Positions 1 to 64,000 of a DNA stretch of 64,000 bases are shown here, piece by piece. The notes under the pieces were generated by a model. The model was not told the DNA's origin, did not search any database, and saw only the letters and a list, made by a program, of their open reading frames with translations. A program made the translations under genes and the position numbers. The stretch is taken from NCBI RefSeq assembly GCF_029784135.1, contig NC_073745.1:49115619-49179618 (forward strand), in the 5' to 3' direction. The stretch comes from Toxorhynchites rutilus septentrionalis (lineage: Eukaryota; Arthropoda; Insecta; Diptera; Culicidae). Positions within the stretch are counted from its first letter, which is position 1. Every line of letters starts with the position of its first letter.

Positions 1-1929
1 GTGCATACGGTCCAGCAGTTTCTGGGGCTGTCAGGGTTCTTCAGAAGATTTGTGCAGAACTACAGTATCATTGCGGAACCCTTGTTTCGCTTACTGCGGA
101 AAGAGGTTGAGTTTGTGTGGGCAGCAGAACAACAGCAGGCGTTTGAGCGGATAAAGAGCTTGTTGGTGACCCGACCTATACTGGTGCTATACGATCAGAA
201 TGCAGAAGTAGAATTGCATACGGTTGCTTCGAGCGCAGGAGTGGCAGGGATTTTGCTGCAAAAAGTGGATGAGTGTTGGAAGCCGGTGAGCTACTTTAGC
301 AAGAAAAACTCGAAGACAGAAGCGGTTTATCACAGTTATGAGCTCGAAATGGTGGCTGTGGTGGCGAGCGTTGAGCGTTTTCGACAGTATTTAGTTGGCA
401 GATTTTTTGTGATTAAAACGGACTGTTCGGCCATCCGTGATGCGTATTCGAAGAAAGAACTAAACAAAAGGGTGGCCCGATACTTTTTGAAATTGCTCGA
501 GTATAATTTCCGTATCGAGCACCGAGTTGGGCCAAAGATGCAGCATGTCGATGCCCTGAGCCGGTCACCGATTGAAGAACCGCGAGAAATCGAAACCGTG
601 GCCGAGTGTATCATGGTTCTGGAGCTATCCAACATGGCTTTCCTCGTCAGTATGCAGCGGCAAGACAGTCGGCTGACGGCCGTAATTGATAAGCTGAATC
701 GTGACCCGATGTGTGATGAAGACCGTCAAATACAACAGAATTATGCATTGGAAAATAATCGACTGTATCGAATAGTGGGGAACAAAAAGTGCTGGGTAGT
801 TCCGAACAATGTACGTTGGCGTATAGTGAAAAGCTACCACGATGAGAAAGGACATTTTGGTGAGCAGAAAGTGGTGGCTATGATGCAGGAGCTGTTCTGG
901 TTCCCGAAGATGCGGAAGTACGTACGTGCGTATATCGCAGCGTGCCCAAAGTGTGCGTTTTTCAAGTCGAAGCAAGGCCGTCCTGAGGGATTCCTCAACC
1001 CGATCCCTAAGACGCCCATACCGTTCTATACAGTGCATATGGATCACTTAGGACCGTTTCCTAGGTCCTCGAAGGGAAATGAACATATTCTGGTGCTAAT
1101 CTTTGGCTTTACAAAGTTCGTCCTGATGAAGGCAGTGAAGTCAACCAATGCTCAACCAGTGGTGTGGATGCTAGAGGAAATGTCGAGTGTTTTTGGGTTA
1201 CCGTCTCGAATTGTGACCGATCGAGGAACCGCATTTACCTCGAATATACTGCGGAAGTACTGTGGAGACTATGGCATAGACCATGTGTTGGTAGCGGTAG
1301 GAACCCCGAGAGGAAACGGGCAAGTAGAGCGCAGTAATCGCACCATACTGACCGCCATTCGTACCATGGTGGATGAAGCTGATCGAAAGTGGGACGAAAA
1401 GGTGAAATCAGTGCAGAGTGCGATAAATACAGCGCCGAACGCAACGACTGGAGTTTCGCCAACTTCTCTGGTGTTGTCGTACCGGCCTAAAGATGTCGTC
1501 CAGAACGAAATTGTTGCGGTAATAACTGTGGAAAGTGACGATGTCTGGATGCCGTCAAGAGAGCTACGTGAACGAGTGCAGCGCGCCACGCAGATGAATC
1601 AAGCGCGGCAGAAGAGATACTTTGACGACCATCGACGTGAAGCAGAAAGGTACCAGGTAAACGATTTGGTCCTGGTGGCTAAGGATCAGTACGTTCCGGG
1701 TGGTAGTCGAAAATTGGAGCCCCGGTTCAAAGGTCCTTTCATCGTGTCCAAGGTGTGTGCTAATGACCGTTACGAAATCAGGACTGTTCCTGGTTTCGAG
1801 GCGCCGAGAAAGTTCACTACGGTTTACTCGGCGAACCGGATGAAACGTTGGTGCAATGTAGCCGATTTGGAGGAAACAGTGCGTAGCAACGATGACAAAG
1901 AGGAAGAAGAAAACATTGTTGAAGATTAA
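1..1929 (+). CDS. Ty3/gypsy retrotransposon Pol, C-terminal part (RT end, RNase H, integrase)
   Basis: Open for 642 codons from the window edge, so the 5' part (gag, protease, most of RT) lies outside. Seen in order: the RT-end motif QFLGLSGFFRRFV (residues 5-18); an RNase H domain (about 70-150) with YELE near 113-116 and TDCS near 140-143; the VDALSRSP linker (183-190); an integrase HHCC zinc-binding module (H280, H285, C315, C318); and an integrase core with D348 (HMDHLGP), D407 (VTDRGTAF) and E443 (GQVERSNR), which is a D,D-35-E spacing. A basic C-terminal region follows and it ends in TAA. These are diagnostic of Ty3/gypsy order RT-RNaseH-IN. Odd: the first RNase H catalytic Asp is Val (TVASS, V75, expected TDAS), so RNase H should be inactive in this copy although the frame is intact. 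No env-like frame follows. Confidence 0.95.
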   Translation: MHTVQQFLGLSGFFRRFVQNYSIIAEPLFRLLRKEVEFVWAAEQQQAFERIKSLLVTRPILVLYDQNAEVELHTVASSAGVAGILLQKVDECWKPVSYFSKKNSKTEAVYHSYELEMVAVVASVERFRQYLVGRFFVIKTDCSAIRDAYSKKELNKRVARYFLKLLEYNFRIEHRVGPKMQHVDALSRSPIEEPREIETVAECIMVLELSNMAFLVSMQRQDSRLTAVIDKLNRDPMCDEDRQIQQNYALENNRLYRIVGNKKCWVVPNNVRWRIVKSYHDEKGHFGEQKVVAMMQELFWFPKMRKYVRAYIAACPKCAFFKSKQGRPEGFLNPIPKTPIPFYTVHMDHLGPFPRSSKGNEHILVLIFGFTKFVLMKAVKSTNAQPVVWMLEEMSSVFGLPSRIVTDRGTAFTSNILRKYCGDYGIDHVLVAVGTPRGNGQVERSNRTILTAIRTMVDEADRKWDEKVKSVQSAINTAPNATTGVSPTSLVLSYRPKDVVQNEIVAVITVESDDVWMPSRELRERVQRATQMNQARQKRYFDDHRREAERYQVNDLVLVAKDQYVPGGSRKLEPRFKGPFIVSKVCANDRYEIRTVPGFEAPRKFTTVYSANRMKRWCNVADLEETVRSNDDKEEEENIVED

Positions 1930-1994
1930 ATTACTCGTATTTTTGTGAACTATTTGAATTCGATGAGGACATCGGTGAAGTCTGGGTGTCCGGA

Positions 1995-2192
1995 TGTAAC
2001 AATTATACGAAATGGGATGAACCCACAGTGAATATAACACTTACACAATTACACTTTGTCCAAAGAATTTTTATATATATACTACCTAGAAATAAAATGG
2101 GTCAGTCTCTAAAAAGTATCCCGTGCGAGTTGATGCGTATAATATCCGAAAACTGTAGTCTTGATCGATCCCTCCTTTACACTAGTTTAACA
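1995..2192 (+). repeat. Candidate 3' LTR of the Ty3/gypsy element
   Basis: Starts TGTAACA 65 bp after the pol stop and ends TTTAACA, giving TG...CA ends. It contains a TATATATAC stretch near 2071-2081 and an AATAAA polyadenylation signal at 2091-2096. The 5' LTR is outside the window, so identity of the two LTRs and the target duplication cannot be tested. The right edge overlaps a TTAACACGTTGAATGCC sequence that resembles the ends of the TTAA MITE at 5920, so the end is uncertain. Confidence 0.5.
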
Positions 2193-2289
2193 CGTTGAAT
2201 GCCACGGTTTATAGCGATTGGATGGACATTTCAGCATTAGGACCATCGTTTCTTATCGCTTCTATGCTTACATTATTTACCTTTATCAT

Positions 2290-2398
2290 CATATGTGGCC
2301 AATTAAAAACACAAACGATTATTTAGTCAACGGCAGCCCTACGTCAACCTTGCGGTTATATCATAGGTATAACCCATCCATAGTTTTTTCTCTATTAT
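2290..2398 (-). repeat. Solitary end related to the left terminus of the 5.24 kb H3-carrying unit
   Basis: Read on the minus strand this gives GGTTATACCTATGATATAACC, then CGCAAGGTTGACGTAGG and CGTTGACTAAATAATCG. That parallels the left end of the 5.24 kb unit at 9289 (GGTTATATCTATGGTATAACC, CGCAAGGGTGACGTAGG, CGTTGATTTAGAGATC). It also ends next to an A-run (AAAAAAC on the minus strand). Only about 110 bp is similar, so this is a diverged relative or a solo end. Confidence 0.6.
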
Positions 2399-2542
2399 AG
2401 TGACTTTCAAGACAGTTTTGGATGGTTCGTCACTTTTACTTCCATGTCGGGAGTGAAAATTGAACTCGTTACTAGTGATCCCCAATTTTTGAAATTTATC
2501 GTTTGTTGTACGTCGTACGTCGTTCGTACGTCCCGTCGCACA

Positions 2543-2820
2543 TTACGAGGCATTTCGGATTTCACCACACGTGACACGGTTGAATGATCGATTCAAAACA
2601 GTTTCGCGGCTCACCTCTGTGACTGGCTTGGATTTTCCGCGACCGACTTCTTGCGTGGAAGCCATCTCGATAACCACTTGACAGATTGTGACGAAAATTT
2701 GTACAAATAAACATTAAATTCTAAACTAGTTTTACCCGAAATTTCATCAATTTTCACCCATGCAATAAAAAGATATACACAAAAGAAAGTGTTGCGTTTT
2801 TTTCGAGTACAATCATTCAA
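2543..2820 (-). pseudogene. Possible 5' fragment of a Tc1/mariner-type element
   Basis: On the minus strand a short frame opens MASTQEVGRGKSKPVTEVSR and runs 40 codons (2665 down to a TAA at 2543). It is preceded by an AT-rich leader and a terminal-like sequence ending near 2816. The layout (terminal sequence, about 150 bp leader, Met-Ala-Ser start, early HTH-like region) would fit the first exon-less part of an IS630/Tc1/mariner transposase, but no catalytic region is present. Tentative. Confidence 0.25.
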
Positions 2821-3149
2821 CGCGAGAAACTAAGTATTCTCCGGTTTTCTTACATCGATGTGAGAAATGTATACAATCAGACAGGGATGAAAATATTGAT
2901 TTTAAGAGAAATAAAGTTGAAGATTACTAATTAATACAGGTGTCAATAGGAAATAGCTACTCTGAAATATGTGATCTATTAACACCAAAATGACGGGAGT
3001 TGACACAGAAAGACCGTCAAAGATTATAGTGATATGATTGAATAGGCAGAACAAAACATATTAATAAAACAGTTTATGATGAATGCGAGAGATTGCTATG
3101 AGAAAAACTCTGCAACAATAGTTTCGACACGTTGTATTATATTCTATTA
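2821..3149. other. AT-rich spacer with no recognised feature
   Basis: No open frame above about 40 codons, no terminal repeats and no tRNA-like boxes seen. Confidence 0.4.
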
Positions 3150-3440
3150 CTAGCTGACCCGGCAAACGTTGTTTTGTCATATAAATTATTTCTAGTGAAT
3201 ATTTTGTGTGTTAAATAAAATATAACTAATGTATTGTAAATGTGTTTGAATGTTTTAATGATCTATAAAATTAATCGAATGTGTTCGATAAAAAAGAACG
3301 AATTCGATTTCAACTTGATTCAATGCATTTCATAACGGAACTGACATGTTTGATCTCTTTGAAGTTTAATGTTAAGTGAAAAAAGTAATATAATTTTATT
3401 GTAAAGTAGAAAAATAAAAAAAAGGATATCAATATTATTT
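3150..3440. repeat. Repeat beginning with the CTAGCTGACCCGGCAAACG motif
   Basis: Begins ACTAGCTGACCCGGCAAACG. Related ends occur at 20553 (CTAGATGACCCGGCGAACTT) and inverted at 61371-61398 (GGACGAAGTTTGCCAGGT). This motif marks the end of a repeat family that I recall as widespread in arthropod genomes; I cannot name it. The interior is AT-rich and non-coding. Confidence 0.5.
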
Positions 3441-3840
3441 TTGTTCAAATTCCGTCTCGTTGGTGGAAAATACGCGCTTGTCATTTTCAAAAAGGACGGC
3501 TATATTTATAGCTGCTGGGTCTCGTTGTTGAATTGGGAAATCAACGATACGCCAGGTAACTTAAATGGAGCTGATGTATCATTCTGTTTGGAACCGCATT
3601 ATTCTGTCGTTGTCATTCAATAAGCCATGGACCATGTTTATGGTAACCGTATCGAACAGTCATTTACATTTCGGAATTGAAACTTTGGTTTCAAACTCGA
3701 TTGAATTTCACGATTTGATCGGAATCGATTTTCGCATTCTTAAATCCGCTCGACTCAAATTCAACCGTTCTATGCAAATGTCAGAATGCATTGAAGACGT
3801 GTTATTTGGCATAGAAATCTCAACTAAGTACTAATAAAAA
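3441..3840 (+). repeat. Degenerate repeat with SINE-like 3' segment
   Basis: The last 70 bp (TTTGGCATAGAAATCTCAAC then TAATAAAAAATGAT) match the 3' part of the tRNA-like SINE at 17968-18240 and the copy near 4660. The upstream part is rich in GAATTG/CGATTT words and has no recognised domain. Short frames here do not resemble a protein family. Confidence 0.4.
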
Positions 3841-4253
3841 ATGATATAAAACCAATCCTAATCCATATTCGTGGAGCAATTTATTCTCTATCAGATTAAC
3901 AGACCCGAAAACAATTTTGGATTGTTGAAATTTGAACGAAAAATATCACTCGATGTTATTTAAATGCATAGAAAATATTGTCCTGATCCTAGTTTAACTG
4001 TTTTCCTTTAAATTTCCTTGCATTTCCACCAAAACTTAATCCATAATATAAACTCATCATCAGACACAATTTTCGTTCAATATTTTCCTCCAATTGCAGA
4101 GAATGTGTTCCTTTTTTACATAGAGCACATTTGATATATGGAGCTAATTTTCGTTTGAAATTTTTGTTTTAAAAGCGTTTTTTCCGCCTGAATAGCCGTT
4201 ACCATTTTTGCTTCACAGAAATGGAACACGGAGCTCAATGTTTTCAATATCGA

Positions 4254-4275
4254 ATTGCGAATTGCGAATTGCTGC
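4254..4275. repeat. Short (GAATTGC)3 tandem repeat
   Basis: Three consecutive GAATTGC heptamers, preceded by another CGAATTGC. Confidence 0.7.
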
Positions 4276-4429
4276 AAGATTTGCACAACTCCATTGTACT
4301 TGAGTCGAACGGATTGTAGAACGCAAAATTGCAATTCGTTCGGGTAATTTTGACTCGAACGGGTTCCAGAATACAGGTGAGTAGTTGATCAGTTGGCAAA
4401 CCTGGAATCTTCGAAGAAATTACAATATC

Positions 4430-4850
4430 GATTTCACAAGGCGTATATTGTGGATACCCAAACTAAAAATGTGTGGATGAGGTAAACCTCGCTTCTTCCA
4501 TTCCAACCGAATATATCCAGCAATAGGTGGGATCGAATCCCACATGATTTTTTTTTAACACACGCTCGCGCATATATTGATTACAAATTGTTGGTTCAGC
4601 GCACGCTCCTAAGCTAGTCACTTCGAATACATTCAAGGTGTATTGCTTGGCATGAAAATCTCAACAACAACACTTCTAAAAATGATGCAAGTAATACTAC
4701 GATGATAAGGTGAACGTTGGGAACGTTAGTGCCATTGAAGAAGAACATGGAGAGAGCAGTATGAGCGGGGTGCGCAACGAAGAATCCCATATTATTGTTT
4801 TTTCTCCGAATCACAGTTTCTCGCGTCACAGTGCAGTTGCCTTGTATCTT
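4430..4850 (+). repeat. tRNA-like SINE copy (diverged)
   Basis: A B-box-like GGTGGGATCGAATCCCAC lies at 4525-4543. Downstream the segment GCATGAAAATCTCAAC followed by GAACGTTAGTGCCATTG parallels 18135-18220 in the better-preserved SINE. The A box is poor. Either a diverged member of the same SINE family or a composite. Confidence 0.4.
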
Positions 4851-5919
4851 TCTAGCCTTGTATCATTCTGATAATAACTATCAGGATTGATGACAATAGC
4901 ATGATTGTCATTTTGTAAATCGAGCTAATGTGATTTGAAGAATTTCACTAATTCGTTGTGCTCATTCGAAAATTCTTCCAGCTTGCAGTCGATACGCCTG
5001 ACATTAAACGAAGTGAGGTTATTTGCGGATGACCATCGGTCATTTAACAACATCAATAAATTCGTTCTGTATGAAAAACGAACTTAACGAACCGTTATTC
5101 GAATATTTTTTATACAAAAAAATATACACAATATGAAAATATTGTGGTTATATGAATTGTTCGAAGCCAAATTTAGGAAAAAAAATATTCAGATTTTCTT
5201 TATGCATAGCGCCACCCTAATCGGTATCAAACATAATGCGAATGTTTTTTTTGAGCGTGATATAATCCAGACGTTACTGTATTATCAACGCTACGTTATT
5301 TGCTCGTTATTGACAGCATGGATAGGTTAGCACAAAAATGGACAGAGAAATAGAAATAGACAAAATAGGAATGCTTCCAGTTTTTAAACTCACCATATTT
5401 AATTTAAACCATATTTGAACTAGAGAACCGTCATAAATGGCATATCAAACAAAGCTTAGGGTATTTCCGATTTGATTGGTTTGCAAATAATCAAAATTCG
5501 AAAGCATTGATTGATTATTCCTACGTCAAAAATGAATGATATACCATCGAATGTCAATATATGGAATATGTATCGTGTAGCGATGTTAGTCAGGATGCGA
5601 CTATTGAACATATTAAACATCGGACAACATGGGTAATGCCGGATAGAACAATGATTATTATATCATCAGTCCATTTATAAAAATGTCCCTTGCTAAAGTC
5701 AGTACAACAAATCGAAATAAATGGATAAATAATAGGTGTTGGATCCGATCATTAACATAAATCTTTCTCAGCAATCTGTGTGCGCTGTTCAAGACATATG
5801 ACTGTTGTCGTAATTATTTTGTAATTATTTCGAAGCGGAATATATAAATCAAATCATAACTTCAAGCCATACCTAAATCTGAATCGGTACAACATTCTGA
5901 TTTATTAATGACTGTACTT
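4851..5919. other. AT-rich non-coding spacer
   Basis: No coding frame of note, no inverted ends recognised. Contains runs of A and T only. Confidence 0.4.
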
Positions 5920-5921
5920 TA

Positions 5922-6318
5922 ACACGTTCGACGCCCAACGCGACGTTTTTGAGTTTCTTGCAGAGCCCAACTTGCGATTAAATTATTAAATGAAGATCAA
6001 ACATAGTTTATAGATAACTTTTACATGACCTAGCAATGTTTGTTTTCAATTGAAGACGAATTGATGACAATAACACATGTCAAAGTCATATTATAGGGGT
6101 TTTGCAAAAAACTGCAGTACAAACCATCCGTACTATAAATTAATAAAAAGTATAGTATAAACAGTATAATATTATGGTTATGATTTAATTATTTTTCTTT
6201 ATATCCTATAGTTACATTTAATTGTCTATTCTATCAAATTCCTTCTAAAAATCCTACTCAATTTGAGCGAGGAAAGTGTCACTCATATCTGGGTGACGGG
6301 GCGTCGAATGTGTTAAAG
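5922..6318. mobile_element. TTAA-target (piggyBac-type) MITE, copy 1
   Basis: Starts TTAACACGTTCGACGCCC and ends GGCGTCGAATGTGTTAA, giving inverted ends of about 17 bp with a TTAA at both outer edges. It has no coding capacity. The interior (GATCAAACATAGTTTATAGATA, GTACAAACCATCCGTACTA) is shared, in inverse orientation, with 38692-39063, and one end with 36188. TTAA duplication is the hallmark of the piggyBac superfamily; the assignment rests on this and the ends only. Confidence 0.8.
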
Positions 6319-6417
6319 GATGATTTTGATGGATTCGTTTCAATGCATCTCATACATTCGTCTCTAGGAAAAGTGGAGCGCAGTCTCCTATCTCTGTGGA
6401 CATTATAAATCTTTCTG

Positions 6418-8022
6418 TATAGTGGTAGACATTCGTTTAGCCGCACCCTATTTTTCCTCAATATTTTTATAAATAAGTCAATTCTTTGTAAAGTTTTGTT
6501 CATAAAAGACTATTATTGTTTATTTCCATCGAATTCATTCTAAAAAAAAGTATAAATTCACTTTTTGTTTTCTAAGTAATTCAAATATGTGGAATCAGGG
6601 TGGATATTCGTTTAACCGCATCTTAAAATTTCAATAAAAGAAAATTTGTGCGGCAAATTTCGAGTCCAATCGGAAGCTAATATTTAGTATGTCCACCTTC
6701 ATTCCGGATCACTTTGAAAACTCGATTTGGCATCGAGTCAAACAGCTTTTAAAGTGTTGCCATATTGATTATAGCCCAACACTCCTGGATTATTGCCTTT
6801 AGACTGGAAATGTTGTCAAATTGTCATCCGTTTGCATAGACCATCTCGGCCAAGATTCTCCATAGGTTCTCTATGGGATTGCAATCGACTGCAAGCAGGT
6901 CATTCAAGAAGCGGAATGTCCTTCTCGGCGAACCATGCCTTCGAAACGTGGATCTATGCATTATCCTGCTGAAAAAAACGATATCCTCGGTAGCGTTATT
7001 CTCAATATGGCCAATCAAAACGTCCTCCAGTAATTGAAGATACTTTTCGGAGTTCATTCGGGTGAAAATGAAACAAATGAGAATCTTGCTGTGATAGGAA
7101 ACGGCTCCCCACACTGTCAAACTTCCGATCCCAAAGTTTCGCTTCGATCTCACGACATTCCGTCTACTTGTATTGTACCAATAACAACTGTAACAGTGCG
7201 GGCCATCCAAATTGAACTTTTTTCGTCGGAAAATACAATTTCTTCATTCTATTTTCCATTCCATGTATTGCCGGGCGAAAATAAGATGGTTCTGCTTATG
7301 GGTGGCGGTCAATTTCGGCTGAGGTTTCTTCTACATGATGTTTGGTGACTCGTTCAAGATGGGCGCAATATGTCTCTTCGTTACTGGAACAACCGATTCT
7401 GCCTTAATGTATGAGCAGGACATTGTTTCCTGGTTGCATCGTGTCTTATTCGACCTGTCAGATGCAAAGTAACTTTGGTGTTCCCATTTGTTGGTCGTTA
7501 TATCCCATATTTCTGGCTCTATTCAAAGAAATTTCGTACCACTTTCTCAGATCGACCAATTTTTTGTTTAGAGCGATTAGAAAACTTTTGTTCACTGAAT
7601 ATCTTTATTTTTTTCTGCCCCTATTCCGTCAATAGAATACCTTTCACCATTCCTTTAAATTCTACGTAAATCACTAATCTGACCAACTTCTTACGTTGCA
7701 CATCTAATATTTATCTTGTAAATTGAACATTTCCAAGTATTTTTTCAAAAAACACAGGTAAAGGTTTGATGATTATGCGGAAACTCAATTTTTATGCCCT
7801 GCGGCTAAACGTATGTCTCGGGAAAAAACGACGTTCCAATGTTTATATCCACCGATGCCGCCTTGTGTGTGTGTGATTGTGACGCACGTCCTTTCAATAA
7901 AATTGACTTAAATATACTACCACTATAGCAAAAAAGTATCCCGATAAAAAGAACATTCCTAGTTGTTTTGTAAGTGTTTCAAGCCATTTTCAAGTGCGGC
8001 TAAACGAATGTCTATCACTGTA
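6418..8022 (-). mobile_element. Tc1-like DNA transposon with IR/DR ends
   Basis: Outer inverted repeats: TATAGTGGTAGACATTCG then TTTAGCCGCAC at 6418-6447, and GTGCGGCTAAACGAATG then TCTATCACTGTA at 7994-8022. A second, inner pair sits about 191 bp inside on both sides (GTGGATATTCGTTTAACCGC near 6599-6618; GCGGCTAAACGTATGTCTCG at 7801-7820). Total 1.6 kb and TA at both edges are normal for Tc1. The double-repeat layout is the IR/DR type known from fish and insect Tc1 elements. The transposase inside is broken. Confidence 0.85.
6677..7650 (-). pseudogene. Tc1-like transposase, frameshifted
   Basis: Minus strand. The longest intact piece (7210-6824) includes FGIGSLTVWGAVSY, LEDVLIGHIENNA and CNPIENLWRILAEMVY, which correspond to the middle and the third catalytic block (NPIENLW) of Tc1 transposases. 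The protein ends VIRNEGGHTKY-stop at 6677-6679, a typical Tc1 C-terminus. The expected second Asp block (QDNAPIH) appears as FSRIMHRSTF with a frameshift and loss of the key residue, and other frameshifts separate the N-terminal half. Not functional. Confidence 0.85.
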
Positions 8023-8924
8023 TGGACGAAATGTGACAATTGCTTATGTTTCTTTTTTTGCGCTGAATTCGTCACAGGTCGCTTTCGGGGACATTCCACA
8101 TTCATAATCATTGACAGTTGTCTTCCAATGCAAGGCTGTTTGAAGCCATCTGAATGCTATCATATCCATCATCATATTCATGAATGTTCACATAGAGTTT
8201 TGTAGGAAAACGTAAAATCCAACACTTTATTTGGACAACAAAGCACTTTCCGCTGATTTAAGCACTTTGATCTATAATAACAATAAAGTGTAAAGTTGCA
8301 CGTGGTTCGCCAATTCAGTGATAGGCATAAACAAGTCCACTTCGGATGTTCAGAAACTTTTCTCAATTTCTGGATTAATTTATCAAATACTATCACCATA
8401 ATTTTATAGAATTGTTTGTTGAATATTACTTCTTCAAGTAATTTTAGCAATTTTTGCGATTTTTGATAGATTTTGTTTTTCTCCCTTACTTGACTTCTTT
8501 ACTATGTGCAAATATGCATTGACAAAAAATATAAGCCCACTTCCCAAAAATTATATTGAAACCACTCAAAACCTTTGAGTAACCCAACGTTTCTTCATGT
8601 TATGACAGTTAGAGCTGTGCGGTATTGTTGGCAATCGATATTGAAGCGATATAAACAAAGTGTTGTTTACATTAAATTAAAAAAGTATTCGATGACGATT
8701 TTCTCAATTTTATTTGAATAAAAAATAATTTTGTCAAGTGAAAATGGCCGTTTCATGAGTCTTTATTATAAAAACAACATTTTTCATTGCATTTCCGTCA
8801 TGTTTAGCTGGATTCATTCCATAAAACTTAAACTAAACATTTTATTTAAATGGCACGTAAAACAAAAATGGAAAACAAGTATAAAAACCCGAGGGAAATA
8901 ACAAATCGCACAATAAAAGCAAAA
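8023..8924. other. AT-rich non-coding spacer
   Basis: Nothing recognised: no inverted ends, no protein-like frame, no RNA-gene boxes. Confidence 0.4.
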
Positions 8925-9288
8925 AAGTTTTATTTAATTTTTAATTTGTTTATTTGGACTATAGGCTGTAAGCCCGTTAGCCTTCTTAAAATTAAACGTG
9001 AATACAGAAAACATAAAACATACAAACTTAGAACTTATACATTCAGTTGGTCTCTAAAATATAATCTTAATCTTCTTCGAATTTCTTCTGATGTCATATT
9101 TACAGAAACAACAGTTTGCAGCACGTTGAACTCACGCATAAATCTGGCTGTCGGTTCATGCTGGATGTAATTTCTGTTCCTCAGGGGTGGGTCAAACATC
9201 CTCCGTCGACGAAGAGAAACGGGGCTGGTGTTAAAACGAATCCTGTCGTAGAGACGCGGGCTTTTGATCCGTCCGTTCAGTACGTTGC
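8925..9288 (-). pseudogene. 3' end of a non-LTR retrotransposon (C-terminal coding fragment and 3' UTR)
   Basis: Minus strand. Residues NVLNGRIKSPRLYDRIRFN, then RRRRMFDPPLRNRNYIQHEP and TARFMREFNVLQ match the pattern of the domain after the RT in mosquito non-LTR elements (VL.G.ID.P.L...I.FN.P...R......P....NY....P..R.....N). The 3' UTR contains GGGCTTACAGCCTATAGTCC followed by AATAAACAAATTAAAAATTAA, a usual non-LTR tail. The upstream part is missing: coding similarity stops exactly where copy A of the 5.24 kb unit begins. Confidence 0.75.
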
Positions 9289-9460
9289 AAAAAACAGGAA
9301 GTGGGTTATATCTATGGTATAACCGCAAGGGTGACGTAGGACTATCGTTGATTTAGAGATCATTTGTTTGAAGTTGAATCTAAATCCATCCTGAATGAAT
9401 GAATAAATAAATATTTGGGTGACTTCAAAAACGAGAGTGTTACGTTGGAAACTCAAGGTT

Positions 9461-9680
9461 TTATGCATCCAATATTGGATACAAAAAACCTTGTTCTGAA
9501 GAATAATCTTCAGAAGCTTTCCTGCTAACTGCACTTGATTGACAAATCACAAAACCAAATGTATGTGGTCGCAGTATTATATGGATAGAAAACATTAAAA
9601 TAAACTCGCTTGAATGTAATTTTCAATTCCAAGGGGAACTGGCAGATTATTTTTCAGCAACGATCATTTTTTTTCCAGGT
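9461..9680 (+). repeat. Internal direct repeat r1 of the 5.24 kb unit
   Basis: About 215 bp running from ATGCATCCAATATTGGATAC to GGCAGATTATTTTTCAGCAA. Repeated at 10313-10530 (r2) and 13808-14020 (r3) within the same unit, with a partial copy at 13683-13745. Contains the palindrome ATCCAATATTGGAT. Position in copies B and C is +12,454 and about +21,093. Confidence 0.85.
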
Positions 9681-9771
9681 TTCCTCTCGATAACCAGCAA
9701 ACGAAAAGAGTTGCGCGCGTGTATGTGTGTGTGTGGCGGCTGCTTCTATGTCTTCCCGAGAAACCGTATTT

Positions 9772-9811
9772 CGATGCTGATACTCTCTTGGTCACGAGAG
9801 TATCAGCATCG
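9772..9811. repeat. Perfect 16-bp hairpin
   Basis: CGATGCTGATACTCTC, 8-nt loop TTGGTCAC, then GAGAGTATCAGCATCG. Preserved in copies B (22226-22265) and C (30865-30904). Confidence 0.9.
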
Positions 9812-9940
9812 GCTTTTCTGCGCTCCCTCACAGTTAAAACAAACTGATTGCATTTCAGGTCAGGTCAGGCCAGGTAATGAATCCCTCGATCCCTCGCCGT
9901 TCAGCTCGTTCAGTAACGATGTTGTCTTGTCGATGTCCTC

Positions 9941-10099
9941 AGGCGTCGTGCACAAATTACGTAACGCTAAAAATCCGAATTTTGAACCACCTCTCCCCCC
10001 CCCCTTCGTAACGCAATTTCCTATCTCTAATAAACAGAAAGTAACGCAACATCTACCCCCTCCCCCCTTATCGCGTTACGTAATTTGTGCACGACGCCT
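9941..10099. mobile_element. Small MITE with 27-bp perfect terminal inverted repeats
   Basis: AGGCGTCGTGCACAAATTAC at the left end and its exact complement GTAATTTGTGCACGACGCCT at the right; pairing extends inward to 27 bp. 159 bp in total, with C-rich runs in the loop. The one-base length difference of copy C lies in this C-run. No target duplication is obvious. Confidence 0.8.
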
Positions 10100-10312
10100 C
10101 ACGAAAAATGAATCGGTTTCACCACCAGAATATCATTTCAGTATGCTTTTCGTGCGTGATTGAATCGAGAGAAGGTGTGGTTTACGATGGCAATTTGGAA
10201 GGCAAACTAGAGGAGAATGAACTCTCTGAGTATGAAAATTTCGGCGACTGAGCAATAATCGATTGAAAATTATATAATTTTCGAGATACGAAACATTTTC
10301 CTTTTTTCATGT

Positions 10313-10530
10313 TATGCATCCAATATTGGATACGAAAATATCCTACTGATGGGAAAGAATAATCTTCAGAAGCTTTCCAGCTAATTACACTTGATTGAAA
10401 AATTACGAAATCAAATGTATTTGGTCGCTGTGTTCGCCATATAATTAGAAAACATTAAAATAAACTCTTTCGCATGGATGTATTCTTCAATTCCCAGGGA
10501 ACTGGCAGATTATTTTTCAGCAACGATTAG
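10313..10530 (+). repeat. Internal direct repeat r2 of the 5.24 kb unit
   Basis: Second copy of the 215-bp internal repeat (TGTTATGCATCCAATATTGG to TATTTTTCAGCAACGAT), slightly diverged from r1. Confidence 0.85.
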
Positions 10531-10633
10531 ATCTTTCCGGAATTTTCTCGATGCTGTATGGCATCCAAACGAAAATTCTCGTTTCAGTTTGGCCTGCAAA
10601 AAACTTTTCTAAACTCTAATCCATCAAATTTGG

Positions 10634-11105
10634 AGCCCTGAAAAGGGCCGATGATTATATGCTAAGCTAATATAGCACCCTCTCCTTGGATTCGATGGGC
10701 CAGCTGAATGTCCTTGGGCATGATGTGACGCGTTTTGCGTGGATAGCACACAAATTTGTATCTTCGAATAAGCCTCCTGCAGCGTCATAACCGCGGAACT
10801 TTGGAAGCGCAAGTCGGTTTTGAAGTCCTGAGCAATTCCACGATCCAAAAGCTGCAAAGGTAGCTTGCGGATCAGCAATTCGGTCGACTTCCGATAGCGA
10901 TGAATTTCACGCAAAGTTCCCGGTCGATAGCGATGTGGCTTTTTCACCTATCCTGCGGCTGGTGCGCTTATCCGAGCTGCTTTCGTGTGCCTTACCACTG
11001 AAAGACTAACTATCTATCTGCTTGGTCCCAAACAAACGAGTCGTCACGGTGCGAGAGTAGAGTAAGAAATGAACGAAAGCAAAGGAAGCGTCATTTTATA
11101 AACCA
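10634..11105 (-). pseudogene. Histone H3 pseudogene 1 of copy A, with TATA box and 3' stem-loop
   Basis: Minus strand. Coding similarity runs from ACCAAGCAGA (11017-11026, H3 Thr3-Lys-Gln-Thr) to a stop at 10662-10664. Readable H3 blocks: [38 protein letters not shown], then in another frame [14 protein letters not shown] and in a third MPKDIQLA. Lesions: no start codon, a deletion in the KQLATKAARK region, loss of about 20 nt after QEA, and one missing base in VTIMP. A TTTATAAAA box lies at 11094-11102. At 10634-10649 the transcript-sense GGCCCTTTTCAGGGCT is the canonical metazoan histone mRNA stem-loop. It is intronless and includes both promoter and 3' end, so a gene-level rather than processed-mRNA origin is likely. 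Non-functional as H3. Confidence 0.95.
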
Positions 11106-11186
11106 TAAAAGTATAGAATCTAAACCCCACCCTTATTATATTCGTTGCTTAACCTGAGAGAGAAACGAATAACATCGAAGTAAGTA

Positions 11187-11415
11187 TACAGTAATGTATT
11201 TGAATCCGGACACTTTGCGTTACATTTAATACCATACCGCAGCCACAACATTTCCTGCATGTTGAATTAATGCGATTGATAAGTAACTATCAAGAAACTA
11301 TCAGTAACTATATTAGTAACTATTAATCGCATAAATTCAACATGAAAAAAATGTTATGGCTGTGGTATGATATTGAATTTAATGCAAAGTGTCCGGATTC
11401 AAAAGCATTACTGTA
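11187..11415. mobile_element. TA-flanked MITE with about 65-bp inverted repeats (Tc1/mariner type)
   Basis: Both ends read TACAGTAATG inward, followed by TTTGAATCCGGACACTTTGC on each side. Pairing continues (with mismatches) through CATACC.CAGCCA.AACATTT. 229 bp including TA at the edges, no coding capacity. Present at the same place in copies B and C. Confidence 0.85.
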
Positions 11416-12087
11416 AAAAAGAGTTAACTCGACTGAAATTTTTTCGGTTCGGCCTGCAAAAACGAAATTAAGAGCCCCCGCCGACTGCAGACTGACTTGT
11501 CGACCGATAGTTCGGTCGGCTTCTTAATCAGTACGGAGAAAAAAAGTCTGTAGTGTACAGCATAATGCATAGACGTAAGTATGAGCTTCCCCATCTCACA
11601 TTCCAATAAGATTAATGGGTTTCCAAGTGGGCGCGCTACATACGGATACGAATGATTTCAATAACCTGTTTTCGAAGCTATCATTAAGCTATTGAAACAA
11701 TTTTTCGACTCAATAAATAGCAATCATATAACTCTTGGACATTGTATCTTTTGTATGAAATGATTATCATACTGTTCCGTTGATCCGAAGCAGAATGAAT
11801 CACGCTTAAAGAAGGAATGGATTTTTTCTTGGAATTTAGTCAGCAGAAATAATGCCCTTTCCCAACAATTAAAAACGACAAACGGTAAACAGTTTCATCA
11901 AAGTGATTTCTTCGATATGGGGATATATTCACTACATCATGTCATATATTTCATATTTTTCATTATAAAATCCATATCCATGGCACCTATCGGTATCGAA
12001 TTATCATCGACACCACGATTTTCGCTAAATGCTCCTTTCAGTTCGGCCTGTAAAAAACTTTTCTGAACTCTAATCCATCAAATTTGG

Positions 12088-12558
12088 AGCCCTGAAAAGG
12101 GCTGTTGATTATATGCTAAGCTAATATAGCACGCTCTCCTCGAATACGATGGGCCAGCTGGATGTCCTTGGGCATGATGTGACGCGTTTTGCATGGATAG
12201 CACACAAATTGGTATCTTCTAATAAGCCTCCTGCAGCGTCATAACCGCGGAACTTTGGAAGCGCAAGTCGGTTTTGAAGTCCTGAGCAATTCCACGAACC
12301 AAATGCTGCAAAGGTAGCTTGCGGATCAGCAATTCGGTCGACTTCTGATAGCGACGAATTTCATGCGAAGTTCCCGGTCGATAGCGATGTGGCTTCTTCA
12401 CGCTTCCTGCAGCTGATACGCTTATCCGAGCTGCTTTCGTGGTGCCTTACTACCGAAAGACTAACGAGCTGTCTGCTTAGTCCCGATGAAACGAGTCCTC
12501 ACGGTGCGAGAGTAGAGTAAGAAATGAACAAAAGCAAGGGAAGTGTCATTTTATAAAA
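12088..12558 (-). pseudogene. Histone H3 pseudogene 2 of copy A, with TATA box and 3' stem-loop
   Basis: Minus strand, left arm of the palindrome. Blocks [26 protein letters not shown] and [13 protein letters not shown] are readable; ACTAAGCAGAC (12470-12480) marks the N-terminal TKQT. It shares with the other two copies the loss after QEA, the missing base in VTIMP and the substitution Ala to Thr in VMTLQEA, so all three descend from one already broken gene. It also has a private stop after QEAY. TATA at 12549-12557. Stem-loop at 12088-12103 reads AGCCCTTTTCAGGGCT in transcript sense: the first G is changed to A, which restores full pairing compared with the G-U pair of the other copies. Confidence 0.95.
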
Positions 12559-12660
12559 CAGAAAAGAATCGAATGTAAACCCCACCCTCTTTATTGTATA
12601 AGCTTACTGTATACTCACGAATATAATAAGGGTGGGATTTAGATTCTATACTTTTATGGT

Positions 12661-13129
12661 TTATAAAATGACGCTTCCTTTGCTTTGGTTCATTTCTTAC
12701 TCTACTCTCGCACCGTGAGGACTCGAGCTCGTTAGTCTTTCGCAGACAGCTCGTTAGTCATTCGGTGGTAAGGCACACGAAGTCAGCTCGGATAAGCGCA
12801 CCAGTAGCAGGATAGGTGGAGAAGCCACATCGCTATCGACCGTGAACTTCGCATGAAATTCGTCGCTATCAGATATCGACCGAATTGCTGATCCGCAAGC
12901 TACCTTTGCAGCATTTGGTTCGTGGAATTGCTCAGGACTTCAAAACCGACTTGCGCTTCCAAAGTTCCGCGGTTATGACGCTGCAGGAGGCTTATTCGAA
13001 GATACCAATTTGTGTGCTATCCATGCAAAACGCGTCACATCATGCCCAAGGACATCCAGCTGGCCCATCGTATCCGAGGAGAGCGTGCTATATTAGCTTA
13101 GCATATAATCAACGGCCCTTTTCAGGGCT
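12661..13129 (+). pseudogene. Histone H3 pseudogene 3 of copy A, with TATA box and 3' stem-loop
   Basis: Plus strand, right arm of the palindrome. TATAAAA at 12662-12668; GCAGACAGCTCGTTAGTC near 12742 matches the H3 QTARKS region, followed by GGTAAGGCAC (GKA). Blocks [43 protein letters not shown], then in frame three [14 protein letters not shown] and a stop at 13099-13101. The C-terminus here is closest to functional H3. Stem-loop GGCCCTTTTCAGGGCT at 13114-13129, 12 nt after the stop. Same shared deletions as pseudogenes 1 and 2, plus an extra break after the second residue block. Cannot encode H3. Confidence 0.95.
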
Positions 13130-13807
13130 CCAAATTTGAGGGATTAGAGTACAGAAAAGTTTTTTACAGGCCGAACTGAAAGGAGCATTTAGCGAAAATC
13201 GTGGTTTCGATAATAATTCGTTACCGATAGGTGCCATGGATATGGATTTCCTTATGAAGAATATGAAATGCATGACATGATGTAGTGAATATATCCGAAG
13301 AAATCACTTTGGTGAAACTGCATTATAAAATTATTTGTGTACGAATGCCGCAATCGATAGTCGACTCTAATTTGCGCTGGGTAATTTCCTCGGAGGACTC
13401 GATTCCTCCTTTGAGCATTAATAATCTCTTTCTGGCAAAACGATGTGGTATGAATCACATTATTTGAATGATAGAATGAAGAAGTTTTCTGCCAATTTCC
13501 TTCAACCTCCAAACGTATCTTTCTCCCGTTTGTCGTTTTCGCGTTCGCTAATCCTTTCTCACAACACCCATTTCTAGTTTGAGAAATTGTTGAGTAAACA
13601 TTGTTTGCCAGTGCGCGTAGAGCGGGAATTCCTAAAGATTCATTGCACCTCTAATAAATTGCCGAAAGACGTGGTCTTACGTTGATCGCACTTGATTGAA
13701 AATATCCAAAACGAAATGTATTTGGTCGAAGCATTATATGAGTAGAAAGCAAATAATCGCTCGAAAATGACTTGATTTTCGTGATGTGAAACATTTTCCG
13801 TTTTTCA

Positions 13808-14020
13808 TGTTATGCATCCAATATTGGATACGAAAATTTCCACTGATGGGGAAAAAATATTCAGAAGCTTTCCTGTTAATTGCGATTGATTGAAAAATAA
13901 CAAAACCAAATGTATTTGGTTGCAGTGTTATATGGATAGAAAACATTAAAATAAACTATTTCGCATGAATGTATTTTTCAATTCCCAGGGGAACTGGCAG
14001 ATTATTTTTCAGCAACGATG
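13808..14020 (+). repeat. Internal direct repeat r3 of the 5.24 kb unit
   Basis: Third copy of the 215-bp internal repeat. As at r1 it is followed by a CGCGCGTG/(TG)n tract and GGCGGCTGCT (14036-14075), so the repeat with its downstream tract is duplicated at both ends of the unit. Confidence 0.85.
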
Positions 14021-14530
14021 ATAGCAACGAGAATTCCGCGCGTGTATGTGTGTGTGTGTGTGTGGCGGCTGCTCCGATGTTTCAAGCGGAACCGTGGCAT
14101 CACTCTCCTCCTGATGGATTCCCTTTTGGCCTTAGGTGCACAAACAGGCTCTTGGTGACACCGTTCATCAGCGCATTCATGATAAACGAAATTAGCTTCA
14201 CAACAACAGCGACAACATGCTCCAATCGCTGTTCAATCATAACTGAGTGGGTTTACGTGCGCCGCTCGCTTATATACCGATTTTTTATTTCAATAGCCTG
14301 TTTTGAAAGCAATTTTAAGACTATTGAAACAAGTTTTTGGATGAAAAAGTAACAAGTATATGACGCGTAGACATTTTATCTTTCAAATGAAGTGTTTATC
14401 ATACCATTTCGTTCAGTTGTTTAAGAGCTATTAACGCTCAAAATCTCGGTCTCCAGCGTAACGCTTTCGTTCTCGAAACTTTGGTTTTACACCCCGGTAT
14501 AGAAATGAAAGACGTAGTCCTACGTCAAAA

Positions 14531-15400
14531 AAAGTTTAAAGCATCAATATTTAGTGTGGCCTCTTGAAGCTTCAATAACCCGTTGAAGATGTTTGGGCTA
14601 TCGACCAAGTTCTGGAGATGCTGAGGGTCGATTTCGTTCTATGCCTACTGGAGAGCCGCGAAATAAGTGTCCTTATTAGTGACACCATCTTTCACCACTT
14701 TCTCAATCGGGTTGAGATCAAGACTTTGTGATGATCTTTCAAGGGGTTTTATTTGGCATGAACGAAAATAGGCTTTGGTTTTCTGAGCAGTATGCTTCGG
14801 GTCGTTGATTTGTTGGAAAACGAAGCTGATTTCGTGAATTCGAACCAGATTCCAACATCAGCCCAGGAAAAGCATTCCCACACCATTACATTGCCTCCTC
14901 CGTGCTTGACTATGACCTGCAAATCACATTCCTGCAATCCTTCATCATCCTTCCGCCAAATTCTTTCGCGCCGTTTCTTGTTGATAAGCTTAAATTCCGA
15001 TTCGTCGCTCCAAAGTACTTTTTCCAAAAGTCTTTGGGTTTGTTAACATCTTTCCGGGCCAATTCCAACCGAACTTCTCTGCAATCTTTCGCTGTGAATT
15101 CTGCTGCAAATGTCAGGATCAACAAGATCTCGTTTCGATATTCAAACAGTTTTTGTTTACCTTTTTGAACATGTAATGGTTGTGTATGCCTTATGTGGTC
15201 TAAATCCTGCTGTCATGATTTTCTGATCAATTCGACAACATTAGTTTTCTTGGGCGATTCAAATCAAATCAAGACAATTATCTTCAGTTCTTTCCTCTTG
15301 TAGAAATCACCGATTGACTTCTCTCTTCAACCGTAAATATATTCCATTCTCAGGGTACAGAAAATTCCAACCACACAATCTCGAAAATGGAGACGCCCGT
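14531..15400 (-). pseudogene. Tc1-like transposase remnant
   Basis: Minus strand. Readable blocks: AKDCREVRLELARKDVNKPKD, WKKVLWSDESEFKLINKKRR (first catalytic Asp block WSDESEF), CDLQVIVKHGGGNVMVWECF, then in other frames LDLNPIE (third block) and VIEASRGHTKY-stop at 14544-14546. Multiple frameshifts and internal stops. The N-terminal third (15130-15400) is barely recognisable. The 3' terminal inverted repeat is missing because copy A of the 5.24 kb unit lies immediately beyond the stop codon. Confidence 0.85.
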
Positions 15401-17967
15401 TTCAGGACCATTTCGATGGAGGCGCGTGTTTGATTATACAGAATAAAGATTAATGGCTGTTAACCCACAAACTCCAGGAGCGGATAAAAGATGCCTCCTC
15501 CTCGGAAGCAACTTTCAGTTCATGCAAATTTTTTCAACATCATTAATTTTCCGATCAAATTCAATGAATAGGAACGATCTCAATCGCAAACCGCAACAAC
15601 ATTGACGGGTGCGCTCGCTTGAAGTTATCCCCCCGGGTGTTTCGCAGCTGACTTCGGCGTTTTGCAACCGGCGTATCGAATAGATAATATTTTTATTCAC
15701 GCTGGCACGCAGCTGACAGTGGTGACCTTTTGGACTGACCCAAAATGACGCTCTATCGTTGTCTGTGCGAAGATTAGAAGATGCTGACGGTTCGAGTCCC
15801 GAGGGTGAATTTCAGCGAAACGGGTGGGGTGGAAGCGTGCGAACGCAAAATTTAAATTTATTTCGTTATAAAACCGACCCTTACCCGGTGCTTGTCACGC
15901 CGTCTGTGGGCGGCATGCCTTTGCCTAGTTTCTCTTTCTCGGGCACGAGGAACATGAAACGGACGGACGGACGGACGGACGGAGGTTCTTTGTGATTAAG
16001 GTTTCACATTTTATGGACATACAGAATGTGGCCGTTATGTCATTTCACATTTGCTCCTGCCTGTTGTCTTTTGACTATCTTTTCAAAGCACCTTAATCAA
16101 CTTTGACTTCCACTGTGTGCGTGTGTCGGGTGTAAATATCGTGCGGATGATCTTTATTCTAAATATTCGTGGAATAATTATGAAGTTAGATTTCTTGGTA
16201 GATATCTTGCATGTCATATAAATAGCTATTGAAATAATTTCTTCTGAACCTATCTTAAATATTGTCGGTTTTCAAACATTATCTATTTTTTTATGTTCCG
16301 ATAGAATGGAAAGAAATTTTCCATGCTTCGCAGCTATATTCATATGATGCTTTGGTTCTCTTCAGGCCAAAATCTGGGTTAACGAAAGTTTACGCTTCCC
16401 ATGAATCTAAAATTAGGCCATATCTTTTATCGCGCGCTAAGCTTCATGATCCTGCTGCTGTTGGGTAACTATCGCTACCACCCGCTAATGAACCTGGTAA
16501 TGGAATGAAAGATATGCTAAACTCACACAGTTTTTTTTCAACCATTAATAAAAAAGTGTTTACTCGAGCTTTCCCTGTGGCTTGCCGTATCGCTGGATAA
16601 TGTTAAGCTAGTGGAAGGAAAACGAAAAAAATGAGCCACATACACACAGCCGCTCAAACACCCCCAAATATATTATTAAAACTTCACGCTTCCAAGAGTG
16701 TGTGGGAGGAAGGAGCTAGAGAGAGAGAAACAAATATGGTGAATGTTTCATAACCGACTCGGCAATGTTCCTGCAACGAATTTTGTGAGAAACATCGTTT
16801 CTGTAATGGACCTCGAGTACGGCTCAGTACCAGCCGCTGATGGACTAAAGTTTACTGTGGAAATTAAGCAAACCAACTTCGGCGTTTATTTGTTGTAGCT
16901 TTTTCTGCATCTATTTGTTTCATTTCGGTTAGTGTTAGCTTCTAGTCGAACGTCAAGGTCACGGTGGGAGTGGAAATGTGTTCATTCCGCTGCAGAGACA
17001 ACGGCCAACTAATTACATCTCGAGGGGTGGTGGTTCAGTGATTTTTCATTCCATCTCTGCTGGCGCTCAGTTTCGCTGAGTTAAAATACAAATTCGTGGT
17101 GATATCGCAAGTTTTTGATTTTCGATTGACTGCTCAATTCGGAGGAACGGAAAGCATTCTCTCACTCCGGGAGCTTTGGTCGCCAGTCTTCTCGTTGGTT
17201 AGCGGCCAGAAAAGCACTTTGAAACGCTATTTTCACTCGGGTATTTCGCAATCTTTAGTTTTTTTTGCCCTGTGTAATCTACTATCCTGCGTTGCGGAGA
17301 TGAGAAAAACGAGAGAATCATAATGTAATTAAAATGTTTAACAAAAGTAGTTATACGAAGCTGTTGCCGCGTTTTGTGTGTGTGGGAATTCTTCCGAAAT
17401 AGTGAAATAGTAATTAAGGAAACTATAGTTGTTTGAAGCTCGTTAGAACAAATGGGAAAATGTTCATTTTTAGCGGCAGTACCCGAGTGTTTCGAAACTC
17501 GTTCAACAAGCAGTGAGAAAGCCCTAATAACATCGGTGTGAATAGCCACTGAAGCGAATCTTCTGTGCCGTCGTTTAACGGCGGTGGAAAACTTTTCGTA
17601 AAGGAAGGTGATCCATAACGTTGGGGATTCGAGAAGTGCGCTGATTATTGTCCAGGGAATAACTATTCAATAATCATTTCCCGAAGTAAACTCAGTTCAT
17701 GGAATGATGAGACATAACACGATCGATAAAGTTACGCCGGTTATTATTTCCTTTTTCAATAATTTCGATTAGTTCAACAACTTGAAGAATCAAATTTGTA
17801 GATCTTTCTTGTAGAAAATTAAAAATATTTACAACATGAAAACCAGTATGCAAACCAGTGCAAACTGGATTTGTTGCGGACACTGCATACAACTAACTCT
17901 GCATACTAACTCTCTCATAACCTTAAAAAGGCATTCTTAAAAAGTTTGGTATTAGCAGGCTACACAA
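15401..17967. other. Unassigned DNA, possibly unique host sequence
   Basis: Less AT-rich than the surroundings and without recognised transposon sequence. Contains a (GGAC)n tract at 15959-15983 and a short GAGAGAGAG run near 16717. Several frames of 60-116 codons exist on both strands but none shows a domain, and codon context looks random. Confidence 0.4.
15959..15983. repeat. (GGAC)n microsatellite
   Basis: Six uninterrupted GGAC units. Confidence 0.9.
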
Positions 17968-18240
17968 CAGTAGAAATTGTGTGGTCGAGTGGATAGCGTC
18001 ATACCTATCATGCTGGGGGCTCGGGTTCGGTTTCCATTCAGGCAAGGGGTATTTTCTTCAAAGAAAATTTCTTTTGACTCACACTATTCTAAAGCTTGTC
18101 GCAAAGATTACATTCAAAACCCGTTATTTGGCGGTAGAAATCTCAACTAAGTGTTAATAAAATGGCGCAAGTGATGTTGAGATGGCTAAGCTCCTCACGA
18201 ACGTTAGTGTCATTATAAGGAGAACCCTCTAAAAAAGGAA
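17968..18240 (+). repeat. tRNA-like SINE
   Basis: An A-box-like TGTGGTCGAGTGGATAGCGT at 17980-17999 and a B-box-like GGGTTCGGTTTCCATTC 33 nt later have tRNA promoter spacing. A tRNA-unrelated body follows (GAAATCTCAACTAAGTG, GTGATGTTGAGATGG, GAACGTTAGTGTCATT). The body is shared with 3770-3840 and 4650-4740. Mosquitoes have tRNA-derived SINEs of this type (Feilai family in Aedes); I cannot verify the family name here. Confidence 0.7.
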
Positions 18241-20552
18241 CAAACGGTTGAACATTCTGGCAAATATATCGGGAAGGGCGGTAAAGATGAACACCTTAAC
18301 CCATTAACGACCAAGCTGTAGAAATTATTTTTTTGACGGAAGCCATTGGTGTAAAGAAACCCCAATGTTCAAGAATTATTTTTTTCCCATTTTCCATTTT
18401 CTGGGAAATTACTGTTCGAAAAATCGAACATTGGCCGAACCCCGCACTTGTTTTTGCAAGCACAAACATACCGCGAACTGAAAATCAGTTCAATTAGCAA
18501 ATATACGGTATTCACAAATGCATCAATTTTATATTCACGAACGAACAAACACAGGAGGATAGAGGTCTCTAAGTATAAACCTAAGTTAATACACCTAAGA
18601 TGAGATGTGACATTTCTTATTTAATGTAATTTTACCTCATTAGTGGCAGGCATATACTGTTGTTTTTATTGTTGGCCGTGGACAAATGTCTATGCTTAAA
18701 AGTATCCATTTCCCGAAAAAAAACATTTTCCAATACCTGCAAAGTGCCAGAATGATGCGAAAAAACAATGGAATCGAGGATTTGATGGTTTTTATTCGGT
18801 CCGGCGAAAGAATATTCACATCAGCAATTTCATTAAAATCCTCGTTATACGTACTAATCATTTCCTCCAGCTCCTCTACACACGAACTTCTACGGGCCAC
18901 CATTACCTAAGGTTATTACGAACAAAAAATTATACAGATTTTCAATTATACTTACTGAATTAATTGATATTTGCAAACATTCACAAATGAGAATACAAAA
19001 ACAAATGAAAAAACTTCCGTCTTCCAAAGTAAATGAACCAAAACGCGCTGTAGAGAATAGATGGGTTGGTATTAATTCATCAGAAAAAAATGTTCGTTAT
19101 GGCCAACGTTCGATTTTTCGAGCACTCAATTTTCCCGGTTGTTATTTTCCTGTATGAGGATCAATCGAACGATTTTTGCCCCATATTTCAATGTAGGGTC
19201 TTTTATAAAAGTAATACATTAGAGCATAATCACATAATTTTGTATTTTATTGGGTTTTTAGTTGAAATTAAAAACACGTTCCAAACATACTTGCTTTGAA
19301 TCGAATTTATTGGTCAATAAAGTTATACAAAACTGAGTGAACTTGATAGTAAGTGGTAGCTAATATATTAAGCTATCTTTTGATGCAAAAACCTAAAATG
19401 CTTGGCCTAAAATAGGTTAAGTAAAGGTTGATTTTTTCGGTAATTTTACGAAAAATATATAACTATCTCCCTTCGAATCGATAGTCTAAGCCTCTTTTAG
19501 TAATAATAATTGTTTTTAGGCAGATATTTTACAAAATTAATGTGTCCGGAATCTTTGAAAAAAGTAAGAAAGAGTCGAGAAAGATGGACACATGAAAGGA
19601 AAGATGAACACTAATTGAAAAGTTGTATTTCGAGATTCAAGTTGATGTACTCAACAGGTTTTGGAGGTCTTTTGAACGGTTTTTTGAACGAATTCTTCAG
19701 TCCATTTTCGGCAAGTTCGAAACTCAATTTTCCGATTTCCGTCATGGACTTCCCATTGAATCTCTTCTCTAGGTCGAGGAGATGTCGCATTAGCTCTTGT
19801 TCCCACCGCTAACTGAAAAATGTCGGAAATGGTCCTAGCTGTGCTTAAAAATGGGAATGTTTGAGGTGCCGTATGAATGTTGTTCTTGGAATGTTGGAAT
19901 TCAATGAAACTGTGTTCATCCTCCCTTAACAACTTTTACAGCTTCTTCTATTCCCTGGTTCGTTCCAAGACGGGTCTATGGTACTAGGTGAGGCCGTTTC
20001 GTCACTAAGTGGGTTAGGGGAGCGGTATATGAAAACAGTACGGAAGAAAGCAGAAGGGGAATTATTTCCTTGAAGCGTGAAAGAGACAGACTGATCACGA
20101 GCGAGCTTGGACACAAGCGTATTGTGTTTTGTTTACAAACAAAACACAGTAGACTTCCAAGATGGCTGAAGAGTAGTTTTAGCAAGTTGGCCCACCTTAG
20201 GATATACTTCTACGCGCCTTGGTTCGTTCATAACCTCCGGTTGCTCTTACAAACGTAGTTAGTGGGCATCTGTTGAAATAAGAAAGAAGAACTAATCAAA
20301 AGAACATGTTCGTCTTTTCCTTCAGTGGGGTGTCCGTCTTACCCGACTTGATTAGAGTTTCAAACATCAATATTCCTGGAGAAAAAAAACGGAAAAATTA
20401 CCGCCGGTACGATGGAAGAAAAGTGATGGTAAAACACTAACTTAACTAAAAAAGCAAAACATTACTTGTAAACATGAAGAACCTTATTTTCTGCAGACGA
20501 AAATTTACATCGAATTGTTTTTTTCAGATCACTTTTATGGTTTTATTTACAA
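18241..20552. other. Mixed repetitive-looking DNA without a recognised gene
   Basis: A TTAACCCATTAACGACC sequence at 18297-18313 resembles a piggyBac-type end, and GTTCGAAAAATCGAACATTGG near 18414 has an inverted partner near 19098-19121 (GGCCAACGTTCGATTTTTCG). A minus-strand frame at 18903-18640 opens MVARRSSCVEELEEMIS and is acidic, but shows no transposase motif. A minus-strand frame at 19932-19651 (93 codons) is also unassigned. Confidence 0.35.
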
Positions 20553-20960
20553 CTAGATGACCCGGCGAACTTCATCTTCGTCTACAATCCAGAACCATTC
20601 ATTGATTGATCTTTTTATTGTTCGTTTTATAACTTTCTTCAGACTTTTCCGAAAATATTCCGATTGATTGACCTGTTGACTGATTGATCTGGAATTTGGG
20701 AGACACCTTTAATTCTGCTGTCACTATAAAACTGCGTATTTCATGATCTGGAAATATTCAATTTGGCCGTCGCTAAAAAAATGGCTTAATGACTTGATTT
20801 GGAGAACACAAAACATAATAAACAACATAAATTCAAAAAGGTCACCGCCACTAAATGGTCGACTATGCATTTTTTGCCTTCCCCTCAATATCGGTATTAA
20901 TTTTCATGATCAAAGTTTTGATTTTTTGATCCTCTAAAATCTTCCAAGGGAGTAAAGAAA
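20553..20960 (+). repeat. Repeat starting CTAGATGACCCGGCGAACTT
   Basis: Same terminal motif as at 3150. Its internal part (TGACTGATTGATCTGGAATT, CTGCTGTCACTATAAAACTG, CGTATTTCATGATCT) is shared with 36465-36640, so the two are members of one dispersed family. Confidence 0.6.
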
Positions 20961-20969
20961 ATTTAGAAA

Positions 20970-21370
20970 ATCGAAATTTTTTTTTCGGTGCCAAATGCTT
21001 TAAGAATGCATGAAACGTCGAGATCTGGTGTCATCTCGAAATAAAATTTTTGGCCGAAAATCGACTTTTTGGGGCTTAGCCTGACTGACCAAAAAATCAA
21101 ATCTTTGAGTACTTTGAGGCACCCTTAAATCATGTCCGATTGAGCTGAAATTTCGCACAGGTCATTATTTTGGACCAATGAACAAAATGTACATGGTCGG
21201 TTCTTTAAATTCGATAATTAAGTTTTTTCCATACGTTCATCGCTTCTCAGGTTTTCTCAAGTTCCCAAAAGGTCGATTTTCGGCCAAACATTTTTTTTCG
21301 AGATGACACCAGATCTCGACGTTTCATGCATTTTTAAGTCATTTGGCTTCGAAAAAAAAATCGATTTTCA
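20970..21370. mobile_element. Foldback/MITE-like inverted repeat
   Basis: Left arm 20972-21075 and right arm 21268-21370 share, in inverse orientation, ATGCATGAAACGTCGAGATC then TGGTGTCATCTCGAA and TTGGCCGAAAATCGACTTTT. Arms of about 104 bp pair at roughly 90 percent by eye. Loop about 190 bp. No coding capacity. Confidence 0.8.
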
Positions 21371-21742
21371 AATTTCCTTTACTCCCTCTTAGATCATTTT
21401 TTTGGGCCAATAAACAAAATGTACATGGTCAGTTTTTGAAATTCGATGATGAAATTTTTTAATACATCCATTACCACCCTAATACACATATTGATGGGGT
21501 TCTGAGAAAATATGTAATCCGCCATTTTGTAGTGACCGCCATCTTAGATTTGCATTTTCCATAAATAACTGTGTTCTATTAGCCAAGCCCTTCAATTTAT
21601 ACCCATGTTGATTATTATACAAACTATTCAAAACTTCCGATCTAAAAATAAGAAAAATCAAAAATAAAATACTCGAGTCCGACCTGTACTTCCACATTCC
21701 CCAGCATTGAAATTACGGCTTTTATTTCAATTCAATCTGAAT
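21371..21742. repeat. Repeat remnants bordering copy B
   Basis: 21385-21475 repeats in direct orientation part of the foldback loop (AACAAAATGTACATGGTC at about 21183 and 21413). 21475-21560 (CCGCCATTTTGTAGTGACCG) is an inverted relative of 36570-36620. Confidence 0.5.
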
Positions 21743-23087
21743 AAAAAACAGGAAGTGGGTTATATCTATGGTATAACCGCAAGGGTGACGTAGGACTATC
21801 GTTGATTTAGAGATCATTTGTTTGAAGTTGAATCTAAATCCATCCTGAATGAATGAATAAATAAATATTTGGGTGACTTCAAAAACGAGAGTGTTACGTT
21901 GGAAACTCAAGGTTTTATGCATCCAATATTGGATACAAAAAACCTTGTTCTGAAGAATAATCTTCAGAAGCTTTCCTGCTAACTGCACTTGATTGACAAA
22001 TCACAAAACCAAATGTATGTGGTCGCAGTATTATATGGATAGAAAACATTAAAATAAACTCGCTTGAATGTAATTTTCAATTCCAAGGGGAACTGGCAGA
22101 TTATTTTTCAGCAACGATCATTTTTTTTCCAGGTTTCCTCTCGATAACCAGCAAACGAAAAGAGTTGCGCGCGTGTATGTGTGTGTGTGGCGGCTGCTTC
22201 TATGTCTTCCCGAGAAACCGTATTTCGATGCTGATACTCTCTTGGTCACGAGAGTATCAGCATCGGCTTTTCTGCGCTCCCTCACAGTTAAAACAAACTG
22301 ATTGCATTTCAGGTCAGGTCAGGCCAGGTAATGAATCCCTCGATCCCTCGCCGTTCAGCTCGTTCAGTAACGATGTTGTCTTGTCGATGTCCTCAGGCGT
22401 CGTGCACAAATTACGTAACGCTAAAAATCCGAATTTTGAACCACCTCTCCCCCCCCCCTTCGTAACGCAATTTCCTATCTCTAATAAACAGAAAGTAACG
22501 CAACATCTACCCCCTCCCCCCTTATCGCGTTACGTAATTTGTGCACGACGCCTCACGAAAAATGAATCGGTTTCACCACCAGAATATCATTTCAGTATGC
22601 TTTTCGTGCGTGATTGAATCGAGAGAAGGTGTGGTTTACGATGGCAATTTGGAAGGCAAACTAGAGGAGAATGAACTCTCTGAGTATGAAAATTTCGGCG
22701 ACTGAGCAATAATCGATTGAAAATTATATAATTTTCGAGATACGAAACATTTTCCTTTTTTCATGTTATGCATCCAATATTGGATACGAAAATATCCTAC
22801 TGATGGGAAAGAATAATCTTCAGAAGCTTTCCAGCTAATTACACTTGATTGAAAAATTACGAAATCAAATGTATTTGGTCGCTGTGTTCGCCATATAATT
22901 AGAAAACATTAAAATAAACTCTTTCGCATGGATGTATTCTTCAATTCCCAGGGAACTGGCAGATTATTTTTCAGCAACGATTAGATCTTTCCGGAATTTT
23001 CTCGATGCTGTATGGCATCCAAACGAAAATTCTCGTTTCAGTTTGGCCTGCAAAAAACTTTTCTAAACTCTAATCCATCAAATTTGG

Positions 23088-23559
23088 AGCCCTGAAAAGG
23101 GCCGATGATTATATGCTAAGCTAATATAGCACCCTCTCCTTGGATTCGATGGGCCAGCTGAATGTCCTTGGGCATGATGTGACGCGTTTTGCGTGGATAG
23201 CACACAAATTTGTATCTTCGAATAAGCCTCCTGCAGCGTCATAACCGCGGAACTTTGGAAGCGCAAGTCGGTTTTGAAGTCCTGAGCAATTCCACGATCC
23301 AAAAGCTGCAAAGGTAGCTTGCGGATCAGCAATTCGGTCGACTTCCGATAGCGATGAATTTCACGCAAAGTTCCCGGTCGATAGCGATGTGGCTTTTTCA
23401 CCTATCCTGCGGCTGGTGCGCTTATCCGAGCTGCTTTCGTGTGCCTTACCACTGAAAGACTAACTATCTATCTGCTTGGTCCCAAACAAACGAGTCGTCA
23501 CGGTGCGAGAGTAGAGTAAGAAATGAACGAAAGCAAAGGAAGCGTCATTTTATAAACCA
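23088..23559 (-). pseudogene. Histone H3 pseudogene 1 of copy B
   Basis: Identical arrangement to the copy A gene: stem-loop 23088-23103, stop 23116, N-terminal block 23471-23480, TATA near 23548-23556. Same lesions. Confidence 0.95.
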
Positions 23560-24541
23560 TAAAAGTATAGAATCTAAACCCCACCCTTATTATATTCGTT
23601 GCTTAACCTGAGAGAGAAACGAATAACATCGAAGTAAGTATACAGTAATGTATTTGAATCCGGACACTTTGCGTTACATTTAATACCATACCGCAGCCAC
23701 AACATTTCCTGCATGTTGAATTAATGCGATTGATAAGTAACTATCAAGAAACTATCAGTAACTATATTAGTAACTATTAATCGCATAAATTCAACATGAA
23801 AAAAATGTTATGGCTGTGGTATGATATTGAATTTAATGCAAAGTGTCCGGATTCAAAAGCATTACTGTAAAAAAGAGTTAACTCGACTGAAATTTTTTCG
23901 GTTCGGCCTGCAAAAACGAAATTAAGAGCCCCCGCCGACTGCAGACTGACTTGTCGACCGATAGTTCGGTCGGCTTCTTAATCAGTACGGAGAAAAAAAG
24001 TCTGTAGTGTACAGCATAATGCATAGACGTAAGTATGAGCTTCCCCATCTCACATTCCAATAAGATTAATGGGTTTCCAAGTGGGCGCGCTACATACGGA
24101 TACGAATGATTTCAATAACCTGTTTTCGAAGCTATCATTAAGCTATTGAAACAATTTTTCGACTCAATAAATAGCAATCATATAACTCTTGGACATTGTA
24201 TCTTTTGTATGAAATGATTATCATACTGTTCCGTTGATCCGAAGCAGAATGAATCACGCTTAAAGAAGGAATGGATTTTTTCTTGGAATTTAGTCAGCAG
24301 AAATAATGCCCTTTCCCAACAATTAAAAACGACAAACGGTAAACAGTTTCATCAAAGTGATTTCTTCGATATGGGGATATATTCACTACATCATGTCATA
24401 TATTTCATATTTTTCATTATAAAATCCATATCCATGGCACCTATCGGTATCGAATTATCATCGACACCACGATTTTCGCTAAATGCTCCTTTCAGTTCGG
24501 CCTGTAAAAAACTTTTCTGAACTCTAATCCATCAAATTTGG

Positions 24542-25012
24542 AGCCCTGAAAAGGGCTGTTGATTATATGCTAAGCTAATATAGCACGCTCTCCTCGAATA
24601 CGATGGGCCAGCTGGATGTCCTTGGGCATGATGTGACGCGTTTTGCATGGATAGCACACAAATTGGTATCTTCTAATAAGCCTCCTGCAGCGTCATAACC
24701 GCGGAACTTTGGAAGCGCAAGTCGGTTTTGAAGTCCTGAGCAATTCCACGAACCAAATGCTGCAAAGGTAGCTTGCGGATCAGCAATTCGGTCGACTTCT
24801 GATAGCGACGAATTTCATGCGAAGTTCCCGGTCGATAGCGATGTGGCTTCTTCACGCTTCCTGCAGCTGATACGCTTATCCGAGCTGCTTTCGTGGTGCC
24901 TTACTACCGAAAGACTAACGAGCTGTCTGCTTAGTCCCGATGAAACGAGTCCTCACGGTGCGAGAGTAGAGTAAGAAATGAACAAAAGCAAGGGAAGTGT
25001 CATTTTATAAAA
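24542..25012 (-). pseudogene. Histone H3 pseudogene 2 of copy B
   Basis: Left arm of the palindrome in copy B. Stem-loop 24542-24557 with the A-U restored first pair, coding remains to 24933, TATA 25003-25011. Confidence 0.95.
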
Positions 25013-25114
25013 CAGAAAAGAATCGAATGTAAACCCCACCCTCTTTATTGTATAAGCTTACTGTATACTCACGAATATAATAAGGGTGGGATTTAGATTC
25101 TATACTTTTATGGT

Positions 25115-25583
25115 TTATAAAATGACGCTTCCTTTGCTTTGGTTCATTTCTTACTCTACTCTCGCACCGTGAGGACTCGAGCTCGTTAGTCTTTCGCAGA
25201 CAGCTCGTTAGTCATTCGGTGGTAAGGCACACGAAGTCAGCTCGGATAAGCGCACCAGTAGCAGGATAGGTGGAGAAGCCACATCGCTATCGACCGTGAA
25301 CTTCGCATGAAATTCGTCGCTATCAGATATCGACCGAATTGCTGATCCGCAAGCTACCTTTGCAGCATTTGGTTCGTGGAATTGCTCAGGACTTCAAAAC
25401 CGACTTGCGCTTCCAAAGTTCCGCGGTTATGACGCTGCAGGAGGCTTATTCGAAGATACCAATTTGTGTGCTATCCATGCAAAACGCGTCACATCATGCC
25501 CAAGGACATCCAGCTGGCCCATCGTATCCGAGGAGAGCGTGCTATATTAGCTTAGCATATAATCAACGGCCCTTTTCAGGGCT
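25115..25583 (+). pseudogene. Histone H3 pseudogene 3 of copy B
   Basis: Right arm of the palindrome in copy B. TATAAAA 25116-25122, coding remains about 25196-25555, stem-loop 25568-25583. Confidence 0.95.
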
Positions 25584-26984
25584 CCAAATTTGAGGGATTA
25601 GAGTACAGAAAAGTTTTTTACAGGCCGAACTGAAAGGAGCATTTAGCGAAAATCGTGGTTTCGATAATAATTCGTTACCGATAGGTGCCATGGATATGGA
25701 TTTCCTTATGAAGAATATGAAATGCATGACATGATGTAGTGAATATATCCGAAGAAATCACTTTGGTGAAACTGCATTATAAAATTATTTGTGTACGAAT
25801 GCCGCAATCGATAGTCGACTCTAATTTGCGCTGGGTAATTTCCTCGGAGGACTCGATTCCTCCTTTGAGCATTAATAATCTCTTTCTGGCAAAACGATGT
25901 GGTATGAATCACATTATTTGAATGATAGAATGAAGAAGTTTTCTGCCAATTTCCTTCAACCTCCAAACGTATCTTTCTCCCGTTTGTCGTTTTCGCGTTC
26001 GCTAATCCTTTCTCACAACACCCATTTCTAGTTTGAGAAATTGTTGAGTAAACATTGTTTGCCAGTGCGCGTAGAGCGGGAATTCCTAAAGATTCATTGC
26101 ACCTCTAATAAATTGCCGAAAGACGTGGTCTTACGTTGATCGCACTTGATTGAAAATATCCAAAACGAAATGTATTTGGTCGAAGCATTATATGAGTAGA
26201 AAGCAAATAATCGCTCGAAAATGACTTGATTTTCGTGATGTGAAACATTTTCCGTTTTTCATGTTATGCATCCAATATTGGATACGAAAATTTCCACTGA
26301 TGGGGAAAAAATATTCAGAAGCTTTCCTGTTAATTGCGATTGATTGAAAAATAACAAAACCAAATGTATTTGGTTGCAGTGTTATATGGATAGAAAACAT
26401 TAAAATAAACTATTTCGCATGAATGTATTTTTCAATTCCCAGGGGAACTGGCAGATTATTTTTCAGCAACGATGATAGCAACGAGAATTCCGCGCGTGTA
26501 TGTGTGTGTGTGTGTGTGGCGGCTGCTCCGATGTTTCAAGCGGAACCGTGGCATCACTCTCCTCCTGATGGATTCCCTTTTGGCCTTAGGTGCACAAACA
26601 GGCTCTTGGTGACACCGTTCATCAGCGCATTCATGATAAACGAAATTAGCTTCACAACAACAGCGACAACATGCTCCAATCGCTGTTCAATCATAACTGA
26701 GTGGGTTTACGTGCGCCGCTCGCTTATATACCGATTTTTTATTTCAATAGCCTGTTTTGAAAGCAATTTTAAGACTATTGAAACAAGTTTTTGGATGAAA
26801 AAGTAACAAGTATATGACGCGTAGACATTTTATCTTTCAAATGAAGTGTTTATCATACCATTTCGTTCAGTTGTTTAAGAGCTATTAACGCTCAAAATCT
26901 CGGTCTCCAGCGTAACGCTTTCGTTCTCGAAACTTTGGTTTTACACCCCGGTATAGAAATGAAAGACGTAGTCCTACGTCAAAA

Positions 26985-29900
26985 TAAAATAAAAATATAC
27001 TTTCAACGAAGCAATGAAAGATATAGAATAATGGTTAGTGAAAGTATTATTTTAGAACATGTCAAAAAAAGTCAAATAGAACGTTTTTTGTGACGTAACC
27101 GATATTTAGTTTTTCAATTTGTACAGATTTGTACAATATGTTCCCGAAAGACGTTATCCTACGTCAAAAATAATCATAATGGTCGTAAGTTCCATATTCC
27201 CTCGAATTGTCCAGAGCAGCAAAGTCACGACAAAATGCTACTAAATTCATTTGACATCCGCTACATTTTTATGGTGAATATATGGAATATGGTTACCCAC
27301 TTAACCCCTAACTTTATTATGTCCACAGCCCAAACGAATCACGGAATACTTCAATTAGCATTCATTTGTCTGTTGACTCACCCGAAGTTAATTGTGGGAG
27401 AAACCCCGAGCAAACGGACCATGCTACGGACCAAACAACAACTGAATTCGCCTCGCCTCCCCATCATACGTAACTCGTAATAACATAATGTTCTACAATG
27501 TGATTATTAAGACGCAGTTCCCAGCCTTACTTCGATTTAAAGTCACCCGGTGGTTGAAATTGGAGTTCCTTCATCCGTCCCCTCTCGTAAACAAAACTGA
27601 GGTGTAGAAGGTCAAACTGTGGTCTGGTCTGTGGGTGGACGCAATAATTGCCACCAAATGCGAGTGAATAAATATGAAAATGTTTCCCTTTCCCAGTGTC
27701 GAAAGTGTCGCAAATTGTGAGGCGCTCCGAGAGACTGTGAACGGCTTTCCGTCGCGAGGGGTAGGGCTTTGATTGATGTGCGGCTGTCGAGAGGTCTGGG
27801 CAACAAACCGGGCGACGTAAAACCGGCTGGCTACCCGAAGTCATCAGTCCAAATTGTGGCAAACAGGCAGGCGGAGTATGGTAATGAATAATTTTCGTCA
27901 ATTACATGCTCGAATGGCGCGTTCGTTTTGGGGCCTGTTCGAAAAGTCATGGGAGGGAGGGGAAAATACTCCGTAAAAGTCGGCATGGGAACCTATGAAT
28001 AATTTTACTATGAACTGCCGAAAATAGAGAAGAGGGTGTTTGGTTCGAGGTTCAGTGTTTCACATAAATGGAACTACTGCGAAATGGTTCTATTTTTCTG
28101 CGCTGCAATTTTACTCGGGTGAATTGATTGGCCAATTTTACTGCCAATTCTGTTTGGAACATTGCGGGCGAATTGGATGTATCAATTCGAGCACGCAGCA
28201 GATGCAGCTTTGGGCTGGAAACAAATGGGTTGCCATAACCAGGCCATTAGGGGGCGGTCTGGGTGTTTGTTTTATTCGCCACCTAAAAACTTAGCTCTGG
28301 GTGAGAAATGAACCGAACTGGTTCACCGCTACATCAAATGGTATATTGGTATTTGCTGCTGTTTACTGAGTCAGAGTTCAATGAAGGTTTGCTCTCAGCA
28401 GAGAAAGATTATTTTTCCCGTTATTGCAGATGAATATGTGATGTGAGTGAATGAATGAGAATGTTGTAGTAGTGATTCTTGTTCAGTAGAACAAGCACTC
28501 CTAGAGTTCTTTATGCGAGAAAGTGTCCTTATTATACAAATATGTAAGTATTTTAAGGCGAGAAATCAATAGACAGCTGTCTTTGTAGGTGTCTACAGAT
28601 CGTCCTAGGGCGTGACTGACAGGTACAAAAATGAGTAGTTAACAGAATATACCTCGTACTTCGCGTTCATTTCAGAAAAAAGATAATGTGAATATGGAGG
28701 TTTATACGGGAACTCCAATTAACTGGGTTAAAGAGTGATAGAGACCATAACCAACCAGATTCCAGCAAGGCGAGCCCCATGTCGCACCTTGATTCTCACC
28801 AGATGTGGCTTCAGTTCATGTTCAGGAAGAATAACCGTCATCAAGTCCAGATTTTTATCCGTTGGATTTCATAGTTTTGCGCATGATAGCCAAGCTATGC
28901 TCCAGATGAACCTGAAGTACAACAAAACGAACATTCACGAACGTACCTGGTGACAATAATACAAATGTGAATAATACAGAAATTTAGTGATTCACTGAAT
29001 CGAATGAAAATATTATTGCCATCAGAATACCATTCAAATCTTGAATCTGAAATGTAAGCTTGCATCAAACACAGTACAATCAATACAGTTAAGTTGATAG
29101 TATAATTTTAATTCTGCGCTTAATGCCACTCCAAAGCAATAACAAAACAATAACACTCTAGGACTAGAAGTGGCAACGGTGAACTCAGGTGCTGGTTTAC
29201 AGAGAACTGAATGTAGTGCTTTCAGTGTTTGGTAAAAGAACTCTGAATTTCATTCCAGTTTCATTTTCCCATTTTCCTTCCCAATGGGTGGTGCGCTTTC
29301 TTCTTTCAAATTGAAAACCTCTGTGAAAATTATCATTGCAAAGCGAAAGGTCCGACGACTGAAATTAAATGCATAAAACAACATCGCACAGTTCTGGGCT
29401 GTGGCAGGCACAGAAATAGATTCTAAGGACCATGTTTATTATTTCCCCGTTACACAATTTTGATGAAGGACAATAACATCGACGAATGCCACTGGGTGTA
29501 CAAAACAAATCAAATAAAACATTCGACAGGCGAATCAGTGCGGGTGAATGAGGGTGAAGATATAAGACTTTCTAGGCGAATGGGATTGCTTTTATTGGGA
29601 TTGTTCACAAGAAATGACAAATGTCAACAAAATGCTATCGTAAATGTCAATCCCGTTACCTCACATAAAATCTGTATTGATTGATTTTCTTCTGCATGCA
29701 GATCATCTCGGGAAGCTGGAGTTGGGATTGAGAGAAAGGCGGAAATTTACGGCACAATCACAATCTTCAAAAGGAATGTTTCTAGTCATTCTTCCGATTA
29801 TGCGTCCTCAACAGGAATTGAGCAGGGGATATTTTTATTTTAATCGGAACAAACCTGTATGGTAGCAATGATTTGGAATGGATTTTATTACCGAATTGTG

Positions 29901-30381
29901 CTTAATGTTTTTACAAACAAGTGAGCATGAATGAAAATACGTATCAAATCTAAGAGATTAAATCTTTTTGACTGCGGCGTTGAGTACGTATCATTAGTAG
30001 CAATTCTGCATAGCAAACAGTAGCGGAAAACACGAGCCTATTCAAACGGGAGATTATCAGCTTACCGATCTTTCGGGCAGCGGGAATAAGTCGAGGAATT
30101 TGTTTTGTTGCAGAGTGCTGCAAAATCAAATGCTGGAAAATATAGGAACCCTATGAGTGTTACAGATTCGTTCTAATCCAAAATAAATACTCTAAGTAAT
30201 GATATGGCAAAAACACCATTCTTGGTCAATAGCAACTCACTTTGAAAGCATTAGGAAACACCAGAATTAAGCTCTACATGATGAAGCTTGAATGGAAGTT
30301 TGAGAGCAAATTTCTACTGATATGCTTCGTTAATTTTATCAATCAAAGCGTCTTCTTCCAGCATTAATACATTTTTATTTT
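26985..30381. other. Spacer between copies B and C, possibly unique host DNA
   Basis: 27146-27180 carries GAAAGACGTTATCCTACGTC, a second diverged right-end motif of the H3 unit family, about 190 bp beyond copy B. From 27185 the sequence is less AT-rich, with no recognised transposon. Frames of up to 124 codons (27901-27527, minus) show no domain. I see no promoter, RNA gene or splice architecture that I could defend. Confidence 0.4.
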
Positions 30382-31725
30382 AAAAAACAGGAAGTGGGTT
30401 ATATCTATAGTATAACCGCAAGGGTGACGTAGGACTATCGTTGATTTAGAGATCATTTGTTTGAAGTTGAATCTAAATCCATCCTGAATGAATGAATAAA
30501 TAAATATTTGGGTGACTTCAAAAACGAGAGTGTTACGTTGGAGACTCAAGGTTTTATGCATCCAATATTGGATACAAAAAACCTTGTTCTGAAGAATAAT
30601 CTTCAGAAGCTTTCCTGCTAACTGCACTTGATTGACAAATCACAAAACCAAATGTATGTGGTCGCAGTATTATATGGATAGAAAACATTAAAATAAACTC
30701 GCTTGAATGTAATTTTCAATTCCAAGGGGAACTGGCAGATTATTTTTCAGCAACGATCATTTTTTTTCCAGGTTTCCTCTCGATAACCAGCAAACGAAAA
30801 GAGTTGCGCGCGTGTATGTGTGTGTGTGGCGGCTGCTTCTATGTCTTCCCGAGAAACCGTATTTCGATGCTGATACTCTCTTGGTCACGAGAGTATCAGC
30901 ATCGGCTTTTCTGCGCTCCCTCACAGTTAAAACAAACTGATTGCATTTCAGGTCAGGTCAGGCCAGGTAATGAATCCCTCGATCCCTCGCCGTTCAGCTC
31001 GTTCAGTAACGATGTTGTCTTGTCGATGTCCTCAGGCGTCGTGCACAAATTACGTAACGCTAAAAATCCGAATTTTGAACCACCTCTCCCCCCCCCTTCG
31101 TAACGCAATTTCCTATCTCTAATAAACAGAAAGTAACGCAACATCTACCCCCTCCCCCCTTATCGCGTTACGTAATTTGTGCACGACGCCTCACGAAAAA
31201 TGAATCGGTTTCACCACCAGAATATCATTTCAGTATGCTTTTCGTGCGTGATTGAATCGAGAGAAGGTGTGGTTTACGATGGCAATTTGGAAGGCAAACT
31301 AGAGGAGAATGAACTCTCTGAGTATGAAAATTTCGGCGACTGAGCAATAATCGATTGAAAATTATATAATTTTCGCGATACGAAACATTTTCCGTTTTTC
31401 ATGTTATGCATCCAATATTGGATACGAAAATATCCTACTGATGGGAAAGAATAATCTTCAGAAGCTTTCCAGCTAATTACACTTGATTGAAAAATTACGA
31501 AATCAAATGTATTTGGTCGCTGTGTTCGCCATATAATTAGAAAACATTAAAATAAACTCTTTCGCATGGATGTATTCTTCAATTCCCAGGGAACTGGCAG
31601 ATTATTTTTCAGCAACGATTAGATCTTTCCGGAATTTTCTCGATGCTGTATGGCATCCAAACGAAAATTCTCGTTTCAGTTTGGCCTGCAAAAAACTTTT
31701 CTAAACTCTAATCCATCAAATTTGG

Positions 31726-32197
31726 AGCCCTGAAAAGGGCCGATGATTATATGCTAAGCTAATATAGCACCCTCTCCTTGGATTCGATGGGCCAGCTGAA
31801 TGTCCTTGGGCATGATGTGACGCGTTTTGCGTGGATAGCACACAAATTTGTATCTTCGAATAAGCCTCCTGCAGCGTCATAACCGCGGAACTTTGGAAGC
31901 GCAAGTCGGTTTTGAAGTCCTGAGCAATTCCACGATCCAAAAGCTGCAAAGGTAGCTTGCGGATCAGCAATTCGGTCGACTTCCGATAGCGATGAATTTC
32001 ACGCAAAGTTCCCGGTCGATAGCGATGTGGCTTTTTCACCTATCCTGCGGCTGGTGCGCTTATCCGAGCTGCTTTCGTGTGCCTTACCACTGAAAGACTA
32101 ACTATCTATCTGCTTGGTCCCAAACAAACGAGTCGTCACGGTGCGAGAGTAGAGTAAGAAATGAACGAAAGCAAAGGAAGCGTCATTTTATAAACCA
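31726..32197 (-). pseudogene. Histone H3 pseudogene 1 of copy C
   Basis: As in copies A and B: stem-loop 31726-31741, stop 31754, N-terminal block 32109-32118, TATA near 32186-32194. Confidence 0.95.
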
Positions 32198-33179
32198 TAA
32201 AAGTATAGAATCTAAACCCCACCCTTATTATATTCGTTGCTTAACCTGAGAGAGAAACGAATAACATCGAAGTAAGTATACAGTAATGTATTTGAATCCG
32301 GACACTTTGCGTTACATTTAATACCATACCGCAGCCACAACATTTCCTGCATGTTGAATTAATGCGATTGATAAGTAACTATCAAGAAACTATCAGTAAC
32401 TATATTAGTAACTATTAATCGCATAAATTCAACATGAAAAAAATGTTATGGCTGTGGTATGATATTGAATGTAATGCAAAGTGTCCGGATTCAAAAGCAT
32501 TACTGTAAAAAAGAGTTAACTCGACTGAAATTTTTTCGGTTCGGCCTGCAAAAACGAAATTAAGAGCCCCCGCCGACTGCAGACTGACTTGTCGACCGAT
32601 AGTTCGGTCGGCTTCTTAATCAGTACGGAGAAAAAAAGTCTGTAGTGTACAGCATAATGCATAGACGTAAGTATGAGCTTCCCCATCTCACATTCCAATA
32701 AGATTAATGGGTTTCCAAGTGGGCGCGCTACATACGGATACGAATGATTTCAATAACCTGTTTTCGAAGCTATCATTAAGCTATTGAAACAATTTTTCGA
32801 CTCAATAAATAGCAATCATATAACTCTTGGACATTGTATCTTTTGTATGAAATGATTATCATACTGTTCCGTTGATCCGAAGCAGAATGAATCACGCTTA
32901 AAGAAGGAATGGATTTTTTCTTGGAATTTAGTCAGCAGAAATAATGCCCTTTCCCAACAATTAAAAACGACAAACGGTAAACAGTTTCATCAAAGTGATT
33001 TCTTCGATATGGGGATATATTCACTACATCATGTCATATATTTCATATTTTTCATTATAAAATCCATATCCATAGCACCTATCGGTATCGAATTATCATC
33101 GACACCACGATTTTCGCTAAATGCTCCTTTCAGTTCGGCCTGTAAAAAACTTTTCTGAACTCTAATCCATCAAATTTGG

Positions 33180-33650
33180 AGCCCTGAAAAGGGCTGTTGA
33201 TTATATGCTAAGCTAATATAGCACGCTCTCCTCGAATACGATGGGCCAGCTGGATGTCCTTGGGCATGATGTGACGCGTTTTGCATGGATAGCACACAAA
33301 TTGGTATCTTCTAATAAGCCTCCTGCAGCGTCATAACCGCGGAACTTTGGAAGCGCAAGTCGGTTTTGAAGTCCTGAGCAATTCCACGAACCAAATGCTG
33401 CAAAGGTAGCTTGCGGATCAGCAATTCGGTCGACTTCTGATAGCGACGAATTTCATGCGAAGTTCCCGGTCGATAGCGATGTGGCTTCTTCACGCTTCCT
33501 GCAGCTGATACGCTTATCCGAGCTGCTTTCGTGGTGCCTTACTACCGAAAGACTAACGAGCTGTCTGCTTAGTCCCGATGAAACGAGTCCTCACGGTGCG
33601 AGAGTAGAGTAAGAAATGAACGAAAGCAAGGGAAGTGTCATTTTATAAAA
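33180..33650 (-). pseudogene. Histone H3 pseudogene 2 of copy C
   Basis: Left arm of the palindrome in copy C, stem-loop 33180-33195 fully paired, coding remains to 33571, TATA 33641-33649. Confidence 0.95.
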
Positions 33651-33752
33651 CAGAAAAGAATCGAATGTAAACCCCACCCTCTTTATTGTATAAGCTTACT
33701 GTATACTCACGAATATAATAAGGGTGGGATTTAGATTCTATACTTTTATGGT

Positions 33753-34221
33753 TTATAAAATGACGCTTCCTTTGCTTTGGTTCATTTCTTACTCTACTCT
33801 CGCACCGTGAGGACTCGAGCTCGTTAGTCTTTCGCAGACAGCTCGTTAGTCATTCGGTGGTAAGGCACACGAAGTCAGCTCGGATAAGCGCACCAGTAGC
33901 AGGATAGGTGGAGAAGCCACATCGCTATCGACCGTGAACTTCGCATGAAATTCGTCGCTATCAGATATCGACCGAATTGCTGATCCGCAAGCTACCTTTG
34001 CAGCATTTGGTTCGTGGAATAGCTCAGGACTTCAAAACCGACTTGCGCTTCCAAAGTTCCGCGGTTATGACGCTGCAGGAGGCTTATTCGAAGATACCAA
34101 TTTGTGTGCTATCCATGCAAAACGCGTCACATCATGCCCAAGGACATCCAGCTGGCCCATCGTATCCGAGGAGAGCGTGCTATATTAGCTTAGCATATAA
34201 TCAACGGCCCTTTTCAGGGCT
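33753..34221 (+). pseudogene. Histone H3 pseudogene 3 of copy C
   Basis: Right arm of the palindrome in copy C. TATAAAA 33754-33760, coding remains 33834-34193, stem-loop 34206-34221. A private base change lies at 34021 (AGCTCAGG for TGCTCAGG). Confidence 0.95.
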
Positions 34222-35639
34222 CCAAATTTGAGGGATTAGAGTACAGAAAAGTTTTTTACAGGCCGAACTGAAAGGAGCATTTAGCGAAAATCGTGGTTTC
34301 GATAATAATTCGTTACCGATAGGTGCCATGGATATGGATTTCCTTATGAAGAATATGAAATGCATGACATGATGTAGTGAATATATCCGAAGAAATCACT
34401 TTGGTGAAACTGCATTATAAAATTATTTGTGTACGAATGCCGCAATCGATAGTCGACTCTAATTTGCGCTGGGTAATTTCCTCGGAGGACTCGATTCCTC
34501 CTTTGAGCATTAATAATCTCTTTCTGGCAAAACGATGTGGTATGAATCACATTATTTGAATGATAGAATGAAGAAGTTTTCTGCCAATTTCCTTCAACCT
34601 CCAAACGTATCTTTCTCCCGTTTGTCGTTTTCGCGTTCGCTAATCCTTTCTCACAACACCCATTTCTAGTTTGAGAAATTGTTGAGTAAACATTGTTTGC
34701 CAGTGCGCGTAGAGCGGGAATTCCTAAAGATTCATTGCACCTCTAATAAATTGCCGAAAGACGTGGTCTTACGTTGATCGCACTTGATTGAAAAAATCCA
34801 AAATGAAATGTGTTTGATCGCAGCATTATATGAGTAGAAAGCAAATAATCGCTCGAAAATGACTTGATTTTCGCGATGTGAAACATTTTCCGTTTTTCAT
34901 GTTATGCATGCAATATTGGATACGAAAATTTCCACTGATGGGGAAAAAATATTCAGAAGCTTTCCTGTTAATTGCGATTGATTGAAAAATAACAAAACCA
35001 AATGTATTTGGTTGCAGTGTTATATGGATAGAAAACATTAAAATAAACTATTTCGCATGAATGTATTTTTCAATTCCCAGGGGAACTGGCAGATTATTTT
35101 TCAGCAACGATGATAGCAACGAGAATTCCGCGCGTGTATGTGTGTGTGTGTGTGTGGCGGCTGCTCCGATGTTTCAAGCGGAACCGTGGCATCACTCTCC
35201 TCCTGATGGATTCCCTTTTGGCCTTAGGTGCACAAACAGGCTCTTGGTGACACCGTTCATCAGCGCATTCATGATAAACGAAATTAGCTTCACAACAACA
35301 GCGACAACATGCTCCAATCGCTGTTCAATCATAACTGAGTGGGTTTACGTGCGCCGCTCGCTTATATACCGATTTTTTATTTCAATAGCCTGTTTTGAAA
35401 GCAATTTTAAGACTATTGAAACAAGTTTTTGGATGAAAAAGTAACAAGTATATGACGCGTAGACATTTTATCTTTCAAATGAAGTGTTTATCATACCATT
35501 TCGTTCAGTTGTTTAAGAGCTATTAACGCTCAAAATCTCGGTCTCCAGCGTAACGCTTTCGTTCTCGAAACTTTGGTTTTACACCCCGGTATAGAAATGA
35601 AAGACGTAGTCCTACGTCAAAAATGTATTTTGACAAAAT

Positions 35640-36080
35640 AACTGTAAATCAAGACGTGTCATGCAATTTTGAGACATTTGGCATAATTTTTTTTTTTGAA
35701 AACCTTGATTTCCAGTGATTTTTCGGTTTTGAAAAAACTCAAATTTTACCGTCTGCGACACTAGTAAAAAAATCCGAATGAGCTAATATTCTGCATAGAG
35801 TATATTATCGTGCAAATCAACATTTCGCAGCAAGTTCCGAATGAAAAATCGAGATAAATATCTCGATTTTTTATGCAATTTTAAGACATTTGGCATAATA
35901 TTTTTGTACGATTGTATAACCCTGATTTCCTGATTTCCCCCTTGAATAATTTTTCGATTATCAAAAAACTTAAACTTTGGCCGCTTTGCACCACTCTCCC
36001 TCAAATCCGATCGAGCTGAAATTTTATATAGCATTTTATATAGCAGAAACATTTTGTATAGGGTAACTTTTTGAAAATTG
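35640..36080 (+). repeat. Direct-repeat dimer with AT-rich palindrome
   Basis: ATGCAATTTTGAGACATTTG (35659) and ATGCAATTTTAAGACATTTG (35873) start two units about 215 bp apart, both continuing GGCATAAT.TTTTT and CCTTGATTTCC/CCCTGATTTCC. Between them AAAATCGAGATAAATATCTC (35848-35867) continues into a perfect palindrome with GATTTT. Confidence 0.6.
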
Positions 36081-36187
36081 AAAAATGAAAAAAATACACA
36101 AACACCTAAATTTTGCTGCTATTCAATAAATATAGACACGAATATTTTTATCTGGTGGTAATGAATAATCTCCAGGATCCCTCCTAT

Positions 36188-36420
36188 TAACACTTTGATC
36201 GCCCGTCACCCAGGCTCCTGGAAGGCCCCGTCACCCAGATGTGGGGGACATTTTTCTCGTTCAATTTGAATAGGATTTTTAAACGGAATTTGATAGAATT
36301 GTAAATATAGGTTATGTCGAATAATCGAAAAATCAAAAACATATCAAAAAACATTTTCATACTATACTTTTAAACGGTTTTATTTAGCAATTAGCATTAG
36401 CTACTGTAAGTATGTTTGTA
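36188..36420. mobile_element. TTAA-type (piggyBac-like) element end, copy 3
   Basis: TTAACACTTTGATCGCCCGT then CACCCAGATGTGGGGGACAT and TCGTTCAATTTGAATAGGAT closely match the 38692 MITE. After about 230 bp it is interrupted by the repeat at 36460. Confidence 0.6.
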
Positions 36421-36459
36421 TGTTTATCTACAGGGTTGTCCCACATCAATAGAAATTTA

Positions 36460-36770
36460 ACCTCCTTCCTGTTGACCGATTGATTTGAAATTTGGAGCAC
36501 GCCTTTATCTCTGCTGTCATTATAAAACTGCGTATTCTATGATCTTGAAAATCCAAGATCGCGGCCGCTACAAAATGGCGGACTACATATTATATCAAAA
36601 CCCCATCAATATGGGTATCAAATGAAAGGGTATAAAAAATGTAAATACAAAATGACGGCCATCACAAAATGGGAATTTTTTTACAATTCATCAATATGGG
36701 TATCAAACGAAATGGCTTGACTAGTAGAACATACTTATTTGTGAAAAATCACATTTTAAATGTACTGTTG
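36460..36770 (+). repeat. Dispersed repeat related to 20620-20760
   Basis: Shares TTTGAAATTTGGAGCACGCC, CTGCTGTCATTATAAAACTG and ATGATCTTGAAAATCCAAG with 20680-20760, and AAAATGGCGG / CCCCATCAATATG with the inverted segment near 21490-21540. Confidence 0.6.
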
Positions 36771-36794
36771 AAAAATCAATATCTTTATGTCGTT

Positions 36795-36968
36795 TATAGC
36801 TAGTTCTTCTAACATATCGTCCAGGTCTTCACTTGCATATAGTTCCTCAATATCCTAATTGGAACTCGATGAGATAATACTCGAAACTTTTCTTCTAACG
36901 CTTCGGACTATTTCGTCGTTACTACTTTCCTCGCTTTCAGATTTACTATTACGCCGTCCGGTGAACAT
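36795..36968 (-). pseudogene. Acidic N-terminal-like frame, possibly of a piggyBac-type transposase
   Basis: Minus strand: starts MFTGRRNSKSESEESSNDE and continues, after one stop, DIEELYASEDLDDMLEELAI. A basic start followed by a Ser/Glu/Asp-rich region is usual for piggyBac transposase N-termini, and a piggyBac-type end lies 600 bp away in the right orientation. No catalytic motif is present. Could be unrelated. Confidence 0.3.
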
Positions 36969-36989
36969 TTTAAGGACGACAAAAAACAC

Positions 36990-38691
36990 ATGTGTGTCTA
37001 AAAAAACATACATAATAAACATATTGTTTTTTGGAATAAACAGGGGCTTCTCCGCGTTGCGAAATTATTATTCTCATTCTCATAAAAAAAATTGCAACTT
37101 GCTTCTTCTTTTAGCTTTTTAACTACCAAGCGCAAAGAACGATGGAAAAAAATTACGTGAAAAATCGGAGTTGCCAAATGTGATATAGCTTATGACGATT
37201 ATTTTCCCACAAATGTGACATATGTTCTCAGCATGATACATTCACAGAATCTTCGTAATCGATTGAACAGAATATTCCATATTCTCCTTTAAAATTGAAG
37301 TTATTCATCGCCATCGAATATAGTATATAAAGCAGGAACGTTCGGTTGAATTTTATTTTTTATTATCATTTCCAACACTGTATAATTGACTGAAAACTTA
37401 TTTTTATAAGTTTTCTAATTAGCAGTCGGTTGATTTCGTTTGGATTCAACAGAAAAGTAGCCCTGAATCGAACCCGAATTCATTATTATCGTTGCCTGCT
37501 TATTTTTCTAGCGTACCGACAGTTGAATTTGGGCCCCGCAAGAAACTAATCGCTCTGGGCGACGAAGTTGTTAATTGCACTTAATTGAAAAATTACAAAG
37601 CAAAACGTATATGGTCGCAGTTTTATATTATAAATGGAGAGTCGTTAGAGAGTCGTTAGGAAGAGGAAGAGGAAGAGGAAGAGGAGCACGTTGTTGGAGA
37701 AGAAAGGATTGTGAAAGGAGCTTGTGTGAACGTGTGTGATAACTTTTCAACTGTTGACAAATTTATTTGGTTAGTACAAAAACATACTCATAACTAATAT
37801 TATTTAGTGCAATCAACATCTAGAAAAAACGTTAACAATAATGCTAATAAGCCAACAGCCAACAAAGAAACAAAACAAATAATTAACATAAATCCTATTT
37901 TTTACCAATATGGACTGCTTTTTCTGTTGCGCTGTAACTGTCTTTTAATTTTGTTCGATTGTCTCAGTTTAGGGTTGTGCTGTCCAAATTAGTTTATTGA
38001 TATTTCTAAAACGTGACCAATATATGAAAATAGGTAAGCGCACAAAAAGTATTGCAAATAATAACACTTACAAAATAAGCAGGAAATTTCACTTATGCTA
38101 ACTAAAGATACACTAGAATAAAATTAAAAATTCTGTTTCGCTGTAACAGATAATGACATTTTCTTTGGAGGTTACGACAATAAATTAAATATAGTTAATG
38201 AATTTATGATTCGTATCGGATGCTCGCTGCTGTAAATTTAAAGAGCATTTAGACTGAGTGACTGTAGTCTTTAACCCAAAATATTCGTTTCATTAAAGCA
38301 CATTCAGTGTTAGTACGACGAGGCCAAGAGTTCCATATTTTTAACAATCAAAAATCGATTATTCACGTTTCGCTTCAGGTTAGTTTGCAATGATTGTCGG
38401 TTGTTCGTAATTTAACGAATCATTTTTATAACTTGTTATTAAATAAATAACATCCTATTCTGTTCTAGCTATGAAAGACACAGCTATTGAAACTTCATAT
38501 TTTGATTAAAAGGGTAGACGATAACAAATTGGTATACTTAAATTTCGCCTTTTTATTTCGAGTGCTTGTTCGAATAACCTGAACACTCCTTATATAGAAT
38601 GATTCCTCTACTTTGATTTTGACGTTTGCTCTTCAATTCTGGAAATGGCGTCTAAGCAAGAGGAGAAAAGACTACAAATTTGCTCGTTAAC
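36990..38691. other. AT-rich spacer with fragments of other repeats
   Basis: 37569-37636 (TTAATTGCACTTAATTGAAA, then GTATATGGTCGCAGTTTTAT) is a diverged piece of the internal repeat r of the H3 unit, outside any copy. GTATATAAAG at 37328-37337 is a TATA-like box with no recognisable gene behind it. A (GGAAGA)n tract lies at 37659-37685. No gene seen. Confidence 0.45.
37659..37685. repeat. (GGAAGA)n microsatellite
   Basis: Four and a half GGAAGA units. Confidence 0.9.
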
Positions 38692-39063
38692 ACTTTCGTC
38701 GCCCCGTCACCCAGATGTGGGTGACACTTTCCTCGTTCAAATTGAATAGGATTTTTAGAAGGAATTTGATAGAATAGGCACCTAAATGTAACTGTAGGAT
38801 ATGAAGAAAAATAATAAAATCATAACCATAATATTATACTGTTTATATTATACTTTTCATTAAGTTATAGTACGGATGGTTTGTACTGCAGCTTTTTGCA
38901 AAATCCATATAATATGACTTTGGCATGTGTTATTGTTATCAATTCGTCTTCAATTGAAAACAAACATTGGTAGATCATGTAAAATTTATCTAAAAACTAT
39001 GTTTGATCTTCATTTCATAATTTATTCGCAAGTTGGGCCCTGCAAGAAACTCAAAAACGTCGC
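38692..39063. mobile_element. TTAA-target (piggyBac-type) MITE, copy 2, one end lost
   Basis: Starts TTAACACTTTCGTCGCCCCG and is the inverted counterpart of 5922-6318 through GTACGGATGGTTTGTACTGC, GACTTTGGCATGTGTTAT and CAAGTTGGGCCCTGCAAGAA. Similarity stops near CAAAAACGTCGCG (39063), so the second terminal repeat is missing. Confidence 0.75.
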
Positions 39064-41010
39064 GTGTTACCCAAAATATTTTTGGCAGACCAGCTGCATT
39101 TGCGGCTGGAAAAACTATATTTTCATCGCGACCGGGAGCATCTATCAGAATATTTACGGCAAGGAATGTCTAGCTCCACTTGTTTGTAAGCCATTTTGAG
39201 AACTGAGGAACAAACGTCAAAATCAAAATTCAGGAAGCATTCTACACACATCAACAAAAGCTCAGGATATATGTTCAGATCTATTGAATGTACACACAAA
39301 ATTAAGTTGATCAAAAATGTTTAAACATGAGTGAATTTTTACTATGAATATTATCCAGTATATCAAATACTGCAATCTCACTTTGGTGCCACAGTATGTC
39401 GTTAGCAAAACCTCTAGAGTTTCAATCAGTTGCCTACAAATACTAACGAACCACTTCTCATGAAATTTGAAACGAGGGCCGTCGAATTATGTTTTCCAGA
39501 GATTACATACACCTGTTGATATAACCCACGATATTTCTGTGTAAGCCTATGGACTTTTTGATTCCATCGTTCTATGTTTTTCCATTGCAGCTTCGGCCGA
39601 TTAAATGGAACAACAATTTCATATGAAGGGGAGAAGCAAGTGCACAATACAACAGTATCGAATGGCGTAATTTTTCTCAAGTGTCTATTGTCCCGACAGA
39701 GACTTCGGAAACAATAAAAAAGGGAGAAAGTAAATTGTTGATGTATTCATCTCGATCTGACGTAGCTGTGGGTGTATTAAGACTTTAAAAGTGAATAAGT
39801 CTTCCTTGGAATATTAAACGTGAAGTAAAATAGAACTCGCAGGAAAGTTTAATAGTTTAATAGTCATTTAATATTAGTTCAATACCTAGCATAATAAAAA
39901 CTCCCTCTGCAGTACTTACCAGCAGGGCTCGGCCAAGTAATATTCAACTGAGGTTTGCAGCAGACTATGAAGAAATTCGCCTTCGTATTCAATTGGAAAT
40001 GAGTTTGTGCTTCTTCCAGCAGTTTTTCCGTCAACATGACTCAACAGTCATTCGGGCGTTTGGTTGCTATCTCGCTCTACGACTCGACTATCTCAATTCA
40101 TTCTTTTTCGTCAAATGGACTTCATTGCACATTAAAGTGACTACCCCCAAAAAGAATTTTTGTCTCTCTCTTTTTTGGTATCGTACACGAAAATTACTCA
40201 CACATATACAGTGACATAGCATGACCGAGTGACACCCGGGCCGGTTGTTTGAGGTGTCACACCTTAAATCAAACTTTGTTATTAAGTTTGTTTCGGTTTT
40301 AATGTAAAATCAAATTTACCGATTCATTTACAACATTGAGCCTTGCGTCGGTCCATGGGGACTGACACTGAATTCTCCGTTAGATTTGCGCCGGTCCCGT
40401 TGGTCGGACAGCTAGAAAATGATTTTAAGAAAAGTCCTCTATCGTTACATCGGACCTATCTATCGGAATTTTGTAAGCCTTTAGCTCGGCTGGAGCTTAA
40501 GTCGGAGTGTCAAGCATGTCTAACCATCCGTTGAATGCAGACAGACTTTGAAGAGCCTCTTTCAGGAGATACCACAAAAACGCAAACGGTTAGTAACAGC
40601 TTCAAACTAACCTAAAAGTTTGGAAGCGTTCCTTGGAAATCCCACAATTTCCATTCTACACTTGGCAATTGGAGGAACAGAGTGCGAAGCCGAAATTTTT
40701 AGGTGGTTTTTGAAATGCTGTGACTTCGTGAAAAATCAACGCATGGAGATGGAATGTACGTCATTTTAACGCTCAAACTTTCAAGTTTAGGAATATTATA
40801 CGAACGTATTTTTATCTTGGCGTGTGTAGATTTAGTGGACAAATATATCGGGAAGAAATTAACAATCGATTTCTTTCAAAGTTACAGCATTTCAAAAATT
40901 GCCGTAAAGTTTCGGCTTCGAACTCTGTTCCTCTATTTTTTTATCAGGTGTATTATACACAAACTTATGTATGTGAAGCATCGCGAAAATAAACTATTCG
41001 TTATTTAGTT
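39064..41010. other. Unassigned DNA
   Basis: A minus-strand frame at 39680-39426 (84 codons) contains NRPKLQWKNIERWNQKVHRL and LYQQVYVISGKH. The spacing N..QW...W plus VYVISG is loosely reminiscent of DNA/RNA non-specific endonucleases, but the catalytic core is not visible and I do not assign it. Other frames (40343-40534, 40754-41008) are unassigned. Confidence 0.3.
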
Positions 41011-41019
41011 AGTATTTCA

Positions 41020-41640
41020 GTGTGTTTTAATTTTCAAAGTGCTCTATCTATCCAGTGCAAGCTGTATCCAAACGGTCCTTCACAAGACCGAAGTACCAGA
41101 TTTATACAATTCTTGAATTTATCCAAGGATCCGCACATTCCCATCAATGGTCAGATCCGCTAAATGGTCTTTTCGATCAGACTGTCTCATGAACTGCTAG
41201 TAGAAGGAATTCGTGTACTCGATCTATTATTTAGGCTTTCGGCAGGATCTCACGAAACATTGGTCAGCCCTCCGTTGTGCGCATAAATATCCGACGAGTT
41301 GGGTCTATAAACCCAATGAATACTCCTTTATATTTTGCCATCTCAACAAAACCGTGAGCTGCTTCATTCGATCCTGACATCGTTGGAGCGTCGTCGAACG
41401 ATTGCGAAATGCACTTCATGAACTCTCAACCGTTACTCTCCAGGTCGTGAAGAATCGGTACTCAAATCAGCAGTCTTTTTCCATCCAAAACGAAGAAAAA
41501 CTCAAGACATACTCTTTTGCATAGACCATGGTGAAATTTTGGATGCAGCACTACGTCTACATTACCGCTTAGCTTCCTCAAATCCACTTGTCCCATGGTT
41601 CCATGCAATAAACCGCTCCTTCAGAGCCACCATTTGGTAT
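41020..41640 (-). pseudogene. Degenerate protein-like sequence of unknown family
   Basis: Minus strand, with stops: segments GNVDVVLHPKFHHGLCKRV, FMKCISQSFDDAPTMSGSN and EAAHGFVEMAKYKGVFIGF, then IDPTRRIFMRTTEG. The even amino-acid composition suggests former coding. The DDAPTMSGSN block faintly recalls the D.A..MSG motif of hAT-like transposases; this is a guess. Confidence 0.25.
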
Positions 41641-41741
41641 AAAAGATAAGTAAAATCTACGAATTGCTGAACAATTTAAGAAAATAAATTCAAAAACATA
41701 TTTTGAACTCTCACAGTCCTACGTCAAGCTTTTGTTCGTGC

Positions 41742-42790
41742 CATTGCACAATGGTTCAAGAGATTTATTTTAGTGGAAATTAGCATTTGGAGCTCGACAA
41801 TTATTCTCTAGACAAAAACTGTCTTGGACAAAGTTGTTACATATGATAGAGCGCACATTTTCATGTTATCAAAAATAGGGTGACCAAAATTGTCGATGAA
41901 ATAAAAAAATATAACTTTCTTATCTTTATAGATAGAGATAAACATAGTTCGACAATGTTATAGCCCTAGTTATTTTAAACAACTTTGTAGAAAAAAGCTT
42001 TATTCTATCTTTTTATATAATCGATTTAGCGCTTTTTTTTTCTAAGTTGCATTAGGGTGATCATGAAAAAACGGTTTTTTTGCTTTCACTGTTATATTTC
42101 AAATTCTACATCAAAACTGTCTTCGTATGACTTTTAGAGCTTATCAATTCCAACATTTTGCGATGCAAAACGTTTTTTACCCTAAAACTCATGATTTCAA
42201 TTTTAATTTACTCAAACACGAAAAATAACATAGTTTTGAAAATCACACATCATGTAGCGTAAACTATGCTCTTTCAAATTCCGCCAATAAACTTTATTTA
42301 TGTTTGCCCCAGAAAGAATGACAAACAATTGAAGAGAGCGTATTTTTTGGGAAGAAATATGAATAACTTTGAGTGAAATTGAGATATTGACAAGTTCTGC
42401 ATCGAAAAATGTTTGTATGTATAATTTGAGATATAATGTGAGATATAATGTATGTATGTATGTATAATTTGAGATATAAAGGTTAAAGCAAAAAAACAGG
42501 CGCTATGTCGTTTATTTCAAGAGATAGAAAAAAAACTGTTTCTACAAAGATGTCTTAAACAACTAGCGCTACAACAATGTCTAACTATGTTTACCTCTAT
42601 CTATAAAGATGAGAAAGTTATTTTTTTTACTTCATTGACAATTTTGGTCACCCTATTTTTGTTTGCATGAAAATGAGCGCTCTATCGTATGTAACAACTT
42701 TGTCGAATACAGTATTTGTCTAAAAAATAACTGTCGAGCTCTAAATGCAAATTTCCACTTAAATGCACCTCCTGGACCATTGTGCATTGG
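41742..42790. mobile_element. Foldback element with about 290-bp inverted arms (1)
   Basis: Left arm from CATTGCACAATGGTTCAAGA (about 41740) to about 42030; right arm from about 42480 to TCCTGGACCATTGTGCATTG (42788). Matching inner landmarks: AGGGTGACCAAAATTGTC (41878) with GACAATTTTGGTCACCCT (42638), and ATAGAGATAAACATAGTT (41932) with AACTATGTTTACCTCTAT (42583). Loop about 450 bp, with a (TATG)n tract near 42449-42464. No coding capacity. Confidence 0.85.
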
Positions 42791-45285
42791 GTACTGACGC
42801 TCATACTTTTTCACTGTATAATATTATCAATCACTCAAACATCATATTCATTCAAAAACTTGAAGGATTCTTTTTAACTTATCGTCGTGGGTGTCACCCC
42901 TCTGAGGGTGAAACGCCCCCTCCACCCCCACCCCCCTACACTACGCCACTGCACATATAAAATAGCTTGAAGTATTGTGTTCAGAACCACTGACGTTTTT
43001 CTGTATGTTTTTTCAACAAAATTGAACTCTGAGACGAATTGAACTAAAGTTCAGAATTCTTCCCAAACTGTACGCTATTTTGCACGCTATTTACTTATAT
43101 ACTAACACGAGGACCCCTTTATAGCATACCTGATAACTATCTGAGATCGTTGAGTTTGAGTTGAGGTACGGTGGGTAGAGAATAAACCGTCCATTAATGG
43201 TGTAACTACTTTTTTTGCATCAGCAATCAAGTTTTCGTTTCACTTAATATGGACGTAAAACTAAGATTGTGTACGCTGGTAGAGATTCTTGTCAGTTAGA
43301 AGTAGAAATGTGGATTGAAATCAGTTGAATGAAGAGGCAGATTTATATTCATTAGTCACGGCAATTAGAATAATCGTTAACTAGAATAGTTCATCAGTCA
43401 TCTTCACTCTCAACGCTCGTCAATTAATTTTCTAGTCAATTCAAATTATGTTGACTACTGAGAGGAGAATCGATTTTCATTTTTCATCTTCGAAAATTTC
43501 GCACCCTGCTTACCAGTGTGTAAAAGATCATAGAAACGGTATCATAGGTATGGAATGATTGGTTGTGAAAGACAGATGAATTTCATATATTTAATTAATT
43601 GAACTAATTCTTCATTCCAAAATGAAGTACTCTAGGAGAGATATTCTCCATTTTGGCGCAAGGGATTGTACCTCATTTAAAAAAAACTGCTTCCAAATGA
43701 CCAAGGATCCATTACGGAAAATTGCCTCGATGTTGAAGAGGGTCAGGTCGGTCCGATTACTGAATTGAGATGGAAATGCTCGATAGCAAACAAACCTATT
43801 CACTCGTTGTCGATAAACCACCACGCCAACCAAAACAATGCAACGATAAACTTGTGATATTCGACCTCTCCTGACTCCAAGACCTTTGAAATTTGCCCCG
43901 ATGGATAGCAAAGTTGTCTTCCACGCCAAGTCGACCCTCATCGAACGCTCTCTATCCGAATGCGAGTCATTATTCACGAAATGATATTCAGTCCTACCCT
44001 CGGTCAACGATTCGTTGGTTTTCCACGCTGCCACAATGGGACTTTGCGCGGAGCCCAGAAGAAGACGGGGTGGTGGCTTTTTTGGATCTATCGGTCTTCC
44101 AAATTGCCATGCCCCGAATCGATTTGTTTTCCGGAATGAATCGTCTCTTGCTTTGTTGGAATTCCAAACTGATTGCATATTCCAAAGCGGGACTGATTGG
44201 CGGGACAAACTTTCGGACGAAAGAGGGATGGGTTCGCCTGACTGAACTCATCACGCAGTGAGTTGGCAACTTTTTTGATTTTTCCACACTTTTGTATCGT
44301 TGACAGCGATGGGGAAAGCGGGAGCTTGATGGCAATTGGTTCTGATAGACCACTCTTCCGTTGTGACACAAAAGCAGCGTATCGTTTACACGCTGATGAG
44401 TAATGACGTTAGGAAACAATTAAGCACAACCCATTTGCTAAAAGTACATACAACGTATACAAAACGGTAGCAATAATTCAATTTAAGCTTTCCAAACAAC
44501 GAACCTCGATCACCGAAAAACAACGAGAATACGTTAAGTTTACTCTAGTTGACTCGGAATTCGCTTTCCCGTGAAGGAGACTACCCTGCCATAAGTTTCA
44601 TTTTGAAACTCAAGCTTCCGACCATCGTTATGCAATTCCGTCCGCTGCTGATGTAAGAATAATAAAAACGAATCGTGCTGTTGGTCACAGGCGGGACCTA
44701 CTGCCGTCAAGTAGATACGTTGTGCCACGGTATTACCATTTCGAATAATGGTTCCACCATGTTATCTTCGTCAGCCTCGGGGGGAAAAGCTCCGAATTTA
44801 TGGGGAAATGCTTTTAATTGCTGCAATTGTGTAGCTGCGAATCTGGAGAAAATTGCAGCATGTAGTAATCCGAAAAATGCTATCGTTCCATTACTGGAAC
44901 AAGTCGAACGAAAACATTCCTTTATCCTCCTCCCTCGTTGATTCAACCGATAGTGAGTGCGATGCTTGCGGGAAAGTTGTCTCTCGGGGAAAATTCGGTT
45001 TTACCTTTCTATTACTGCTGCAGATTGTTTCGCTTGAGAAACACATATAATTTCATGACGATGCGAGAAACTGCCATCCGAAGGAACGTGACGATAGAGG
45101 AGAGTGGTTGTAATGATGATATGTGCTAAATTGCCGGTCTGGCTGATAACGAGCAGTTTCGAGCATTGCAGAGAGGGCTACGTACTTAAATTTTTGGTTT
45201 GGTACAATGAGGATAGAAGAAGTGTTTCTTAAATTATCTGGCAATAAGCTCCTTCTGTTTACTATAATATGGCAAGGGCATTCCT
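42791..45285. other. Unassigned DNA, possibly unique host sequence at 43580-45250
   Basis: 43580-45250 is less AT-rich and open on several overlapping frames: 44208-43612 (minus, 198 codons), 44419-43994 (minus) and 43893-44261 (plus). None shows a domain, signal peptide or repeat. GATGTAAG at 44650 would fit a splice donor but there is no supporting frame. It could include host exon or regulatory sequence; I cannot decide. Confidence 0.35.
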
Positions 45286-45289
45286 TCTG

Positions 45290-45790
45290 AAGGAGTGATA
45301 GAGGATGGCGAAAAATGGACAGTTTTCAACAGAGCGAGCCTTTGCAGATAAAAGCCGAAATTGGAAGGAGAAGAATATTCATTCCATTTAAAACAATATT
45401 TAATTTCTGAAATAATATATGTGAACTTAAAGAAACTATGTATTTGATTGTATGCTTTACATTATGATGTGGCCTATCGATCAATTCACTTCTGAGCTAT
45501 TGCTGGGCGAACGATGTTTTCTTAAATTTTATTTTTGTATTTTTTCTTTGGGCTCAAAATCTGCAGACGCATTCTTTATGTCCTAAAAGGATAATTCGCA
45601 TCATCGATTTGTCATTTTGACTCTAGCCTCACTTTTGAGAAGAGCCTGAACAAAAATTGCTTGAAAATTTTCAAAAATATATTACACAAAAACGGTTGGT
45701 TCAGCTGATTTGGTGTCTTCTGCAATAATTTAGGTTATTATAGGGGCTATATGGAGAAAGTATGCACTGTTGAAAAAAAAAATTAATTTA
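45290..45790. repeat. Composite repeat related to 54800-55780
   Basis: 45300-45510 (GATGGCGAAAAATGGACAGT, ACAGAGCGAGC, TGTGAACTTAA.GAAACTAT) matches 55518-55760 directly. 45540-45780 (CTTCTCAAAAG.., AAGACACCAAAT inverted, CTCCATATA inverted) matches 54840-55020 in inverse orientation. Confidence 0.65.
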
Positions 45791-46401
45791 CATTTTATTT
45801 CGAAAATAACATTCTTTTTATATGCCGTTGTTTGGGGTGAGAGTGTCAAAGAAGGAAGTTTTCGAGTTGTTTTTTGATTAATTATCTTAAATTAGAGATC
45901 GCATTATGTAGATTATGTATCTCTCGAATAATGAATTTACCAGTGTTTTCTGAACTGAGTTGAATAGTATTCATTTTTCACTGAATTGTGACTAATGGAA
46001 GTCAACGGGTCAAAGCAATGAATATTGCTTTCTTTTAAGAATTATGTTTAGAAAGCAATTTTCCAATAAATTCAGAATAATTTGTAAGTAAGCTTCCAGT
46101 CTACTCCTTCATCAATAAGCAGTAGATAAGCTTGAAGTGTAGCATAATAAAGGGCTATACCACAATAGTTCAAAATAATGGACGCATTGGTTCACACCCA
46201 ACAGGTAGTAAAAAAAAGTAAGCGTCTTATAATAATTGTTTTTTTTTCATTCATACATTTATTCAATCTTCCTGATGTGGAAATAACAATATTTGGTTAT
46301 GCACTTAGTTCTAACATAATAAAGTATTACGTTTGTTATCAATCCTTACAGTTTAAAATTTCACATGTGTGCTGGAGCACAACACTAACGTTTGACCACG
46401 T

Positions 46402-46987
46402 TCAACTAATTAAGGTTTTTTTCTTCAGACGTGTTACCATAGGTTGACCGAGTCGCCTTGCTAGTGGATTTGGGTGAATCTTCACCTTTTCCGCATATTT
46501 CCTCCTCGTTTTATGAAGTTCTTCTTTAACCGTCGCCATCCCTAAGTCTCGATGTGTGACACTATTGCGGATGTACCAAGGGGAGCCAGTAATTAGTCTT
46601 AGCAGCTTATTTTGTATTCTTTCGATGATTTCGATATTACTTGCTGAATCTGTTTGCCAAAGTTGACAGCCATAATGCCAAATAGGCTTCAGCATGGATT
46701 TGTATAGAAGTAGTTTGAACTCCAGTTTTCATTTCGACTTCCTCCCGATTAGTCAATGTATTTGGTTTGCTCGCAATTTCAATTGCGTTTTCTTTACTTC
46801 TATGTGTTTTTTCCTGGTTAGACGGCAGTCTAGGTGTACACCGAGATATTTAATTTCATCCCTTGAACTTGATTTGTGGGCATGTGTTCTGAATAAGCGT
46901 GAACGTAACGTGGACACATTTTGTTTCATTTACTTCAACTCTCCATTTTTGAAGTCACTTTTCCACGACCGTTATGTGGAGATCCCG
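46402..46987 (-). pseudogene. Jockey-clade ORF2, C-terminal region
   Basis: Reads MLKPIWHYGCQLWQTDSASN, IEIIERIQNKLLRLITGSPW and YIRNSVTHRDLGMATVKEEL: the conserved post-RT region of Jockey elements (YG.Q.WG.A...N...I...Q.K.LR.I..AP.Y..N..). Upstream, HITVVEK, LQKWRVEVNETKCVHV is the continuation of the RT thumb (WL..W...IN..K). Ends at a stop at 46402. Frameshifted against the RT part. Confidence 0.85.
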
Positions 46988-47727
46988 TTAAGGGGGTATT
47001 CTAGTCTAGAAATCTGAAAAAATCGAAATTTTTTTTTTACCATATTTCTGTAGTTTAGGCATTCAAGAATATACTCTAGAAAGGACTTATCGAAAATCCT
47101 ATTATTTACCTAGTTAGAGCCATCTTAGTGATGTGGTATCTAACCTGTTACGGCCATCACAATGAACTTCAAACGCGTTTCTCTCGGAACTAGTTTTTTT
47201 CTAACTGGCGTACACGATATCTCAAGTTCTACTGAACCGATTTATGTCAAATTTATATGAAAATAATCTGCATACATCTCTCTATCGCATGAACCAATAA
47301 AAAAATTATAACTTTTTAATTTTACTATTTTTAATAAATCGGTAAACGCAAAAAAAACGTTTTAAACAGCATTTTTGTTTTCAAACGGCCGCCATTTTGT
47401 TAAAACCCATGTTTTTGACTTGTCCGAGGTTCATGCCATAGCGACATCTTTACTGATTCAGAATTTGTTCGATTTTTTTGTTTCAGATAACCAGAAGGAC
47501 TGGAATCGTGTACGCCATGGCACAACTTTTTTTTGAACACCCTCACTTCACCAGCATGTAACTATTCTAATTATGAATATTTTTTTTCCGTCCTATTTTT
47601 GTTTTATTGTTGAAAGATAGATAAACGAATAATGATATAATGGATAGTAAAAATATTCTTTGTTTTATTTTTACGGAGTTCGAAAAAACGTCCGAATTCG
47701 TGTCTCTACACTAGAATACCCCCTTAA
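46988..47727. mobile_element. TTAA-target MITE (740 bp), copy 1, inserted in the Jockey RT gene
   Basis: Left edge TTAAGGGGGTATTCTAGTCT and right edge CACTAGAATACCCCCTTAA: 14-bp terminal inverted repeats with a TTAA duplication. Removing the MITE and one TTAA rejoins the retrotransposon sequence. The second copy is at 51117-51918. No coding capacity. Confidence 0.9.
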
Positions 47728-49077
47728 GCAATCGTTCTGTTTTCGTGACTGCTGAGAATAGCTGTGTTATCTGCGAATGTTGTAGTCATTAAGTTCCGCG
47801 CGGTTGGGAGATCAGCTGTGTAGATGAGATAGAGAACTGGTCCAAGAACACTGCCCTGAGGAACGCCAGCATAAATTTCTCGCTCTTTCGATAGTGTTTG
47901 GTTATACCGAACATGAAACTTTCTTACCAGTAGGTAAGAACGCATAATTTCATATACTTGTGGTAGCATATTTTTAATTTTATAGAGCAGTCCTTCGTGC
48001 CAGACTTTATCGAATGCTTGAGCTACATCAAGAAATAGCGCTGAGAAATATCCGCGGCCTTCATATACTTTACGAATTTCTTCTATCAATCGGTGCACTT
48101 TATAGTGCCATGTTTTGCTCGGAATCCGAATTGATGATTCTGGATTAATCTTTCAATCTCGGGCGCTGATTTTATTAGGATAATTTTTCCGAACACTTTT
48201 GAGAAGATTGGAAGGATGCTGATAGGTCTATAAGATTCCACTTTCTGTGCGTCTTTCCCTGGCTTACGAATCATAATGATGGTCGAAATTTTCCATGCTT
48301 GTGGGAAATATCCTATATGAGTCATTGTGTTGAAAATTGTCGTGAAATGTTTTATTTCAAGGTCTGGTAGTTCCTTGATCATATTTCCGTTGATGTGGTC
48401 GATACCGGGTGACCTTTTCACATTGATATGATTTTTGATAACATGTCTCACCAGCCGATGTTTGATTTTCATTTTGTTTTGGTTTGTAGCACCAGAAAAT
48501 TCGAGCGTTTCTTGATTAGGTCCCGATTGATTCGGAGTGAAAACCTTTTGAAGATGGTTTGCAAAAGCTTTTTCATCGTCACTTCTGGCCCAATTACCAG
48601 GAGGCATTCTAAACGGCGGGACCTGTAACTGAGGTCGTTTTAGATTCCTAGTTGCCTTCCGAAGTGAGTAATTAGTATCTTGATTTGGCGACAATTCAGT
48701 TAAGTAATTATGGAATTATTCATCTTTCTCGTTAACTGCGTCCTCGATATGATGTTCGTTATCCAGAGGTAGATCGAGAATGTTAGAGGAGATATATGTC
48801 TTATATTTTGTCCAGGTCGTTGAAAAGTTAGTGAGATTAGATGACGTCTGCTTCACTTTTTTTTCTATTAAGTATTCCAGGAGTATTGTAGAGTGATCAG
48901 TCCAGAAGAAGCTTCGATCTAATTCGTTTACTCTTTAATATTTTTTTGTGACAGCGAAATCTAGCAGGTCCGGAAGTCGTGCGAGATCCTCTGGCCAGTG
49001 TGTCGGTTCGCCGCATGATGCAATGTCATAGCCAGAGTCAGTGATGACGTTGTATAATACGCGACCACGAGTGGTAA
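47728..49077 (-). pseudogene. Jockey-clade reverse transcriptase, broken
   Basis: Minus strand. Blocks: SPGIDHINGNMIKELPD (RT 0/1), FPQAWKISTIIMIRKPGKD and YRPISILPIFSKVFGKII (RT 2), NHQFGFRAKHGT, then after a frameshift at about 48095 FSALFLDVAQAFDKVWHEGL (RT 3, catalytic Asp), YAGVPQGSVLGPVLYLIYTADLP (RT 4) and TTFADNTAILS (RT 5). The RT 5 box should be FADD; the second Asp is Asn here, which removes a metal ligand. The frame break and this change both make the copy inactive. Confidence 0.95.
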
Positions 49078-49530
49078 TCAGCCTTGATCCCCAAAGGAGT
49101 GTTTTGCGTTGAAGTCACCAGCGACGATAAATCGGTACCCTTGGAGTGAGAAGAAGTCTTTCAGTTCCTTCTCCGAAGGGTGGTGGTTCGGTGAAGAGTA
49201 GAGTGCTGTTAGTATTAATTTCTCTGATATACTCTCGATGCAAACAGCCGCTGCTTGGATATTTAGAGTATTATGACGGTGCCATAAATGGTGTGGAATA
49301 TCTCGTTTGATGAGGACCGCAGCCCCTCCTCTTGCTGACCCGTGCGGGAGATTTGTACCAAAGAAATCGTATCTCGTGACTCTGATGTTGTAGTGATCCG
49401 TCAGATGAGTTTCATTGATGAGAAAAACGTCAATGTCGTGTTGGTTCAAGAATAGTTTAATTTCATTCAAATGGTTATGTATCCCGTTTGCATTCCAATA
49501 GCAGATTTCCAAAAAAAATATTTTGAACAT
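49078..49530 (-). pseudogene. Jockey-clade AP-type endonuclease domain, truncated
   Basis: Minus strand: CYWNANGIHNHLNEIKLFL (Asn in NAN), DVFLINETHL (catalytic Glu), a YDFFGTNLPHGSARGGAAVL block, then LTALYSSPN and FIVAGDFNAKH (Asp and Asn). The first 90 or so residues overlap ORF1's end in another frame, the usual arrangement in Jockey. A stop follows GDQG at 49078; downstream HIAGDFNAKH..WG continuation is shifted. Confidence 0.9.
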
Positions 49531-50330
49531 TGCAATTTTTGGATGAGAAGTTGCTGGCTGCGCAACATTTCTTGCATTATTGTTTGCATTGATGTCATGT
49601 GTTGCATAATTGAACTCATAAATACTTGTAATTGGTCCGCGGGAGGAATTATTGGTGTTGGAGGTTGGGAGAGTAGAGCCTCCCTATACGATGTGCTAGG
49701 TGTAGGCGTGAAACCAGGAGGTTGGGGTTTCGGGTGTGTGACTGAGTTTACCGTTGGTTGCAGGGTTGGCTGATAGTTTGCAGGCCTGCTAGTTGCAGCT
49801 TTTTGTCGAGATTCTTGCGGTTTTTTCTTCAATGTTGTGTATACCCGGCACCCCCTGTAGTAGCAGAGTGGTTGCCACCGCAGTTGCTGCATTTTTTTTT
49901 GCTTCTATCGCTGTTCTTGAGACTGGGCATTTTTATGTCTCATGAATACCACTGCAAACTACGCAGACTGCTGGAAGGTTGCAATACCCTTTAGTATGCC
50001 CGTATTCTTGACAGTTGTGACACTGTACAGGGCCAGTTCGTTTGTGCGACTCTTCAAACATCACTACACGATTTTAAACTCGGGTGACTTTATAAATTGG
50101 ATGCACTTCACCCGGTTTCATTTTTTTGTTGATGGCTCTAGTTCTACTCTATAGAGCGGCTGTGATTTTTTAATCGGTTCAACATATTAGTAACCGAAGC
50201 CACTTCAAAACCGTTATTGGTTAGAACGTTTTTTATGTCCTCGGGTGAAACACCCTGTTCTATGCATTTCAGCACCACAGTTAGACCTTTCCAAGCTTTT
50301 AAGCGGTAGGTGTAATAGAGAGTTTTTTGC
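49467..50330 (-). pseudogene. Jockey-clade ORF1 (Gag-like) remains with PRE_C2HC-like region and CCHC knuckles
   Basis: Minus strand. From the 5' end: KAWKGLTVVLKCIEQGVSPE and NNGFEVASVTNMLNRLKNHS (PRE_C2HC-like region, 50310-50160), then CHNCQEYGHTKGYC (about 50020-49978), CVVCSGIHET with a stop before KC, and CSNCGGNH in a shifted frame: three nucleic-acid-binding knuckles. The Pro-rich tail (PTPIIPPADQLQVFMSS, MTSMQTIMQEMLRSQQLLI) ends the protein. Broken by stops and a shift in an A-run near 49890. Confidence 0.85.
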
Positions 50331-50341
50331 TTCTCTAATAA

Positions 50342-51116
50342 TTGTAATTACGGAAATAGTGTCAATCCACCTAGAAGTGCGATGAAAATGATGACAAATG
50401 AAGATTTTCTTAATTCTTGAATGAATCCCAAAATCAAGTTGCTCTTTTGATTGTTTTCAAGACATTCAATTAGCGGCTGCAGCAATCCTGGAAAATGTGG
50501 CTTCCGTCAATAAGTTCTCTTCATAAGTCCGAAATTAGCCACGTCTAGGGACTGTATAATGAACGTTGAACTTGGAGGATTGCCACTAATTCTGAATGTG
50601 TTGGTGTATTTTCGCATGTACAATGCAGCTTAGTTGTATATGTTTAATTTTATGTTTGACCCATTCTCACCCCCACTCAGCGTAAATGAGAGATTATTTC
50701 TAGCATGTTTAAATACCTACGAAAACACTTTTTAGATGTTCAAAACAGCAATGTCTAATTTAGACAAGACCTAAAATACTCATTCTATCAAATATTTAAC
50801 CTTGTAGTAGTACTGTATAAGGTTAAGCATGATACTTTTGTGGGATTGTGTGATGGCTACTACACATCAAAATTTTCATGGATTATGAAACAATAACTAT
50901 CTGCACTACAGTTATGTATTGTGCATTGGAATTAGTGACAATATGTCTCCTACTAAACGGATCACAGCATTCGAAAATATTCGCAATACTTGTCAAGATA
51001 TTACTAATATAGGTTGGACTCGATTATATACTCACTCGATTATATATGATTCGGTAAGTTTCTTCGTTTTTTTGTTTTCAAAAATTAATGCTAGATTCTG
51101 CAAAAATGGTTACAAT
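50342..51116. other. AT-rich spacer without recognised features
   Basis: No open frame with a domain, no inverted ends. The frame at 50919-51134 runs into the MITE and is not protein-like. Confidence 0.4.
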
Positions 51117-51918
51117 TTTGAGGGAGTATTCTAGTCTAGAAATTTGAAAAAATTCAAAAAAAATTTTCTTCATATTTCTGTAGTTTAGGCATTCAAGAAT
51201 ATACCCTAGAAAGGGCTTATCGAAAATCCTGTTATTCACCGAGTTAGAGCCATTTTGATGATGCGATATCTAACCTGGTACGGCCACAAGCATGAACTTC
51301 AAACGCGTCTTTCTCGAAACTATTTTTTTCAGACTGGCATACACGATATCTCAAGTTCTACTGAACCGATTCATGTCGTATTTATATGGATACAATCTAC
51401 AGGCATCTCTCTATCGCATGAACCTCTAAAAATATATATATTTTTTTAAATTTTACTAGGCGAACCAGCCCAGGAGGCCTCTCAAATAAAGAATAAAAAA
51501 ATTAAATTTTACTATTTTTAATATAACGTGAAACGTAAGAAAAAACGTTTTAAGCCGCATTTTGTTTTTCAAACGGCCGCCATTTTGTCAGAAAGATGTT
51601 TTTGACTTGTCCGAGGTTCATGCGATAGCGGCATCTTTACCGATTCAGAATCTGTTCGATTTTTTTGTTTCAGATAATCAGAAGGGCTGGAATCGTTTAC
51701 GCCATGGCACATCTTTTTTTTTGAACCCTCTCATTTCATCAGTTCATAACTATTCTCGTTATGAATATTTTTTCTCTGTACAATTTTTGTTTTTTTTTGT
51801 TAAAAGATAGATGAACAAATAATGATGTAATGGATGGTAAAAATATTCTTTCTTTTATTTTTACTGAGCTCGGAGAAACGTCCGAAATCCGAGTCTCTAC
51901 ACTAGAATACCCCCTTAA
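51117..51918. mobile_element. TTAA-target MITE, copy 2, carrying a 43-nt retro-insertion
   Basis: Parallel to 46988-47727 throughout: GGGAGTATTCTAGTCTAGAA at the left and CACTAGAATACCCCCTTAA at the right. The left TTAA has decayed to TTTG. Extra length is partly due to the insert at 51459-51501. Confidence 0.85.
51446..51514 (+). repeat. 43-nt non-LTR tail insertion with 13-bp target duplication
   Basis: TTAAATTTTACTA occurs at 51446-51458 and 51502-51514. Between them lies GGCGAACCAGCCCAGGAGGC, CTCTCAAATAAAGAATAAAA and AAA: the very 3' tip of a non-LTR element with polyadenylation signal and A-tail. The homologous MITE at 47313-47332 has a single AATTTTACTATTTTTAAT, i.e. the empty site. Confidence 0.85.
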
Positions 51919-52620
51919 TATTCAAAGTATTACTCATCGCTAGTCACAACTTTTTCCCATCTTTCTGAAAATGCACGGATCCCTTTGCGGAAATAATCGG
52001 CCGGTTTGTCGGCTAACCACGAATCGATCCAATTTTTGACTTCGTCAAAATTGGAGAAGTGCTGGTCAACCAGCCCATGTTGCATCGCATGGCCGGGGTA
52101 TCCATTGTGTTATCCACGGTGCCCGACGTTTAGGATTGTCGAAATGGACCCACTTTTCATCGCCAGTAACGATTCGATGCAAAAAACCCTTTCTTTTATG
52201 CCGTTGGAGCAGTTGTTCGCACGCGAGAAAACGGCGTTCGTCGTCTCATGGCTCCAATTCATACGGCACCCAATGTCCTTTCTTTCGGATCATTCCCTTT
52301 GCGATCGGATATGGTTTGCTGAGCTACTCCAAGTGTATCTGCAAGTTCTTATTGCATTTGTGACGGATATTGATCGAGTAAAGCCTCCAATTCTTCATCC
52401 AATTCTTCGTTTCCAAGTCAAAATTACCACTTTACCACTTTACCACTCGCTCAGTTGGAGCATGGTCATCATAAACTTCCACCAAAATACGATGACTTTC
52501 CGTACCTTTTTTCTTCATATATGATGTAATGAAGTAACACTCTCCGCAAAAACACTCTCGTTGGTACGAAATTCAACGTATTCGAAGTGGCAAAAAACTA
52601 CTGTTTACGCTTCAACTTTT
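51915..52620 (-). pseudogene. mariner transposase remnant with core deletion
   Basis: Minus strand. Readable in shifting frames: LADTLGVAQQTISDR (HTH), MIRKKGHWVPYELEPRD, HKRKGFLHRIVTGDEKWVHF (first catalytic Asp) DNPKR, then a jump to QHGLVDQHFSNFDEVKNWID and SWLADKPADYFRKGIRA, FSERWEKVVTSDE-stop-YFEY. The second catalytic region (HDNARPH..YSPDL) is deleted. The terminal stop at 51915-51917 overlaps the TTAA of the adjoining MITE. Confidence 0.85.
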
Positions 52621-53397
52621 TGATATATACTGAGAAAAACGAGCAATGACAGTAGCTTGCCAACGAATGTCTGGAAATTTGATTCACTGGAATAATAATC
52701 AAGTTACGCCATCTGTTGTAAAACCGAAGAATCTTACCGGTACACCTAATACAATTTTAACACGATTATATACAGTCAAAAAAATTTTTTTTGGTTTCAA
52801 ATATGATTTACATCAAGCGAAAATGAAACATTTTAACTTTAAAGTGAAAGTTAACTGGCTATTATGAATGCAATGGGGTAAACATCGTGATTTTGGTAGA
52901 TTATAGTTGAAGATTCACCAGGAATTGTTTGAAATGATATTGTAGTGTAGTTAAAAAAGATAGGAGTTGGGTGTCAAAGAACGAAATTTTCTCATCTTTC
53001 AGGTGGATGCCCTGGAATTGTTTTAGGTAGCGTAATTTTTAAACTAGAGCCAGTTAAGACAAACAGAGCCCTAAACAGAGAAAAAGTTCTTTGACTCTAT
53101 CATTGTGGAAATTTGTAGAAGGATTTTTTCATTAAATATGATCCTCTATCACCTCCTGAAATGATTTGGATTTTTTGTGTGAGAAAAAGGTATTTTATGA
53201 CTTCAAAGGGATGAATTAAAAATAACACATTCCCTTATTTTATTAAAAAAAAAACAAAAATGTGTGCATAGAAAAAAAAAAAAGTTGTCTCGATCATATA
53301 CAATGAAAAGAAATCAGAGCCTGTACATAATCGAGTCCGCCCTGTAGTAACTTTCTCCGTTTTTGACTCAATCTCACCCCCCTGACCAACGACGGCA
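52621..53397. other. AT-rich spacer
   Basis: No feature recognised. A-runs and T-runs near 53245 and 53270. Confidence 0.4.
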
Positions 53398-54785
53398 TAC
53401 CAAATATTGCCGCAGGCAACTAATGAAGTTTATTGCACAGTGCGCCAAAATGGAGAAAAAATGGATTATGTTATAATTAAAAAATGGAAAATTGTTGAAA
53501 TGTTTCTTATAACTTTTTTTAGACCCGATTTTATGAAAATTCGCCTAATTTACAGTCAGAAAGATGAACGGTAAAATTCTGCTAAACGCTACTGTTTCTG
53601 AGATACAGTGACTTTTTAACCTAGAAGTAAATTTGCCCAAAATAGTAGATAATTTTCGATTGCAATGTTTGAATCAATTAAGTGAGGTGGATGATTTATA
53701 TGGTGTAAGGTTGTGTAGAAAAATGTACATTATAAATCTTCATCATCATTATAATTATTTTATTTTTCGAGAAGTATTTTTCAGAAAATAACATTTTGAT
53801 GTTTGAATTGTTTTGTATGTAGCAGCATATAACAAATATCACTCATTGAAAAGTGAATCGATATGAAAAAATGTAAATGTAATAGTAAAATCACAAAAAA
53901 ATTGTAAAATCGCAAATAAATAAAAAATAATAAAATCAGAAATAGTAAAATAACATTTGTTGAATATATTTAAATCGATTTAAGATTATGAAATATGTTC
54001 AGATTGAAAATAATAACTTGCTAAGTGGAGTCTTCTATTCGAACATATTTCGTTATCCTAAAACGATTTAAGTATATTTCACAAATTGATTGCTTTTAAT
54101 TCGTGTTTTTATTATTTTATAAACTTTTTTGTAATATTTTTGTACACTATTTTTTCAAATTGGTCCACTTTGTAATAAATAATATTTGTTTGTTATGTGC
54201 TGCAACATCCAAAATAATTCGAACATCAAGACATTATTTTTGAGAAAATTCTTCATGGAAAACAAAAAAAAATAAAACATTTGTTGTAATGTATATTTTT
54301 ACAGAACTTGTGCCATAAAAATTAACCACACTACTCAATTAGTTCAAGCATTGCAGTCGAAAATTATCTACTCTTTTAGGAAAATTTAGGTTAACTAGGC
54401 TAGCAAGCCATTCGAAAACGACCAAAAGTTGGGAATTTTCAGTAAATTTTATTTAACAACCACTGTATCTCAGAAACAGAAGCATTTAGCAGAATTGTTC
54501 CGTGCATCTTTCTGACTGTAAATTATGCGTACTTTCATAAAATCGGGTCCAAAAATAACTATAAGATACATTTCAACAATTTTCAAAAAAATGGGCCTGA
54601 TCACGAACGTCACTTCATGGTGAAAACGAAATGAATTGTATGCAATTTGTATGCATTTTATTCCGTTTTCACCGTGAAGTGACGTTCGTAATCGGGCCCA
54701 ATATAACTTTATTGTCCGTTATTCCTCCATTTTAACGCACTGTGCAATAAACTTCATGAGTTGTCTGCTGCAATATTTGATATAA
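53398..54785. mobile_element. Foldback element with about 290-bp inverted arms (2)
   Basis: Left arm starts CAAATATTGCCGCAGGCAAC and TGAAGTTTATTGCACAGTGC; right arm ends GCACTGTGCAATAAACTTCA and GTCTGCTGCAATATTTG. Inner landmarks: AAAATCTGC.AAA, TACAGTCAGAAAGATG (53554) with CATCTTTCTGACTGTA (54507), ATTATCTACTCTTTTAGG inverted against 53640-53660. The right arm is longer because of the nested element at 54592-54700. Confidence 0.85.
54592..54700. mobile_element. About 107-bp near-palindromic micro-MITE nested in the foldback arm
   Basis: GGGCCTGATCACGAACGTCA then CTTCATGGTGAAAACG faces CGTTTTCACCGTGAAGTGAC and GTTCGTAATCGGGCCC. Around 36-bp inverted repeats with a short ATGCAATTTGTATGC centre. 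The opposite arm of the foldback lacks it (AAATGGAGAAAAAATGG... region 53445-53520), giving an internal empty site. Confidence 0.85.
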
Positions 54786-55026
54786 AAAAACTAAAACACT
54801 TATTTTGAGAATATTTTCGAAACAAAAAAAAATTTGGTGGACTTTCTCCATATACCCCCTTTAATAACCTAAAACATTGCGGAAGACACCAAATTAAATG
54901 AACCAATCGTTTCTAAGTCTCTGATAGTTTTTTGAAAATTTTCAAGCTATTTTTTGTGCTCTTCTCAAAAGTAAGAAAATGGAAAACCGATGATATAAAT
55001 TGTCCTTTTTGGTCATTTGGTCAGAA
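54786..55026. repeat. Repeat segment related (inverted) to 45540-45790
   Basis: GACTTTCTCCATATA, GGAAGACACCAAATTAAATG and AAAATTTTCAAGCTATTTTT mirror the 45 kb repeat. It is separated from its other half (55475-55790) by the MITE at 55027-55474. Confidence 0.65.
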
Positions 55027-55474
55027 TATTACCGTTCTACGCATAGTTGTCCCATGTTCCGAAATCAGCAACTGATAAAAATGCAATCAAAGTTTTGTAC
55101 AATTTTTATCTACCAAAGCTTTAAGCCTTTCAGTTTAGCAATACACTGGTTTTTTTTTATAAGCAGTTGACTATTGTCTGATGGAATGTGAATAGTTTCC
55201 CTCACTAGAATCAATCAAGCTTGATTAAGGGTTTAAAAATTCATGCTGGGACTGTTATGCCTACAATATCAACATGGGACGATTGAACTTGATATTGTTT
55301 TCAGAAATACTGGGAACAAAAAAATAAGTTTTTTGCGATTTTCCGAAAGATGAAGGGAGTGATCTGCAACACCTTTGCAGATTATAAATCACATTGTTAT
55401 TAGACATTTTAGGATAAAAGTGAATATTGTCAAAAAGTAACATGGGACAACTATGCGTAGAGCGGCAGAATAGG
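55027..55474. mobile_element. TA-flanked MITE with about 30-bp inverted repeats
   Basis: CCGTTCTACGCATAGTTGTC then CCATGTT at 55031-55057; AACATGGGACAACTATGCGT then AGAGCGG at 55438-55464. Compared with the related repeat near 45560 (complement GAATGCGTCTGCAGATTTTG), the host sequence GAATA/GGTCTGCAAAATTTG is split exactly here with TA at both edges. Confidence 0.75.
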
Positions 55475-55790
55475 TCTGCAAAATTTGAGCTAAACAAAAG
55501 GACCTCTGAAGGACTGATGGCGAAATCGGACAGTTTTCCACAGAGCGAGCTTCTGAAGCTAAATGTTGACGGAGACATGGGAAGGAGAATAATTTTTATT
55601 CTACTCAAAAAAAACCTTCAATTACCATAATCATATTTGTGAACTTAATGAAACTATATATTGGATGTAATTTGTTTCAACAACTTCGAATCTGAGAGGT
55701 GTCTTATATTATGAGATGTTACCTCATGGACTAACGACTAATTTACTTCTGGATAGGCAAATAGCTGCCTATAGCTATACATTGAGCAAT
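55475..55790 (+). repeat. Repeat segment related to 45300-45510
   Basis: CTGATGGCGAAATCGGACAG, CACAGAGCGAGCTTCTGAAG and TTGTGAACTTAATGAAACTA match the 45 kb copy in direct orientation. Confidence 0.65.
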
Positions 55791-57464
55791 AACCAAGGGT
55801 ACTTCTAAGTGACTCAAAATGTATCAAATCCTCTAGAAACAAATGAATTTTTGTCTAATGAACACAAGTTCTATTCTAGACCGTCCTTTCTCAACACAAA
55901 TGTTTCATCAGCATAATGTTCACTTTCATCTATTGTAAACACTGACTCGAACACTTACCTGAGAGCGAAATTTGAAAACGAACGACAGGTACACACGTGA
56001 TTATCTTAAAAGTAGAAAACAAAAATGAAACTCTCGCTTCTGTATTCCTTTGTTTGGATTTACCTCTCGGTGAAATATTGCATCGTTACTTTGTGGAATG
56101 TTTAACAAACCTTCAACTGTGATATTCGTCGGGTGAGCTTGTCTTTAAAGCTGGCCTTTTTCGATCAACAACTTCTCGTGACAGAACAGCTTTAATCGGT
56201 AACCCGTGCGTTTTATAATCTTCCCCCTCACTAATCGAGTGTACTTCTGTCTTATGGGTGCATAATAATTTAAGTCCCATTAAATGTTTCCCAAACGATA
56301 GCACACCTGTAATGGTTCGAGCTCACCTGCTGCAACACAGTCCATTAACAAGGCAAACTTTATGAACACGCAAACCTGCATGTTCTTCCATCAAACATTG
56401 GACAGGAGCTCCTGAAGCTTGGAAAAGCTCTCCCTCAGTCCCCGTGCAATGCCATGTAGCCAATTTTCCGTCCGGAGGTACATTTCGTTGGACACGAGAG
56501 CATGATGGGGTTAGCTGTGTGCATACACGGGTAAAACTAGTTTAACCTTTTTTTTACGATTCCCTTTCTCCCTTTTCCCCCCCAAAATGAAGGAAACTTT
56601 ATATGTATAATTTTCATATTGAAAGTCGTTGGTTGAAAAGTGAGTGAACTTTTTACACTCTATGCATTGTCGGTTAACATTTGGGTTATGGTGATGGTGA
56701 ATTACGTATCCAAGATGAATTATAGAGATTATCACGCAAAAACACGCCGGGAAATCAAGAGGTCGGCCATGAAAACATGTATTCCATAATCATCCAGAAC
56801 AAATCTTCGACATGACGCAGTGAATTAGGACCAAGCATACAATCGAAAGGGTTTTCATTTCATTCTATTTTCGCTGGCTATAAACACGAATAAGATGTTT
56901 TGATGGGATAGATTTTATGTTGAGCTTACAAGCTATTTGTATTTGAAGTAGTTCCTCTCCGTGGTCAATCTTAACGAGCGCAATCGTCCAAAGAACACGC
57001 TCGATAGCACTTAGGAAATACTTCCGTCGTAGAAGGTGTTCCGAACATTAAACAGGTAATGGCGATCCTAGCTACGATAATAATTGTATATCTCTAGATA
57101 GGGAGAAGGTTTAACGATACTTTCGGCTAAAGGTGACACCTTTACTGCGTTGTTCATTCGCTTTCATTAATAGGAGAAACGTCAACATCATTGCGGTTTT
57201 TTTTTTAATTTTTCCTTTATTTTATTCTCTCAAATCTTGGAATATCTTATACTTTCAAGCCTTTAAGCTTTCTAACTTCAGATTCCAAAGATATATTTTC
57301 TTAGATTATTTTATTTTCTTTTTTTCTTTTTCTTTTTTTTATTATTTCTGTCACAAAATTAAATTCCAGAGTTGTCCAAACTTTCAGTTTTTTTAAACTT
57401 CAACTTTTCAGTTGTTTTTCAGGATATAGATTTTTGCGAACGTACTAACTTTTTTTTACAGGTT
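55791..57464. other. Unassigned DNA
   Basis: 56000-57120 is somewhat less AT-rich and shows no recognised transposon or domain; 57190-57460 is T-rich. Short frames only. Confidence 0.35.
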
Positions 57465-58317
57465 TTAGTCTTCATTATTTTTATCATCAGCGTCAAATCG
57501 CTTTCAATGAATTTCATTCTTTAGTCCGTAAAAATACCATCGTTAACTGGCAACGTAAGTGGAACGAAGATGAATTGGGTCGGTGGCTTCACTCGATTAT
57601 CCCTAAGGTTAGCCTCAAACCATGGTTCAAAAGTCTGGACTTAAGTCGGGACTTTATTCGCACCTTCTCTCGACTCATGTCCAATCACTGTTCGTTAGAC
57701 GCGCTACTCTTTCGTTTTAATCTTGCCGATGGCAATATCTGTGCTTGTGGCCAAGGTTACCACGACATCGAACACGTTGTTTGGTCGTGCGAGGAGTATC
57801 TTGTTGCCAGATCGAATTTAGAAAACTCTCTTCGGGCTAGAGGAATGCAGTCCAATGTGCCGGTGAGAGATGTGTTGGCTCGGTTAGACCTTGATTACAT
57901 GTCCCAAATATATGTCTTCCTAAAAGCTATCGATCTTCGTGTGTGATTGTCCTTATATCCTTATATTCTCCTTTTCCTTTTCCTTCGCGAGAAATCAAAT
58001 CCCTTCTTACTAACAATAGAATAAGGTGAAATGTAAATACATGTTAGATATAAGATAGGCTTAAGAATTGAGTATGATGAATGTGAGTGCGAATGTGAGT
58101 GTGAACATTGTCAACATATCCTTATATCCCATCCTTTTCCTGAAACAAAATGTCACCCATCTAAACTCGAGCAAGCCGCGAGTAATCGGTTCTCTACTTC
58201 ATTAACATTAGAATTAATAAAAAATGTTTATATATACTTGTAACTATACAGATAGGAGTTTGGCTCCTTTAAACTTATGTAACTGAGCCTGTAAAAATAA
58301 ACGATTTAATAAAAAAA
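57465..58317 (+). pseudogene. Non-LTR retrotransposon 3' end: C-terminal domain and 3' UTR
   Basis: Plus strand, in frame from about 57491 to the stop at 57944-57946: VRKNTIVNWQRKWNEDELGR, WLHSIIPKVSLKPWFKSLDL, RDFIRTFSRLMSNHCSLDAL, then a zinc-binding CACGQGYHDIEHVVWSC and a C-terminal VFLKAIDLRV. WQ..W......G...........PW.........R......R..SGH........R is the region after RNase H in I/Loner/Outcast-like elements, and the C.CG....EH..W.C motif is their usual last domain. The frame here is intact. The 3' UTR ends with AATAAACGATTTAATAAAAA. 5'-truncated upstream of about 57465. Confidence 0.85.
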
Positions 58318-59429
58318 AATATTTTTATGCTTTTTTTGCAGATTATAATCATATTAATGTTTGCATATACTCAATTTTCAAGTTCAATTTTCCTAGGGGT
58401 ATTTCTCAGATTCAAACTTCAATCTATTTTTGTAAGACTTCATATTGATCAAATTCATCAATACTTTTTTTTCCATCGATTTTGTCTTGATTGTTTTTGC
58501 TCCTCCAATATGTTTTGGGTTCAGAGTTTTTGTAAATCTCAGATATATATATATTGGAAACATATGAAAATATGTTTCCGAACTCCACTGTATCAGTTTA
58601 TTTAAAATTATTTTCTTGTTTCGTTTTTCGTACTCCAAATTTTTATTTGGACGGCGTTTATTCAGATTTTTTAGAATTCAGTTAAATTTGTGTTATATAT
58701 TTCTTCAGAATTTTACAGATATTAGTTATTTTTTAATCAGGGTTTAATTTCAAAATGTTTTCCGACTTTATATTACCTATTTTTATTTCTTTAATTTAAA
58801 CTTGTTGATACAAAAGTTTCAACTGTTTTTCTTCAGAATTTATTCCAATCTTATTTTTTTAATCGAATTATTTGATTTTTGAATTTCAGATAGATGTTTC
58901 ATATGTGCTTTTCAGATCATTATTTCTTAATGATTCCAAATTTTCGTTTCCGAATGCCACATTCTCACATTCACACGATTTTCACATTCCAAACAAGGAT
59001 TCTGAATTCAGGATTCCAATCAGAAGATTTTTTCCATGATTTAGATTTCTTTTTTTTTCTGTAGACATTTTCTTATGGTTTTCTCCTTAATCTTAACTTT
59101 TTGTAACATTTCAAATTAACATACTTTAAGCATACATAAAATCTAAACTTGAGTATGCTCAATATTTTTTCACACTTCATTTTATAATATTTTTGATAGG
59201 GAATATTTTTTATAATATTTTTTCACACTTCATTTTATAATATTTTTGAGCTTTTCTGATATTTTGAAACTTCAGTATTTTAGTTCATTTAGAATTGTTG
59301 AGACTTCAATTTTTTAGTCAGACGTTGTTCATCCAGATTATTATTTTTCAAATTTTTGTAATTTGCTTTACATTTAGCTTCCGGAGTTTCAAACATCTCT
59401 TAAATCTCAAAAATCACATATTCAGATTC
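58318..59429. other. T-rich low-complexity DNA
   Basis: Poor in recognisable structure; repeated words TTCAGATT and TTCCAAA suggest a decayed extension of the minisatellite that follows. A 34-bp AT-rich duplication TTTTTCACACTTCATTTTAT occurs at about 59166 and 59219. Confidence 0.5.
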
Positions 59430-60060
59430 TAGAATCCAGATTCCATCGAGATCCCTCGAGATTCCATCTGGATTCCATCTGAGTTCCATGTGGATTCCAT
59501 CTGGATTCTATCTGAATTCAATCTGGATTCCATAAGGATTCCACCTGGATTTTATCTGGATTCTGCCTGAATTCAATCTAGAGTCTATCCTAATTTCATC
59601 TGGAATTCATCTGAATTTCATCTGGATTCCATCTGAACTTTACCTGGTTTCCATGTGGATTTCATCGGGATCTCATCTGGATTCCATCTGAATCCCATCT
59701 GAATTCCATTTCGATTCTACCTGGATTCAACCTGAATCAAATGAGGAATTTACCTAAATTACATCTGAGTTTCATCGGGATTCCATATTGGTTCCATGAG
59801 AATTCCATTTGAATTCTATCTGAATTCTATTTTGATTCCATAAGGTTTCCACCTGGAATTCGTCTGGATTCTGCCTGAATTCAATCTAGAGTCTACCCTA
59901 ATTACAACTTGAGTTCATCTAGATTTCTTCTGGATTTCATCTGGATTCTATCAGGATTCCATTTTGATTTCATCTGGATTACATCTGAATTCCATTCCAT
60001 GACAATTCCTTCTGGATTCCATGTAGGTTTCATGAGGATTCTATCTGGGTCCCATCTATA
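59430..60060 (+). repeat. Degenerate minisatellite, period about 10-11 bp (GATTCCATCTG)
   Basis: Dozens of imperfect units such as GATTCCATCTG, AATTCCATCTG, GATTTCATCTG and GATTCTACCTG run for about 630 bp. A longer-range repetition is visible: CATAAGGATTCCACCTGGAT (59531) and CATAAGGTTTCCACCTGGAA (59838), each followed by TCTGCCTGAATTCAATCTAG, implying a higher-order unit of about 307 bp. Confidence 0.9.
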
Positions 60061-60089
60061 CAGCCATTCCATACCAAACCGATATAGTG

Positions 60090-61080
60090 GTTCTCAGATT
60101 TTCGTCAAAAGTGGTAGTTTTGTTGTTTATTGCAAATTATTAGACCAGTTTTTTTTATTTTAATTTTTTTGTTAGGATGACCATTTCCATTTTAGGGAGG
60201 TCCGAAAAATCCATTTTTTCGCATTTTTGCCAAAAATGACTTTTTTCCAAAATTCATAACTTTTGAACCACTGGACCAATTCAGATGTTTGACATATTAA
60301 ATTAAAGACAATTATCTAGTCTTTTTTGGAAAAAATAGTACAGCTGCAAAAACTTTGAGTTATGTTTTCGTTATTATTGATTGTATTTGTTATTTATAGT
60401 TTTCTAAGGATTTTTCAAATACCATATCTTGAAACCAGAGAAGCGTTTTTTTTCGTTTTTGAGTTATGATTTTTCAAAGTTAACCGATGGTCCAAAAATC
60501 ATTTTTAACTATTTTCTCAAAAATGACTTTTTTCAAAAATTTATTACTTTTGAACTACTGGACCGATTCAGATGACCGACGTATCAAATTAAAGCCTACT
60601 AGAAAATTAAAGAGGCTAGTTTTTAAAAAAAATAACACACTTGCCAATTGATTGGATTATAGTCATATACATCCAGTCTAGTTGCATAGAAATATTGAAC
60701 GAAAGCCGAAAACATGTTAACTTTGAAAAATCATAACCTAAAAAGGAAACACATGTTATGTGAAAATCCTTAGCTTTCCAGAAAAAATATAAAAAAATAT
60801 AGCGCCTTTGGTCCCGAGACTATGAAAACAATAAAAAACGAATACAATCAATAATAACGAGAGCAGATTTCAAATTTTCTGCGGTTATAGTATTTTTTTC
60901 AAAAAAGACCAGGTGATTAGCTTTAAGTTGATATGTCAATCATCTAAATCGGTGTAGTAGTTCAAAAGTTATGATTTTTTGAAAAAAGTCATTTTTGGAA
61001 AAAGAGGAAAAAGTTGATTTTTCGGACAACCTCAAAATGGAAAAGGTCACCCTAATGAAAAAAAATAAAAAAGTCAAATG
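60090..61080. mobile_element. Foldback element with long inverted arms (3)
   Basis: Left: AAAATGACTTTTTTCC near 60233, CATAACTTTTGAACCACTGG, CGTTATTATTGATTGTATT. Right, inverted: AATACAATCAATAATAACG (60841), TAGTAGTTCAAAAGTTATG (60956), AAAAAAGTCATTTTTGG. Arms about 300 bp. The left half also contains a second copy of the arm core at 60500-60600 (TTACTTTTGAACTACTGGAC). Confidence 0.8.
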
Positions 61081-61089
61081 TTTTGCGAC

Positions 61090-61400
61090 AAGGAAAATGA
61101 AATGAAACACAAATTTCTGCATAACTCGAGAACTAATCAAACAAATGGAACCAAATTAGTATTAGGGAGCAATAAATGTTTTTATGGTGGTTTGACACTC
61201 CTTTCCCCTCTCTAAAGAGAGGGGGGAGAGTGCTAAACAACCCGAGAACTAATAAAACAATTGGAGTCAAACTTAGCATATAGAGATTTTAGGGATCGAT
61301 AAATGTTTCTATGGTAGTTCGACACTCTTTCCCCTCTCTAAAGGGGAGGCTCCCATACATATAAATTTTGGGCGGGACGAAGTTTGCCAGGTAAGAGGTT
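61090..61400 (+). repeat. Two-unit direct repeat ending in the GACGAAGTTTGCC motif
   Basis: GAGAACTAATCAAACAAATG (61125) and GAGAACTAATAAAACAATTG (61242) start two units that both run to TTTCCCCTCTCTAAAG. The end GGGCGGGACGAAGTTTGCCA is the complement-type end of the family seen at 3150 and 20553. Confidence 0.65.
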
Positions 61401-61875
61401 TATAAATACTGTAATTGTAAATGTGTTGGATTCTTTATCACAATCTTTACATTTTTAATTTTTCTAGATTTGGAATCTTAAAGGCTTTATTTTTCTGGTT
61501 GCTTTAAAACCGATCAGTGGTCAAGCAATTTTTTATTTCTTCGTGAGATTTTCGGAAAGGGACAAACAATAAAAAAAATTATCTGAAAAACATGCTGAAT
61601 GCGGTAGAACCTCCCATTTCATTATTGACAGATCCGTGGACATGTGGTCTGATGTTGTCATGTTGTAAAATAATCTTGTGAGCAGACACGACAAGAGACC
61701 TATACTGATTGTTTTCCCTTCAGATCTCTGGTCAAACTGGTTGTAGTTGGTACCAGCGACGTAGCGAGGGTAGAAGATATTTTGAGAAAGCTACTTACTT
61801 ATACCAAAGCTCACTTTGAGCAGTTTATCCGTATTGAGGTTAGGAAAAATCATTACCAGCTTCGTTAATTCTCTA

Positions 61876-62068
61876 GTCAAATCTTTGCCTTGCGTGCTTT
61901 AACTGAAGAAAAATGATCCTCAATTGCATTTAAATCAAGATCTGCTAGCGATTCATTTTCGATCGAAAAAAATACCAAGCAATTGAGTCGGTCTTGGTTC
62001 ATTTTAGAACGCAGACAACTTTCAATCAATTTACAATTGCTGAAACTGTGTTCGCACGAAGCGCGGTC
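61876..62068 (-). pseudogene. hAT-type transposase, C-terminal dimerisation region
   Basis: Minus strand, one open frame to a TGA at 61876-61878: CEHSFSNCKLIESCLRSKMN, QDRLNCLVFFSIENESLADL and DAIEDHFSSVKARK-like end. This follows the pattern AERSFS.LK.IK..LRS.M...RL..L..LSIE.EL of the hAT dimerisation domain (here in the ZMYM/DUF4371-like form). Upstream catalytic regions are not recognisable; 61500-61870 is decayed. Confidence 0.8.
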
Positions 62069-62358
62069 TGTGCCATTTTTACTTTAGTGTAAACCAGACT
62101 AGCAAGCTCTTCCATTCTAGCACAAAAATTGCTCAAAAATTCAATAACACAGACATTATTTAGAAGTATGCGTTCTTATAATGCAGCTTAGTAAATAAAG
62201 TTTGTTTCAGTTAGAATTTGGTCGCTTATTTTTATTCACTTCAGCGCCCCTAGTTGTCACATCGAGAAACTATTGACAGCGTTTTGATCCGGGTGGTTTG
62301 TTTATTCAGTAGTATAGAATTCGTCAAGATTGAAGGATACATCCAAAAGTTATCGACG

Positions 62359-62516
62359 ATGGTACGCGAAAGGCGAAAAAAAATCGCACGATCACATTGA
62401 GAAGCCGACGTGTTCAAGAGAATAGATTGCAAAATTCCTCAAATTTCCAAAATCGACTGTAAGTACCGTAATCAAACGTTACCGGGAGACGTCGAATACC
62501 GATGAAAACTTGAAGT
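62359..62516 (+). pseudogene. Tc1-like transposase, N-terminal DNA-binding part
   Basis: MVRERRKKIARSH, stop, then FKRIDCKIPQISKSTVSTVI and KRYRETSNTDENLK: a helix-turn-helix of the form I.K..GI..STV..VIKRYRETG common in IS630/Tc1 transposases. Similarity ends at 62516 where mariner sequence begins. Confidence 0.75.
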
Positions 62517-62517
62517 A

Positions 62518-63200
62518 AGTGAAAGAAATGGTGACAGAAAATCGTCATACCAGCTTAAGAGAGATGTCTAGTGAATTTGGCATTGCATATGGAACGCACA
62601 GCATATTGTTTTGAGTGTGAGACGCGTGGTAGCCAGGCTTGTTCCGAAGGACCTGAATTTCGTGCAAAAACACCATCAACAGACAGTTTCTGAAGAGATG
62701 AATTATCAAGCCCAAAGTGATACAACCTTCGTGGAACGGATAATTACGGGCGACGAGACATGGATCTATGAGTTTGACATAGAAACAAAGCAAGAATCGT
62801 TCGAGTAGCGCTTCGAGACGAAGTGAAGGTGATGCTGACTGTTTTCTTCGATTGTCAACGTGTAGTTCACTATGAGTACCTTCCACCGGGGAGTCAACAA
62901 AGAATATGATTTATCCGATTTGAAGCGTTTGAGAGATGCTGTACGTCGCAAACGACCAGAAATGTGGGCCAACAATTCTTGGATTTGGCATGATGATACC
63001 GCGCCATCGCACAGAGCCAGAATTGTACTGAATTATTTGACCAAACATCAAGTCAAAACCACCGAGTAAGCACCGTATTCACCTGATGGCCCCGTGCTAC
63101 TTTTTTTTATTTCCCTAGTTGAGGTTGCCACTTCGTGAAAAAAGATTTCAGTCGATCGATGAGATCAAAGAGAATGCTACGAGGGAACTAAAATCCATCC
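62518..63200 (+). pseudogene. mariner transposase fragment
   Basis: EMVTENRHTSLREMSSEFGI, RRVVARLVPKDLNFVQKHHQ, VERIITGDETWIYEFDIETK (first catalytic Asp), YDLSDLKRLRDAVRRKRPEM, SWIWHDDTAPSHRARIVLNY (second Asp region HDNAPSH) and the APYSPD block are all recognisable, with a stop and frameshifts between them. It begins inside the usual N-terminal domain and lacks terminal inverted repeats, so it is not a simple intact insertion. Confidence 0.9.
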
Positions 63201-63204
63201 TTTC

Positions 63205-63504
63205 GTTGGCTTACCAGGGATGCTGTTCTATCTTCAGAACAGGATTTTACCATCCATTCTATCCCATAATGGTCCAGTGAAGTTCTGGCCTGACTTGACA
63301 AACTGCCATTACAGCCGGGATGGCATCAAGTGGTATAGAGAGAACAAAATCGACTTCATTGAAAAAACTATCAATCCACCAAATTGTTCGGATTCGCGAG
63401 AGATATTGGACAATATCAAAGGCAAATTGAAGAAATGTGGCAAAACCATCAGAAAAAAATCAAATGCACCACTTTTCCAAGAAGATAGCAAAAATTATCA
63501 GTAG
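63205..63504 (+). pseudogene. Tc1-like transposase, C-terminal part
   Basis: ILSHNGPVKFWPDLTNCHYS (second catalytic Asp block FWPDLA..HYS), IKWYRENKIDFIEKTINPPN and IKGKLKKCGKTIRKKSNAPL. FWPDL.SCHY.. with PPN.P..RP.E is the type seen in DD37-41D Tc1-like elements. Here the last block reads CSDSREILDNI instead of CP..RPIE.., so the third catalytic position is doubtful. Confidence 0.8.
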
Positions 63505-63689
63505 TACTGTGCAAAAAATGATGGGTGGTATCACACGGAAAGTTCGATTCATCCGAACAGATGACGAATAGTATTCATGTTTTTTAACCTTAAAGTTGAT
63601 AAACTTACCTTCCCTTTTTTGTACGTCATTTCTATGCTGAGAAATGTCCTACTTTATGCGACCAAATTCTAACTGAAACAGGCTTTAAC

Positions 63690-64000
63690 AGTAAAACATC
63701 ACACGGCCATTCACGGCCTATTTCGGCGCCCCTCCGCCCCTCTGTATCGGCATCGTATCGGAATTCTATGCATTTGTTTTGCACTGCATGGAGAGGCGTC
63801 CAGGTATGCGTAGCGAATAATCAAAAGGGTATTGAAGTAATGTGGTATTGGATGTTTCAATTTTGCGAAAATCAGAAAGAGGTTATTAGTTTTATCAATG
63901 CAACTACTCATGATGGGTGTTTTCTCCTCAATTGAAAGATGGAAAATAATAATTGGGGAATATAATTGTAGGCAAAAATGCTATTCAATATTCCAGGATT
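63690..64000. other. Unassigned DNA at the window edge
   Basis: GGCCATTCACGGCC at about 63702 is a small palindrome. A 66-codon minus-strand frame is not recognised. Confidence 0.4.

What the first reader, a model, noticed from the sequence alone, without database searches (positions are those of the whole stretch)
9289..35622. Three near-identical 5.24 kb repeat units, each carrying three histone H3 pseudogenes
Units at 9289-14530, 21743-26984 and 30382-35622 share exact ends and contents while flanks differ. Each holds three H3-derived copies, nine in 26 kb. H3 blocks ([34 protein letters not shown]) and the histone 3' stem-loop are unmistakable. I know of no named mosquito element that carries histone H3. 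This looks like a non-autonomous mobile element that has captured a core histone gene and amplified it.
Basis: partly seen in the sequence, partly recalled or inferred. Interest (0 to 1): 0.92.

Follow-up and report, generated by a model that had tools for sequence, protein, structure and literature searches.

The report
Jumping DNA carrying broken histone genes
Three almost identical 5.2-kb jumping-DNA units, of a kind thought to copy itself by rolling-circle replication, each carry three broken copies of the histone H3 gene; one published mosquito element of this kind carries fragments of other histone genes, so this looks like a new example of a rare but known event.

Summary
Units at 9289-14530 and 21743-26984 are identical over 5242 bp; the third (30382-35622) differs by 15 substitutions and one 1-bp indel; flanks are unrelated. 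Each holds three H3 pseudogenes, two of them facing each other in a 1.43-kb inverted repeat (arms about 0.7 kb).

The unit is best read as a non-autonomous Helentron (HINE, DINE-1-like). On the minus strand it starts TTTT plus a palindromic subterminal repeat; near its 3' end come an inverted copy of that repeat (43 bp in), a stem-loop (15 bp in) and T6. No target-site duplication is visible, and the six-frame scan of unit 1 shows only histone. An element at 2311-2389 shares the 3' end (48 of 60 bases).

All three H3 blocks share deletions at four sites and a stop at codon 10: one dead H3 ancestor was multiplied inside the element before it moved.

Precedent exists: Helentron-Cq-32A of Culex quinquefasciatus carries broken H4 and H1 fragments (PMC4067079), and a hAT element amplified H3 in fungi (PMC6710886). 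Apparently new are H3 as cargo of such an element and the H3 hairpin. Host species, genome-wide copies, empty sites and an autonomous partner could not be tested: the genome server did not answer nine requests.

The parts
9289..14530 (-). Unit 1: complete HINE, read 5'->3' on the minus strand (5' end at 14530, 3' end at 9289)
21743..26984 (-). Unit 2, identical to unit 1 over 5242 bp
30382..35622 (-). Unit 3, 99.7% identical (15 substitutions, one 1-bp deletion)
14511..14530 (-). 5' terminus of unit 1: TTTT (14527-14530) then palindromic subterminal repeat GACGTAGGACTACGTC (14511-14526)
9332..9344 (+). 3' subterminal inverted repeat of unit 1 (13 bp TGACGTAGGACTA, identical to the 5' one), 43 bp from the 3' terminus
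9304..9324 (-). 3' stem-loop of unit 1 (7-bp stem GGTTATA/TATAACC), 15 bp from the 3' terminus, followed by CACTTCCTG and T6; unit 3 differs by one base in the loop
10573..11145 (-). H3 pseudogene a of unit 1 (copies: 23027-23599, 31665-32237)
12027..12594 (-). H3 pseudogene b of unit 1 (copies: 24481-25048, 33119-33686)
12617..13190 (+). H3 pseudogene c of unit 1, divergent to b (copies: 25071-25644, 33709-34282)
11890..13320 (.). 1431-bp inverted repeat made of H3b, H3c and their 3' flanks (arms about 0.7 kb; 90.6% match to its own reverse complement); as one RNA strand it folds into a near-continuous hairpin, MFE -1195 kcal/mol
10609..10654 (-). Histone 3' stem-loop remnant of H3a (others: 12063-12108 -, 13109-13154 +); all below Rfam's gathering score
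9461..9667 (+). First copy of a non-histone internal repeat (others 10254-10527 and 13752-14022 in unit 1, 82-86% alike)
2311..2389 (+). 3' end of a second, divergent element of the same terminal family (48 of 60 bases identical over the last 60 bp, same stem, same T6 end)
27150..27170 (-). Possible 5' end of a further relative (17-bp subterminal motif with 2 mismatches, starting with five Ts)

Best explanation
The units are copies of one non-autonomous Helentron (HINE) that took up a piece of genomic DNA holding a histone H3 gene with its promoter side and its 3' stem-loop. Shown here: the termini, the unrelated flanks, one dead H3 ancestor shared by all three H3 blocks, and the near-identity of the units. 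Inferred: the H3 block was duplicated inside the element, once in inverted orientation, with later exchange between blocks; the finished 5.24-kb element was then copied to three nearby sites by Rep/helicase/endonuclease supplied by an autonomous Helentron elsewhere, by rolling-circle replication into T-rich targets without target-site duplication. The H3 copies encode no histone and are most likely passengers.
For: Termini fall within the published HINE layout: 5' subterminal repeat 3-4 nt from the end (published 2-4), palindromic (16 bp; published 12-15), 13 bp identical at the two ends (at least 11 needed for one family), 3' one 43 bp from the end (38-60), stem-loop 15 bp from the end (8-35), Ts at both ends. 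Flanks unrelated. Independent element at 2311-2389 ends at the same base with 48 of 60 identity, exactly the published subfamily threshold of 80%. Nothing above Pfam cut-off but histone in six frames of unit 1. Lesions common to all three H3 blocks: 16-17 nt at codon 17, 6 nt in all within codons 46-50, 22 nt at codon 96, 1 nt at codon 119, stop at codon 10, and by that alignment no start codon. Homology among H3 blocks extends upstream through a TATA-like box (12662-12668 in H3c) and downstream through the stem-loop, so DNA rather than an mRNA copy was probably taken. Culex precedent of histone capture by a Helentron.
Against: No empty site was found (window only) and no autonomous partner was seen; the genome could not be searched. 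Only three copies, all in 26 kb and all in one orientation. The T-runs are constant (T4 and T6) in the three units, whereas the paper describes 2-5 Ts that sometimes vary between Culex copies. 5' flanks are 37-57% T but 3' flanks only 10-27% T in 30 bp. The 3' copy of the subterminal repeat is not itself a clean palindrome. Folding energies of the terminal structures alone are weak: 18, 10 and 41 of 200 shuffles fold as well for the unit's 3' end, its 5' end and the 2311-2389 relative. Units 1 and 2 being identical could partly be gene conversion or an assembly effect.
Confidence: 0.85

Rival explanations
1. Local segmental duplication of a decayed histone locus, not a mobile element.
For: All three units lie within 26 kb in one orientation.
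Against: Sharp identical ends with unrelated flanks on both sides; structured termini; a separate element sharing one terminus at 2311-2389.
Confidence: 0.06
2. A different class of non-autonomous element (terminal-inverted-repeat transposon or canonical Helitron) that captured H3.
For: Subterminal inverted repeats exist; capture of H3 by a hAT element is known in fungi.
Against: The inverted repeats are subterminal and asymmetric, with the hairpin beside the end at one side only; no target-site duplication is visible next to the three units; ends are not 5' TC / 3' CTRR (recalled), and insertion between A and T does not fit all three flanks.
Confidence: 0.07
3. The H3 inverted repeat is functional: read-through transcription gives a long double-stranded RNA whose siRNAs act on H3 mRNA or on the element itself.
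For: The 1431-nt stretch folds as a near-continuous hairpin (no shuffle control is given above 1000 bases); identical in units 1 and 2 and nearly so in unit 3.
Against: No expression data. The H3 promoter remnants point outward from the centre, so the hairpin needs a promoter outside the repeat. Conservation among units is explained by recent copying alone. In Aedes aegypti, gene-derived endo-siRNAs were found to have limited effect on gene expression, and that paper cites reduced, not raised, histone abundance in an Ago2 mutant.
Confidence: 0.08
4. Three independent captures of different H3 genes.
For: Histone genes are multi-copy, so repeated capture is possible (established knowledge).
Against: Deletions at four sites and a stop codon are common to all three blocks; a mosaic pattern suggests exchange between blocks.
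Confidence: 0.03

Closest known systems
Helentron-Cq-32A of Culex quinquefasciatus (Thomas, Vadnagara and Pritham 2014, PMC4067079)
   Same: Rolling-circle element with palindromic subterminal repeats, 3' stem-loop and T-runs; carries histone gene fragments with stops, frameshifts and indels; eight copies with the fragments reported
   Different: Its cargo is H4 and H1 (H15) fragments in a Helentron; here H3, three blocks, two of them as a long inverted repeat, in an element without Rep/helicase.
HINE / DINE-1 family elements (same paper)
   Same: Layout and spacing of termini, no transposition genes, no visible target-site duplication
   Different: The seven mite families (21 subfamilies) in that paper held no protein-coding gene fragment; this one carries a host gene
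H3-carrying hAT element of Pseudocercospora fijiensis and related fungi (Dhillon et al. 2019, PMC6710886)
   Same: Histone H3 captured by a DNA element and amplified as dead copies
   Different: Fungi, hAT class, captured as transcript or retrocopy, hundreds of copies inactivated by RIP

Membership tests
HINE (non-autonomous Helentron) | 12-15 bp palindromic subterminal inverted repeats, 2-4 nt from the 5' end and 38-60 bp from the 3' end | tested here: met
   5' GACGTAGGACTACGTC (16 bp) after TTTT; 13 bp shared by both ends, 43 bp from the 3' end; the 3' copy is a less perfect palindrome (criteria)
HINE (non-autonomous Helentron) | 5-10 bp palindrome 8-35 bp from the 3' end | tested here: met
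   7-bp stem, 15 bp from the end in all three units; same stem in the 2311-2389 relative
HINE (non-autonomous Helentron) | Insertion in TT without target-site duplication | tested here: inconclusive
   No duplication visible at the three units, but target Ts cannot be told from the element's own Ts and no empty site was found in the window
HINE (non-autonomous Helentron) | Boundary Ts 2-5, sometimes varying between copies (Culex Helentrons) | tested here: not met
   T4 and T6, constant in all three units (description). The paper gives this as a description, not as its classification rule
HINE (non-autonomous Helentron) | Autonomous Helentron with the same ends in the genome | not testable with these tools
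   Own-genome search not answered in nine tries
Helentron (autonomous) | Rep/helicase/endonuclease protein | tested here: not met
   Six-frame Pfam scan of unit 1 gives only Histone above cut-off
Canonical Helitron | 5' TC, 3' CTRR, insertion between A and T | tested here: not met
   Ends are TTTTGACG and CTGTTTTTT; A|T does not fit all three flanks; TC/CTRR recalled, A|T insertion also
TIR DNA transposon such as hAT | Terminal inverted repeats and fixed-length target-site duplication | tested here: not met
   Inverted repeats are subterminal; no duplication seen in the printed flanks
Replication-dependent histone H3 gene | Intact 136-codon frame | tested here: not met
   Deletions and at least one stop in 3 of 3 blocks of unit 1; 96 of 119, 101 of 117 and 98 of 119 aligned codons match H3

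The most novel reading that the evidence does not exclude
The element has turned a core histone gene into a mobile long-hairpin RNA source: the H3b/H3c inverted repeat would give Dicer-2 siRNAs matching H3 mRNA, so a rolling-circle element could tune host H3 supply at the time it replicates in S phase.
Probability: 0.06. Interest if true: 0.85.

Novelty: new member of a known kind. Interest (0 to 1): 0.45.

Why it matters
It is a further case of histone genes captured by a Helentron-type element, the earlier published one being in Culex, so histone capture by this class may recur. Two fully identical 5.24-kb copies suggest very recent movement (unless gene conversion or assembly made them so), which makes the host a place to look for active Helentrons and for how they take up DNA. 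Repeat and gene annotation pipelines may also misread such copies as histone genes.

Tried and rejected
Other histones: tblastn with H4, H2A, H2B and an H1 globular domain gave nothing better than E 1.5 in the window, so no H4 or H1 piece like that of Culex was seen. tRNA scan: none. Exact terminal or internal motifs in viral contigs: 0 matches in three scans; in genome contigs 0 in one scan; unit 1 against phage records: no match. These collections hold no insect genomes as such, so the zeros say little. Motif strings in the paper library: 0 papers. A reverse-transcriptase fragment at 48089-48715 was searched to name the host: 46 hits, at most 54% identity among those covering 40% or more of the query; the only organism names shown are a moth and a spider, which does not name the species. 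Joined flanks of each unit against the window with units masked: no empty site in 3 of 3. Morabine grasshopper paper PMC7754599 (passages only): histone genes there are tandem arrays, nothing on capture in those passages. Segmental-duplication and TIR-transposon readings were rejected for the reasons given among the rivals.

miRNA families matched 11215-11386 and, more weakly, 12504-12714, all far below their gathering scores; these are inverted repeats (I5 and the centre of the H3 repeat), not a miRNA claim.
Full report
OBSERVATION. Units 1 and 2 match base for base over 5242 bp; unit 3 has 15 substitutions and one 1-bp deletion. Homology stops at the same base on both sides in all three, and 1-kb flanks compared in six pairings gave one 20-bp hit at E up to 0.01. 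Each unit has three H3-like blocks; in unit 1 the main tblastn pieces score 104-113 bits, against at most 22.7 bits in 100 mononucleotide shuffles.

TERMINI. Read on the minus strand, the unit begins TTTT-GACGTAGGACTACGTC, a palindrome apart from its two central bases, and ends with an inverted copy of the 13 bp TGACGTAGGACTA, a stem-loop GGTTATA/TATAACC, CACTTCCTG and T6. The 3' repeat lies 43 bp and the stem-loop 15 bp from the end. Thomas, Vadnagara and Pritham (PMC4067079; I read the abstract, parts 1 and 2 of the three parts of the Results, the gene-capture section and the Discussion, and saw passages) give for HINEs in a mite: 12-15 bp palindromic subterminal repeats about 2-4 nt from the 5' and 38-60 bp from the 3' end, a palindrome 8-35 bp from the 3' end, T-rich targets and no target-site modification. 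For Culex they describe similar structure. The unit fits, except that its T-runs do not vary between copies, its 3' run is one T longer than the 2-5 Ts given for Culex, and the 3' flanks are not T-rich (10-27% T in 30 bp; 5' flanks 37-57%). The folding energy of these short ends is weak by itself: 18, 10 and 41 of 200 shuffles fold as well for the unit's 3' end, its 5' end and the relative's 3' end.

RELATIVES IN THE WINDOW. At 2311-2389 another element has the same 3' end: 48 of 60 bases are identical, the stem is unchanged, and homology ends with the same six Ts. No other part of the unit was matched there at E 1e-5. A 5'-like repeat with two mismatches stands at 27150-27166. The terminus is therefore a module used by more than one element, which a segmental duplication would not give.

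THE H3 CARGO. All three lack 16-17 nt at codon 17, 6 nt in all within codons 46-50, 22 nt at codon 96 and 1 nt at codon 119, and share a stop at codon 10; by that alignment none has the start codon. They therefore descend from one dead ancestor. H3b and H3c form a 1431-bp inverted repeat that matches its own reverse complement at 90.6%. Block c follows block a at its 5' side and block b further on. Of 64 two-against-one sites, 19 unite a and c, 26 unite b and c, and 19 unite a and b; on the first 45, with the 19 a-b sites left out, the best break is after alignment column 200 (p 0.0007 in 20,000 permutations). This suggests exchange between blocks inside the element. The blocks are also alike upstream of the coding part, where TATAAAA stands about 60 bp before codon 1 of H3c, and downstream, where RF00032 matches weakly at all three (21-23 bits, below the gathering score of 34). 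This points to capture of genomic DNA rather than of a processed transcript, unlike the fungal hAT case (PMC6710886: abstract and section 7 read).

CODING CAPACITY. A six-frame Pfam scan of unit 1 found Histone and nothing else above cut-off. By this the unit cannot move itself and needs an outside partner. None was seen, but only 10 of the 59 window ORFs of 95 aa or more were scanned on their own, and the genome could not be reached.

NOVELTY. Eight searches of the paper library were made: Helentron with histone (15 of 17 papers listed), H3 pseudogenes with mosquito elements (20 of 216), Helitron with histone and mosquito (24 of 24), Aedes with histone genes and Helitron (15 of 47), two on terminal and internal motifs (0 papers), and two on hairpin and small RNAs (4 of 4 and 8 of 9). 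The listings showed no H3-bearing animal Helentron; I opened four papers (PMC4067079, PMC6710886, PMC7754599, PMC12076837), none of them whole. The library is limited to open licences. Histone capture by a Helentron itself is published for Culex (H4 and H1).

FUNCTION. The simplest reading is passenger DNA. The H3b/H3c repeat would fold as RNA into a near-continuous hairpin (-1195 kcal/mol), so an RNA-interference role is possible but untested. In Aedes aegypti gene-derived endo-siRNAs had limited effect on gene expression (PMC12076837, section 9 and passages).

Noticed in passing
11187-11415 (and the same place in units 2 and 3): Inverted repeat with 95-nt arms 86% complementary, ending in CAGTAATG-like termini; looks like a small MITE nested in the element, or part of it.
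   Followed up: partly
9936-10104 (and units 2, 3): Short inverted repeat with 37-nt arms, 89% complementary, around GGCGTCGTGCACAAATTACGTAACGC; probably another nested MITE.
   Followed up: no
37572-37624: 53-bp match (81%) to the unit's internal non-histone repeat, outside any unit.
   Followed up: no
47724-49904 (-): Broken non-LTR retrotransposon with reverse transcriptase and endonuclease domains.
   Followed up: partly
59460-60057: Array of about 54 copies of an 11-bp unit GATTCCATCTG, 66% matches.
   Followed up: no
53487-54584: 1.1-kb foldback: the stretch matches its own reverse complement at 68%.
   Followed up: no
5938-6316 and 38687-39065: 379-bp inverted pair, 93% identical, on either side of the region that holds the units.
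   Followed up: no
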